This document shows, one piece after another, positions 1-64,000 of a stretch of DNA of 64,000 nucleotides (its first letter is position 1; every line of letters starts with the position of its first letter). The translations under genes were made by a program, and so were the position numbers. A model generated the notes under the pieces. That model had not been told where the DNA came from, ran no database searches, and saw only the letters and a program-made list of their open reading frames with translations. The stretch is from Nephrocerus scutellatus (taxonomy: Eukaryota > Arthropoda > Insecta > Diptera > Pipunculidae): assembly GCA_947095585.1 (NCBI GenBank), contig OX352766.1, forward strand, positions 22,930,939 through 22,994,938, given 5' to 3'.

Positions 1-69
1 GTATCGGCGAAAGACGTCTTCATAATCGAATTCGTCAGTTTCCCTTCCGCTGTCGTTGTCGTTGTCCAT
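1..69 (-). CDS. Start of a minus-strand ORF running off the left edge
   Basis: Read on the minus strand, an ATG at 69 opens 23 codons, rich in Asp, Asn and Glu, that remain open to position 1. No domain can be recognised in so short a stretch. A long non-coding minus-strand leader upstream (about 190-1200) and an upstream mini-ORF would fit the 5' end of an LTR retrotransposon gag, but this is inference. Chance is a real alternative. Confidence 0.25.
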   Translation of the reverse strand, partial: MDNDNDSGRETDEFDYEDVFRRY

Positions 70-129
70 GTTTTAGTTTTATGCTGTGATTTCGGCAATG
101 GAATTTGAATACTGGCTGAATGTAGTTAT

Positions 130-189
130 TTAGAAGTCAGCTTTTCTGATGTATTCAGCTGCGAGGGCCAGTTGTTCCTCGTTGGACAT
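130..189 (-). other. Possible 19-codon upstream ORF
   Basis: On the minus strand an ATG at 189 is followed by 18 sense codons and TAA at 132-130. The peptide (MSNEEQLALAAEYIRKADF) looks like ordinary amphipathic coding sequence. It lies 60 nt before the ORF at 69, in the position of an upstream ORF or of a frameshifted gag start. It may instead be a fragment of a decayed gag. Confidence 0.2.
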
Positions 190-360
190 TGGTTTTTCTC
201 TTCTTTTTCACGGCAATAATCTTGATACTGTAGGTTCTCTTTGCAGCTGTTGTAGTTGATTGACAGGATAATTTCGGCAGTATCTGATTAGACTGGCAAG
301 ATATTATTAGGTTGGCAGGATCTAGTTACACTAGAAGATTCCAAGATTCCGGGTTTGCAT

Positions 361-438
361 GGCAGGATCGCCATGTAATGGTATGGCAGGATCGCCATGT
401 AAAGGTATTCGGAATTTAGATCAGGATCGCCATGTAAA
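361..438. repeat. Three short direct repeats, GGCAGGATCGCCATGTAA type
   Basis: Copies at 361-378, 385-402 and 422-438 share CAGGATCGCCATGTAA. On the minus strand each reads TGGCGATCCTG, which begins with TGG like a tRNA primer-binding site. They lie upstream of the minus-strand ORF start. Three copies are unusual for a PBS, so the role is open. Confidence 0.5.
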
Positions 439-1228
439 GAATGATAGCAATGTAATGAATAACACTCCTTGATGTCTCGTATGGGTTTCCACTAGTCAAG
501 GCTATTACGCCAGAGCCTTGGACCTTTGGGGCAGTTTCCTGCACTCAAGGTGGGATTCCAAATAGAGAGGTTCCTGCTAATGCCTTTAGAGTTTAAGGCT
601 CGCAAGCCTAAGAAAACACCGGTGGTATTGCTTTGACGTTCTAATTAGAAGTGAGTTTTATTTGATTCTTGTTGCTTATTTATAGGTGTTCAAAGACTTA
701 AAACATACTGCACAATTTAATAAGAATACATATAAAAGTATACACATGTATACTAGTTAGATCGATTAGTGCTGGTCAGCATTTTGGCTTTATTGTATAC
801 CAATATGCCGAACATTCTTAATTGCTTCAGGTCGCTTGCCTATATATTGCTGATGTAACATATTTACCAGCACAGGCAAGTGACCTATATTGTTTATAAT
901 TTAATTGTATGTTAGGTCAACGCCATGCACAGCACGGGTAAGTGACCGAACGTTATTTACTTTTTTTTATGATTAGCGCTCGATCGCCTATAATGCTTTC
1001 TAAGCATTTTGTTTGTTGTCATAGGCTAACGACTGCCGATCGTACTCTCACTACTTTGTATGCTGTCATGCTCAGGCATGGAGTGTGCTGACAAAGTAAT
1101 AAGACTCTTTTTTGTTTATTCACTCGTTGAGTGTTTATGCTGTAATATTTTAATTGCGGTTCATATGCAGATGGCATTATGAGGAATGCAATGAATCGGG
1201 ACTATATGAATAATTAATCGATCCAACC
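439..1228. other. No gene seen; possible LTR or leader remnant
   Basis: AT-rich sequence without an ORF of interest. Short near-repeats built around the words GTGCTGGTCAGC and AGCACAGGCAAGTGACC occur between 770 and 960. This could be an LTR of the minus-strand element at the left edge, but no second LTR is in the window to compare with. Confidence 0.3.
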
Positions 1229-1925
1229 TTGAATACTATGTTAGCGCTGGTATGCTCCCTTCACACTGAAAGCAGTAGGGATGAAAGTAGACTCAGAACC
1301 CATAAGAAGACGACTGGACTGATAAGATTGCAAAATCAACTCGGGGTAAGTTCGAACAATTTGCTTAACAATTCTAACCCTGATAATGGCGCAGACCTAA
1401 ATGCAGTACTATACTCGCATATGAATTCCCTCGGTTGCTTAAACAGAAATCCCTCCGATGCTGTGGGTGAAGTCACAGCTGATTAAAAAAGTGTGCAAGA
1501 AAGGTTAGCTACTGCTAAAGCCTCCAAAAACGAAGCAACTAAGCTAGAGATGCTAACGATGAAAGTACTGACACTGGCAAAATACGAAAGCGAGGAACTT
1601 TTCAAAAACATCCTTGTATTGCAAAATTGCTTAAAAAAAATTAATAAATCGGAAGTCAAAAACTCGCGCCTTTTAGGGCAAATGATTATCTGGAGAAAAA
1701 CCAGAAGTATATTGGTCATGGGACAAACTTTGTACAGGCTGCACCAACCGAAATGGCCATGATGCCGCCTCCAATGATGAATCTTTCAACGACGACACGC
1801 CCAATGATGGCTAAAAAGACAATGCCCATAGTGTCACCACCTGCTGTTGTCCCAAAGCCAACGGAGAATTGTCTTCAGAAATAGGGACAAGAATGTTACG
1901 GCGAAGCAATTAGCCGATAAAAAAA
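1229..1925 (+). pseudogene. Relic of R1-B ORF1 (gag-like), N-terminal half
   Basis: This stretch matches the ORF1 of element B1 in order: a Ser/Glu-rich N-terminus (ESSRDE), a GTAAGT site at 1346-1351 read as Val-Ser, a GADLNAVL segment, a coiled-coil-like part with MKVLTLAKYESEELF (1560-1610), and the Met/Pro/Thr-rich stretch with PKPTE (about 1755-1875). It carries a stop at 1483-1485 and several frameshifts, and it ends at about 1925 without zinc knuckles. The homologous parts of B1 are at about 29680-30290. It lies left of the 28S fragment, so it is not part of the target-site array and probably arrived separately. Confidence 0.7.
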
Positions 1926-2440
1926 TTAGACTGTTGAACTTATGATGATGAAAATTCATATTTAAGCTTTTAACATAAATTGTGAGGGACCAGATGATTT
2001 TGACGGAAGTCTGACAACCGGAAGTGGCAGTTTACTTGGACAGTTTTTTCGATTTTTTGCAACAAAAAACTTAAAAAGAGTAGCACTTAGGAGAAATACT
2101 TAAAAGAATGGAGGTGTGGGCACAACATGACTTTTTTTACGGACGGGGCTGGAATATTCGGTAAATATATTTTTATTTTTATTTTATTTTATTTTATTTT
2201 ATTATTATTTTTTTTTTTTTTTTTTGTTCTTTTAATTTTTTTGTTTAAATTTCTTTTGGAACCAACAGATTTCTCCTAAGTGCAATACTTTTTGAGGTAT
2301 TTGCTGTATAAACTGGCACTTCCCGTTTTCAGATTTCCATCAAAATCAACTGGCAAGTCCCAATTTATATAAAGAGCTTTAAAATTAATTTTCATCCGCA
2401 TAAGTTCAGCTGTCTGGTCGTAGAGTGTACACACAGAGAT
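1926..2440. repeat. Imperfect inverted repeat with poly-T spacer
   Basis: The left arm (about 1926-2105) and the right arm (about 2268-2440) are diverged copies in opposite orientation. Shared words, in order from outside to inside, are GATGAAAAT, AAATTG, GATTTTGA, CGGAAGT/CGGGAAGT, CAGTTTA and CACTTAGGAGAAAT. The spacer (about 2106-2267) holds TTTTA repeats and a long T run (2170-2225). The right arm on the minus strand is open for 71 codons, but I recognise no protein. It could be a fold-back element or two opposed insertions of one unknown family. Confidence 0.6.
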
Positions 2441-3522
2441 TTTTGTTTGCTTTTTCTGACTCAGGAGATACGGCAATGGGTAAATCTGCAAAAATCCCGA
2501 GTTCGAAAATTTACATGAAATTACTATGTAAAAGAAAGTAAAATTAGTGTGCTGATAAAATTTGGATCCGCTTAGTGGCGGTGGAGTCGAGATACGAAAA
2601 ACTACATTTTATTTATTGTATTCCCACTTTTGTATTTATTGGTCGATTTCGTTGTTGACATTTGAGTAGAATTGTTGCATGTAGTTAAACCGTGCGCACA
2701 AGCAAATTGATTGAATGAAAATACTTTATCGGTAGGAAGTTTTTTTTTTGGGTTGGTGGTGGGGTGTTGATGACGGGGAATGTTGATGATCATCAGGGAT
2801 GGGGTCGGTAGGGAGGAAATGGGCGATGGGGTTATGTCTTGGGAAACGGGTAACGATGGGGGTGATGGATGGACATCGGTATGATGGGTGGTCAAAGGGG
2901 ACGGAATCGCAAAATCAGTCCAGGCGTTTAGCCGTGAAAAGGTAACAGACAGAATGACAGACAGAGTTACCTTCACATTTATAATACGAGTGTTAGTAGG
3001 AAATTAATGTTTTGTTTTTTTTTTTTTTTTTTTGTTATACCAAAGGCATTTGTTATATTGTTGAAAACATACAATGAAGAAGATATGATGAAAAAAAAAC
3101 TCCCAGTGCATTGGAGTCCCTACGTAGCGCTAAAAGCCTGTCTAATTAATGTTAATATTTAATAAACAAAATACAAGTAATTACCTAAAACAAAACTACA
3201 ACACAAATTAAATTACTGTACTTGAATCAAATAATGACATTTGGGTGACTTTGTTTTGACAATTAGAATTGAACATTGACGTTCAAGTGAATGCATGAAT
3301 TATACGTAACTTTCTCTCTCTTACAACAGCCATCATTAGAGCAGCAGAAATCGAATCGAATTAAATAACATTTTTTTTTCTAATCCTCTCTAGTCCTACG
3401 ACAAAAATTTTTTTATTTTTTTTTTATTTGTTGTTATATGGGATCAACGCTAAGCACACGCGAAATAGGCGAAAAACTTAAGAGTAACCAAGCGAGTAGA
3501 GAGTGGTTATGAAAGTCTACTG
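2441..3522. other. No gene seen; low-complexity flank
   Basis: No coding region is recognised. A G-tract-rich stretch lies at about 2745-2890 on the plus strand, followed by homopolymer T runs near 3010-3030 and 3370-3430. The remainder is AT-rich unique-looking sequence. Confidence 0.5.
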
Positions 3523-3541
3523 TATACATATATATATATAC

Positions 3542-3571
<30 letters not shown>
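3523..3571. repeat. (TA)n/(CATATA)n microsatellite
   Basis: Uninterrupted TA-rich simple repeat directly upstream of the 28S rRNA fragment. Confidence 0.9.
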
Positions 3572-3572
<1 letters not shown>

Positions 3573-3611
3573 TAATCGCAGGCGCATTGTTTAAAAGGAG
3601 GGCCGATAAGC

Positions 3612-3713
3612 GCCGAGAGTACTTATGACTCTCTTAAGCTAGACAAATTTATTGTCATCAAATATCAGAGGCACGTATATGAATTAACCAGATTCCTTCT
3701 GTCCCTATCTACT
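3612..3713 (+). pseudogene. Diverged 28S rRNA fragment carrying the R2 and R1 target sites
   Basis: The order of conserved 28S words is intact: GAGTA, TATGACTCTCTTAAG (R2-site region, about 3630-3646), CAAAT, GTCATC, an ATGAATT region, AGATTCC, and CTGTCCCTATCTACT at 3699-3713 (the R1 site). Between these words it differs from the very conserved arthropod 28S at many positions, including the base after CTTAAG and a small deletion after ATGAAT. It is therefore a pseudogene and not a working rRNA gene. The 28S continuation after the R1 site (ATCTAGCGAAACC) is absent, because element C1 starts there. This is the anchor of the whole array. Confidence 0.85.
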
Positions 3714-4497
3714 CCTTACCACGGAATATTAACAAAGGGTCGTCGGTGCTTAGAGTATACTCAGTATGGGTAATGTCTAGTACTTGCGACCCGAAGTGGA
3801 GCACTGGTACTTAGAATCTCTTTATGAGCAAGTCTTCGTATTTAGTGGTTCATTTCATTCAACACAGGTCTGTGATGGGGACAGACGGGAATCTGTTATT
3901 CCAAAGGCCTAGGACTTGGGAAATCCTAGTGGCAAATGATGGGGTTCGCGGTTCCGGACGAATGTGCTGCCAGGGTCTGCTTTTGCAATCGCCCAGGCAC
4001 TCATTCTGAAAGAGCTGAGTCCCTTGATGCCTGACCTCACCAAGGTTGCGTTTGGTACCGCGGGAATTGTCCGTGCTCACAGACAACAAGGCCGGCCGCA
4101 AGGCTCGACCAGTCTGAGGACAATTGTGGTTGAGGACCCAGCTCGTTCTGGGGATGCAACGCGGGGGCTGTGGTTTACTACCCAAATGCGGGTAGAACAC
4201 TAGCATGGTAACATCAGCGTGGGGACTGATGTTACCAAAAATCTTTGGAACATCAGTATCCTTCCTGATGTTACCGGTGCGATGATGCGTTCTCTGTGGA
4301 GTTGCATAGATCAACCGGTTGTCGTGACACCAGAGATCGGCAGGGACTTAAGATAGGTCCTGCTCTAACCATTGAGTTAATACTGGCACATCAGTCTATG
4401 ATGGACGTTGATTGTCGTATTACTAATCCAAGTCCGAAGAGGACCGTGGGGTAAACCATTCCCTGGAGGCATCCACGTAAATCCAAATGACATTTCT
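3714..4497 (+). mobile_element. C1: non-coding R1-site unit with B-type 3' tail
   Basis: A 784-bp unit bounded by target-site copies, with no supported ORF. The last 340 bp or so (from about 4159) are homologous to the 3' UTR of R1-B elements: shared words include ACCCAAATGCGGGTAGA, GATCGGCAG, CGTTGATTG and CCGAAGAGGACCGTGGGG. The 5' part is unrelated to any coding element here and is rich in hairpins: one at about 3905-3925 (CCTAGGA ... TCCTAG) and one at 4207-4236 (GGTAACATCAG ... CTGATGTTACC). I infer a SIDE- or SINE-like parasite that uses the R1-B reverse transcriptase through its tail. Confidence 0.75.
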
Positions 4498-4510
4498 TGT
4501 CCCTATCTAC

Positions 4511-4675
4511 CTAACCGTGAGGTTCAAATTGCAGCATAATATCTAACCGTTATGTTGCAGGACCTAAACACGGAATAAAAAATAATGGATTCCAAAAAGA
4601 TACGAAATAAAGAGTATGCTTAATGGCGAAAGCTAGGAAAGCGCGGGGCTTAATCCCTAATCTCCACAGACCACG
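4511..4675 (+). mobile_element. S1: 165-bp short R1-site unit
   Basis: First of three S units repeated with a period of exactly 178 bp (165 bp plus 13 bp target). It begins with a short GTGAGGTTCAAATTGCAG segment and a hairpin (TGCAGCATAA pairing with TTATGTTGCA). It ends with a tail resembling the 3' end of family A (ATGCTTAAT, CGAAAG, AAGCG, GGGCTT). It codes for nothing. A few bases distinguish it from S2 and S3. Confidence 0.85.
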
Positions 4676-4688
4676 TGTCCCTATCTAC

Positions 4689-4853
4689 CGGTCCGTGAGG
4701 TTCAAATTGCAGCATAATATATAACCGTTATGTTGCAGGACCTAAACACGGAATAAAAAATAATGGATTCCAAAATGATAAGAAATAAGGAGTATGCTTA
4801 ATGGCGAAAGCTAGGCAAGCGCGGGGCTTAATCCCTAATCTCCACCGACCACG
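4689..4853 (+). mobile_element. S2: 165-bp short R1-site unit
   Basis: Identical over its 178-bp period (with target site) to S3, so this pair arose by a recent duplication or by insertion of identical RNAs. It has the same hairpin and A-type 3' tail as S1. Confidence 0.85.
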
Positions 4854-4866
4854 TGTCCCTATCTAC

Positions 4867-5031
4867 CGGTCCGTGAGGTTCAAATTGCAGCATAATATAT
4901 AACCGTTATGTTGCAGGACCTAAACACGGAATAAAAAATAATGGATTCCAAAATGATAAGAAATAAGGAGTATGCTTAATGGCGAAAGCTAGGCAAGCGC
5001 GGGGCTTAATCCCTAATCTCCACCGACCACG
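4867..5031 (+). mobile_element. S3: 165-bp short R1-site unit
   Basis: Identical to S2. Its downstream target-site copy (5032-5044) directly abuts the 5' end of the full-length element A1. Confidence 0.85.
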
Positions 5032-5156
5032 TGTCCCTATCTACCACTCGAGTGGTAACATTCAAAGCGAACAGACGTTCACAATTTTAGTGCGCATCAA
5101 AGTGTTCTGGACGATCATAATTATTGACAAAACACAGAGACAAAATCCACAGCCAA

Positions 5157-5406
5157 AGTAATTTTAATTACTAAAGACAAAAAAAGAAATTTTTATTGCT
5201 ATTGAACCGACAAATAAGCCAGCGACAAAACTCACAGCTGCAAAAGTAGTTTTTATTACTTTCGACTGTGCCAAGAGCAATTTTAATTGCTAACAAAAAG
5301 TAATTTTTATTACTAAAAAGAGATAAGACAAGACGAGGACAAAACAAACCAACGGACAAACGCAATTAGTAAAAAATTTTTAGACGCACAAGTAATTTTT
5401 ATTACC
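5157..5406 (+). repeat. A1 5' UTR array of six 16-nt hairpins
   Basis: Copies of AGYAAT-N4-ATTRCT lie at 5157-5172, 5185-5200, 5245-5260, 5276-5291, 5299-5314 and 5391-5406. The copy at 5276 (AGCAAT/ATTGCT) swaps a T-A pair for C-G relative to the others, and 5245 has a G-U pair. Only 5185 has a mismatch, and 5391 mismatches at the terminal base. This looks like a selected RNA stem and not a simple AT repeat. A (GT)n stretch follows (about 5421-5440) and a CAGGTA motif (5498-5503). Confidence 0.75.
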
Positions 5407-5766
5407 TGCGTACTCAAGTGTACGTGTGTGTGTGTGCGTGCGCGAGAAAATAACAACGCGTAAGATTTTTTCCGACCCGTGTGTGTAATACGCCGTGCAG
5501 GTAGAAAAACATTCAAACGTGTTTTTATTAAAAGCAATCGAGATATTCGAAAAAGCCGTCAAGCTGAAAAACTGTAAAACGCGACTTTCAGTAAAACGAG
5601 AGCAGGTAAAGAATTTTAAAACCGCCCAAGTGTTTTTAAGTGTTTTTTAAATGAAACCAAAAGCAAATATGCCGAAAAGTACTGGGAACAAAAATAAAAG
5701 GTCGTCGGTGAAAAATCCTTCTTCGAGCGACGAGGACAACAGCCCCCGGAAGAACCACCAAGGAAA

Positions 5767-7041
5767 ATGGTAACAAGGAGGATGTCAACGGTAAGTCAGA
5801 CTGAAAATATTTTTGGGATGGACAAAGGAACGTACGCAGACGCTGCTAAGATTAAACCAACAGACCACAATGACCAAATTTTTTCGGACAACAGCAGCCA
5901 AAATGACGACGAAAGCTGCCCCTCGGATGATGCAGGTGTCGGCTCAGACGGTACTGTTGTGAATGCCATAGAGGCAATTAAAACCGAACTGGAAAAAGAC
6001 GTAACGGACAATTTCCCTATTCTAAAGGCAACAATAACAGCAAAGACGGAAATAATTTATAGAAAATTAGTGGAACTTCTGTTGGTCATAACAGAAAATC
6101 AACAAAAAACATTAGACTTGGAAAGACAAAACTGGACACTAACCAACGCACTAATGAAGAAACCAAGGGGACAGACAACGGGACAGCAAAAAGGACATAC
6201 ACCCAGGAAAAACAACTCCGAATACAATATGAGTTTCCCAGAAATAACTAAAAAACGTAGGGATAACTCAATGAAAAGAACAAATTTTAAGGTCGTCGTA
6301 CAATCCACAAACAAAGATATACCAACAATCAAAGTGATAAGGGAAGCACTCAATATAAAAGAAGTGGGAGGACCACTCAAAAAACTCGACACCCTACGTA
6401 GTGGGGACGTCATGATCGGCTGCCACTCCCGAGAACAGTGGACAAAAGTCCAAACAACACTGACCAAAAAAGCCAAGGATACGCTAACAGTAAAACCTAT
6501 TAAGGCACCAAAGCCCATCATGCTACTCATGGGCATTGACGAGAACAGCGACCTAAGCGAGGAAAATATCGGAAAAGACCTTGCAACTTGCAACCCAGAC
6601 CTCGCGGAAAAAATCGGGGCTAGCAAATTCGCAGAAGGAATTAAATTTCTGGGAAAAAAGAAAAACTTTAACTCCAGAAAGGCCAACTGGAAAATAGAAG
6701 TAACCCCTGAGATCTACAAAGTCCTGATTAAAGAGGAAAAAATTATCGCAGACCTCACTTGGGTGTTTATAAAAGAATACACCGACCTTGCAAGATGCTA
6801 CCAGTGTCAGGGCTACGGGCACGTGGCCAAATACTGCAGAGCAACACAACAGGTATGCCCAAAATGCGCGGAGAAATCCGATACAAAGGACCACACCTGT
6901 AAAACGGCAACCCCGTGCTGCGTAAACTGCAAAGACATGAAACAAGTCAACACAAATCATTTCGCCTGGGACAACAACTGCCCAATTTTCAGGAGAAAGC
7001 TGAGACAAGCAGGAAATCTCATCGACTATGGCAATAATTAA
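5767..7041 (+). CDS. A1 ORF1: gag-like RNA-binding protein with zinc knuckles
   Basis: ORF1 proteins of R1-clade elements bind element RNA and form the particle used for retrotransposition. From the ATG at 5767, 424 residues are open. The first part is acidic and Ser-rich, the middle (about 175-330) is a conserved Lys-rich region found in all A elements (motif VGGP, then LLMGID), and three cysteine clusters lie at about 340-405 (CYQCQGYGHVAKYC, then VCPKC and CCVNC clusters). The natural start is probably the ATG at 5651; a C run at 5743-5747 shifts the frame relative to the homologous A3 leader. GTAAGT at 5791-5796 (Val-Ser) is the donor-like site. The stop overlaps the ORF2 start by 14 nt. 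Confidence 0.85.
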   Translation: MVTRRMSTVSQTENIFGMDKGTYADAAKIKPTDHNDQIFSDNSSQNDDESCPSDDAGVGSDGTVVNAIEAIKTELEKDVTDNFPILKATITAKTEIIYRKLVELLLVITENQQKTLDLERQNWTLTNALMKKPRGQTTGQQKGHTPRKNNSEYNMSFPEITKKRRDNSMKRTNFKVVVQSTNKDIPTIKVIREALNIKEVGGPLKKLDTLRSGDVMIGCHSREQWTKVQTTLTKKAKDTLTVKPIKAPKPIMLLMGIDENSDLSEENIGKDLATCNPDLAEKIGASKFAEGIKFLGKKKNFNSRKANWKIEVTPEIYKVLIKEEKIIADLTWVFIKEYTDLARCYQCQGYGHVAKYCRATQQVCPKCAEKSDTKDHTCKTATPCCVNCKDMKQVNTNHFAWDNNCPIFRRKLRQAGNLIDYGNN

Positions 7042-10000
7042 AATTGTCCAAATAAACGTAGGCAGAGGCAAAGAGGCCACAAACCTACTAGAGCAGTTCA
7101 TGGAAGAAAACAACATAGACATAGCCCTTATCCAAGAACCTTTCAGAAGAATCAAAGTAAATAAGAATTTCACCCTCTATCTGCCAAACAAAACGGCAAG
7201 AACACTGACGGCTAAGACGGCAATGGTGCTAAGGAATAGCACCATTACGTCAATATTGCTAACAGAATTTACTGACGACAATTCAGTAACTGTAAAAATT
7301 ACTAATACAGTCCCTAATATTGTACTAGTGTCACTGTATATGGAGCCGCTTGCCAGAATGAAAAGGCACTTTCTAAAAATGGAGAAGATTCTTCAAAAAT
7401 ACAAGAAGAACATCCTTATTGCTGGTGACATCAACTCCAAAAACACAATTTGGGGTGGAGATACCACGGATAGAAGGGGAGAAAGGTTCATGGACCTAAT
7501 AGCCAAAGAAGGCCTCAGAATAGAGAATAGTAGCACCAGCGAGCCTACATTCTATACACCACATGGACAAAGCTGGGTAGATATTACCTTGACAAAGGAA
7601 CTAAATGTCACTGGTTGGAAGGTCAAAACGACCGAAACACTGAGTGACCATAGGTACCTTTTGTATAACATAGACACTGAAAAGGAACCAATTATTATAG
7701 CTCCAAGATATCACTTGTCTAGAGCAAATTGGTCCCTGTTCAGGAATACCCTAAACAGCCATGAATGGGAAATAAGCGAAGAGAACGCAACGGCAAATGA
7801 TAGGGCTATTGAATTACAAGAATTGGCCACAACAGCCTGCAATGCAGCCATACCATTGAAACCAGGAGGTGCCTTTATATACTTCAACACGTGGTGGACA
7901 AGAGAGCTACAAAAACAAAGGACCAAAACAAAAAGGAAAAGAAAGGAAATGCAAAAAACCCTGCACTTACCAACAAGAGAACTCCTTAAAAATGAATACA
8001 AAACAATGAGAAATACACTCAAAAAGATGATAAGGAGTGCAAAACTTGAGTCACTAAACAGGATAATAGAGCAAAATAATGCAGACACAAATCCGTGGGG
8101 AATAGTTCACAAAATAGTCAACACAAAGGGCAGGACTAAGACATGCATAAAGTCCGTACAGAAGGCCGATGGAACGTGTACACAATCCCTTGCAGAATCC
8201 AGTATGGAACTAATGCAAAAATACTTCCCAAAGGACTCACATATGGACGATACAGAACAAAACAATGCAGACCGAAATGAAATTTGCATTTGGCAAGAGC
8301 AAGAACACATGGAAATTACTAATGAAGAAATCCAATCGGTAATTAAGACCCGGCCAAAGAGGAAAGCACCGGGCCCAGATAAATTCCCAACAGTTGCATT
8401 AAAACCACTCTCAGAAGTAATTCTGGGAAGATGGAAAGACGTAATGAACAACTGTTTGAGAGAAGGAAAATTCCCAGAAATATGGAAGACAGCCGAAATA
8501 GCGTGGCTGCCCAAAGCAGACTCAGATGACGTGAGACCAATCTGCCTGCTACCAACCATAGGAAAAATCTATGATAAGATCCTAGCGGATCGGCTGACAC
8601 ACCATCTGGAAACTAAGGGAATATTTTCACCAAACCAATTTGGGTTCAGGAAAACAAGGACTTCCATTCAAGCCATTGAAAAACTGCTAGGAGTATTCAG
8701 AACAAACAAATCCAAAAAATGGCATACACTCACCGTGGCAATGGATATCAAAAATGCTTTCAACTCAGCATGGTATCCAAGGTTAAAATTGCTCTTGTCA
8801 AAAACAGGATGCCCGGAAAAACTGGGGAAAACAATACTGGATTTCCTGCAAAACCGCAGAATAAAATCAAACGGCACGGAAATGTCAACAGAAAGAGGCG
8901 CCCCTCAGGGCTCATGCCTTGGCCCAGTCCTCTGGTTGATCATCATGGAGGACTGGTTCAACGAGATGCGAAACATCAGAACAGACGACAAAACATCATT
9001 GCATGTGCAAGCATTCGCTGACGACCAAGTGATTGCTATATCTGGAACCTCTGCAAAACGTATAGAACAAATATGGATGAAAACTTGGGAAAGTTGTATT
9101 AAGTGGGCGCAAAATAACAAACTCTGTTATGCACCACAGAAGACGACAGCAATGTTCATTGCTGCGAAAGTAACCATAAGGTCTCCACGCATTAAAATGG
9201 ATGAAATAATTGTCCCTATTGAGCACATGATAAAATACTTGGGAATCATCTTAGATGACAAGCTTACATGGATAGAACATGCGAAATACGTCAGAGGAAA
9301 GGTAGCGGCTAAAGCACATAAGCTATATATAGTAACCGGCAAAACATGGGGAGCAAACAAGAAGATACTCCGCAGGATATACGATGGAGTCGTAAAGCCC
9401 CGGCTATTATATGGAGCAGAGATATGGGGTATAAACTCAAACAATACATACTACAAAAGACATCTCGAAGCGGCACAAAGGCCATTCCTCATAGCCCTGA
9501 GTAAAGCATACAGAACGACCGCAAATAAATCGATTCAAATTCTGGCACATCAACCACCACTATATCTTGAAGCCAAGGAGAGGCACGAGACATATGAGGC
9601 TAGAAAGACTGGCAAATTCGTAGAGAAACCGCTACCAAATACGAGGCCACATCCGGCAAAAATAAAAGCTAGAACATATAATATTCTCGACGAAAAAGTA
9701 GATAACTTAGGACCAAACGATACGTGGATATTCACGGATGCATCTGCAACAACAAACGCAATAGGAATTGGCATAGTAATGCAAGAAGCAAATGCCACAC
9801 GTATGCGGAAATGAACAGCCCAAAGAACACCAGAGATACACAGGGCCGAACTTACAGGAATCCTAAAAGGCATAGAATGCTTAGACCCAGACATAAGAGG
9901 GAAAAACCTAAACATCGTATCTGACTCGCGAACGGCACTCGGCAAGATCTGTCAAACAAACCTCGACGATCCAGCGACCGTTAAAATCGCTAATTGGCTA

Positions 10001-10570
10001 AACCACTTCGAGGGAAACAACAACCTCGTTATACTGCATTGGACAAGAGGTCACGAGACGGAAGTGGAACAAATGGAAGCAGCAGATCGCATGGCAAAAC
10101 AAGCGGCAACACAGCCAAACTATTACGAGCAGATAGTCATTCCAAGACCGCGAAAAGAAGCAAACTATGAAGCGCACGAAAACATGCAAAGAAATTGGAC
10201 AGAAGACTGGAGCAACTCACAACTCGGACGTGCTCTACACGACACAATAAATCAGCCGACAAAAAATTGCACCTACTTAGGACCCAAAGCAGTCTGCTTG
10301 TTAACAGGACATGGCCCTTTCAACAGCTACTTCCGTAGATTTAAAATCAAATGGACTCCGGACGTGTGCCCCTGCCAAATGGATATTGACAGCATTCAGC
10401 ACATACTGAATGATTGTTCACTTCCACGGAGGGAGGAAGCAAGAAGGGAGTTTAAGGGTAAATACGGTCAACAAGATATTGTATTGAACATAGACGACGA
10501 CTCTACTAAAGAATACCTCAGTGACCTAAATACGCTGGCTGAAAGGGCTGTGTACGAATATCCGGACTAA
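7028..10570 (+). pseudogene. A1 ORF2: endonuclease-RT-RNase H polyprotein, one nonsense codon
   Basis: The frame is 1180 codons long with a single in-frame TGA at 9812-9814, where related copies have Trp (after residue 928). AP-like endonuclease: IQEP (Glu37), GDIN (134-137), SDH (206-208). Reverse transcriptase: APGPDKF (447-453), RPICLLP (503-509), MDIKNAFNS (Asp573), GAPQGSCLGP (624-633), FADD (663-666). RNase H: FTDAS (902-906), then beyond the stop VSDS and a WTRGH motif. A terminal CxCx8Hx4C motif is at about 10366-10416. Start chosen because ATGGCAATAATTAA is conserved in all A elements and overlaps the ORF1 stop. Function is known for the clade: nicking of 28S DNA and target-primed reverse transcription. 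Confidence 0.9.
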
Positions 10571-10744
10571 TATTGCGCCCACAAAAAACAATAGGAAAGC
10601 TAGGGCAATCCCCGCTAATTATTGGAGTGTGGTTTGGCGGTTGGGTTCTCTTGCCTGTGGATCCGCTGTATCGTTAAGAAGGATGAATATTTGCTTAATA
10701 CCGAAAGATGGGAAAGCGGAGGGCTTGCCCTCAATAATATCAAC
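10571..10744 (+). other. A1 3' UTR with A-type tail
   Basis: Conserved among A1, A2, A3, A4, A5 and also B3: CCCCGCTAATTNTTGGAGTG, GGTTGGGTTCTCTTGCCTG, then GCTTAATACCGAAAG, GGGAAAGCGGAGGGCTTGCC and a short A/T run before the target site. S and D units carry a version of the last 60 bases or so. In R1-like elements the 3' UTR is what the reverse transcriptase recognises, so this is the likely recognition signal. Confidence 0.75.
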
Positions 10745-10757
10745 TGTCCCTATCTAC

Positions 10758-10916
10758 CCGGGTCGTGGGGTCCGACTGCAGCATAATATTCTCAGTTATG
10801 TTGCAGGACTTAAAGCGATAGATTAAGAAATTAAGAAAGCAAATAAAAAAGGAGTAAGCTTAAAACCGCAAGGTGGGAAAGCGCGGGGCTCAATCCCCAA
10901 CTCTACCAAGACTCGA
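10758..10916 (+). mobile_element. S4: diverged short R1-site unit (159 bp)
   Basis: It shares with S1-S3 the hairpin around TGCAGCATAAT/TTATGTTGCA and the tail with GCTTAAAACCG, AAAGCGCGGGGCT. It is 6 bp shorter and differs at many positions, so it is an older or separate lineage. It ends at a variant target site (TGTCCCTATTTAC). Confidence 0.8.
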
Positions 10917-11273
10917 TGTCCCTATTTACCCAGTCTTAGACAAACTCTTGCAACGAGCAGACGTTCTACGGAAGAATTTTAAAAAAAGACAAATCAGTAA
11001 TTTTTATTACTCTGTACATTCAAGTGAAATACTTTATTTTTATTACTTCACAGAAAAGTGCATCAGTGCTTAATATTTTTATTATTAATTACTCAACGCC
11101 GGACAAAAAAAAAAAAAAAAAAAAATTCGACAAAGGGTTTTTTTTTTATTACCCTACGGTTTTATTTGCCTACCTGGAAACGCACAAGTGTTCATACGTG
11201 TTTGTGTGTGTGTGTGTGAAAAATCCGTCGGCATTCAAAATCCACAATACTTCTACAAAACTAGTGCCTGAAT

Positions 11274-12734
11274 ATGGGAAAAAATTCAAGAAAGAGGATG
11301 AAAGGAAACAGAAACTCAGACGAGGATACATCCAGCACAACAAAAAAGACAAAACAGGTAAAAATAGAACTAACGAATTCGGACAACAGCGATACAGAGG
11401 GAAAAAATCAAGCACCGGCTGCCTCAGGTAAGTCAAAAAATAAACCATATGAAAATCTTGTAGATAGCGACAGCTCAGACGAATCTGAAACAATGGAAAC
11501 AATGGACACCGCGACCAAAACTCTACCAAGGACAGACAACGGCACCTTAAGTGAAAATTAGGGGCAAACCCGCGGCAAACGCAAAAGTCCAAAAGACTCT
11601 GCTGATAAAATCCAAGGCGCAATTGAAAACATATTGCGCCTCACGGAAAAATATCAGAAGATAAAAAATGAAATCATAAAGGAGGCATCCAACATAAGGA
11701 ACAAATGTATTGACCTCCTCGTGGAAATCACCGACAGGGACACAAAAATCATTGATTTGACGAAGCAGACATTAACAAATTTCACGGAAAACAGAAATAC
11801 ACCCGCAAACCGCCCGACACCGACAAACGCCAACAAAAACCTCCATAGTAACAGTAGACAATCTAGGGACAGATCACAGAAATAAACTTCATACGCAATG
11901 ATGCTTCAGTCAACCAACGCAGAGGAAAACCCGAGAGAACTCCTTCGAGAAATCTCTAAAGGTGAAAAACTAGAGGACATAGGAGGACCCTTCAAAACTA
12001 CTAAACAGACCAAAAGCGGTACCCTGATGATAAAACCAACGAGCAAAATTAACCTCGACAAACTACAAAAATTTGTAGAGATAAAGGGCAAAGAAAAGCT
12101 CACCGCGAAGCCACTCAAGTTCCCAAACCCAACAATAGTTTTGATGGGTGTGGACAAATACTCGGACCTATCCGAAGAACGCATTGGGGAACAAATAGCG
12201 GAATACAACCCCAACCTGGCAAGGATAATAGGCAAAGAAAAAATGGCAAAGGAAATCAAATTCCTGACAAAAAGAGAAAACAGAAACCCAATGACACAAA
12301 CCTGGAAAGTGGAAGTTTCACCAGACATATACAAGGTCTTGATTAAAGAAGAAAAAATTATCACAGACGTCACCTTCGTGCACATCAGGGAAAGCATCGA
12401 GGTAGCAAGATGCTTTAAATGCCAAGGATACGGCCACGTGGCAAAATATTGTAGAGCAGTAAAAGAGACCTGCCCTAAATGTGCAGAAAAAACAGACACG
12501 AAGGAACACACTTGCAAAAGCGCAACCCCATGCTGTGCAAACTGCAAGGAATTGGGACTGCAAAACACAGCCCATTACGCCTGGGATAATAAGTGTCCAG
12601 CTTACCAAAGGAAACTTAGGCAAGCAGGTTCACTCGTAAACTATGGTAATAATAAAAACCATACAAGTAAACGTAGGCAGAGGCAAAGAAGCCACCAACC
12701 TATTGGAAAAAGTTATGGAAGAAAGGGGCATTGA
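11274..12734 (+). pseudogene. A2 ORF1, interrupted by two stops
   Basis: One frame runs from the ATG at 11274, broken only by TAG at 11559-11561 and TAA near 11883. The N-terminus is Ser/Asp/Glu-rich and unlike A1. The site CAG|GTAAGT at 11428-11433 is read here as Gly-Lys, not Val-Ser. The middle matches other A elements (KLEDIGGP, VLMGVD), and three cysteine clusters follow (CFKCQGYGHVAKYC and later). The usual ORF1 stop in the ATGGTAATAATTAA overlap is changed to AAA, so the frame reads about 30 codons into ORF2. Confidence 0.8.
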
Positions 12735-15700
12735 TATAGCTCTAATTCAAGAACCATACAGAAGAATGAAAGTTAACCAAAACTTCACTCTCTATATGGA
12801 ACACACAAAGACAGGCCGAGATCTAAATGCCAAGACGGCAATCATAACGAGAAATGCCACCATATTGGCATTATTACTTCCAGAATACACGGATGACAAC
12901 TCGGTGACGGTGAAAATCACCAACACATCACCGAATGTCGTGATAACATCCCTATACTTAGAGCCTCTGTCGCGCATGAAAAGGCACTTGAAAAAGATAG
13001 AGAATATCACCCGAAAATATAGGAACAATATCCTAATAGCCGGAGATATCAACTCTAAAAACCCACTCTGGGGTGGCGAGACCATAGATCGGAGAGGAGA
13101 ACGGTTTATGGATCTTATATCCAAAGAAGGCCTGGGCGTTGAGAATAATTGCGACAGCATACCTACTTTCTACACCAACCGTGGAGAAAGCTGGGGCGAT
13201 ATAACTCTCACCAAGGATCTATATACATATAAAAGTCGAAACGGCAGAGACTTTGAGTGACCATAGGTATCTGTCTTTCAGCATAAACACTGAAATAGAA
13301 CCTATAAGAATGGTCCAGATGTACCAAACGTCAAAAGCTGACTGGTCACGTTTCAGGGAATACCTTCAAAACAATGTCCAACAAATTTGCGATAGGAACC
13401 TATCAGCAAACGAATACGCCGTAAAATGTCAAGGCCTGGCGAAAGCGGCATGTAATGCAGCCATTCCCATAAAAAACGGAAGAACTGTCATTAAATATAA
13501 TCCTTGGTGGACAAGAGAACTCCAAATACAAAGGAGGAAAATCAGGAAAAAACGTAGGAAAATGCAGGAAACCACGCATCAGATCACAAGGGAAATTCTC
13601 TACAGCGAATATAAAGCCGAAAGAAACAAGCTTAAGAAGCTGATTAAAGAAGCAAAACTCCAGTCCTTAAATCGAGTCATAGAAGAAAACAACTCCAAAA
13701 TGGACCCATGGGGCGTTGCCGACAAAATAATAAAAACAAAAGGCAGAACTGAAATAAAATTAAAGTCCATTCAGAAGGCCGATGGATTGTGGACACAAAC
13801 CATAGAAGAAACAACAATAGAACTAATGCGAACATACTTTCCAGTAGACTCCACGGTCGATGATTCTGCACAAAATAGTGCAGATAGGCAGGAAACTTGC
13901 GAATGGCAAACGCAAGAAGATTACGACATCACCAAGGACGAGATAAAAGCGGTTATTAAAACCCGGAAAAACCGAAAAGCCCCAGGCCCGGACAAATTCC
14001 CAACAGTAGCACTTAAGCCACTATCAGAGGAAATTCTGGAAAATTGGAAAGAGGTACTGAACCTCTGCCTGAGAGAAGGTAAATTTCCGAAAATATGGAA
14101 GATAGCTGAAATAGCGTGGTTACCAAAACCCGATTCAGACGATATCAGACCAATTTGTCTTCTTCCCACCATTGGTAAGATCTTCGACAAAATTCTGGCA
14201 GACCGCCTTACACATATTTTGGAATCAAACGGTAAATTATCGCAAAATCAATACGGCTTTAGGAAGACTAGGACGTCAGCGCAAGCGATTGACAACTTAC
14301 TGGAAGTAATAAAAGATAACAAAACAACTGGACGACATACTCTTACTATAGCCATGGACATTAAAAACGCATTCAATTCTGCATGGTACCCTAGACTAAA
14401 ACTTCTCTTGGCAAAAACAGGATGCCCAGAGAGGCTAGGAATAACTATCATTGATTTCCTGCAACACCGGATTATCAAATTAAACAACGTAGAATTGACA
14501 ACAGAGCGAGGTGCTCCTCAAGGATCATGCTTAGGCCCAGTCCTCTGGTTAATCATAATGGAGGACTGGTTTGAAGAAATGAAAAACGTGAAAACAGATG
14601 CCCTAACGTCTTTACATGTTCAGGCTTTCGCTGACGATCAAATAATAACAATATCAGGCACATCACTGAGCAGAATCGAGCAGCTATGGACACAAACCTT
14701 GGAGAGGTGCAAAAAGTGGGCGCAAAACAACAAACTGAATTATGCTCCAAAAAAGACGAAGGCAATGTTTACTCCATCCAAGGCATCAGTAAGATCCCCA
14801 CGGATAAGAATCGAAGATTTAAACGTCACTATTGACTATAAAATCAAATGTCTGGGTATAATTATTGATGATAAACAGACATGGATAGAACACGCAAAAT
14901 TCGTAAGAGGAAAAGCCTCTGCTAAAGCATATAAGCTATACATTGTCGCAGGCAAAACCTGGGGAACAAGCAGGCAAATATTGAAACGAATTTACGAAGG
15001 AGCCATTAAACCGATGCTCACCTACGGAGCAGAAATTTGGGGAAAAAATTCAAAAAATAGATATCTGCAAAGGCACTTGGAAGCAGCTCAGAGGCCTTTC
15101 CTTCTGGCCCTGTGTAAAGCATACAGGACAACGGCAAACAAATCTATACAAATATTGACAAACCAGCCACCACTCTACTTGGAGACAAGAGAGAAGCAAG
15201 AGATACATATGGCTAAGAAAACCGGACAATACGAGTTAAGTTTGCCTCCAAATTTATGGCCACACCCGGCCAAAAGGAAAATCAGGAACTACAACACCTT
15301 CGAGGGAAACATTGAGGAAATAGGAGCAAATACAACTTGGATTTTTACTGACGTATCCACAGCCGAAACAGCCACAGGAATAAGCGCAGTTATCCAAGAT
15401 GCTAACCTGACGACAATAAGGAAATGGACTGCCACATGGACACCAGAGATCCACAGGGCTGAAATAACTGGAGTTATGAAAGCACTTGAATGCGTGGACC
15501 CCGAGACAAATGGGAAAATACTAAATGTTGTGTCAGACTCAAGGGTAGCACTGGAGAAAATATGCAACCCAAATAATGAAGATCCCACTATCGTACGCAT
15601 TACGAAATGGTTAACACGACTCGAAGAAAATCAAAATTCAGTCACACTACATTGGACTAGAGGCCACAAAACGGATGTAGTGCAAATGAATGCAGCAGAC

Positions 15701-16195
15701 CGCATAGCCAAAAAAGCAGCAACATTGCTAAACGAGTACGAGGATATAACCATCCAAAGGCCGCTCAATAAAGCAAGAGAAGAGGCGCGTAAAAATCTGG
15801 AAAGACACTGGTTGCAGGATTGGAATCATTCGACATTCGGACGGGTGGTACACGACGCTGTGCCACAACCCACCAGAAACTGCACCAATCTCGGAACAAA
15901 GGCAGTCCACCTCATTACAGGACATGGACAATTCAACAGCTACTTCCGTCGATTTAGGATCAAAGAAATCCCGGACATATGCTTCTGTCAAATTGACACC
16001 GACAGTATACAACACATACTAAATGAATGTACACTACCGGAAAGGGTAGCAGCCAGAAGGGATCACAAGGAAAAATATGGACAAGAGAATATCGCTCTAA
16101 GGATAGACGATGGTTCCACAAAAGAGTACCTAAACGACGTGAACATACTAGCTGAAAAGATGGTCTTCGAATACGAAGGACTAATTAACACGTAA
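12643..16195 (+). pseudogene. A2 ORF2: endonuclease-RT-RNase H, one frameshift
   Basis: The endonuclease part (12643-13260) has IQEP, GDIN and the substrate-side motifs, then loses frame near 13225-13255, just before SDHRY. From 13253 the frame is open for 980 residues to 16195, with APGPDKF, MDIKNAFNS, GAPQGSCLGP, FADD, CLGIIIDD, the RNase H motifs (FTDVS in place of FTDAS, then VSDS and WTRGH) and the terminal CxCx8Hx4C. This is the longest uninterrupted RT-RNase H frame in the window, which suggests a fairly recent copy. Confidence 0.9.
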
Positions 16196-16949
16196 GACAT
16201 TCTATATTATATCTCTAACATATATATAATTTAATTTTCAGGAAAAGGATCGGAAATCCCCGCTAATTGTTGGAGTGCGGTTTGGTGGTTGGGTTCTCTT
16301 GCCTGTGGATTCGCGTGATGGTTTAGATGGACCTTATGATGCTTAATACCGAAAGGTGGGAAAGCGGAGGGCTTGCCCTCAAATTATATAATCCTGTCCC
16401 TATCTACCAGTTGTGTTCTAACAGCAAAACCGAACGGTCGAATTTATTCGTAGTACGCATTGTGCGAAAAACAATAAATTTATTCGTGACCAAACTAACA
16501 GAGACAAAACGAGACGTATTTTTGCAAGTCATAAAGTAATTTTCATTACTGGCAAGCAAAAACCCAAGAGTAATTTTAATTATAAGAGATAGACGACCAA
16601 TTACGTGGAAAGGACAAACGTACGGAAATTTTGTAAACACGCAAGGGTTTTATTACCTGCGCGTACAAGTGTACGTGTGTGTGTTGTGTGCGAAACTACC
16701 CTACGCGATTTTGCCATCACGCAGGTATAAACAGGAAAAGCCGTCGAGTTTTTCAGAAAAAGCCGTTAAAGCCGAAAACATTAAAACGTGAATTTCAACA
16801 AAGCCGTCGAGTTCTTCACAAAAGTTATAAAAAGTGATTTTCAGTTAAACGTGATTTTCGTAAAATTCGAAAAATTTTCCGCAAAATTGAAAAAGCCGTC
16901 GGGACTTTCAAAATCATCAGTTTAATCAGTGCTTAAATAAAAGTGGAAA

Positions 16950-18357
16950 ATGAACAGCCACAAAAAGAACCAAAAGGGCAAAAAGACGAAGACGACACCG
17001 AAGGAAAACCCTTGCACGTCATCAAGCGAAGAAGAAATAAGCCCAGAAGAGCGACCGAGGAAAATCATAACAAGACGGATGTCAATGGTAAGTCAGCCTG
17101 AAATTAATATCGGGATGGACAAGGGAATAAGCAACAAGACGTACGCAGACGCTGCTAAAAACGAACCAACAGACCATAAAGACCAAGCCTACTCGGACAA
17201 CAGCAGCCAAAGACGGGGGTAGCAAAAAGGGACCAAAAAGCCCATCAAATGCCATAGCGACAATTAAATCCGAACTGGAAAAAATTAAAGACGTAGCGGG
17301 CAATTTTCCTGTATTACAACCAACGATAATAGCAAAGACGGAAAAAATCTATAGGAAGCTAGTTGAACTTCTGCTGGTCATAACAGAAAATCAACAAAAA
17401 ACATTAGACTTGGAAAGACAAAACTGGACACTAACCAACTCACTAATGAAGAAACAAAGCGGACAGACAACGGGAAAGCCAAGGAGACAACAAACGGTAC
17501 AGCAAGAGGGACAAACAGACAGGACTAACAACGCTAACTACGACCAAAATTTTCCCAAATTTAAAAAAGTACGCAGGGACAACTCAACAAATAGGACAGC
17601 CTTTAAAGTCGCGGTTTCATCCAGCAACAAAGATATCCCAACAGGCAAAGTGCTAAGAGAAGCACTAAACATTAAAGAAGTAGGAGGGTCCCTTAAAAAC
17701 ATCGACACCCTACGAAGCGGGGATGTCATGGTAGGCTGCCACTCCCGAGAACAGTGGACAAAAGTCCAATCTACGCTGACAAAAAAAGCCAAGGACACGC
17801 TAATAGTGAAACCTATTAAGGCACCTAAGCCCATTATGCTACTCATGGGCATTGATGAAAACAATGACCTAAGCGAGGAAAACATTGGAAAAGACCTTGC
17901 AGCTTGCAACCCAGACCTCGCGGAAAAAATCGGGGCTAGCAAATTCGCAGAGGGAATCAAATTTCTGGGAAAAAAGAAAAATTATAACTCCAGAAGGGCC
18001 AACTGGAAATTAGAAGTAACCCCTGAAATTTACAAAGTTCTAATTAAAGAGGAGAAAATTATTGCAGATCTCACGTGGGTATATATTAAAGAATATACCG
18101 ACCTCGCAAGATGCTACAAATGCCAGGGCTACGGACACGTAGCCAAATACTGCAGATCAACGCAAGAGGTTTGCCCAAAGTGCGCAGACAAATCTAGCAC
18201 AAAGGACCACACATGCAAAACCGCGATCCCCTGCTGCATAAACTGCAAAGAAATGAAGCAACCCAGCACAGACCACTTCGCCTGGGACAGCAAATGCCCT
18301 AACTTCAGAAGGAAGCTGAGACAAGCAGGAACCCTCATCGACTATGGCAATAATTAA
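16950..18357 (+). pseudogene. A3 ORF1, frameshifted
   Basis: The ATG at 16950 opens a basic then Ser/Glu-rich leader whose residues (QKGKKTKTT, SPEERPRK) closely resemble the leader of B2 ORF1. GTAAGT at 17088-17093 encodes Val-Ser. The frame is lost at 17220 and resumes in another frame, open from before 17410 to 18357 with the A-type body and cysteine clusters (CYKCQGYGHVAKYC, VCPKC, CCINC). The last codons overlap the ORF2 ATG at 18344 by 14 nt. Confidence 0.85.
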
Positions 18358-21253
18358 AATTATTCAAGTCAATATAGGCAGAGGCAAAGAGGCCACTAAC
18401 CTACTCGAAAGGGTAATGGAAGAAAGGGGCATTGACATAGCCCTAATTCAAGAGCCATATAGAAGAATGAAAGTTAACCAAAACTTCACTCTCTATATGC
18501 AGCATATAAAGACAGGTCGAGACCTAAATGCCAAGACGGCAATCATAACTAGAAACGCCACCATCTCGGCATTACTACTGCCAGAATTTACGGATGACAA
18601 CTCAGTGACGTTGAGAATCGCCAACACATCACCGAACATAGTTGTTACATCTCTGTATATGGAGCCGCTCTCTCGTATGAAAAGACACCTCAAAAAGATA
18701 GAGAATATCACCCGAAAGTATAGGAATAACATCCTAATAACCGGAGATATTAACTCCAAAAATCCACTTTGGGGAGGTGAAATTATAGACCGAAGAGGAG
18801 ACAGGTTTATGGACCTTATAGCCAAAGAAGGTCTTCATATCGAAAACAATTGCGACAGCGAACCCACCTTCTGCAACCATCACGGAAAAAGCTGGGTAGA
18901 CATAACCCTTACAAAGGAACTCAACGTCGAAGACTGGAGAGTCGAAACGACTGAAACCTTAAGCGACCATAGGTATATATCATTCAGAATAAACACTGAA
19001 ATAGAACCTTTAAGACTAGCTCAATCGTACAAAGTAGCTAGAGCAGACTGGTCATGCTTTAAAGAATATCTTCAAACCCATGTTGGGAAAATGCACGCAG
19101 AAAGCCTGTCAGCAAACGATCGTGCGACGAAACTACAGTAGTTGGCAACAGCAGCATGCAACGCAGCTATCCCACTGAGAAACAAAAGGACTGTAGTAAA
19201 CTACAACGCGAGCTCCAAGTACAAAGAAGGAAAACCAGGAAAGCTCGAAGGAAGACGCAAAACTCCACACAACACATCGCAAGAGCAATTCTCTGCAGCG
19301 AATACAAAACTGAGAGAAATAAGCTCAAAAAGATGATCATGGAAGCCAAATTCCAATCCTTGAAGAAAATCCTAGAAGATAATAACGCAGAAATGGATCC
19401 CTGGGGGGTCGCCTATAAGATAATAAATGCCAAAGGCAGGACAGGAACAAAAATAAAGTCCATGCAGAAAGCCGACGGATCCTGGACGCAAACCATAGAA
19501 GAAACAACGCTTGAACAAATGAGGAAATACTTTCCAACAGATTCTACAGCCGATGACTCTGCTCCAAATAGTGCAGACAGACTAAAAACTTGCGTTTGGG
19601 AGACGCAAGAAGATCACAACATTACCAAAGACGAAATCAGAGCGATCGTTCAGACCCGGATCGGATTGTCCTGGCCCTGACAAATTTCCAACAGCAGCGT
19701 TAAAGCCACTATCAGAAGCAATTATTGGAAACTGGGAAGAGGTACTTAACCTCTGCCTGAGAGCGGGCAAATTCCCGGATAAATGGAAGACAGCCGAAAT
19801 AGCCTGGTTGCCAAAAACAGACACTGACGAGGTGAGGCCAATCTGCCTTCTTCCAACCATTGGAAAGATTTTTGACCGAATTCTGGCAGATCGCCTAACG
19901 CACCACCTTGAGTCAAATGAAAAACTCTCGCCATACCAATACGGTTTTAGGAAAACTAGGACAACCACGCAAGCAATTGAAAACATACTGTATGTAATCA
20001 AGGCGAACAAAGCAGTGAATAGGCATTCCCTTACCATCACAATGGACATCAAAAATGCTTTTAATTCAGCATGGTATCCTTGACTTGAACTTCTGTTGAC
20101 AAAAACTGGATGCCCAGAAAGACTAGGATCAAATCAAATGGCGTAGAAATGACAACCGAGAGAGGTGCTCGTCAAGGCTCATGCCTAGGCCCAGTCCTCT
20201 GGTTGCTCATCATGGAGGATTGGTTTAACGAATTAAAAAACGTGCAAACAGATGCCTTTACTTCTTAACACATCCAAGCATTCGCCGACGACCAGATCGT
20301 AACCATTTCAGGATCATCCTTTGCTAGAATCGAGCAATTGTGGTCACTAACCTGGGATAGCTGCAAAAAATGGGCGTATAATAACAAGCTAAGCTACGCA
20401 CCACACAAGACTAAGGCTATGTTTATCCCATCAAAGCCATCAGTAAGACCCCCACGGATACAAATCGATAACATGAATATCACCATCGATAAGAAGATCA
20501 AATACCTGGGAATAATCATTGATGACAAACTATCATGGGTTGAATACGCAAAATTCGTTCGAGGAAAGGCTTCTGCTAAGGCGTATAGGCTATTCATCGT
20601 TGCAGGGAAAACTTGGGGAACACGCAGGGAAATACTGAAAACAATATACGAGGGAGCAATCCGACCACTGCTGTTATACGGGGCAGAAATATGGGGCAAA
20701 AATTCAAATAACAGGTACCTGCAGAGGCATCTTGAAGCAGCCCAAAGGCCATTCCTCCTGGCCCTTTGTAAAGCCTATAAGACAACGGCGAACAAAGCTA
20801 TCCAAATACTGGCAAACCAACCACCGCTCTATCTTGAAATAAGAGAAAGATCCGAGATACAGGAAGCAAGGAAAACTGGCCAGTACCTGGAGAAACCGAC
20901 GACAAACCTGTGGCCACATCCGGCCAAAATGAAAACAAGGACTTATAATACCTGAGACGAGAGCATCGGAGATATTGCAGCTAAGGCAATATGGATCTTC
21001 ACGGATGCATCCACAATAGAAGACGCGACTGGAATAGGTGCCATAATCCAAGATGCATACACAACGTCAATAAGAAAATGGACTGCCGTAAGAACACCGG
21101 AAACCCATAGAGCAGAAATAACAGGGGTCATGAAAGCCCTCGTATGCTTGAACCCTGATATATGTGGGGAAACAATAAATATCGTGTCGGACTCACGGGT
21201 TACATTAGTAAAAATATGTAAACCCAAATTTGACGACCCAGATATTATTAACA
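18344..21253 (+). pseudogene. A3 ORF2, heavily mutated
   Basis: The endonuclease is intact to 19141 (IQEP, GDIN, SDHRY), then TAG at 19139-19141 interrupts it. A deletion near 19206, frameshifts around 19150 and 19670, TGA at about 20082, a deletion near 20128 that removes part of the RT thumb side, TAA near 20266 and TGA near 20953 follow. RT motifs MDIKNAFNS (about 20042-20068) and FADD remain recognisable. RNase H FTDAS is at about 20998-21012. The sequence ends in the RNase H domain at the deletion joint with the 3' UTR. Confidence 0.85.
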
Positions 21254-21641
21254 TCGTTTGGCGGTTGGGTTCTCTTGCCTGCGGATTCGTGTGGTAGTTC
21301 AGATGAGACAATTTTGAATGCTTTATACCGAAAGGTGGGAAAGCGAGGGCTTGCCCTCAAATATAGAATCTGTCCCTATCTACCAGTTGTGTTTCAACAG
21401 CATAAGCGGAAGGTTGTTAAAATTTGAAGCTCGCATTGTGCATAGCAGCAAAATCATTAACAGCAGACAATTTACTCGACGAATACGTAGAAAACCAAAG
21501 TAATTTTTATTGCTATTGACGGCCCATAAGTAATTTTTATTACTAAAAGAGATTGAGGACAAGACGAAGACAAAACAAACGGACGAAAATAAATTGGTGA
21601 ACATTTCAAATGCACAAGTTTCTACTACCTGCGTACATACA

Positions 21642-21672
<31 letters not shown>

Positions 21673-21676
<4 letters not shown>

Positions 21677-22850
21677 TTTTTTTTTTTTATGGCTGTGCCA
21701 AAGGTGGGGAATCTTCTAAAAGATACCAGTAGAGCCCTCCAGGGGTACTAGCATGCACGATTCGTAAACCTGAATGTTCGTACCAGGAATTACGCATACG
21801 TACTAAACCCTCCTTACACACTTCAACCACTCTCCCCATGGGACTGCCGTTAGGTATTACATCACGGGGCTGGTTAGCAGATTACTCTATGCCTTCTGCA
21901 TCTTCTGCTGCTGCTAATCGCCTTATATTTTCGATTCTTCGCAGCTCGTTTTGCACTTTCGTTACGAATACACACACTTCTGTCCACTTATCCTCGGATC
22001 TTTGCATTTCTTCTAAAAGGACGTGTGGACTTGGCAGGTTGCTTCTCCATTCTCTGAAGCGTCTGCAATGGAAAATCGCATGCTCTGTGTCTTCTTCTAT
22101 GTCTGGACAATCTGGGCAAAAAGGTGAGCTATCGTGTCCAAATCGATAAAGATATTTTCGATAGCCGCCATGGCCTGACAGAAACTGCGTAAATTGGTAG
22201 TTGCAGTTACCGTGAGATCGGTTTGTTCAATTCTCAATGTTCGGGATCAGTTTGTAGGTCCATCTTCCTTTCAAACTTATGTCCCACCGGTCTTGCCACA
22301 CAGCCATTGAGGTGGCCTTTTCTTCCTCTTTGATCATTTCGATTGTTCGTTGGTCCTGTTGTGATAAGGCTCTTCTATTGTAGATCCTAAGCATTTATCT
22401 GCGAGGATATCTACTGGAACCATTCCTGCTATAACGAGGGCAGCATCATCGGAGATCGTTCGGAACCCGCTGATCGTCCTTAGTGCACTGAGTCTGTATA
22501 TAGACGATAAGTTTCTTCTTATTTCTTTAGTCACCAGTGCATCCGCCCAAACTGGGGCTGCGTAAAGGAGGACTGAGCTGACTACTCTAGACATTAGGAC
22601 CCTCCTTGTATATCCTGGTCCTCCAACGTTTGGCAGAATCCGGAATAATGCTGCCTGCATCTGGGAAGCCTTTTTGCTCGAGTAGTCCACGTGTATTTTA
22701 AAACGGAGCCTATTGTCAAGCATTACTACTAGGTATTTGACAAAATCCTTGATCTAATAGTCTGGTTACCAACTCGTATATTTATGTATTCTATATTTTT
22801 CCGGCTGGTAATCAGGTTAAAACCACAAAAAGGTTTCATTCTATTTCTAA
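21673..22850 (-). mobile_element. 5'-truncated non-LTR fragment with poly(A), minus strand
   Basis: Read on the minus strand, it encodes the end of an RT (VKYLVVMLDN, then SVLLYAAPVWADAL at 22334-22723, with one-base frameshifts such as near 22757) and a C-terminal zinc region (FLSGHGGYRKYL, then CPDCP at about 22090-22190). It ends with a 16-base poly(A) (T run 21673-21688 on the plus strand). The protein fits the R1/LOA/Jockey kind but not families A or B here, and no 28S site flanks it. It is the only R1-like coding sequence on the minus strand. Confidence 0.75.
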
Positions 22851-22885
22851 TCTGTAGATACAGAAAAAGTACAAGTGAAACTACA

Positions 22886-23115
22886 TTAAAATATCTCATT
22901 CAAACTCCGAAGAGTTGAATCGTGAAAAAAAAGCATACATATTTAAAATATCTCATTCAAACTCCAAAGGGTTGAATCGTGAAAAATATATATACATATT
23001 TAAAATATTTCCTTCAAACTCCAAAGAGTTCGGTAGTGAATCGTGAAAAAAAACGATATTTTTAAAATATCTCCATCAACCTCCTAAGAGTTCGATTGGA
23101 AAAAAAATAAAATTA
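22886..23115 (+). repeat. Tandem repeats in the errantivirus gag leader
   Basis: Four copies of a unit starting TTAAAATAT and containing CAAACTCC, AGAGTT and AATCGTGAAAAA begin near 22886, 22943, 23000 and 23062 (periods 57, 57 and 62 bp); a partial fifth precedes the gag ATG. In gypsy itself the same place, between LTR and gag, holds the tandem insulator repeats. Whether this array binds a protein is not known. Confidence 0.75.
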
Positions 23116-23125
23116 TATTTAAAAC

Positions 23126-24037
23126 ATGGAAAACCAAGCAGACGCAAACTACGTCTTCTCAGCGGGAGAACTCCTTAAGGAAGCCGCATCAATCAAGGAA
23201 TTCAACGGATCCAAAGACTACGCCTTGTCATCGTTCATCAGGGAAGTGGACCTTATTCTTCCCCTATTCAACACCAACCCACTACTCCAAGAATTTGTAT
23301 ACCAACGACACATCAGGAATAAAATCCAGGGAGCAGCATTGGAAGTAACTAGGACACTGGGACCACAAGCAACATGGCAGGAGACAAAGAAGGAACTTAT
23401 CAGGAACTTTGGCGTGAAGGAAAGCTACCACGCCCTTTATCACAAAGCACTCAATATAAAAAATTATAATGTAAGTGAATATTACTATATTTTTAAAGGT
23501 TTTTTAGATAAGCTTAATACAAAATACGAATTCGATGATTTAAAACCGGTAGAATTTTCACCCCAAACAAATGAGTCCGTTATTTTAAAAACGTTTCTTA
23601 ATGGTATAGATGCCCATCTCGCGAGTGTAGTCCATTGTAGAAATATCAACAATCTCAGGGAAGCGTTTAACACTCTAGAAGAGACAGGATTACTTAGGAA
23701 CCCCCACTTCAGAACTAACCGTAATCAAGAAAAATATAGACCAAGCCCCCCTGTGCAACGACCCAATCCAATCACACATATCCCACAACACAATTTCAAC
23801 ACAAATTCAGGACAATTTAAACATAGAACACACACATCCGACCAAGTGAGACAAGGACATAATAACTACCATAACTACAATAATTACAGGAATTCAGGAC
23901 TGTATAAACAAAATCAAAGTACCCCGATGGAAGTTGACCATATACAAATGAATTATCCACCCCGTTTTTGCAATCAACCACCCGAAAATCGCAAGGAAAA
24001 TTTTCAGTCACAGGGCCCCAACATAACTTACCGATAG
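23126..24037 (+). CDS. gag: Errantivirus Gag
   Basis: 303 residues from the first ATG after the leader repeats. No zinc knuckle is visible; the last 100 residues are rich in Asn, His, Gln, Pro and Arg, as expected for an RNA-binding tail. The frame overlaps the start of pol by about 70 nt (from at least 23968), so pol would need frameshifting, as is usual for gypsy-type elements. The frame is complete. Confidence 0.75.
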   Translation: MENQADANYVFSAGELLKEAASIKEFNGSKDYALSSFIREVDLILPLFNTNPLLQEFVYQRHIRNKIQGAALEVTRTLGPQATWQETKKELIRNFGVKESYHALYHKALNIKNYNVSEYYYIFKGFLDKLNTKYEFDDLKPVEFSPQTNESVILKTFLNGIDAHLASVVHCRNINNLREAFNTLEETGLLRNPHFRTNRNQEKYRPSPPVQRPNPITHIPQHNFNTNSGQFKHRTHTSDQVRQGHNNYHNYNNYRNSGLYKQNQSTPMEVDHIQMNYPPRFCNQPPENRKENFQSQGPNITYR

Positions 24038-27000
24038 TAGAATTATCCATAGGACATGAAAAGTTCAAATGCCTATTAGATACAGGCTCAACGACGTCAC
24101 TAATAGACAAGTACAAACTGACAAAGTACGAACGAAAAAACTTAAAACAACCTCTATTTTTCAAAACTTTGAATGGACTTACGAAAATTTCTCAAGAAAT
24201 TATCACTAATGTCCCCCTTGAATTCAACGAAAATGCGTATATGTGTTGGAAAGTAACATCATTTAAAAATAAATGTTTCGATGGCATTATCGGCCTCAAC
24301 TTACTTAAACCAATGCAAGCAATCATAAACTTAAATGAAGAATATTTAGAAGTGCATAACGTCAGGACTAAGTACTTGAATTCTTGCCCCCACAAATACG
24401 ACGAAATTCAAACTCTAGAACAAACAACGGACGAGAGCATTCTTGAGAAGCTCAGACATAGCGAACTGAATGATGAAGAAACAGAAAAATTAAGAGAAAT
24501 TATTTCAAAAAACCAGGACCTATTTTTGCAAGAAGGCGACAAGTTAACACACACCCATGAAATTCATCATGAAATAATAACAACAGTAAATCAACCAATT
24601 TACGCAAAAATATATCGCTATCCCCAAATCCATGAAACAGAAATCAAGAAACAAATAGGAGAGATGCTTGACCAAGGCATTATAACAGAAAGCAATTCAC
24701 CGTATAACTCACCACTCTGGATTGTGCCCAAAAAGATGGACAATTCCGGCAAAAAAAGTGGCGTATAGTAATTGACTATAGAAAACTCAACGAGGCAACC
24801 GTAAATGATAAATTTCCCATCCCTAACATAGAGAGCATCTTAGAAAAATTGGGACAAGCCCAATATTTCACGACTTTAGACCTCGCAAAAGGATTTCACC
24901 AAATCCTGATCAAACCAGAGGACAGAAAGAAAACTGCCTTCTCTACCCCCTTGGGACATTATGAATTCATCAGAATGCCGTTCGGATTAAAAAATGCCCC
25001 GGCAACGTTCCAAAGACTGATAAACTCTGTACTTCGTGAATACATTAATAAAATCTGCGTCGTATATCTAGACGATATCCTGATATTTAGCACTAACATA
25101 CAGGAACACACAGAAAATATTCAAAAAATTTTTAATAAACTTCGCGAACACAACCTTAAAGTACAAATAGACAAATGTAAATTTTTTGCAAAAACAACAG
25201 AATATTTAGGTCACTTTTTAACAACCGAAGGTATAAAACCAAACATGAACAAAATTAATAACATCCTAAAACTTAAAATACCTGAGACACCGAAACAAAT
25301 AAAATCATTTTTAGGAATGACAGGGTATTATAGGAAGTTTATAAGGGACTATGCAAAGGTAGCGTACAATTTGACGAAATATTTGAAAAAGAACACAAAA
25401 GTAAACAAAAATGATTCAAACTATATACATGCTTTCGAAAAATTGAAACAACTCCTAACAGACGCCCCAAATTTAAGATATCCTGACTTCAATAAAAAAT
25501 TCAAAATTGCGACCGATGCAAGCGATTTCGCCATAGGTGCCGTTTTATCGCAAAGCGACCATCCAATCAGCTATGCCAGCAGGACCCTAAACGACCACGA
25601 ACGGAAATACTCAACAACGGAAAAAGAGCTACTAGCAATCGTATGGGCTGTCAACTATTTCAGACCATACATTTATGGGCGAACTTTCGAACTAATGACA
25701 GATCACCAACCATTAAAATGGCTCCAAACGAAGCATAACGGAAAAGACATAAACCCCAGACTCCAACGTTGGTTATTAAAATTAGGAGAATACGATTTTA
25801 ATATCGATTATATAAAAGGAAAGGGCAACAATGTAGCGGACTTTTTAAGTAGAATCAATGCTGACACTGGAGAAATAAACATTATTGAACAGAATAATCC
25901 CCCTCATGACAATTTAAGTACAGATGCAACAGTTCACTCCCAAATTGAAGAACAGAATGATCATTTCGGTATATTAGACACAATAGTTAATAGATTCCAC
26001 ACCCAAATTATTCTTACAAACGACAAAACAAGGGACATCGAGGTAGTAAACAGCAAACGAAAAATCTTTATAAATTCAGATGATATAAATAGCAACTTTA
26101 TGACCGATATATTCCGCAGATTCTTAAAACACGGTAAAATAGGTATTTATTCAAATCTTTCAGAACACGAATATAATAGAGTCCAGCAAAAACTAATAGA
26201 ATTGTTCAGCAATCAATTAAAATTTTTCAAGTGTACACATCACGCTAAAGATATGAGGAATGAGGAGGAAACCTTTAGATATATTTCAAAATTTCACAAA
26301 AACGAAACAGGCCATGCAGGTATAACAGAAAATTACGAGAACCTTAAAAGGATAGTTTATTTCAAAAATTTGAAACAAATGATTCAGAAGTATATAAATA
26401 ATTGTGATATATGCAATAAAGCTAAATATGACAGAAATCCGATAAAACCAAAATTTTTTTTAACCGAAACCCCGAAAGACATAAATGAAATAGTCCACGC
26501 CGACGTATACACAAGCACAAAGAACCATTTTTTCACACTGATAGACAGATTTTCTAAACACGCCTTAGCACTTCCACTAGAAGATAGAAACAGTATCACA
26601 ATTATCAATAAGCTAAGACTTTTCTTTTCCATTAGAGGCAAGCCTAAATTATTAATTCTTGATAACGAATTTAACAGCATAAACCTAAAAGACTTTCTCA
26701 GAGAAGAGGACGTTCAGCTTCATTTTACAAAACCAAACAGTCATACGGGAAACTCTGATATCGAAAGGTTCCATAGCTCATTAGGCGAAAAAATCAGAAT
26801 ACTCGAAGCAGAAAACTCTCCACTCTCAACACAGGATAGAATTATTAAAGCTACAGAATGGTACAATAAATCCATACATTCAGCCATTGGAGTAAAACCG
26901 ATCGACGTGGTAGAAGGAAACGTTGACAAACAGAAAATACATAATAAACTTAAAACTGACAAAGAACGTAGGACAGCCAAACTTAACGAAAAACGAGAAA

Positions 27001-27185
27001 ATTACCAGTCAGAACAAACAGAAGGATACGTAAAAAATTATAAAGCATTAAGACACAAAAACGAACCCAAATATAAAAAGCTACAGTTAGATAATATTCA
27101 CCCAACCAATATTAAACGCACAAAACAATTTTCAGGTATTTTGGACACTAATGACTATCTTACTGATGACAATCCCAATAACTGA
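23968..27185 (+). pseudogene. pol: Errantivirus Pol (protease, RT, RNase H, integrase), frameshifted
   Basis: Protease motif LDTGST at about 24076-24093. The frame ends at 24768 after an A run (24751-24757), and the RT continues in the next frame: DLAKGFHQ, PFGLKNAP, YLDD (about 25063-25074). RNase H: ATDAS and EKELLAI. Integrase: an HHCC zinc domain (about 26293-26417), then the catalytic Asp (about 26504), LDNEF (about 26659) and DIERFHSS (about 26758). pol ends at 27185 and overlaps the start of env. The single homopolymer shift is the only break seen. A sequencing error is possible. Confidence 0.85.
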
Positions 27186-28276
27186 CGCATCACTCACGAT
27201 ACAAAAACTTGAAGACCACAACGAAGGATTCGCAGAAATAAAACTGGATGACGTCGAAATAATAACAGACTATGACCTTATATTACACATAATTAAACCC
27301 ATTGAGATCGAAAATATCATAACATCTTTAGAAAACTTGATAATAGACTACAAAATACTTGAAAACAAACAGCTACTCACTTACGAATTAGAAAGCTTAA
27401 AGCTCAAATTAAAGACACTCTTACCACACAAAACCAAACGAGGACTAATTAATATACTAGGAACAGGAATGAAATGGCTATACGGGACCATGGACGATAA
27501 CGATAGACAAAACATAGAAGAACATCTCAAAATAATTGACGAAAATAACCATAACGCAATCTCTAACCTTAATCAACAGATCAAAATTAACGACCATTTC
27601 AATAGAACTTTCACCCAAATAAAAAGTGCTATTGAGTCAGACAGACGGCAATTCAATAGTAAATTGAACGAAATTCAGTCAACGTACGAAACAATATACA
27701 CACAATTTTCATATCTAGACATTTTACTAAAAATAAAAATTATAGGAGACAATATCGATCACATTCAAAACAACATAGCTTCTTCCAGGTTAGACCTCAT
27801 GTCCAGCAATATTTTAACAAATGATGAGATATTAAACTATAATATCGATCTCTATAAATTACAAAATATAAAACTTGGCACCGCCAAATATAAGGACGAT
27901 AGCATAATCTTTTCAATTAAAATCCCAAAGCAAACTATACAAGCAAGAAGGTCAATATTCATACCATTAGGAAACGAAATATCCGAAGAATTAATCTTTG
28001 AAAATCAACAGATAATCACAATTAACAAAACAAAATACGAATTTAATAAAGATTTTTATAAAAATAACCTAAAGATAAGTCAATTATGTATTTTTAATAG
28101 AAACTGTAACAAAATAATTAACAGAAATGCAAATGTCATTGAAATCGAAACTGGCCTTATATAGGGTGTTTTTTTGGGAGGTTTGTTTTTCCGATAGATG
28201 TCGTTTTATTTTATGACAGTTGTTTTGACAGCTCAAAGTGGCATTTCTACTCAGTATTGTTTGGCAAATCATTATG

Positions 28277-28307
<31 letters not shown>

Positions 28308-29015
28308 ACATTTGTGAAAAATAGTCGTGGTAGCCATATGCCAGAAATTGTGTTTAAATGTTAAATGCCAAAAAATTATCTACCAAATAAAAAAAAATTT
28401 TGGTCATTTCATAATTTTATATGTGTTTTATTCAAAAAAAAAATCGGCAACCTCTTAAAAAAACACGTTATATCTATCGGAAAAACAAACCTCCCAAAAA
28501 AACACCCGTTATTATTAAAAAATCAAATTGAAAGTACTTGCGATGAAAGAAGATTTAGAGCAAATAAAAACTATTTGGTATTATTCAACAATTGCGAAAT
28601 ATATATTAGTAACGTAACATATAGGAACCTAAACAAACAATTTAAGCAAAACTTTGTTTTACAAAATTCAAATTTTAAAATTAATGAAAGTAAGTCACAA
28701 CAAACGTTTGACGAAATCATAATCGCACAAATTGAGAATATGGAGAAAATAAAAGAACTTAAATTTAATAGGAAAATACACTCTACAATAAACTGGATAA
28801 CATTTACCATAGTCTTTATTGTAATTACTTTGTTGTACACATATTTTAACAGAAAACATAAAAATATCTCATTGAAATTAGAAACAAGAACTCATGAGAG
28901 TTCTAAATCAAAGGAGGGAGGGGTTACGTCAGCCAACAATTCGTCTGACGAACACCGAACCCAAAAGCCGTTGAACCCTAGTTGCATCAGCGTTGCGTAC
29001 TTTAAGGCAATCTAG
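27151..29015 (+). pseudogene. env: Errantivirus Env, split by a MITE
   Basis: The first part (27151-28163) has a furin-type KTKR site at about 27430-27445 followed by a glycine-rich segment, the layout of the insect errantivirus fusion glycoprotein family. A MITE (28164-28507) introduces a stop after 337 codons. The C-terminal part resumes at about 28508 and carries a hydrophobic membrane anchor near 28794-28845 and a short tail with stop at 29015. In this family env is made from a spliced mRNA; here it cannot be full length. Confidence 0.75.
28164..28507. mobile_element. 344-bp MITE with 36-bp perfect terminal inverted repeats
   Basis: GGGTGTTTTTTTGGGAGG... at 28164-28199 is the exact reverse complement of 28472-28507. 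The inside is non-coding, with a long A run at about 28275-28305. No clean target-site duplication can be assigned: the left flank reads TTATA and the right flank GTTATT. The superfamily is therefore undecided. Confidence 0.85.
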
Positions 29016-29260
29016 TTCAACGGTCAGTAGATCAAATTTCAACATTGTTTATTATCAATTTTGTCAATTTAACAAAACGTAATTTCAATTTCAGTTTTTG
29101 TCAATTTAACAAAATGTAAAGTTCGATTCCAATTTTGTCAATTTAAAAAAATGTAACACAACAACAAAATACATTATAATAATTCTTAGCTTTAAGTCAC
29201 GAACAGAAAAATAAAATATAAAAAGTTCAGTCTAATAAAGTACTCAGAGGAGTGAAGTTA
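28922..29260 (+). repeat. Likely errantivirus 3' LTR
   Basis: It follows the tract AAAGGAGGGAGGGG. It contains three copies of a 40-bp unit with TTTTGTCAATTTAA (29057-29150), a TATAAAAAG box at about 29217 followed 10 nt later by TCAGTCT, which resembles an initiator, and AATAAA at two places. The right edge is approximate, since there is no second LTR to align with. Confidence 0.5.
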
Positions 29261-29515
29261 AAAAGTTGTTTTTTTTTAAAGCCGCGAAGTAAAAGCGACT
29301 TAATTCGCGTGTACGTGTGTGTGTGTGCGATACGACGCACTACCGTGTAATCACAGACCCGCAGGTAGAAAAACGGTTAATCCTGATTTTTCGGCAAAAC
29401 GAGACTTTCAGAAAAGCCGTCGAGTTTTTCAGAAAAGCAGTCAAGAATAATAGTGGAAACATACGAAAATAATAGTGAAGTAATAGTGGAAACATTCGAA
29501 AATAATAGTGTAATT

Positions 29516-30970
29516 ATGGAAATCGACAAAACGGTGGAAGTGGCTGACAATCTGAAGGAGATTGACAAGTCTGAGAAGCCAGACAAGCCAGTCAGACAGA
29601 AGGACAAGAGCAAGAAGAAGAACAAAAAACAGAAAAATGCTGAAGGTGTCATAGTTGAATCCGAAGACATTTCTACTGATGGTGAAAGCAGCAGGGATGA
29701 AGCCTTTAGAAACAAAAAACGGATGACAATCGCTGGAGGTATACCTGGGGTAAGTCACAAAAATTTAAGTTTACCGTTGACAAACCAGGGTGCTGATTTA
29801 CATGCGGTACTCACTGCACAAGCAAACGGTTTAGTAGAATTAAGTAAAAAAGGAAATTATGATGACAGCAATAAAGTAGCTAACGGCTCTAATAACGTAG
29901 CTTCCGCGAAAAACATTGATGACATATCAATGAAAGTACTGACTCGAGCCAAGTCAGAAAGCGATGAACTGTTTCATCTTATCCTTGAGATGAAAAGCAG
30001 CTACGACAGAAAAATTAAAGACCTAGAGGTTTTAAACTCGCACCAAAGAGGCCAAATAGACTATTTGGAGAGAAACCAGATAGAGTGTAGTGCTGGTCGT
30101 AGGGCTAACTATGCACAGGTTGCAGCAACGAATAGTGCCATGATGCCGCCTCCTATGGCTCCAACGACGGCTCGCCCAATGATGGCTAGAACAACAATGC
30201 CCATAATGTCGACACCTGCTGCTGTCCCAAAGCCGACGGAGACCTGGTCAGTCGTCGTCAGAAATAGGGACAAGAACGTTACGGCGAAACAATTAGCTGA
30301 AAAGGTGATGAAGGAAGTGTGCCCTTCCCTAGGCACAAGAATCCACGAGGTTAAGCCTACCAAAAATAGAGACGTGATACTTCGCACCCCTACAATGAAC
30401 GAGCGGAACAAGATTGTATCCAACAAGAAGTTCCAAGAAATTGGGCTTGACGTATCTGTGAAAGAGAAACTTGGAGCAAAAATCGTTTTACAGAACGTCC
30501 TGTCAGCCATTTCAGACGATGACCTAATGGCAGAGATTCACCGTAATAATCTCAATGAGGTTATGAACTTCGAGAAGTTTAAAAAGAGCGCCCGAATCGT
30601 GAGCCGGCCCAAAAAAGATGGACCTGAGGCTGTGGCTAATGTCATATTAGATTGCACCAGCCAAGTAACAGATGTTCTTTTAAAGGCTCGCCGCTGTTAT
30701 GTACTTTGGTACTCGTACGTAGTTCGGGAACAAGACCCTATTATGGGCTGTTTCCGCTGCCTGGGTTTTGACCACAGGGTCTCTGAATGCAGGCAAAAAG
30801 AAAATACTTGCCGCCGCTGTGGCTGCACAGGTCACCTCGCCTCACGGTGTGATAAAGTGCCACACTGCCGTAACTGCGCCTTGAGAGGACAGCCTGCTTC
30901 ACACATCATGACGTCACTAGCCTGCCCTGTGTACAGCAGTCTTGTTGAAAAGGCGAATGCAAGACACTAA
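29516..30970 (+). CDS. B1 ORF1: gag-like protein of family B
   Basis: 484 residues from ATG 29516; the frame is also open upstream to a GTG at 29453 across a 33-bp duplication. Order: Lys/Asp-rich N-terminus, the GTAAGT site at 29750-29755 (Val-Ser), an alpha-helical region (KVLTRAKSESDELF), a Met/Pro/Thr-rich stretch, a conserved domain (WSVVVRNRDKNVTAKQL), and cysteine clusters CFRCLGFDHRVSEC, CRRCGCTGHLASRC and CRNC. The body is unrelated to A ORF1 outside the knuckles. It is the only full-length B ORF1, and its TAA overlaps the ORF2 ATG (TAATG). Confidence 0.85.
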   Translation: MEIDKTVEVADNLKEIDKSEKPDKPVRQKDKSKKKNKKQKNAEGVIVESEDISTDGESSRDEAFRNKKRMTIAGGIPGVSHKNLSLPLTNQGADLHAVLTAQANGLVELSKKGNYDDSNKVANGSNNVASAKNIDDISMKVLTRAKSESDELFHLILEMKSSYDRKIKDLEVLNSHQRGQIDYLERNQIECSAGRRANYAQVAATNSAMMPPPMAPTTARPMMARTTMPIMSTPAAVPKPTETWSVVVRNRDKNVTAKQLAEKVMKEVCPSLGTRIHEVKPTKNRDVILRTPTMNERNKIVSNKKFQEIGLDVSVKEKLGAKIVLQNVLSAISDDDLMAEIHRNNLNEVMNFEKFKKSARIVSRPKKDGPEAVANVILDCTSQVTDVLLKARRCYVLWYSYVVREQDPIMGCFRCLGFDHRVSECRQKENTCRRCGCTGHLASRCDKVPHCRNCALRGQPASHIMTSLACPVYSSLVEKANARH

Positions 30971-33918
30971 TGGTTGTAATTTTACAACTAAATTGTCAGC
31001 GCTCGTATCCCGTCACGTGCAATCTTGGTCAATACCTCTGCGAAAAAAATGCCAGCTTCGCATTGATTCAAGAGCCCTACGCGCTTAATGGCTGTGTGAG
31101 GGGTCTTCCATCTAATATGCCCATTTTTCCTGATACAAGGAGAAATGCAGCGGTGGTGGTGAATAACGTCAATGTCGACTGCTTGGCAGTGAGCGAAAAC
31201 ACAGACCAATGGGGATCCTGCGTTTGGGTCAGGGGCGATTTTGGAGAGTTCTTTCTTGTCAGTATATACTGCAAGTTCAATGAGCCTCTGGAACCATATT
31301 TGGTCTATATGGAGTCCATATTGCAATTAGCAGACGGAACACCGACAATTTTCGGCATTGATGCAAACGCGTCCTCTCCTCTGTGGTTCAGCAAGCCTGG
31401 ACGTTCGTCCGGTCAGCGTAGAACAGAGAGGGGCGAGATGCTTGCTGAAATGCTTGTTTCGAATTCGTGTCGTGTCCTTAATACGCCATCGGACAGTTAC
31501 ACGTTTGATGGACCTTTGGGAGTAAGTGACATTGATGTGTCTTTTTGCAATCGCTCTGCTGGTGCTCTCCGATATCGCTGGAGGATCCTGAACGGGGAAA
31601 GTATCAGTGATCACAATCTCATTGAGATTATCCTTGACTCTGAAAGGATCGAGGATGCTCAACCGACTGTGGTGGCGCACTGGTTGAGCTGACTGGGATG
31701 TCTACGCTGAGAGCATAAAAGAGGAAGCATCAAGCTTTCCACTTGGCCGATTCAGTGATCTAAGTATTGACCAACAAATCTTGTTGGTCGACGCTTGGAT
31801 GGTCTCCGTCAATGATAGTATGCTTCATAGGGTTAAAAAGATCAACCCTAGACGTACTAAATGGTGGACTCCTGAGTTGAGCGCTAAGCGTGCGTGGCTG
31901 AGGCGTCTCAGAAAAGCCCACCAAAGAGCCAGAGCTGGTGATGAGCAGAGGGTCAATCACTTCAGGTTGGCTTATCAGAATGGCACGCGTGAGTACAAAA
32001 AAGTGATCCTCAAAGCGAAAGAGGACGATTGGAGGCGCTTTGTTGGTAACAACAATAGCAATCCATGGGGTGAAGTATACCGCATTTGTAGGGGAAAACG
32101 TGTGTCAGAGGTCTGTGGCATTCGTGTCAATGACCGTGTATGCCATACATGGAATGATAGTGTGAAAGCACTCCTGGATGAGTTCTTTCCAGGTGCCCGT
32201 CCACCGCTATTCGGTCCCATGAATCGGCTTGGATATGGAGATGTTCCATCTCTAGAACCATCTGAGTTATGGGAGTGTATGGTGAGGGTAAGGTCCCGGA
32301 AATCTCCTGGGATGGACGGAATGACTGGCGAGATGTGTAAAAGCATCTGACGGGCTATTCCAGACCATATCATGTCAATTTTTCAGAAGTGTTTTGATAC
32401 TTGCTACTTTCCAGCCGCTTGGAAATGCGCTAAGTCGTAGTGCTGCTCAAGTCACCGGACAAGGTGCGCACTAATCCTCGCTCCTACCGTGGCATTAGTC
32501 TTCTTCCAGTACTTGGAAAAGTGCTGGAGAGAGTAATGGTGCGTAGACTTGAGGGTGTCGCAGCGACTCTGATGTCTGACAGGCAGTATGGCTTCAAAAC
32601 TGGGAAAAGTACTAAGGATACATGGCTGTTCGTAAAAGACAGCGTACATTGCAGTACAATTCGATACGTTCTTGCTATCTTCGTAGATTTCAAGGGCGCT
32701 TTCGACTATCTCACTTGGGACAGCGTAATCGAAAAGCTGATCGAACTGGGCTGCCGTGAAGTACCTCTTTGGTTGAGTTACTTTTCTGACAGACAAGCGT
32801 GTTGTGTTGGTACTACTGGAAGTGTCAGTAAGTATGTCGCCCGTGGTTGTCCTCAGGGATCCATCTGCGGACCATTTATTTGGAACGTTATGATGGACAC
32901 CCTCCTAGGACGGCTAGCAGAGCTCTGCAAATGCTGTGCCTACGCGGATGATTTAATCATCCTCGTTGAAGGCGAATCGCGGCTTGAGCTTGAACGGAAG
33001 GGTGCGGAACTAATGTCTGTTGTCCATGACTGGGGGTCCGAGGTTGGAGTTGACATATCACTGGATAAGACAGTGTCGATGTTGCTGAAAGGCAAACTAT
33101 CGGCCAGTCGACATCCAATGGTTAGGCTCAATGGGTCTAACATCAGATACGTCAACCAAGTCAGATACCTTGGTATACACATGGGCGAACACATGAACTT
33201 CCTTGTGCACCTTTCTGAGCTTAAAAAGCGAATGCTAAGCATTGTAGGACCTATGACTCGAATCCTTCGGGCCGAATGGGGCCTGGATAAGCGGGCAGTA
33301 CGTACCATTTATGGTGGCCTATTCGTTGCTTGTGCAACATATGGAGCATCTGTTTGGTATGAGACTGCTATGCTTGTCAGAGGCAGAGCAAAAATAAACT
33401 CTTGCCAGCGTGTTGCCTTAATCGCATGCTTGCCGGTCTGTAGAACTGTATCTACAGATGCTATGCAGGTCCTGTTGGGTGTTCCGCCTCTCGATCTGGA
33501 ACTGATCCGTAGAAGCTTAGTCTTCAAGATCAAGAGGAATAGGCCGCTCCTGCAAAGCGACTGGCTGACGGATAGTGATGTTGAAAATCGCAGCCTTGCC
33601 CAGTGCAAGGAACTCATTGTAGATGCTATGATAGCTAGATGGCAGTCCAGATGGAACCAAGCTACCAATGGCAGAGTAACGTTCGAGTTCGTTAAGGACG
33701 TTCTGTACGCCCGAACGAGCCCGTACTTTGCTCCTAGCCTTAAGCTGGGCTTTCTACTCACTGGCCATGGCAGCTTGAAAGCATTTTTGCATTCGAGAGG
33801 CCTCAGTGAATCGGCAAGCTGTAATTGTGGATTCCCGAGAGAGGACTGGTCGCATGTATTATGTGACTGTCCCATCTACTCTGACTTGAGGGACTTGCAT
33901 GCGATGGGATCCGTTTAA
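30970..33918 (+). pseudogene. B1 ORF2: endonuclease-RT without RNase H, broken
   Basis: The start is set by TAATG, a known termination-reinitiation arrangement in the related SART1 element. Endonuclease: IQEP, GIDAN, SDHN. A frameshift at about 31688, TGA at 32348 (Trp in B4) and a one-base loss near 32438 break the frame. RT motifs: SPGMDGM, RGISLLPVLGK, FVDFKGAFD, GCPQGSICGP, YADD (about 32941). The C-terminus has CxCx8Hx4C (CNC ... H ... C, about 33820-33873), the same spacing as family A, with no RNase H between. It ends about 45 codons before the B4 version. Confidence 0.85.
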
Positions 33919-34549
33919 GCAATGGCGGATTTATTTTTTAATCTGCCTTAAGCTCTAGGGAAAGTTTCGAATGCATACAAATATTTGCCAAGAATGCTTT
34001 TGAACGACGTGCGAGCAGAGAACTTGCTATCGTAGCACCAGCTGACTGATCAGTAAGCTGAACTTCGTGCGTAAAACGATGTATAAAGGGCCACCAGTCC
34101 GAGTTATAAGGAACTCAACTGCAGTAGTTAACTACGTTGTTAACTGCGAAACTCCGACCAGAGATTCGTCTGGTACCAAGGGAGCTGGGGAGCCCACGGA
34201 AGGATTTCTTCCGTCCCCAGCTATGAGGTAGGCCCCATTGTGGGAGCATCGTGGTGGCTGTGGTTGACACCCAAATGCGGGTAGAGTATTTACTCAGCGT
34301 GAGTTCTTACTCGGCGTGGAGTTGCGTTCTTCCAACCGGGTGCCGTGACCCATAAATCGGCAGAGATTTAGATAGGTCTCGCTCCCATCAGTGAGAAATT
34401 GGAGCCTTATACTCCAATGATACTGATACATTCACAATATGATATTGTGGATGGGCGTTGATTGACGTCTCAAAATCAATCCTGTCCGAAGAGGAACGTG
34501 GGGTAAACCATTCACTGGAGGTATCCACGTTAATCCAAAGACACTTCAC
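33919..34549 (+). other. B1 3' UTR with B-type tail
   Basis: Shared with B2, B4 and B5: CCACCAGT, CTGCAGTAGTTA, a GGGAGCTGGGGAGCCCACGG stretch, ACCCAAATGCGGGTAGA, a GAGTA/TACTC hairpin, GATCGGCAGAG, CGTTGATTGACG and CCGAAGAGGA(A/C)CGTGGGG. The last 330 bases or so also end the C units, so this is the presumed RT recognition tail of family B. Confidence 0.75.
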
Positions 34550-34562
34550 TGTCCCTATCTAC

Positions 34563-35349
34563 TCCCCCGAGGGGGCCGCTGTATCTTACTTAATCGTCTG
34601 GTTATTATAAGTTTGATACTTGGTCTTACTCGGAAGATTATAGTGGCAGGGGGTTTGTGCTAAAGAATGTCAAATATGGGCGCTGTCTTTTGTATCAAGC
34701 GCCCCTACCGTACATACTGCAGGCGGTAGTGCTCGGGATAGTTTCTATCCCGGGCGGCCTAGGACTTGAAACACCCTAGTGTCAAATGATAGGATACGAG
34801 GTTCCGGACGAATGTGCTGCCAGGGTCTGCTTTTGCAATCGCCCAGGCACTCATTCTGAAAGAGCTGAGTCCCTTGATGGCAGATCTCACCAAGGTCGCG
34901 TTGGTACTACGGGGGTTGATTCCGCCCACAGATAAGGTTAATCTCTTTGGAGGTTAGCTGAGTCTGGGTCAACCATTGGTTGAGGTCCAGTTTATTCTGG
35001 CTTTGGCCTACGTAGTGGCTGTGGTTAACTACCCAAATGCGGGTAGAACACTAGCATGGTAACATCAGTACAGGTCCTGATGTTACCAAAAATCTTTGGT
35101 GCATCAGAAGACCGTCCTGATGTTACCGGTGCGATGATGTGCTCTCTGTGGAGTTGCATAGATCAACCGGTTATCGAAAAACCAGAGATCGGCAGGGACT
35201 TAAGATAGGTCCTGCTCTAACCATTGAGTAATTACTGGCACATCAGTCTATGATGGACGTTGATTGTCGTATAACTAATCCAAGTCCGAAGAGGACCGTG
35301 GGTTAAACCATTGTATGGAGGTATCCACGTTAAACTAATGACACTTCTT
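34563..35349 (+). mobile_element. C2: non-coding R1-site unit with B-type tail
   Basis: 787 bp between target sites. It starts with CCCCCGAGGGGG, a self-complementary stem, and has further hairpins near 34678-34704 (GGGCGCT ... AGCGCCC), 34733-34755 (CTCGGGATAG ... CTATCCCGGG) and 35058-35087 (GGTAACATCAG ... CTGATGTTACC). The middle and 3' parts match C1. No credible ORF. Confidence 0.75.
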
Positions 35350-35362
35350 TGTCCCTATCTAC

Positions 35363-37786
35363 TCAGTTGTGTTGCAACAGCAGAAGCAGACGGTTGTGTT
35401 TACCCGAAGTGCGCATTGTGTGAAAATAAATAAAATTTTTTTATTACGAGACCAAAACCGTGACCAAACGAAACGTACTTTTGCAAGTCATAAAGTAATT
35501 TTCATTACTGGCAAGCAAAACCCAAGAGTAATTTTAATTACTAGAGATAGACGACATTACAAGGACGAAAATTCTCAGAAACACACAAGGGTTTTTATTA
35601 CCTGTACGCACGAGTGTACGTGTGTACGTGTGTGTGTGTGTGTGTGTGTGTATTGTGTGCGAAACTACCATACGCGATTTTGATATTACAAGCCGTCACG
35701 CAGGTAAAAACAGTAAAACGGGATTTTTAGTAAATCGAGACTTTCAGAAAAGCCGTTGAGTTTTTCATAAAGAGCTGTCAAGCCGTAAAACATTAAAACG
35801 CGAATTTCACAAAAGCCGTCGGGATCTTTATAAAGAACCGTCGGGGTTTTGCAAAGTTTTTAAAGATTTTTCTTTTAACACCGTCAGTATTTTTAGTGAG
35901 CAGTGATAATAAGTGCAAATGAGTGGTCTTAAGACCAACATGAAGCCGCAAAAGGGAAAGAAGATTAAGACAACTCCGCAGCCAAACGTTCGCTTGTCTA
36001 CCAGCGAAGATGAGGGAAGTCCTGAGGAACTCCCCAGGAAGGTAAAAACAACGAGCAAATCTGGGGTAAGTTTGGTTGATAAAAACGATTCTAATAACAT
36101 GTGTGAAGATGGAATGCAAAGCATTCTCCCTGATGGGGATGGTGTTTCATCTCTGAAGCCCAACGATGACTGCGCTAAGGCTTCTGAAGATAAGCCTGCT
36201 GCCATAACAGACATTCCTCCGGTTGTTGTTAAACTAATAATTGTGGCAAATACGTACTATAAAAACATGAGGGCCAGACAAGACGAAGCACGTGAGGTCT
36301 ACGAGGACAACGAAAGAGAAATTCGCAAGAAACATGGCGAAATGTTTGACAAGTTCTACGAGTTGTACTCAAAATACGATGACATAGTGACTGATATGAT
36401 AGTCGAAAACCATCGCCTTAATGAAGACCTGATAGCCGCCAAAAAAAGGGAAGAAGAGTCCAGACGATTTATGGAAAAGACAATAAATGACAGCAACAAT
36501 ATGATTTTAAAAACCATGGAGAAAACCATGGAAGACATGACGATGAAAATGGAGGGAGCTCTTCGTGGTTTCACAAAGACGCAAGCTGCTCCTATTAAGA
36601 CGCCACGAATTGCAGCCCCAGCAAGAGTTGCTGTACTTCCAGCTACAGTCCCGAAACCAGTTCAAACCTGGTCGGTTGTTGTTCGGAGTAAGAACAAAGA
36701 TGCTTCTGCCAAGGATGTCATCAAGAAAGTCATGACCGAAGTGGGTCCTACTCTTGGAGTTAGGATCCATGAAATGAAGATGCTAAAAGACGGGGGCGTA
36801 GTTATACGTACCCCAAGCATTGCAGAAAGATCAAAGATCAGCAAGAACGAGAAGTTCTCTGAGATTGGGCTGAATGTGGTGAACACACCAGTCCCTCGGC
36901 GAAAGATCGTTATTCAGAATGTACCAGCAGAAATACCCACTGAAGAACTCATGTTGGATATATACGAGAAAAACTTGAAGGATGCTATGACCCTTGAAGT
37001 TTTCAAGGGAAGCATCTCAGTTGTAAGCCGTCCTAAAAAAGAGGGCATTGATGCAGTAGCGGACGTCATTCTGGTCATCGGGTGGCAGACTGCCCCTCTT
37101 AAGCAGAATGTCTGTCGGCGTTGTGGTGGGCAAGGGCACGTGGCTGCACAGTGTGACAAATCGCCGCACTGTCGCAATTGCGAGCTGAAGGGTCAGGTTG
37201 CTGACCATCCTATGATGTCAGCACACTGCCCTATATACAGCGGAGTGGTTGCCAGGGCAAATGCCAGGCATTAAAATGCCGAACATATGGTCCACGCTGA
37301 CTCTAGTTGTAAAACTACGGCGTTTAAAGGTCCACCAGTACCTGAGTTGTAAGGAACTCAACTGCAGTAGTTAGCTACGTTGCTAACTATGAAAATCTGA
37401 CCAGAGATTCGTCTGGTACCACGGGAGCCGGGGAGCCCACGGAAGGATTTCTTCCGTCTATGAGGTAGGCCCCCTTGTGGGAGCATCGTGGTGGCTGTGG
37501 TTGACACCCAAATGCGGGTAGAGTATTTACTCAGCGTGAGTTCTTACTCGGCGTGGAGTTGCGTTCTTCCAACCGGGTGCCGTGACCCATAGATCGGCAG
37601 AGATTTAGATAGGTCTCGCTCCCATCAGTGAGAAGTTGGAGCCTTATACTCCAATTATACTGATACATTCATAATAGTAATATTATGGATGGGCGTTGAT
37701 TGACGTCTCAAAATCAATCCTGTCCGAAGAGGACCGTGGGGTAGAACTTTCAATGCAGGTATCCACGGAAATCCAAAGACACTTCA
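35363..37786 (+). mobile_element. B2: ORF1-only R1-B element
   Basis: 2.4 kb between target sites: a 5' UTR with hairpins at 35494-35509 and 35527-35542, long (GT)n (about 35618-35652), a CAGGTA motif (35702-35707) and AAGCCGTCG repeats; an intact ORF1; then directly the B-type 3' UTR. ORF2 is wholly absent. Because ORF1 is open, this could have been copied as a gag-only dependent of an element supplying ORF2. Confidence 0.85.
35919..37274 (+). CDS. B2 ORF1: intact, lacking the first zinc knuckle
   Basis: 451 residues from ATG 35919. The leader (PQKGKKIKTT, SPEELPRK) is homologous to the leader of A3, up to GTAAGT at 36066-36071 (Val-Ser). After it the protein becomes family B: a coiled-coil-like helical region, then QTWSVVVRSKNKDASAKDVI. 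An in-frame deletion of about 40 codons near 37070-37090 removes the first CCHC knuckle present in B1; CRRCGGQGHVAAQC and CRNC remain. The stop is followed by a non-ORF2 sequence. Homologous N-terminal leader plus B body marks a family hybrid. Confidence 0.85.
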   Translation: MSGLKTNMKPQKGKKIKTTPQPNVRLSTSEDEGSPEELPRKVKTTSKSGVSLVDKNDSNNMCEDGMQSILPDGDGVSSLKPNDDCAKASEDKPAAITDIPPVVVKLIIVANTYYKNMRARQDEAREVYEDNEREIRKKHGEMFDKFYELYSKYDDIVTDMIVENHRLNEDLIAAKKREEESRRFMEKTINDSNNMILKTMEKTMEDMTMKMEGALRGFTKTQAAPIKTPRIAAPARVAVLPATVPKPVQTWSVVVRSKNKDASAKDVIKKVMTEVGPTLGVRIHEMKMLKDGGVVIRTPSIAERSKISKNEKFSEIGLNVVNTPVPRRKIVIQNVPAEIPTEELMLDIYEKNLKDAMTLEVFKGSISVVSRPKKEGIDAVADVILVIGWQTAPLKQNVCRRCGGQGHVAAQCDKSPHCRNCELKGQVADHPMMSAHCPIYSGVVARANARH

Positions 37787-37799
37787 TGTCCCTATCTAC

Positions 37800-37964
37800 T
37801 TACCCGTGAGGGTCCAATTGCAGCATAATATCTAACCGTTATGTTGCAGGACCTAAACACGGAATAAAAAATAATGGATTCCAAAATGATACGAAATAAG
37901 GAGTATGCATAATGGCGAAAGCTAGGCAAGCGCGGGGCTTAATCCCTAATCTCCACCGACCACG
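37800..37964 (+). mobile_element. S5: 165-bp short R1-site unit
   Basis: Nearly identical to S1-S3 although 33 kb away, with the same 178-bp spacing to the next target-site copy (TGTCCCTATCTAT). It supports mobility or shuffling of S units and is hard to explain by local tandem duplication alone. Confidence 0.85.
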
Positions 37965-38439
37965 TGTCCCTATCTATTCAGTTGTGTTCTAACAGCAAAA
38001 CCGAACGGTCGTGCTTCTGTGTGTTGAATTTGCGAATTTAGCGATTTGAAGGTGATCGGAAAATTTTTTGGAAAGTCTTTAAGCTTTATACAAACACAGA
38101 AAAAAAAATTCAGAAGAAACTTATTAATTCCCCTTTTTTGTTAGGCAGGCGACGATTTGCTTGAAGCAGCCGACACTTAAGCCCTCGGGAATCCTCTGGT
38201 TGTTACAGTCGCTGGAGATTCCGCTACACCGCTGTCGCCAGGCTACAGCATCTATCACTTCCCGGGAGGTTTGATGTAAAACTCTTCAGTCGCTGTTATG
38301 GTTTTCGTACCCACTTTCACTACTGCGCTGCAGGCGAATCAGCCAAAGGAATATAGACGATGGGGCCCAGTTATGTTGAGATGACGGAAATACTCTATTT
38401 CTATCCAGGAATAAATTTACGCAACAAAGACCAATTTTG

Positions 38440-39080
38440 GGAGTAGCCACGAGTTGAAAGTCAATTTTCACAACAAAAACAATTTTTAACGTTGCCACGA
38501 ATTGCGCTCAATCTTTGCACAACAACAATTTTCAAAGTGCTACGAATTGCAATCAATTTTCGCACAAAAACAATTTTTAAAGTTGCCACGAATTGCGCTC
38601 AATTTTTGCACAACAACAATTTTCAAAGTGCTACGAATTGCAATCAATTTTCGCACAAAAACAATTTTTAAAGTTGCCACGAATTGCGCTCAATTTTTGC
38701 ACAACAACAATTTAGAAAGTGCCACTAATTTCAGTCAATTTTTTTTTTTGCACAATAAAACAATTTTTAAAGGGTAGCGAATTGCAATCAATTTTCGCGC
38801 AAAAACAATTTTCCAAGCGCCACTAATTTCAATCAATTTTTGCACAATAGCAATTTAGAAAGTGCCACTAATTCCAATCAATTTCTGCACAATAAAACAA
38901 TCTAGGAAGTGCCACTAATTTCAACCAATCTTTGCACAGTAAAACAATTTTTAAAAAGGCTGCTAATTGCGCTCAATTTCTGCGCAAAACAATTTTCCAA
39001 GCGCCACTAATTTTAATCGATCTTTGCACAGTAAAACAATAAACAATTTCTGCGCAGTAAAACAATCATTTTAAAGGTGT
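38440..39080. repeat. AT-rich minisatellite, unit about 43-45 bp
   Basis: A unit of the form GCCACGAATTGCGCTCAATTTTTGCACAA-CAATTTTTAAAGT (given here in two pieces) is repeated about 14 times with drift; neighbouring units alternate between ACGAATTGC and ACTAATTTC versions, giving an 87-bp higher period in the first half. It happens to be open for 91 codons at 38502-38777, which is a by-product of the repeat. Confidence 0.8.
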
Positions 39081-39500
39081 CACGACTCGGAAATAAATTT
39101 TCGCAAAAAGAAAAAGAAAACAATTTTCGCAAAAAAAAAAAACTAGTAACTTCCGCAGAGGCCACGAGTTGTGAACAGCGTCGATTCACCCAAGGAGCAG
39201 AACAACTTGCACTCGACCGTTCGCTTCTGACACGCCAATCCAACTCGAAAAGAAATAAACTGGTGGAGCACGAGAGCATGACCGCCTTGGTCAAGATCTC
39301 CATCGCAACTCCTCGTTGCACTTTTTGATCTCCCTGCTTTTGCCCAAAAAAAGGTATACACAAAATTTCGTTGCGACAACGACCGGTTCTGTGTACCATG
39401 CACATAGGGTGGTCGGCTCCCATCGTGTCGATTCAATTTTTTCATGCGTTCGGTTTTTCAGTCTGAATGCATGGGGGGGGGGGGGGTAGTGCAATGAATA

Positions 39501-39710
39501 TCGTCTGATTTTACGAAATAGACGATAATGCGAAAAAGTGGGATGGGGCGTGACGCCACCAACCCAAGGCGAAGAGAAATACAATATGTATACTAATATT
39601 GTGCATATAACATTATCATATATGAAAACAATTAATATCGCCTGATTTTACGAAATAGACGATAATGCGAAAAAGTGGGATGGGGAGTGACGCCACCAAC
39701 CCAAAGCTAA
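39501..39710. repeat. Two direct repeats of about 65 bp, 137 bp apart
   Basis: TCGYCTGATTTTACGAAATA, GACGATAATGCGAAAAAG, TGGGATGGGG and GTGACGCCACCAACCCAA occur in the same order from 39501 and again from 39638. The sequences between differ. Confidence 0.8.
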
Positions 39711-39819
39711 AACGAGCATATATAACAATGATGCCGCACAAAATTATTATATATTAAAAAAAAAAAAAAAGGAAATTAGGTAAACGAACTAGGGTTGCCA
39801 GGGGTTTCCCAAAAAAAAT

Positions 39820-39995
39820 TCTTAGGCGTCCGTTACACCAACGGGCATAATAATCTAAAATTAATTTGTTAAGAAAACGTGGCCAACGGGCCTATTATAT
39901 TTAAATTATTTTTAATGACAAAAAAAATTTGGCCACCGGGCATAATATAATTAAATTATTTCTACAATAAAACATGGCCAATGGGCACTTTCTGA
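39820..39995. repeat. Three to four copies of a 55-60 bp repeat
   Basis: GTGGCCAACGGGC, TTGGCCACCGGGC and ATGGCCAATGGGC versions are each followed by ATATTTAAATTATTT-like sequence. No function can be read from it. Confidence 0.65.
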
Positions 39996-40373
39996 AACCT
40001 TGCTACTAATGCAAGTGCTATACCCACAATTCTGTTATACAAAAGAGCGAGTTCTCTCACCGGACCGATCGCAAAACCACTAGTAAATGCGGTATGATAG
40101 GCAAACAAAATAACTCAGAATTTTTTTTGTGTGTTTTACTTACGGTTTTCTCCGGGCATATCCATCGTCGCCAGCGCTGTCGATAATGAGTTCGCCTGTT
40201 ATAGAATGCAAAGTTAGAATTATTACGCGGTCCCTCAAATTTGGGGAATACGATCCGCGGGTTATACCTAACGATGGGTTCCGTACAGAGAACTACCCTC
40301 TGCTACGAAATTTAAATGACAATTTATTTAACCAATAATATAACTCGTCATTCCGATGGGTTTTTAAAAAAGT

Positions 40374-40415
<42 letters not shown>

Positions 40416-40499
40416 CGATTTCGGTTTTAATTGGTTTTGCAATAATTTAAAATTAATTTCAAATTAAAGAAGCTAAAGATCGAGATTAATAGAGCGGCC

Positions 40500-41615
40500 A
40501 TGGGTAAACTTAAGCCAGAAATGGCTGACGTGCTTGGACCATCGCAAGTGAAGAAAAAGCGGGCCGAAAAATCAGATGAGGAGAGAAAACGGGATAACAA
40601 GAAGCAGAGGAAAGTGCAATCCGAAGATAGCGACACGGACGAGCAGAGCAAACTAAAAGGTTTGCAAACAGGTAAGCGTCCAATTGCCATTTAAAAAAAA
40701 AAAAAATTGGAAAATTCCTCATCGGATTTGACCGATTCCGAAACGGACAGTACAGTCAAAAATGATAAGGTAATTAAGGGAATAATTAAGGAGGGTACAA
40801 TTAAGCCTGAAGATGCGGTCGACAGGCACTAACGAACAAATATCCGGATATAAAAAACGAGGTAGCCGAAAACACAGGGAAAATTTTCGAGATGTGTTTA
40901 GATCTCCTTTTAGGAATTAGGGGAAATGAACAAAAAGTACATGACCTTGAAAAACAGGTATGGACAAATAACAATGCTGCGAAGTCTAAACAAATGGAAC
41001 AACCAAAGACAAAGAGCGCTTCATATATTAGGGCTTTTCCTGCTCTTGGCAGGAAATCCAGGGACAGGTCTAACTCTAAGACTAAGTGGTCTACTGTAGT
41101 TAGATCAACAGACAAGGACAAAGACGCGAATAAACTGCTAAGGGAAACATTAAGGGGTCAGAAAATCGAGGATGTGGGAGGGCCCTTTACAAAAGTAAAG
41201 AGCCTTAAAAGCGGTAACATCATGGTGGGAACTCAATCCAAAAAACAGCAAGAAAAACTGCAAGAGACCCTGGCACAGAGAGCAAATGAAACTCTCACAT
41301 CAAAAGCATTAAAAGCACCAAATCCGAGCATGCTGCTCATCGGTGTTGATACAAATGCGGAAATCAACGAGGCAGAAATGTCAAGGGTTTGGACATGTAG
41401 CCAAATACTGCAGATGCATCCAGCAGGTCTGCCCAAAATGTGCGGAGAAATCTGACACAAAAGACCACGTCTGCAAAACAAAAACTCTTTGCTGTGTAAA
41501 CTGCAAGGACTTAAAATTAGCTAGCACAGACCACTGTGCCTGGGACAACAAATGCCCAGTTTTTGTCAGGAAGTTGTGGCAGGCAGGAACACTTACTAAC
41601 TATGGTAACAATTAA
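40500..41615 (+). pseudogene. A4 ORF1, frameshifted and internally deleted
   Basis: The ATG at 40500 begins a Lys/Glu/Asp-rich leader with ACAG|GTAAGC at 40672-40677 (Gly-Lys), then the frame closes within eight codons at an A run. The body resumes at about 40830 in other frames: KSRDRSNSKTKWSTVVRS, VGGP, MLLIGVD. Near 41374 about 80 codons are missing, and the zinc knuckles (CQGFGHVAKYC, VCPKC, CCVNC) follow in another frame. ORF1 ends at 41615, overlapping the ORF2 ATG at 41602 by 14 nt. Confidence 0.8.
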
Positions 41616-44600
41616 AGTTATCCAAGTTAACATAGGCAGAGGCAAAGAGGCCACAAACCTATTAGAACAAACAATGGAGGAGAGAAATATAGATATAGCC
41701 TTAATTCAGGAACCCTTTAGAAGTATTAAGGCGAACAATAACTTCACACTCTATCTGCCCAACAGGACGGCGAGGGACCTTTCAGCGAAAACTGCAATAG
41801 TGGTGAGGAACAAGACCATCACGTCAATGCTACTCACGGAATTCACTGACGACTACTCGGTGACCGTGAAAATTACAAATGCAGTACCCAACTTAATATT
41901 GATGTCACTGTATTTGGAGCCAATAGCCAGAATGAAAAGGCACCTCCAAAAGATAGAGAAAATCCTTCTAAGGTATAAGAAAAACCTTCTAATTGCTGGG
42001 GATATAAACTCCAAAAACACAATTTGGGGTGGAAATATCACGGATAGAAAAGGAGAAAGGTTCATGGATTTAATAGCCAAGGAAGGCTTACAAATAGAAA
42101 ACAATTGCAACAACGAGCCAACATTTTTTACCCCACGTGGCCAAAGCTGGGTGGACGTTAGCCTTACTAAGGACATAATCATCGAGGAGTGGAAAGTGGA
42201 AACAACTGAAACACTCAGCGACCATAGGTACCTATCATACAAGATAAATACAGAGAGGGAACCGATAACCATTGCTCGGTTATATAACCTGAAAATGGCA
42301 GATTGGGCACTCTTCAAGGAACACCTCAGCAACCACGACTGGGGATTAAATGCTGGAAGTCAGCTAGCTAATGTTAAGGCTGTAGAGATGCAAGAACTGG
42401 CCAACGCAGCTTGCAATATGTCCATGCCACTGAGACCCGGCGGCGTTGCCAAATATTTTAATTCATGGTGGTCCAGGGATCTAGAGAGACAAAGGAGGAA
42501 AGCAAGGAAAGCAAGAAGGAAGATACAAGAAACCAGGCATGAACCTTCAAGAGCAATTCTCAAAAATAAGTACAAATTAAAGAGAAATATGCTCAAGAGA
42601 ATGATCAAAGAAGCTAAATTCCAGTCATTGAATAGGGTCTTAGAGGAAAATAATGCATAAATGGACCCATGGGAAATCGCCCACAAAATAATAAATCCTA
42701 AAGGCAGGAAAAGGACGATAATAAAGTCCATACAAAGAGCCGATGGATCGTGGACACATACCTTAAAGGAATCAACTCTGGAATTAATGAGAAAATACTT
42801 CCCAATGGACTCAAGAGCGGATGATTCTGTGCAGAATAGGGCGGACAGACAAGAAACATGCGTATGGCTAATGCATGACTGTCTGGATATCACAAGCTGT
42901 GATAAAGACTCGGCCGAAGAGAAAAGCCCCAGGTCCGGATAAATTTCCAACGGTAGCGCTGAAACCACTTTCACAAGGAATTCTGGAAGAATGGAAGGAC
43001 GTACTAAACAGCTGCTTGAGACAAGGCAAATTTCCAGACATATGGAAAACAGCCGAGATAGCATGGCTGCCAAAACCGGATTCGGATGATGTCAGACCAA
43101 TTTGTCTATTACCTACGATTGGCAAAATGTTTGATAAAATACTGGCAGATCGCTTAATGCACCATTTATAATCAAAGGGAAAATTCTCTCCGAATCAGTA
43201 CTGATTCAGGAGAACAAGGACAACAGCACAGGCTATTGAGAACCTAGTGGATGTAATCATCCAAAACAAAGCAAGGAAGATGCATACACTGACCATAGCA
43301 ATGGACATAAAAAATGCTTTCAACTCAGCCTGGTATCCCAGACTAAAACTACTCTTGGCGAAAACCGGTTGCTCTGAGGAACTAGGAACGGCTATTGTCG
43401 ATTTTCTACAAAATCGGAAAATACGATCAAATGGCGTTGAAATGCAAATGGAAAGAGGTGCCCCGCAAGGTTCATGCCTTGGCCCAGCTTTATGGCTAAT
43501 TATCATGAAAGATTGGTTCGACGAAATGCGCAACGTACAAACGGACTCTAGAACATCCATACATATCCAAGCATTTGCGGATGACCAGATAATAGCCATA
43601 TCAGGGACGTCCCTCATACGGATCGAAGAGTTATGGCTGCAAACCTGGAATAGCTGCAAAAAATGGGCAGAGAACAACAAGCTGAGTTATGCAACACATA
43701 AAACAGCAGCAATGTTCACACCATCGAAACCAGCAGTAAGGCCACCACGTATTAAAATTGACGAATCCAATGTTACTATTGGAAACGTAATTAAGTACCT
43801 GGGAATAGTATTGGATGACAAGTTGACATGGCTAGAGCACATCAAGTACGTAAGAGGAAAAGTCACAGCCAAAGCACATAGGACATTCATCGTCACAGGC
43901 AAAGCATGGGGAACCAGTAGGAAAATACTCAGAAGTATATATGAAGGAGCTATTAAACCACTCCTCTTATATGGTGCAGAACTATGGGGCAAAAACTCTG
44001 GAAATATATATTTCAGAAGGAACCTGCAGGCAGCGCAAAGACCATTTCTATTAGCTCTGAGCAAAGCCTACAAAACAACGGCAAATCACTCAATACAGTT
44101 CATGGCAAACCAGCCGCCTCTGTATCTGGAAGCCAGAAAAAGGTTCGAGATATATGAGGCTAGGAAAACTGGCCAATATCTGGAAAGGTTACCACCGAGT
44201 GTATGGCCACATCCGGCCAGAATGAAAAGAAGGATGCACAATACCTGCGACGAAAGTATAGAAGACATAGGACCAAATGACATGTGGATATTTACAGATG
44301 CATGCACAACAGGAGCAGCATCAGGAATAGGCGCCATCATACTAGATGCAAACGCCTCACAAACAAGGAAATGGACTGTCCAAAGTACACCCGAGATACA
44401 CAGGGTCGAAATAACAGCAATTTGGAAAACCCTAGAATGTTTGGACCCTAACACCAGAGGGAAAACAATAAACATTGTGTCTGATTCGCAGATAGCTCTA
44501 GGGAAAATACGACAGCCAAAAAATGATGATCCAGACATAACGCAGATCACCAATCGGCTGAATTGTTTTGAGGATAAAGGGAACATTATAGCCTTACACT

Positions 44601-45125
44601 GGGCCAGAGGTCATGGTTCAGCAGTGGTGCAAATGGAAACAGTAGACCGCATGGCCAGAAAAGCGGCAACACTGCCCAACATTTACGAACGGATAACAAT
44701 ACCTAAGCCGCGAAATGCAGCGAATAAAGACGCGCATGGGAACATGGGCAGAAATTGGATTCAGGAATGGAACAATTCCTCTTTTGGACGCGTTGTTCAC
44801 GAAGTTGTGAAACAACCCACTGCTAAGTGTACTCTCCTTGGACCAAAAGCAGTTTACCTGTTGTCGGGACATTGCCCTTTCAATAGGTACTTCCATCGCT
44901 TTAGAATTAAGTTCAGGACCTGTGCTCCTGCCAAACGGATGTCGACGACATTCAGCATATACTGAATGATTGTGCGCTCCCGCCGAGAGGGGAAGCAAGA
45001 AGAGAATTTAAGGAAAAGCATGGACAACAAGCCATCGTACTTCAAATAGACGATGACATAACGGATGAATACCTCAAGGAAGTTAATGTGCTTGCAGAAA
45101 AGATGGTCTTTGAGTACGAAGGATA
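41602..45125 (+). pseudogene. A4 ORF2: endonuclease-RT-RNase H with several stops
   Basis: The endonuclease and linker are open to 42660, where GAA is TAA. A small deletion near 42890 shifts the frame; TAA at 43169 and TGA near 43201 follow. From 43247 the RT core (MDIKNAFNS, GAPQGSCLGP, FADD), thumb, RNase H (FTDACTT, VSDS, WARGH) and the start of the C-terminal zinc region are open to about 44920, where a frameshift separates the end (to 45125). The ATGGTAACAATTAA overlap with ORF1 sets the start. Confidence 0.85.
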
Positions 45126-45319
45126 AGACAAAACAGGAAACAAGGAAAAAGAGAGTCAGAAGACCCCTCTAATTATTGGAAGGTGTTTTGGTGGTTGGGT
45201 TCTCTTGCCTGTGGATTTGCTTGGTGGTGAAGTGGGGGTTGTTTTTGCGGCGTGTTTTATACCGAAAGGTGGGAAAGCGGAGGGCTTGCCCTCAAAATAT
45301 AGAATCTGTCCCTATCTAC

Positions 45320-46280
45320 TCCCCCGAGGGGGCCGCTTTATCTTACTTAATTGTCTGGTTATTATAAGTCTGATACTTGGTCATACTCGGTAGATTATAG
45401 TGGCAGGGGGCTTCTTTAAAAAAAAATGTCAGAATGGGCGCTGTTTTTAAGCATGAAGCGCTCCTAACATACAATAGCGTTGCGTTGTAACTATCCCAGG
45501 CGGCCTAGGATATTGAGCAGATATCCTAGTGTCAAACGATAGGATACGAGGTTCCGGACGAACGTGCTGCCAGGGTCTGCTTTGCAAAAAAAAAGAGAAA
45601 AAAAAAAAAAAAAAAAAAAAAAAGAAGGTCGCGTTGGTACTACGGGGGTTGGATGCCCACAGATAAGGTTTAATCTCCTCGGAGGATTAACTGAGTCTGG
45701 GCCAACCTTTGGTTGAGGTCCAGTTTATTCTGGCTTTGGCCTACGTAGTGGCCAGGGTCTGCTTTGCAATCGTCCATGCACTCATTCTGAAAGAACTGAG
45801 TCCCTTGATGGCAGATTTCACCCAGGTCGCGTTGGTACTACGGGGGTTGGATGCCCACAGATAAGGTTTAATCTCCTCGGAGGTTTAACTGAGTCTGGGC
45901 CAACCTTTGGTTGAGGTCCAGTTTATTCTGGCTTTGGCCTACGTAGTGGCTGTGGTTTACTTCCCAAATGCGGGTAGAACACTAGCATGGTAACATCAGT
46001 TTGGTAGGCAGATGTTGCCAAAAATCTTTGGTGCATCAGAAGACTGTCCTGATGTTACCGGTGCGATGATGTGCTATCTGTGGAGTTGCATAGATCAACC
46101 GGTTGTCCAAAAACCAGAGATCGGCAGGGACTTAAGATAGGTCCTGCTCTAACCATTGAGTTAATACTGGCACATCAGTCTATGATGGACGTTGATTGTC
46201 GTATAAATAATCCAAGACCGAAGAGGACCGTGGGGTTAACCATTCAATGGAGGTATCCACGTTAATCTAATGACACTTCT
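45320..46280 (+). mobile_element. C3: non-coding R1-site unit with internal duplication
   Basis: 961 bp. It starts like C2 (CCCCCGAGGGGGCCGC) and ends with the B-type tail. A poly(A)-like run (about 45590-45622) interrupts the core, and a segment of about 125 bp (from GTCGCGTTGGTACTACGGGG) is present twice, at 45628 and 45827 (period about 199 bp). The hairpin at about 45505-45530 is CTAGGATAT ... ATATCCTAG, paired with different bases from the equivalent hairpin in C1. Confidence 0.75.
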
Positions 46281-46792
46281 TGTCCCTATCAACTCGAGTC
46301 TTTGACAAACTCTTGCAACGATCAAACGTGCAACGGAATTATTCTCGAGGACAAAACAGCGATTTTTATTGCTACAAAACACACAGAACACAATTACGCA
46401 AACACACACACACACACACAGTGCGCAGGTATAAAAACCCCGACGCGAACCAATATATTTGTGCGCGACCCTAAATCGAACACGTGCAAACACGTTAAAA
46501 AAACCCAAGCTACATAATTATTACGAGAAGTGAAATCGTTACTAAGTGAAGTGATAATTAAGTGAAATGGTTCTAAAAATATAAATAATAATAATAAAAA
46601 AAAAAAAAAAAAAATTGAAAACAGTGATAGAGAAGCAAAAGCTACGAAATCTGAGAAAGTGAAAATACCACTCAAACGAAAACAAAGAAGTCAAAAAAGT
46701 GAACAAGCACTGGATCAACGGCGGGAAAGTGAAAAGAAGAAACGAGACGAAGGCAACAATCACGATCAAGCGACTCCTCGGATGAAGACAAC

Positions 46793-48031
46793 GTGGTAAA
46801 AAAGGGAAAGACAACAGAAACAATGGACCAAGGAAATGAACCAGGAAAAAACGTAAGTTATAATAAATTCGAAGATTGCGTAGACGACAATGATAATGCG
46901 GACGACGGGGGCACGAAAAAAAAGGGACAAAACAACGAGACAACCAAACCGAAGACAGCAGCTGACCAAATAACACGAGCTTTGAAAAGTATAGAAAAAC
47001 AGTTAGACAACTACCCAAACACCACAACTATCAAACAGTCATTTTTTGCCAGCAAAGGGGAAATTCTGGAAACTTGTCTCGGCCTTGTCGCAACAATTAG
47101 CGACAAGGAGACAGAGATATATGGTCTACGCCAAAAACTCCATGAGATGAAGAAAATAGCTTGGCTAAGCGCGAAACAGGCGGGAACAAGGACGACGGGA
47201 AGACCACCAACAAATTCGACTGACAGAGTAGACAACAGGACAATTTCGCCGGGATATAAAAAACAGTTCCCGGAACTGAACGCAGCCCATCAAAGAAAAT
47301 CAAGGGACCGTTCAAACTGAAAAACCGTAAGGGCAACGATAGTCAGCACAGTCGACAAAGAAGCCGACATTAAAAAGGAAATTAAAAAGGTCATCGCTGA
47401 CGCCAATCTGCCACCGTTCAATGCATGGAAAACAGTGCCAAGCGGAAAAAATATTATATACACAGAGACAAAAAAAACAACAAGAAGTACTGCAGGAAAA
47501 ATTGAACAAGGCGGAGGGAGTACTAAAAGCAAGACCTTTTAAAGCTCCAAATCCGGTACTGATTATCTTGGGAGTCGATTCACAGGCCGACCTAAACGAG
47601 GCAAACATCGGCAGAGATATAGCGGAATCAAATCCGAGAATTGCCCAAATCGTCGGAAAGGAAAGGATGGAAAAAGAAATCAAATTCCTCACAAAGAGGA
47701 AATGCAGAAACCTCCACAAGGAAAACATGAAGATCGAAGTCACTCCAGAGGTATACAAAGTCCTCATCAAGGAAGAAAGGATTGTGAATGATCTAACATA
47801 CGTGTATATCAAAGAAGAGATCGACATCACAAGGTGCTACAAGTGTCAGAGCTACGGACACGTAGCAAAATACTGCAGATCAACAAAGGAAATCTGTCCA
47901 AAATGTGTTGCATAAACTGCAAAGACTTGGGAGTCAAAAATACCCAACACTGCGCCTGGGACAGAAATTGCCCAATCTATATCAGGAAGCTAAAGCAGAC
48001 AGGCAAACTAATCAATTATGGTAATAATTAA
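46793..48031 (+). pseudogene. A5 ORF1, broken
   Basis: No clear ATG; the acidic leader is open before 46793. GTAAGT at 46853-46858 encodes Val-Ser. The body has DNYPNTTTIKQSF and LVATISDKETEI, shared with A6, then a stop at 47320 and frameshifts near 47340-47480. The frame 47421-47915 has ILGVDSQADLNEANIG and the first knuckle CYKCQSYGHVAKYC. The second knuckle is mostly deleted (about 47912) and the last part (CCINCKDLG) reads to 48031, overlapping the ORF2 ATG at 48018. Confidence 0.75.
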
Positions 48032-51000
48032 AACCATACAGGTTAATATAGGCAGAGGCAAAGAAGCCACCAACCTATTAGAACGAGTAATGGAGGAAAG
48101 GAATGCCGATATAGCCCTAATTCAAGAACCATATAGAAGAATGAAAGTTAATAAAAACTTCACTCTCTATATGCACCAAAAGACTAGTAGGGGGCAAACA
48201 GTAACCCTAAAGGCCAAAACGGCAATAATAACCAGAAACACCACTATTTCGGCTTTACTACTCTCAGAGTACACGCATGACAATTCGGTGACGGTGAAAA
48301 TCACCAACACTACCCCGAACATAATCATGACATCCTTATACATGGAGCCACTTTCGCGTATGAAAAGACACCTCGAAAAGATTGAAAATATTATCCGGAA
48401 ATATAGGAATAACATCCTTATAACCGGAGATATAAATTCAAAAAACCCACTCTGGGGAGGTGAAACCATAGACCGAAGAGGAGAACGGTTTATGGATCTC
48501 ATAGCCAAAGAAGGCCTGCACATAGAAAATATCTGCGACAGTGAACCCACATTTTTTACTTGCCATGGGAAAAGTTGGGTAGACATAACTCTTTATAAAG
48601 AACTAAACATCGTAAGTTGGAAAGTCGAAACAATGGAAACACTAAGCGACCATAGGTATCTATCTTTCAGTATAAACACTGAAATAGAACCCATAGAAAT
48701 AGCCCAGATTTACAATACAGCAAAAGCAAATTGGTCGCGCTTCAATGAATACCTTCTAAACCACGTTTGGCAAATTAACGCAAGGGTACTGCCAGCAAAC
48801 GATTGTGCCACGAAATTACAGGATTTAGCGATAGCAGCATGCAATGCAGCCATCCCTCTGAGAAGCAGAGGGACTGTAGTAAATTACAAGCCATGGTGGA
48901 CACGGGAACTCCAAGCACAACGAAAGAAAACTAGGAAAACTCGAAGAAAGATGCAGGACTCCACGCATCATATCGCAAGAGCATTTCTCAACAGCGAATA
49001 TGTATAAAGCTGAGAAGAACAAGCTCAAAAAATGATCAAGGAAGCAAAATTCCAATCCTGGAACAGAGTCCTAGAGGAAAACAATACAGAAATGGATCCC
49101 TGGGGAGTTGCCCATAAGATATTAAATGCAAAGGGCAGGACAGGATCAAAACTAAAGTCCGTCCAGAAAGCCGATGGATCTTGGACGCAAACCTTAGAGG
49201 AATCAACCCTCGAACAAATGAGGAGATATTTTCCAAAAGACTCTACATCTGATGACTCTGCACAAAATAGGGCAGATAGATTAGAAACTTGCGTATGACA
49301 AACGCAAGAAGTTTACAATATCACCAAGGACGAGATCATAGCGATAATTAAAACCCGGAAAAATAGGAAAGCTCCAGGCCCAGACAAATTCCCAACAGCG
49401 GCATTTAAGGCACTCTCAGAAGTAGTTCTTGAGAACTGGCAGGAGGTACTAAACCTTGAGAGACAGTAAATTTCCAGAAACATGGAAGACAGCCGAAATA
49501 GCGTGGTTGCCAAAATCAGACTCAGATGAGGTCAGACCAATCTGCCTTCTTCCAACCATTGGAAAGATTTTTGACAAAATCTTGGCAGATCGTCTAACGC
49601 ATCATTTAGAAACAAGTGGAAAATTCTCATCACACCAGTACGGGTTTAGGAAATCCAGGACAACTGCGCAAGCAGTTGAAAACATACTGGATGTAATAAA
49701 GCGAATAAAGTGGAGAAGAGACACACGCTTACCATCACAATGGACATTAAAAATGCTTTCAACTCGGTATGGTATCCGAGGCTCAAACTTCTGCTGGCAA
49801 AAACGGGATGCCCAGAAAGACTAGGGAAAACAATTGTTGATTTCCTACAAAACCGCAAGATTAGGTCAAACGGCGTAGAATTGGCAACAGAGAGAGGCGC
49901 TCCTCAAGGTTCATGCCTAGGCCCAGTTCTCTGGTTACTCATCATGGAGGACTGGTTCAACGAACTAAAACACGTACAAACAGATGCCTTTACCTCTTTA
50001 CATACTCAGGCTTTTGCAGATTACCAAATACTAGTAATCGCAGGAACATCGCACATCAAAATCGAGCAATTATGGTCACAAACCTGGGAGAGATGCAAAA
50101 TATGGGCACAGAATAACAAACTAAGTTATGCCCCACACAAGACAAAGGCAATGTTTACCCCATCAAGACCATCAGTAAGACCCCCACGGATAAGAATCGA
50201 TGATACAAATGTCAAGATAGACAATAAAATCAAATATCTTGGGTTAATTATTGACAGCAAATTAACATGGACCGAGCACGAGCACGCATATAAGCTATTT
50301 ATTGTTGCAGGAAAGACCTGGGGAACCAGCAGAAAAATCCTGAAAAGAGTTTATGAAGGAGCTATCAAACCTCTGCTCACATATGGGGCAGAGATCTGGG
50401 GTAAAAATCCAGAGAACAGTTATATGCAAAGGCACTTAGAAGCAGCTCAAATGCCATTTCTCTGGCCCTGTGTAAAGCATACAGAACAACCGCAAATAAG
50501 TCAATCCAAATACTGGCAAACCAGCCGCCACTCTATTTGGAAACTAGAGAAAAATATGAGATATATGAGGCCAGGAAAACTGACCAGTACCTGGAAAAAT
50601 TACTACCAAACCTGTGGCCACACCCAGCGAAAATGAGAATAAGAAGATTTAACACCTGCAAGAACATATGCGACATAGGAACCAACACAATGTGGATCTT
50701 CACCGACGCATCCACAACCGAAGCAGCAACAGGAATAGGCGCAGTTATTCAAGATACTGGCCTAACAACAATAAGGAAATGGACTGCCACACGGACACCG
50801 GAGATTCACAGGGCTGAAATAACTGGAGTTATAAAAGCACTGGAATGCTTGGACCCAGAAATTAGAGGAAAAACACTAAATGTCGTGTCGGACTCCCGAG
50901 TGGCATTGGTAAATATATGCAACCCAATGTATGACGACCCAGCTATCATAAACATAACGAACTGGTTCATACGACTCGAGGAAAACGAGAACACCATAGC

Positions 51001-51556
51001 ACTACACTGTACAAGAGGCCACAAAACAGATGTAGTGCAAATGAACATAGCAGACCGCATTGCCAAAAAAGCGGCAACACTGCCGAACGATTACGAGAGT
51101 ATAGCCATCCAAAGGCCGCTTAAGATAGCAAAAGAAGAAGCGCATACAAACCTGAAAAGATACTGGTTGCAAGATTGGAACCACTCGACTTCTGGACGTA
51201 GGGTACATGATGCTGTGCCACAACCTACCAGAAACTGTCTCAATCTCGGAACAAAGGCAGTCCACTTTATCACAGGCCACGGGCCATTCAATAGCTACTT
51301 CCGTCGATTTGGGATCTAGGAAATCCCGGACATATGCTTTTGCCAAACAGACGTTGACAGCATTCAACACATATTGAATGACTGTACACTACCGGAAAAG
51401 GTAGTAGCCAGAAGTGTATTTAAAGAAAAATACGGTCAAGAGAACATCGTACTAAGGATAGACGATGTCTCTACAGAACAATACTTAAACGACGTGAATG
51501 AACTAGCAGAAAGGATGGTCTTCGAGTACGAAGAAGAAGAGCAAGCCAACAGGTAA
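48018..51556 (+). pseudogene. A5 ORF2: endonuclease-RT-RNase H, multiply broken
   Basis: The endonuclease and linker are open to about 49000 (IQEP, GDIN, SDHRY). Breaks: a frameshift near 48995, TGA at 49296-49298 (Trp in relatives), a short deletion near 49455, a frameshift near 49705, FADD changed to FADY at about 50014-50025, a frameshift near 50465, and TAG near 51317. RNase H (FTDAST, VSDSR, CTRGH) and the end of the C-terminal zinc region remain. The FADD change alone would disable the RT. Confidence 0.85.
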
Positions 51557-51765
51557 GACCCTTTAGTATAAATGTATAACACTCTTAAACTATTTTCAGA
51601 ATAAAGGATCGGAAATCCCCGCTAATTGTTGGAGTGTGGTTTGGCGGTTGGGTTCTCTTGCCTGCGGATTCCTGTGGTAGTTTAGACGGACCAAATGTTT
51701 GCTTTATACCGAAAGGTGGGAAAGCGGAGGTCTTGCCCTCAAACATATCAGCTGTCCCTATCTAC

Positions 51766-53575
51766 CACTCAGTTGTGTTTCAGCAGCAGTACCGAACGGT
51801 TGAATTTATTCGTAGTGCGCATTGTGCGGAAAACAAATATTAGGGGACCAAACAGACAATTTATTTGACAAACACAGACAACCCCAAAAGTAATTTTTAT
51901 TACTACAGACCGCCACAAAAGTAATTTTCATTACTGAACAAAAGTAATTTTAATTACTAAAAGAGATATAGACAAGACGAGGACAAAACAAATCAACGGA
52001 CAAACGAAATTAGTGGGAAATTCCAAACGCACAAGTAATTTTATTACTCTCATACACAAGTGCGTGTGTGTGCGTGTGTGCGGGACAAAAGGGACAACGT
52101 GAAAGAATTTTTCGACCTGAGTGCGTAGTACGTCGCACAGGTAGAAAACATTCAAACGAGACATTCCTAAAAACCGTCGAGTTCTTCACAAAAATTATAA
52201 AACGTGATTTTCAGCAAAACGGGATTTTCGTAAAAGCCACCGAGAGTCTCATAAAAGCCGTCGTGATTTTTTCGTTTCCAAAAAAGCCGTCGGCATTTAT
52301 ATATGTTTTCAACGCGAAAATGAGAGGCAATAGCTCCGGAAAAGGAAGAAAGGCAAGAAAATCAGAAGAAACAGAAGAACGGCCGACATTAAATGACGGT
52401 GAAGTAAGTTCGGACGAGCCGCCGGGGAAAATAATGACAAGAAGACGGTCCATTGTAAACGAAGCTGCCCAAAACCAAGACGACGTAGATAAGATGGAAG
52501 CGAACGCTATAGAAGAAATACCAAACGAAGAAAATGAAGACGATATAAGTAAAGAAGACGAAATTAATGAGTTCTTTTTTAGCTCTGAAACAGCTGCAGT
52601 AAGGAGAGGAAAAGTTTGTAAGAAACTTTGCGATAAGTTCAACAATAGCTCGGATGATACGGCAACTATCAGCAGGAAAACCTGTGTGAACATCCTGGAA
52701 GAAGTAGAGGTGCTAGAAAAACTGAACAAAATATTTATTAAGAGGATAAAAGAAGACAGATCAACGGAGAAAGCGATGGACAAACTAACGAAGAACATGG
52801 AGAAATCTATGAATAACATGTACGAGAAAATGATGACAAAGATGGATGAAAAAATTGTAGAAACACTAAAAAAGATGGAGGGCTCAGGCAAAAGCCCCAT
52901 CGAGACAAAGCCAGCTCTTCAACTACCTCCGACGAAAGCAACACCAGCGACGACTCCAGCAGCACTCCCGATCACGATGCCAAAGCCAGTAGAAACATGT
53001 TCGGTAGTTGTCCGCAGCAAGGACAAAGATGCGACCGCAAAAGACGTCATCAAGAAGGTGATGACAGAAATGGGCCCGACACTCGGTGTTAGGATGCATG
53101 AAGTTATCCCCTGAAGGACGGTGGCGTCATAATACGTACAACGAGCATAGCGGAACAAGCGAAGGTGAGCAAAAATGAGAAGTTCGCTAAGATCGGCCTG
53201 TCGGTGAAAAACACACCGATACCTAGAAGAAAAATAGCAGTTCAAAGCGTACCTGCCGATATAAGCACTGAAGATCTAATGCTGGAAATACACAAAGCGC
53301 CGCACTGTCGCAACTGCGATTTGAAAGGTCAGCTTGCTGACCATCAGATGATGTCAACAAGTTGTCCTATCTATAGTGGACTGGTCGCCAGGGCTAACGC
53401 CAGGCACTAATAAGTAAGTATAAAAAAGAGGGTCGGAAGACCCCGCTAATTATTGGAGTGTGGTTTGGCGGTTGGGTTCTCTTGGCTGAGGATCCGTGTG
53501 GTGGTTAAGAAGGACGTTATAATGCTTAATACCGAAAGGTGGGTAAGCGGAGGGCTTGCCCTCAATTATATCAAC
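51766..53575 (+). mobile_element. B3: ORF1-only element with A-type 3' tail (chimera)
   Basis: The 5' end and 5' UTR match A3 and B1: hairpins at 51889-51904, 51920-51935, 51943-51958 and 52034-52048, (GT)n at about 52064-52081 and a CAGGTA motif (52139-52144). ORF1 is of family B, ORF2 is missing, and the 3' UTR (53411-53575) is of family A (CCCCGCTAATTATTGGAG, ACCGAAAGGTGGG). It is the clearest A/B hybrid in the array. Confidence 0.85.
52320..53410 (+). pseudogene. B3 ORF1, frameshifted and missing the first knuckles
   Basis: ATG 52320 begins a basic leader, then GTAAGT at 52404-52409 (Val-Ser); the position equivalent to the A1/A3 site, after RRRSIV, is a weaker GTAAAC (52455-52460). The B body follows (helical MEKSMNNMYEKMMTKMDEK region, then ETCSVVVRSKDKDATAKDVI). 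A frameshift near 53110 breaks it. The frame 53165-53410 holds the end, but a deletion near 53293 removes the CCHC knuckles and leaves only the last CRNC cluster. Confidence 0.8.
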
Positions 53576-53588
53576 TGTCCCTATCTAC

Positions 53589-54242
53589 CTACTCCGCCGA
53601 AGCCGGTCCTAAGCCCGAGTTGAAAAAGGAGGAAGGGTAGAGGAACAGAACCTCAATAAAAAACCATGACTTATGTGCCCCGTATGATTTAACGGAGGGG
53701 GCCTAGTCTGGCTTAAGATGGCTGGTATTTGTGGATTTGCAAAATCCACATCACCGGGTGATTGTGTTTTGTGGAATTTTCACAATCACCAATGCTATCA
53801 GAGAAGACAAAAAGAATGCAATTTATCCCCGGCGGTTAGGGGTATAGAAAACACCGCGGTACAGAACGCCTGGGGTAAGAGTCCTCTAAAGTTCCATTTC
53901 GTGTTGGGGTCCAGCAGCATCTTTGTTTAACCTTTTGTTAGATGCAGGACTCCTTCACGGTAGAATAAAAGAAAGGACCACTGGTACTTAAAGATGCTTA
54001 AAGTCGGGCAAACTCTTCGTATTTAAGTGGCCAAGTCTAACATATGTTAAGGGCCCAGGATAGCTTGCTCACGCTCGACCAGTCTGAGGACAATTGTGGT
54101 TGAGGACCCAGCTCGTTCTGGGGATGCAACGCGGTGGTTGTGGTTTACTTTCGAAAGAATGGACCACTATTTAGTCGGTATTGAGTATGCTTCATGGCTC
54201 AAGCTAGGCAAGCGCGGGGCTCACGCTCCAACTCAAGATCAC
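53589..54242 (+). mobile_element. D1: non-coding R1-site unit with A-type tail
   Basis: 654 bp. It starts TACTCCGCCGAAGCCGGTCC, shared with D2 only. Stem-loops: GTGGATTTGCAAAATCCAC (53731-53749) and GATTGTGT...CACAATC (53760-53788). The tail (about 54190-54242) reads GCTAGGCAAGCGCGGGGCT, as in the S units. It shares GGACAATTGTGGTTGAGGAC and neighbours with C1, so C and D have common modules but different tails. Confidence 0.75.
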
Positions 54243-54337
54243 TGTCCCTATCTACCCACTCGTGTTTGAACAGCAGAAGCGAAAGGTTGCTTTGCGCATT
54301 GTGCACAAAATAAAAAAGACAAACTAGAAAAAGTAAC

Positions 54338-56524
54338 CCTAAACGTACTAAATGGTGGACTACCAAGTTAGGTGCGAAGCGTGCGTGGCTAAGGCGTCTC
54401 AGGAAAGCCCACCAGAGGGCCAGAGCTGGTGATAGTCCAAGCGTCGATCAATTCAGGTTGGCCTATCCGCGCGGCACACGTGAGTACCGTAATATGATCC
54501 TCAAAGCCAAAGAGAAGGATTGGAGGCGTTTTGTTGGTAACAAAAATAACGATCCATGGGGTGAAATTTACCGCATATGCAGGGGAAAGCGTAGGTCGGA
54601 AGTTTGTGGCATTCGTGTCAACAACCGTGTGTGCCATACCTGGTCAGATAGTGTGAGAACACTCCTAGAGGAGTTCTTTCCTGGTGCCCGTCCGCCGCTG
54701 TTCGGTCCCTTGAATCAGTTTGGATATGGAGATATTCCATCTCTAGATCCATCTGAGTTGTGGGAGTGCATGGCGTCGGTAAGGTCCCGAAAGTCTCCAG
54801 GGATGGATGGGATGACTGGCGAGATGTGTAAAAGCATCTGGCGAGCTATCCCAGACCATATCATGATGATCTTCCTCGACAATTGCTACTTCCCAGCCGC
54901 TTGGAAACACGCAAAGGTTGTAGTGCTGCTAAAGTCACCAGACAAGGTGCGCAGTAAACCTCGTTCCTACCGTGGCATTAGTTTTTTACCAGTACTTGGA
55001 AAAGTGCTGGAGAGGATAATGGTACGACGGCTTGAGGATGTTGCGACCAGTTTGATGTCTGACAGGCAATACGGCTTTAAAACTGGGAAAAGCACTGAGG
55101 ATACATGGCTGTATGTAACAGACAGTGTGTATTGTATTGTGTGTTCTTGCCATCTTTGTGGATTTCAAGGGCGCTTTCGACTACCTAAGTTGGGATTGCG
55201 TGGTTGAAAACTGATAGAAGTTGGCTGTCGCGAAGTTCCTCTATGCTTGAGCTACTTTAGTGACAGGCTAGCTTCCTGTGTTGGCACTTCTGAATGCGTC
55301 AGCAAGTGTGTCACTCGTGGTTTTCCTCGGGGATCCATTTGTGGTGCATTTATATGGAACCTTATGATGGACACCCTCTTAGGGCAGCTAGCGGTGCTTT
55401 GCAAATGTTGTGCCTACGCGGATGATTTGATCATCCTTGTTGAAGGCAACTCGCGACTTGAGCTGGAGACAAGGAGTGCAGAAGTCATGTCGATTGTTCA
55501 CGACTGGGATGCTAGAGTCGGTGTTGACGTCTCATTGGACAAAACTGTGATGATGTTGCTGAAAGGCAAACTATCGCGCAGTCGTCACCCAGTGGTTAGA
55601 CTCAACGGGTCTAGAATCAAGTATGTTAACCAGGTAAGATACCTCGGTATTAACATGAGCGAACGCATGAACTTCCTTGTGCACCTTACTGAGCTCAGGA
55701 AGCGGCTGCTTAATCTCGTAGGTCCAATTCGTTGTGTACTTCGCACTGAATGGGGTCTTAACAGGCGGGCAGTTCGCATCATATATGGTGGCCTATTTGT
55801 TGCTTGTGCAACTTATGGAGCACCGGTATGGTATGAATCTGTCATGCTTGAAAGAGGCAAAGCAAGGATTAACTCTTGCCAACGCGTGGCTCTGATCGCA
55901 TGCTTGCCAGTCTGTCGCACAGTCTCTACGGAGGCTATGCAGGTCTTAATGGGTGTTCCACCTCTTGTTCTGGAAGTAATCCGAAGAAGCCTTGTCTTCA
56001 AGATCAAGAAGAACCGACCGTTCCTGCAGAGCGACTGGCTGGCATCTAGTGAGTTGGAAAATAGAGGCCTTGCCCAGTGCAAGGAACTCCTTGAAGAAGC
56101 CATGATATCTAGATGGCAATCTAGATGGTCTGAATCCGAAAAAGGCAGAGTTACTTATGAATTTGTAAAGGACGTCCAGTACGTCAGAGCAAATCCGGAC
56201 TTTGCTTTTAGCCTTAGAATGGGTTTCCTGCTCACTGGGCACGGCAGCTTTGATGCATTCTTACATCAAAGAGGCGCCAGTGAGACAGCAAGCTGCATCT
56301 GCGGTTTCCCTAGAGAGGACTGGTTGCATTTCCTATGCGACTGTCCACTATACTCTGACATAAGAGATCTAAGTGCGATGGGCATAAGCTTGCTTAATAA
56401 CAGATACGTCTTCGAATCTGTATTGAGCCGCAGTGACCATATTGAGTCCATGAAGGCTTTTGCCAAATACGCGTTTCAACGGCGAACAAGGAGGCAACCT
56501 GCTATGGTTGCTTCACCTGACTGA
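54338..56524 (+). pseudogene. B4 ORF2: RT and C-terminal region of family B
   Basis: The frame starts in the linker after the endonuclease (KRTKWW), is open to about 55145, frameshifts near 55140-55210 and continues to 56524. RT motifs: SPGMDGM, RGISFLPVLGK, a frameshifted FVDFKGAFD, the GxPxGSICG motif with Arg where B1 has Gln (GFPRGSICG), and YADD at about 55417-55428. The terminal zinc motif CICGFPREDWLHFLCDC is complete, and the last 45 residues, missing in B1, are present. Confidence 0.85.
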
Positions 56525-56876
56525 TTAAAACAGTCAGTTTAAATCCGTGCATATTGCGATGTATGGAGGGCCACCAGTCCCGAGTCGTAAGGAACTCTAC
56601 TGCAGTAGTTAACTACTTGTTAGCTACGAAAATCTGACCAGAGATTCGTCTGGTACCACGGGAGCTGGGGAGCCCACGGAAGGATTTCTTCCGTCCCCAG
56701 CTATGAGGTAGGCCCCCTTGTGGGAGCATCGTGGTGGCTGTGGTTTGACACCCAAATGCGGGTAGAGTATTTACTCAATGTGAGTTCTTACTCGGCGGGG
56801 AGTTGCGTTCTTCCAACTGGGTGCCGTGACCCATAGATCGGCAGAGATTTAGATAGGTCTCGCTCCAATCAGTGAG
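55507..56876 (+). repeat. Source half of a perfect 1370-bp duplication (partner 62631-64000)
   Basis: Every base I compared is identical at an offset of 7124 bp, up to the right edge of the window. The left limit is sharp: position 55506 is G and 62630 is A. It contains the RT thumb, C-terminus and most of the B-type 3' UTR. Identity means a very recent event, or an assembly artefact. Confidence 0.85.
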
Positions 56877-57044
56877 AAGTTGAAGCCTTACACTTCAATG
56901 ATACTGATACATTTATAATAGTAATATTGGGAATGGGCGTTGATTGACGTCACAAAATCAATCCGTGTCCGAAGAGGACCGTGAAATTATACCCTCTGTT
57001 GGTGGTGTTCACGGAAATCTTAATTAATATATGTCCCTATCTAC

Positions 57045-58064
57045 CAACTCCGCCGAAGCCGGTCCTAAGCCCGAGTTGAAAAAGGAGGAAGGGTAGAGGA
57101 ACAGAACCTCAATAAAAAACTATGACTTATGTGCCCCCCCCCCCCCGGATGATTTAACGGAAGGGGCCTAGTCAGGCTTAAGAAGACTGGTGTTTGTGGA
57201 TTTGCGAGATCCACATCACCGGGTGATTGTGTATTTGGATTCCTCACAATCACCAATGCTATCAGAAACATTTTAAAAAAGAAGATAATCCCCGGCGGTT
57301 AGGGGTATAGAAAACACCGCGGTACGGAACGCCTGAAGTAAGAGTCCTCTAAAGTTCCATTTTGTGTTAGGGTCCAGCAGCATCTTTGTTTAACCTTTTG
57401 TTAGATGCAGGACTCTTCCACGGTAGATTAAAAGAAAGGGCCACTGGTACTTAGAGATGCTTACAGTCGGGCAAACTCTTCGTATTTAAGTGGCCAAGTC
57501 TAACATATGTGAAGGGCCCAGGATAGCTTGCTATCCTTGGTGGGCCTAGGATGGCTTGCTGTCCTAGTGGCAAATGATAGGGTTCGAAGTTCCGGAAGGA
57601 TGTGCTGCCAGGGTTTTGCCTTGTCAAATGCCCAGGCACTCATACCTAAAGGAATGGGTGATTCTTGATGCCAGATCTGACCAAGGTTGCGTTTGGAAAC
57701 TCGGGATAGCTTGCTATCCTGATGGCAAGTGAGATGGCATAGGTCACTGACGGATGTGCTGCTAGGGTTTTGCCTTGACAAATGCCCATGCACTCATACC
57801 TGAAATTTCCGACGCCATTGATGTCAGACCCCACCAAGGTCGAATTGGTACCGCGGGAATTGTCCGTGCCCACAGACAAAAAGGCCGGCCGTAAGGCTCG
57901 ACCAGTCTGAGGACAATTGTGGTTGAGGACCCAGCTCGTTCTGGGGATGCAACGCGGGGGATGTGGTTTACTTTCGAAAGAATGGACCACTATTTAGTCG
58001 GTATTGAGTATGCTTCATGGCTCAAGCTAGGCAAGCGTGGGGCTCACGCTCCAACTCACGATCA
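57045..58064 (+). mobile_element. D2: non-coding R1-site unit with repeated hairpin modules
   Basis: 1020 bp, starting and ending like D1, with a C14 or longer run near 57137. It contains three related stem-loops: GGATAGCTTGCTATCC (57521-57536), CTAGGATGGCTTGCTGTCCTAG (57546-57567, written here as one stem-loop with a GGCTTGCT core) and GGGATAGCTTGCTATCCT (57703-57720). The second and third are each followed by a copy of about 140 bp (TGTGCTGC...AGGGTTTTGCC, CACTCATACCT), also present once in C1. No credible ORF. Confidence 0.75.
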
Positions 58065-58232
58065 TGTCCCTATCTACCCAGTGTTAGACAAACTCTTGCG
58101 ACGAGCAGACGTGCAACGGAAGTATTTTCGAGGACAAAACAGCGATTTTTATTGCTACATTCGCAAACAGTAATTTTTATTACTTCAACAAAGTGAAAAC
58201 CCAACAAAACAAAACACACAGAACACAATCAC

Positions 58233-58269
<37 letters not shown>

Positions 58270-58478
58270 GCGCAGGTATAAAATCCCTACGCGAACAAAC
58301 GCATTAGTGCGCGACCCAAAAATTAACACGTGCCGAATTGTGAAGAAATACGCTACCTGCTTATTACGTGAAATAAAGTGATAGTTAGCCGTCAGCATTT
58401 TGTTAGCAATTCTTGGAATTAATATAGAAAACAATTATAAAAGTGATCACTTCAGTGAAAAGAGAAATAAATCGCCAA

Positions 58479-59777
58479 ATGATGGAAAGCAGCGACAGTG
58501 AGAAAATTGAGGCAAACGCGGGGAAACCCAAACCACTCAGCAAACGTGTTGCCAAAAAGAGACAACAAAAGAGGACAGCATGCCTGGACAAACATCGGGA
58601 AATCTCTCCTTCAAAGAAAAAAAAAAGGAAATCACGACGCATCTGGTGAATCGATGGACGAAGAGCCAGAGGCAAAAGAAAAAGCAGGTAAGAAAGTTAA
58701 ATTTCCTACAAATAATGAATCCATCATATATATATCCGACCATGAACTTACTGACGGCGAAGTTTGCAACAATAAGGGGCAAACAGAAAAAAATATGATT
58801 GTAAAACAAAAAACCGAAAAAATCACCAATGCATTGGAAAACATAGAGGTATCTTTTGACAAATACCCGAATACGACGACCATTAAGAAAACATTCTTAG
58901 AAAATCAGGGGGAAATCCTGCGAACGTGTCTCAGCTTGGTCGCGACAATTAGCGATAAGGAGACAGAAATTCGCGAACTGTGGAAAAAAATCCACGACAT
59001 AGAAAAAAAGACAGGGGAACAGTAGAGACAAAAATAACCGGACAAATTATTGGCACAAAAAGGGCAATACCTCCAGGGTACAACGCTAATTTTCCACCAA
59101 TAGGTCGAAAATCCAGAGATCGTTCAAACTCTAGGACGAGACATGCGATGCTAACACCAAAAAAACCATTAGGGAAGTCATCAAAGGGGCAAACCTGGCA
59201 CCATTCAACGCATAGAAAAACCATACAAAATGGTAAATGCATAATTGAGTCTGAATCAAAAAAAGAACAGGAAAAACTCAAAGAAGCATTGGACAAAGCA
59301 AAAGAGCAACTGACAACAAGGCCATTCAAGACACCAAATCCCGTACTCACTATCTTGGGAGTTGACTCAGAGGCCGCGCTTAACGAAACGACCATCGGCA
59401 GCGATCTCACACAATACAATCCCAGAATTGCGGAAAAAATCGGGACAGAAACCATGAAAAAAGGGATCAATTTCCTAACAAAAAGGAAATGCCGGAACCT
59501 CCAGAAAGAAAACTGGAAGATAGAGGTAACCCCAGAGATATATAAAGTCCTCATCAAAGAAGAACGAGTCGTGATCGATTGTACATATGCTTACCTTAAG
59601 GAATGCATCGAGTTGGCAAGGTGCTACAAATGCCAGAGTTACGGGCATGTAGCAAAATACTGCAAGTCCACAAAGGAAATTTGTCCAAAATGTGCTGAAA
59701 AGACCGACAACAAAGATCACATTTGCGGAAACAGAACCATATGCTGTATAAACTGCAAGGATATATTAAGAAATTAA
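58479..59777 (+). pseudogene. A6 ORF1, frameshifted
   Basis: ATG at 58479 or 58482 (MMESSDSEKIEANAGKPK); an A run near 58615-58625 shifts the frame. GCAG|GTAAGA at 58688-58693 is read as Gly-Lys. The body (DKYPNTTTIKKTF, LVATISDKETEI) runs to 59025, then continues in the frame 58980-59777 with ILGVDSEAALNE, CYKCQSYGHVAKYC, ICPKC and CCINC. The last part is deleted near 59765, and the usual 3' end (HLINYG) lies in another frame before the ORF2 ATG. Confidence 0.8.
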
Positions 59778-59801
59778 AACAGACCGGACATCTCATCAAC
59801 T

Positions 59802-61398
59802 ATGGTAAAAATTAAAACCATACAAGTAAACATAGGCAGAGGCAAAGAAGCCACAAACCTATTGGAAAGAACAATGGAGGAAAGGAATGTCGATGTGGCC
59901 CTAATTCAAGAACCATATAGAAGAATGAAAGTTAGTAAAACCTTCACTCTTTATATGCACCATGGAACAGGCGCTCTAAAAGCCAAGACGGCGATCGTTG
60001 TAAGAAACAGCACCATATCGGCATTGCTTCTTCCAGAATTTACCGACGACAACTTGGTAACGATTAAACTTACCAATACAATACCGAATATTATTGTAAC
60101 TTCGGTATACATGGAGCCCCTCTCTCGGATGTAAAGACACTTTATAAAGATAAAGAGCATCATCCAGAAATATAGAAAAAATATCTTAATAGCTGGAGAT
60201 ATTAACTCTAAAAACCCACTATGGGGCGGCGAGACCATAGACCGAAGAGGAGAACGTTTAATGGACCTCATAGCCAAAGAAGGCCTAAACATAGAAAATA
60301 ATTGCGACAGCGAACCCACATTCTTTACCAGCCATGGAGAAAGCTGGATAGATATAACCCTTACCAAGCAACTAAGCATCGAAGGATGGAAAGTCGAGAC
60401 TACCGAAACACTAAGCGACCATAGGTACATGGAGAGAAACCAGGAAAAGACGAAGATGGATGCAAGAATCCACGGACAACATCAGAAGAGCAATTCTCAA
60501 TAATGAGTACAAAAGCCAAAGAAATAAGCTCAAAAAGATGATAAAAGAAGCCAAATTTCAGTCCTTGAACAGAGTCTTAGAAGAAAACAATTCAGAAATG
60601 GACCCGTGGGGAGTTGCCCACAAGATACTAAACGCAAAAGGCAGGACACAAACACAAATAAAGTCCATCCAGAAAGCCGACGGAACATGGACACAAACCA
60701 TTGAGGAAACAACCACTGAATTAATGTGAAAATACTTTCCAAAAGACTCGTGTGCCGACGACTCTGCACAGAACAATGCAGATAGGCACGAAACTTGCAT
60801 ATGGCAAACGCAAGAAGAGTGCGACATAACCAAGGATGAAATTACAGCGGTAATTAGAACTCGTAGAAAGAGAAAAGCCGCAGGCCACCGATAAATTCCC
60901 GACAATAGCACTAAAGCCACTCTCGGAAGAAATTCTGAGGAATTGGCTAGAAGTGTTGAACCTCTGCCTAAGAGAAGGCAAGTTCCCGGAGATTTGGAAG
61001 GTAGCTGAGATAGCTTGGCTACCAAAACCAGATACAGACGAAGTCAGACCAATCTGTCTTCTTCCTACAATCGGAAAAATCTTTGATAAAATCCTTGCAG
61101 ACCGCCTGGCTCACCACCAGGAGTCGAATCGGAAGCTCTCGCCAAATCAATATGGCTTTAGAAGAACGAGATCATCCGCACAAGCAACCGAAAAACTTAT
61201 GGAAGTAATAAAGGAAAATAAGGCTTGTAAGCGCCACACACTGACTGTGACGTTGGACATTAAAAATGCGTTCAACTCAGCTTGGTATCCCAGGCTGAAA
61301 CTCCTCTTGGCGAACACTGGATGCCCTGAAAAATTAGGAAAAACCATAATAGATTTCCTACAGCAACGTAGGATAAAATCGAATGGTGCAGAGTTAAG
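59802..61398 (+). pseudogene. A6 ORF2: endonuclease and part of RT
   Basis: ATGGTAAAAATTAA sets the start. TAA at 60132-60134 replaces Lys. After SDHRY (about 60426) a deletion of roughly 90 codons leads to the linker, then a stop at 60727-60729, a frameshift near 60890 and an open RT part (60953-61398) with RPICLLP, LDIKNAFNS and the following helix. The GAPQG and FADD motifs, RNase H and C-terminus are absent. Confidence 0.8.
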
Positions 61399-61425
61399 AA
61401 CATACTATCAGCTGTCCCTATCTAC

Positions 61426-62630
61426 GCAGTTACATTGTGACACTCGAGGTGAACAGACGTGTAGAAATCTAGTGCGCATCAATATTGAGCTACAAAGTGC
61501 TAAACAATTATTGACAAAACACAGAGACAAAACCCACAACCAAAAAGCAATTTTTATTGCTACACGACAAAAAATATAGACAACAAAATTCAATATGTGG
61601 GCATAATTATTGATGACAGATTAACATGGATCCAACAAGCAAAGTTCGTTAGAGGAAAAGCATCAGCCAAAGCGTACAGGCTATTCATCGTCGCAGGAAA
61701 AACTTGGGGAACCAGTAGGGAAATTCTGAAAACGATTTACGAAGAAGCCATCAGACCAATGCTCACATACGGGGCAGAAATCTGGGGCAAAAATCCCAAA
61801 AACAGATACCTGCAAAAGCCCCTGGAAGCAGCTCAAAGGCCATTTCTTATGGCTTTGAGCAAAGCTTACAGAACCACGGCAAACAAGTCCATCCAAATAC
61901 TGTCGAACTAAGCGCTACTTCATCTAGAGACAAGACAGAAATTTGAGACAGAAGAGGACAGGAAAACTGGAGAAAAATGGAGATTGCGACAGGAGTAGGC
62001 GCCGTCATTCAAGATGCATATACCACCTCAATAAGGAAATGGACTGCCCCAAGAATACCGGAGTCCCACAGGGCAGGAATTACAGGGGTCAGGAAAGCAC
62101 TGGAATGCCTAAGCCCCAACAAAATGGGGAAAACGATAAACATCGTGTCGGACTACCGAGTGGCACTAGGGAAAATATGCACACAAAGCAGATGTAGCAC
62201 AGATGTACATAGCAGACCGCATGGCTAAACAGGCGGCAACGTTGCCAAACACATATGAGCGGATAAGCATAGCCAGGCCGCTTAAGGCAGCAAATCAAGA
62301 GGCGCGTAAAAGGATGAACAACAACAGGATACAGGAGTGGAATAATTCATCCCTCGGACGGGCGGTTCATGACGCTATCGGGAAGCCCACAGGGAACTGC
62401 ACCAACCTGGGAAAAAAGGCAGTATACCTAATAACGGGTCACGGACCTTTTATCAGCTACTTCCGTCGTTTTAGGATTAGAGATGTCCCAAACGTCTGCC
62501 CCTGCCAAACGGATGTTGACAGCATTCAACATATTTTGAATGACTGCACACTTCCACAGAGGATAGAAGCACGGAGGGAATTTAAAAATGAATATAGAGA
62601 AGAGCACATCGTAATAAAAATAGACGGATA
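61426..62630 (+). mobile_element. A7: internally deleted R1-A element, fused to B5
   Basis: About 155 bp of 5' UTR of the A1 type (CACTCGAGGTGAACAGACG) with one hairpin at 61546-61561 (AGCAAT/ATTGCT), joined at about 61580 to the RT thumb. The RNase H is also shortened. There is no A-type 3' UTR: at 62630/62631 the sequence changes to R1-B RT. Confidence 0.8.
61580..62630 (+). pseudogene. A7 ORF2 remains: RT thumb, RNase H part, C-terminus
   Basis: It begins at DNKIQYVGIIIDD, downstream of FADD, and runs to TAA near 61911. A deletion at about 61975 loses the FTDAS motif. The piece 61977-62180 holds the glycine-rich strand and VSDYRVAL; a second deletion near 62178 brings it to ADRMAKQAA and then the terminal CPCQTDVDSIQHILNDC motif (about 62500-62550). 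It ends at residues KIDG, a few dozen codons short of the normal end. Confidence 0.8.
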
Positions 62631-64000
62631 GGATGCTAGAGTCGGTGTTGACGTCTCATTGGACAAAACTGTGATGATGTTGCTGAAAGGCAAACTATCG
62701 CGCAGTCGTCACCCAGTGGTTAGACTCAACGGGTCTAGAATCAAGTATGTTAACCAGGTAAGATACCTCGGTATTAACATGAGCGAACGCATGAACTTCC
62801 TTGTGCACCTTACTGAGCTCAGGAAGCGGCTGCTTAATCTCGTAGGTCCAATTCGTTGTGTACTTCGCACTGAATGGGGTCTTAACAGGCGGGCAGTTCG
62901 CATCATATATGGTGGCCTATTTGTTGCTTGTGCAACTTATGGAGCACCGGTATGGTATGAATCTGTCATGCTTGAAAGAGGCAAAGCAAGGATTAACTCT
63001 TGCCAACGCGTGGCTCTGATCGCATGCTTGCCAGTCTGTCGCACAGTCTCTACGGAGGCTATGCAGGTCTTAATGGGTGTTCCACCTCTTGTTCTGGAAG
63101 TAATCCGAAGAAGCCTTGTCTTCAAGATCAAGAAGAACCGACCGTTCCTGCAGAGCGACTGGCTGGCATCTAGTGAGTTGGAAAATAGAGGCCTTGCCCA
63201 GTGCAAGGAACTCCTTGAAGAAGCCATGATATCTAGATGGCAATCTAGATGGTCTGAATCCGAAAAAGGCAGAGTTACTTATGAATTTGTAAAGGACGTC
63301 CAGTACGTCAGAGCAAATCCGGACTTTGCTTTTAGCCTTAGAATGGGTTTCCTGCTCACTGGGCACGGCAGCTTTGATGCATTCTTACATCAAAGAGGCG
63401 CCAGTGAGACAGCAAGCTGCATCTGCGGTTTCCCTAGAGAGGACTGGTTGCATTTCCTATGCGACTGTCCACTATACTCTGACATAAGAGATCTAAGTGC
63501 GATGGGCATAAGCTTGCTTAATAACAGATACGTCTTCGAATCTGTATTGAGCCGCAGTGACCATATTGAGTCCATGAAGGCTTTTGCCAAATACGCGTTT
63601 CAACGGCGAACAAGGAGGCAACCTGCTATGGTTGCTTCACCTGACTGATTAAAACAGTCAGTTTAAATCCGTGCATATTGCGATGTATGGAGGGCCACCA
63701 GTCCCGAGTCGTAAGGAACTCTACTGCAGTAGTTAACTACTTGTTAGCTACGAAAATCTGACCAGAGATTCGTCTGGTACCACGGGAGCTGGGGAGCCCA
63801 CGGAAGGATTTCTTCCGTCCCCAGCTATGAGGTAGGCCCCCTTGTGGGAGCATCGTGGTGGCTGTGGTTTGACACCCAAATGCGGGTAGAGTATTTACTC
63901 AATGTGAGTTCTTACTCGGCGGGGAGTTGCGTTCTTCCAACTGGGTGCCGTGACCCATAGATCGGCAGAGATTTAGATAGGTCTCGCTCCAATCAGTGAG
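62631..64000 (+). mobile_element. B5: R1-B 3' half, exact copy of B4, runs off the window
   Basis: It starts abruptly inside the RT (GGATGCTAGAGTCGG) right after the A7 fragment, with no target site between. It contains the ORF2 end (62632-63648) and B-type 3' UTR to the edge. The match to 55507-56876 is exact, so the joint was made by recombination or unequal exchange between array members, not by retrotransposition to a 28S site. Confidence 0.85.
62632..63648 (+). pseudogene. B5 ORF2 fragment: RT thumb and C-terminal zinc region
   Basis: An open frame of 338 codons plus the stop, identical to the B4 C-terminus, from DARVGVDVSLDKT to the stop. YADD lies upstream of the breakpoint and is absent. 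It holds the thumb (RYLGINMSERMNF), the linker and the CxCx8Hx4C motif. It has no start codon of its own. Confidence 0.85.

Follow-up and report, generated by a model that had tools for sequence, protein, structure and literature searches.

The window (the whole 64,000-nt stretch of DNA analysed here) comes from an arthropod-like genome and contains R1-site non-LTR retroelements and their parasites, arranged as a mixed tandem array. Its junctions are formed by a 13-mer, TGTCCCTATCTAC, which a scan of the window found in 18 exact copies, all of them on the + strand. Allowing up to one mismatch gave 21 copies on the + strand and one on the - strand (11472, away from unit ends), and allowing up to two added one further - strand copy at 40635; single-strand scans of five Markov-simulated sequences yielded 0 copies with up to one mismatch and 1 with up to two. 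The 21 junction 13-mers delimit 20 complete units of 172–13,179 nt and one more that the window truncates; the array has its right end beyond the window. About 20 cleanly bounded head-to-tail units in one orientation had been described in a first-pass annotation of this DNA. Their number and common orientation hold, as do clean bounds at the 18 exact junctions, but the remaining 3 of 21 (10917, 37965 and 46281) carry one mismatch each. We identified R1-type elements of two lineages, A and B, ORF1-only units (U11 and U16), and units of classes S, C and D. All kinds proposed earlier, including two autonomous families, are thus present, with reverse transcriptase (RT) lineages only 25% identical over 363 aa. 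The best explanation of the array, and in our judgement a probable one, combines tail-specific copying by A and B, insertion at the 13-bp 28S remnant, and 5' ends made either by Inr/DPE-like heads or by a twister-like ribozyme.

The array begins next to a decayed 28S rRNA fragment (3590–3699, + strand) directly upstream of the R1 site. The Rfam model LSU_rRNA_eukarya matched 3590–3712, the entire stretch searched, with 55.9 bits (E 3.8e-13). Upstream of the 13-mer, 77 of 112 aligned columns agree with the consensus and 35 are changed, and the first 13-mer (3700–3712, + strand) follows in register with the 28S alignment, at what we take to be the R1 insertion position. Together with endonucleases resembling those of R1Bm and TRAS1, this bears out the proposed seeding in a 28S fragment at the R1 site. 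The fragment had been placed from 3612; it is real, but the match extends at least to 3590, where the searched stretch starts. The base following the 13-mer is C at 13 of the 21 junctions, T, as at position 14 of the 28S duplication, at 7 and G at 1.

All units lie on the + strand. At the left end, a non-coding class C unit with tail A (U01, 3713–4497) precedes three S units with a B-type tail, each 178 nt long including the 13-mer (U02, U03 and U04, 4498–5031). They are followed by a near-intact family B R1 with tail B (U05, 5032–10744), whose ORF1 is open over 447 aa and whose ORF2 encodes an endonuclease (EN), RT and RNase H with a single stop, by a diverged S unit (U06, 10745–10916), and by two more family B R1s with tail B: U07 (10917–16394; 13-mer with one mismatch), with one frameshift in ORF2 and one stop in ORF1, and the decayed U08 (16395–21370). 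U09 (21371–34549) is a family A R1 with tail A (ORF1, 29387–30970; EN, 30949–31692; RT, 32434–33918) that has an LTR element nested in it as well as an antisense piece of R2 3' UTR. No LTR pair was found for the nested element, the sole direct-repeat family of at least 40 nt in U09 being local (22870–23127). The middle of the array comprises a class C unit with tail A (U10, 34550–35349), an ORF1-only unit with an A-type ORF1 and tail A (U11, 35350–37786; zinc-knuckle match slightly below the Pfam cut-off), an S unit (U12, 37787–37964), a decayed family B R1 with tail B that contains internal repeats (U13, 37965–45306; 13-mer with one mismatch), a class C unit with tail A in which 127 nt are duplicated internally (U14, 45307–46280) and another decayed family B R1 with tail B (U15, 46281–51752; 13-mer with one mismatch). 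Further right, the second ORF1-only unit joins a broken A-type ORF1 to tail B (U16, 51753–53575), and two class D units with tails of type B/S (U17, 53576–54242; U19, 57032–58064) flank a family A element that has an R1-type head and tail A and lacks ORF1 and EN (U18, 54243–57031). U20 (58065–61412) is a family B R1 without 3' half and tail. Finally, U21 (61413–64000), truncated by the window, starts with a B head and pieces of B ORF2; its 3' half is of family A and matches U18 without a difference over 1370 nt, up to the last base of the window. Overall, S units span 172–178 nt including the 13-mer. The ten S, C and D units all carry the 13-mer at both ends, the right-hand copy having one mismatch in U06, U12 and U14.

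The autonomous families encode an APE endonuclease and an RT of R1 type. The endonucleases of both B and A matched the structures of R1Bm EN and TRAS1 EN, and the order of endonuclease and RT is that of the R1 clade, to which family B adds RNase H in ORF2. Among named relatives, two of A's are called R1DM or R1 and two of B's R1DM. Most protein matches of the array are unnamed; the named ones come mainly from arthropods, with some from rotifers. Viral and prokaryotic contig and plasmid collections, which are poorly suited to eukaryotic elements, contained no relatives, and among papers printing the 13-mer as letters none was, judged by title, on rDNA elements. Lineages A and B have distinct 3' tails that recur in ORF1-only, S, C and D units: tail A in U01, U09, U10, U11, U14 and U18, and the B-type tail in U02–U08, U12, U13, U15–U17 and U19. 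The sharing of tails between non-coding units and autonomous partners, as first annotated, therefore stands across classes, except that U20 has no recognisable tail. In the predicted fold of the B-type tail, 2 of 11 pairs are changed on both sides (12 sequences). From the shared tails we infer tail-specific copying: each of the two lineages, A and B, would recognise the tail found at its own 3' end and copy every RNA with that ending, thereby mobilising the short units in trans.

New copies would be added through target-primed reverse transcription at the 13–14 bp 28S remnant left by each earlier insertion, and through these remnants the array could feed itself although the adjoining 28S has decayed. 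Judging from the sequence, the array most likely grew as elements inserted into the 13-bp remnant by target priming, which suggests that the remnant is a sufficient target. The first-pass annotation had left the choice between insertion and exchange at the remnant; insertion is better supported, and exchange is required only for U03/U04 and perhaps for U18/U21. We favour insertion because 5' fillers vary within classes and the sole exact tandem copy is U03/U04 (178/178 identical, junction included). In S units, the letters that separate TAC from the core read CTAA, CGGT or TTAC, and the filler of R1 heads varies as well. The left end may have been the main site of growth, while some events took place within the array or through exchange. 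ORF2 disruptions in seven B stretches increase from left to right, beginning with one each in U05 and U07 (Spearman 0.88, one-sided p 0.0075), and they still do so without U21 (0.81, p 0.036) or when the A stretches of U09 and U18 are included (0.73, p 0.015). However, A stretches at the right end are little decayed, with one stop in 645 aligned aa in U18 and none in 338 codons of the A half of U21, and counting the latter abolishes the trend (0.26, p 0.24). For these reasons polar growth is weakly supported, and a strict left-to-right order of age was dropped as a firm claim.

We then considered how the units may form their 5' ends. An Inr-like start is present in each of the 11 R1-type heads, scoring 4–6 of 6 against the Inr consensus and the full 6 in three, together with a DPE-like RGWYV at +28 that agrees at 5/5 positions in 10 of them and at 4/5 in U15; the heads are homologous within types and hence not independent cases. 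Self-promoting non-LTR elements elsewhere likewise carry an Inr-like start and a DPE-like motif. We regard the R1-type heads as predicted Inr/DPE core promoters, which may drive transcription of their own units. Both D heads also have the DPE-like motif at +28 (5/5), with a lower Inr-like score (3 of 6), and it appears that 5' ends are made in different ways, through Inr/DPE in R1-type heads and through a ribozyme in D units. The S head is predicted to form a covarying RNA rod, with three stacked stems in U02 (4515–4573, + strand). C heads showed no clear common structure: among 200 shuffles, 1 folded as well as U01, 10 as well as U10 and 50 as well as U14, so that U01 stands above shuffles while U10 and U14 do not clearly do so. 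Neither HDV-like nor hammerhead nor other Rfam ribozymes were credibly matched in S and C heads by scans of the whole window and of sub-regions; in two sub-regions covering these heads all Rfam matches had E above 3 and belonged to snoRNA, miRNA or lncRNA models. The HDV-like (R2) ribozyme gave no match in the whole window at E 0.5, in 3300–3800 at E 1 or in three sub-regions at E 10. A tRNA-like B box considered in S units was dropped, as judged by eye.

The 5' ends of the two D units matched the twister-P1 family (Rfam RF03160), U17 at 53585–53640 with 31.6 bits (E 0.0073 on the whole window, 1e-4 on 901 bases) and U19 at 57041–57096 with 37.7 bits (E 1.2e-4 on the whole window), both on the + strand and both below the Rfam gathering score of 67.2 bits. 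Each match begins within the 13-mer, and the 5' strand of P1 in U19 is the CTAC of the 28S remnant. Folds of 58 nt form P1 with six (U19) or seven (U17) pairs using UCUAC of the remnant; they are modestly better than shuffles, being equalled by 19/200 (U17) and 5/200 (U19), and a longer U19 stretch folds into a different structure. P1, P2 and P4 appear in both the Rfam alignments and the 58-nt folds, with a non-standard outermost P4 pair. The L2 GC, most of L4 and the letters of T2 are kept in both D heads, and in pseudoknot T1, which could form, a change of C to U in L4 is offset by G to A in L1 (C-G to U-A, read from the alignment). The adenine 3' of the cut is present in U19 and replaced by U in U17. 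The core CGGTCCNAAGCCCG occurs in the window only in the two D heads, even with 2 mismatches (0.46 expected by chance), and these heads are alike at 55/56 positions (p 0.05 versus the body, with two D copies). A P1 completed by the 13-mer was rejected as a general rule, as S and C folds that include CUAC pair it otherwise. D units are predicted to start with a twister-P1-like ribozyme whose P1 draws on the 28S remnant, and D RNAs are probably excised by it from read-through transcripts, P1 being completed by the UCUAC end of the remnant. Going further, D units may represent a new kind of R1 parasite with a target-completed P1, in which a functional ribozyme is restored by every correct insertion and by no other, D RNAs come off transcripts begun at upstream Inr/DPE heads (the immediate upstream neighbours being U16 for U17 and U18 for U19), and the 13-mer serves as target, ribozyme strand and spacer at once; for this fuller reading we consider the case evenly balanced.

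Alternatively, the resemblance to twister could be due to chance or be that of a dead ribozyme, and D units could be plain deletion derivatives of R1 with a 5' end made otherwise. Such a view would account for the sub-gathering scores, the missing adenine of U17, the DPE-like motif at +28 and the longer U19 fold without a twister layout, all seen in just two similar copies. We find it doubtful given the whole-window E values, the start of both matches inside the 13-mer, and the retention of P1, P2, the loop GC and most of L4 with compensating changes in T1 (from the alignment, T1 placed following the layout in the literature). With regard to growth, unequal exchange or block amplification with few insertions would explain the identity of U03/U04 and of the U18/U21 stretch, and S followed by B does occur three times at class level (U04-U05, U06-U07 and U12-U13; block order compared by eye on the class list). 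As the main mode it is improbable: the B units of these three pairs are 69–71% identical, same-class units outside U03/U04 and the U18/U21 stretch differ by about 2–32%, S and R1 heads vary in their 5' filler, and exchange cannot create new classes.

Another possibility is that elements inserted beside intact 28S at one end, the 13-mer alone being insufficient, and that the array was later moved or severed from rDNA. The right end lies beyond the window with little decayed A stretches (U18 and U21) on that side, and tandem R1s in Drosophila, many and perhaps all, lie within rDNA loci according to passages in PMC2718515. Growth from a right-hand 28S nevertheless predicts the youngest units on the right, while the least decayed B units, U05 and U07, lie towards the left flank with its changed 28S. 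Moreover, Drosophila R1 insertions outside 28S with both junctions known had targets of 4–9 bp identity, as given in the same source, and we deem this explanation unlikely. It is very improbable that the unit order is an assembly artefact in which R1 copies of many rDNA units were joined at common 13-mers. rDNA repeats do assemble badly, and neither U03/U04 nor the U18/U21 stretch shows a single difference, but the units are mostly diverged and a common junction of 13 bp would be too short to misjoin long reads.

The colony had been presented as non-standard for mixing in several non-coding classes. This was overstated, since mixed R1 arrays with SIDEs are known in Drosophila from passages of PMC2718515 and PMC3414825, and the array is a rich example of an already known kind. 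In PMC2718515, tandem R1s of seven Drosophila species are split by a 14-bp target duplication, R1B copies of D. ananassae are preceded upstream by R1A copies, and Stage and Eickbush (2009) deduce that new copies inserted into the target duplication bordering an earlier copy on its 5' side. Both systems use the R1 site, with the target duplication as spacer, a variable 5' junction and, in D. ananassae as here, two R1 lineages in one array; those arrays, as described there, average at most two to three copies per inserted unit and have a 14-bp duplication, in contrast to 20 units of several classes alongside decayed 28S here, with the 14th base T at only 7/21 junctions. In D. willistoni, R2/R1 hybrid SIDEs are interspersed among tandem R1s (PMC3414825). 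D units are similarly short, non-autonomous and located at the R1 site amid tandem R1s, with an R1 3' end and a ribozyme head, here predicted. The array's short units share the 3' tail of an autonomous partner and have target duplications of R1 length on both sides, as SIDEs do, and gave no match to their R2 (HDV-like) head. The SIDE head (PMC3414825) is an HDV-like R2 ribozyme with self-cutting shown; the D head is a twister match by sequence with one P1 strand from the target.

What is new here consists of predictions: twister-P1-like D heads, Inr/DPE-like R1 heads and a covarying rod in S heads. Twister and promoter-like heads, the pattern of ORF2 decay and the swapping of tails are absent from the first-pass annotation. 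A search of the open-licence literature, by title and opening of abstract, found no report of a twister head on a 28S-site parasite. If true, it would be a second ribozyme class making 5' ends of such parasites. D heads are predicted to share with type P1 twisters the layout of P1, P2, L2 GC, L4 and T1, and differ from them in having C rather than U before the cut, one non-standard P4 pair and a target-derived 5' strand of P1 (PMC6154101 and PMC5408937). Human LINE-1, a non-LTR element too, has a twister-sister-like ribozyme that is small and self-cleaving as described in PMC11620745, but belongs to a different class, element and place. With the Inr-DPE spacing conserved in three types of head, an R1-encoded promoter becomes testable. 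L1Tc of Trypanosoma cruzi has an HDV-like ribozyme in its 5' module. According to PMC4748587, this module (Pr77) includes a downstream core promoter element as R1-type heads do; host and ribozyme class differ, and in the present array the promoter-like motif and the ribozyme lie mostly in separate units. For R1, a passage of PMC3414825 (2012) described an own promoter as lacking direct evidence. Finally, two tails common to many bodies make tail-dependent R1 mobilisation testable within one locus.

The 13-mer TGTCCCTATCTAC, a scrap of 28S target found at each unit junction, occurred in 18 exact copies on the forward strand of the whole window and in none on the reverse strand. Allowing one mismatch added three forward-strand sites (10917, 37965 and 46281) and one reverse-strand copy unrelated to the array; five simulated control sequences, one strand each, contained no copies at this threshold. 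The 21 array sites split 3700-64000 into units U01-U21, the first 20 of them complete and the last cut off by the window end. Directly upstream of the first 13-mer we found 28S rRNA (Rfam LSU_rRNA_eukarya, 55.9 bits, E 3.8e-13, the match spanning the entire searched stretch, 3590-3712). The first 13-mer aligns with the 28S in register and agrees with the consensus in 12 of 13 columns; the one mismatch falls on a consensus letter of weak conservation. In the rest of the fragment, 77 of 112 columns equal the consensus. Upstream of this 28S piece lies a broken family A ORF1 fragment (1256-1930), so R1 debris reaches left of the array.

We assigned units to classes from a blast table of the units and inspection of their ends. 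Family B, an autonomous R1-type lineage, comprises U05, U07, U08, U13, U15 and U20 and carries ORF2 with a reverse transcriptase (RT); RNase H was found in U05, U07 and U13, and the family B endonuclease scan was made in U05. The second autonomous lineage, family A (U09, U18 and the right half of U21), also has an RT, two named relatives of which are called R1DM or R1, and the U09 endonuclease resembles those of R1Bm and TRAS1. The RTs of the two families share 25% identity over 363 aa. U11 and U16 contain just an A-type ORF1. The short non-coding units fall into classes S (U02, U03, U04, U06 and U12), C (U01, U10 and U14) and D (U17 and U19). Searches of virus, prokaryote and plasmid collections gave no relative. 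Judged by the named hits, the host is probably an arthropod. Internal repeats were also seen in U14 (a 127-nt duplication, 99% identical, 45626-45950) and U13 (tandem-like self matches, 38410-39040).

The array was probably built mostly by target-primed insertion at the 13-mer remnant, which we regard as the best explanation. Filler between 13-mer and unit start is variable within classes, as in target-primed insertion (PMC2718515). ORF2 decay was counted by hand as stops plus frame changes, with the uninterrupted relative P0005 (1172 aa) as the B reference. Family B disruptions numbered 1 in U05, 1 in U07, 7 in U08, 6 in U13 and 8 in U15, with 5 over 613 aa in the partial U20 and 4 over 421 aa in the B part of U21; against P0141, family A had 4 over 849 aa in U09 and 1 over 645 aa in U18. 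The A half of U21 had none. If the little decayed U05 and U07 are recent, they entered beside decayed 28S, and the remnant on its own thus seems to be target enough. The rival reading, in which 28S at the right-hand end of the array served as insertion target, appears unlikely to us; that end lies outside the window, which leaves room for 28S there.

B disruptions per residue increase towards the right (Spearman 0.88, one-sided p 0.0075), also without U21 (0.81, p 0.036) and with the A stretches of U09 and U18 added (0.73, p 0.015), but the trend is gone once the A half of U21 is counted too (0.26, p 0.24), which makes entry at the left-hand remnant, the route proposed for Drosophila (PMC2718515), no more than a suggestion. 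U18 (54243-57031) and the A half of U21, a unit that occupies 61413-64000, share a stretch of 1370 identical nt that reaches the window end, and in U21 a sharp edge separates this stretch from unrelated sequence; the identity could reflect a recent insertion within the array, a recent copy in U21 truncated at its 5' end, conversion or an assembly error. U03/U04 is a tandem duplication.

Bodies and tails of units are shuffled. Tail A forms the 3' end of 6/20 complete units and tail B, or its S/D variant, that of 13/20, while U20 has neither. U11 and U16 have a common ORF1, yet U11 ends in A and U16 in B; C and D bodies share about 220 nt (U01 258-480 / U19 718-941, 87%), with tails A and B respectively. 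Such a pattern is consistent with template jumping between RNAs or recombination at the DNA level, combined with mobilisation by whichever enzyme, A or B, would recognise the tail; R1 has been argued to recognise its 3' UTR (PMC3414825). A conserved stem-loop lies in tail B. Among 12 aligned sequences (U04 was omitted as it is the same as U03), two of its 11 predicted pairs differ on both sides in some, and four are broken in one or two.

At the 5' ends, the 13-mer is followed by T, the 28S base, at 7 of the 21 junctions, by C at 13 and by G at 1. Separately, U02, U03 and U12 have almost wholly different letters in the four positions that follow the 13-mer (4511-4514, 4689-4692 and 37800-37803), despite 95% identity of these units overall. 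Heads were scanned for the Inr and DPE consensus motifs, with up to 11 start positions tried per unit and the highest-scoring one kept. That position is an A in each of the 11 R1-type heads, separated from the 13-mer by one to five bases and set in an Inr-like context (4-6 of 6); RGWYV at +28 matches 5/5 in ten heads and 4/5 in U15. Background for Inr of at least 4 plus DPE 5/5 is 0.14% per position. Across 51 columns of the three head types, +1, +3, +14 and +32 are invariant and the remaining 47 lie between 0 and 0.89; +14 falls outside both motifs, and +28 and +30 vary by head type, but every variant in the ten 5/5 heads still satisfies the DPE consensus. D heads match the DPE at 5/5, but the Inr at just 3 of 6.

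The D heads also resemble twister ribozymes. A whole-window scan gave Rfam twister-P1 matches in U19 (57041-57096, 37.7 bits, E 1.2e-4) and U17 (53585-53640, 31.6 bits, E 0.0073), both below the gathering score of 67.2 and both starting within the 13-mer. Predicted 58-nt folds of the two heads have the twister layout, in which UCUAC from the remnant and GUAGA from the unit form P1; 5/200 shuffles folded as well for U19 and 19/200 for U17, and in longer stretches the layout was kept in U17 and lost in U19. The predicted cut would fall one base past the 13-mer, which gives C|A for U19 and C|U for U17; with the 28S base T in that place, the site would be U|A, as in most twisters. The U17 site is probably weak or dead. 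Relative to the consensus, C is replaced by U in L4 and G by A in L1, two changes that would pair with each other in T1. One L2 U is replaced by A, the outermost P4 pair is non-standard and the optional stem P3 is absent. T1 has been described as a set of three Watson-Crick pairs that join L4 to L1 (PMC5408937). U17 and U19 differ at 1/56 head and 40/493 body positions (p 0.05), and the 14-base core, at up to two mismatches, occurs only in these heads (0.46 expected). Searches of an open-licence library, judged by titles and abstract openings, yielded no report of a twister head on such elements; one of the papers concerns a twister-sister-like ribozyme in human LINE-1 (PMC11620745).

S heads form a predicted rod of 21 pairs, kept in 97.6% of 84 cells across four distinct heads (U02, U03, U12 and U06). 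Five pairs are changed on both sides, all in one sequence, U06 by alignment. This conservation and covariation was reached by 0/500 shuffles, a generous control since the structure derives from folds of the same heads; the covariation comes from one sequence. The U02 fold beats its shuffles by a wide margin (z -6.2, 0/200). Possible roles of such a rod are in stability, protein binding or processing.

R1 copies in tandem, with target duplications and interspersed with SIDEs, the non-autonomous R1 elements of Drosophila, are already known (PMC2718515 and PMC3414825). As far as our searches go, the array's size and variety, the predicted twister-like head using the target, the conserved heads with Inr-DPE-like sequence and the two tails common to many bodies are new.

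U09 has further internal features. An R2 3' UTR (Rfam RF00524, E 6.8e-7) lies antisense in its 5' part (21701-21815, reverse strand). On that strand an A run and a CA repeat come after it, and it is an R2 3' end away from its 28S site. A Ty3-like LTR element is nested at about 23123-28164 (forward strand); its separate ORFs carry protease, RT/RNase H, integrase zinc-binding and Baculo_F envelope-like domains, and capsid and integrase-core matches were under the Pfam cut-off. U09 also contains an inverted repeat of 41 nt, 95% complementary (28159-28199 / 28472-28512).
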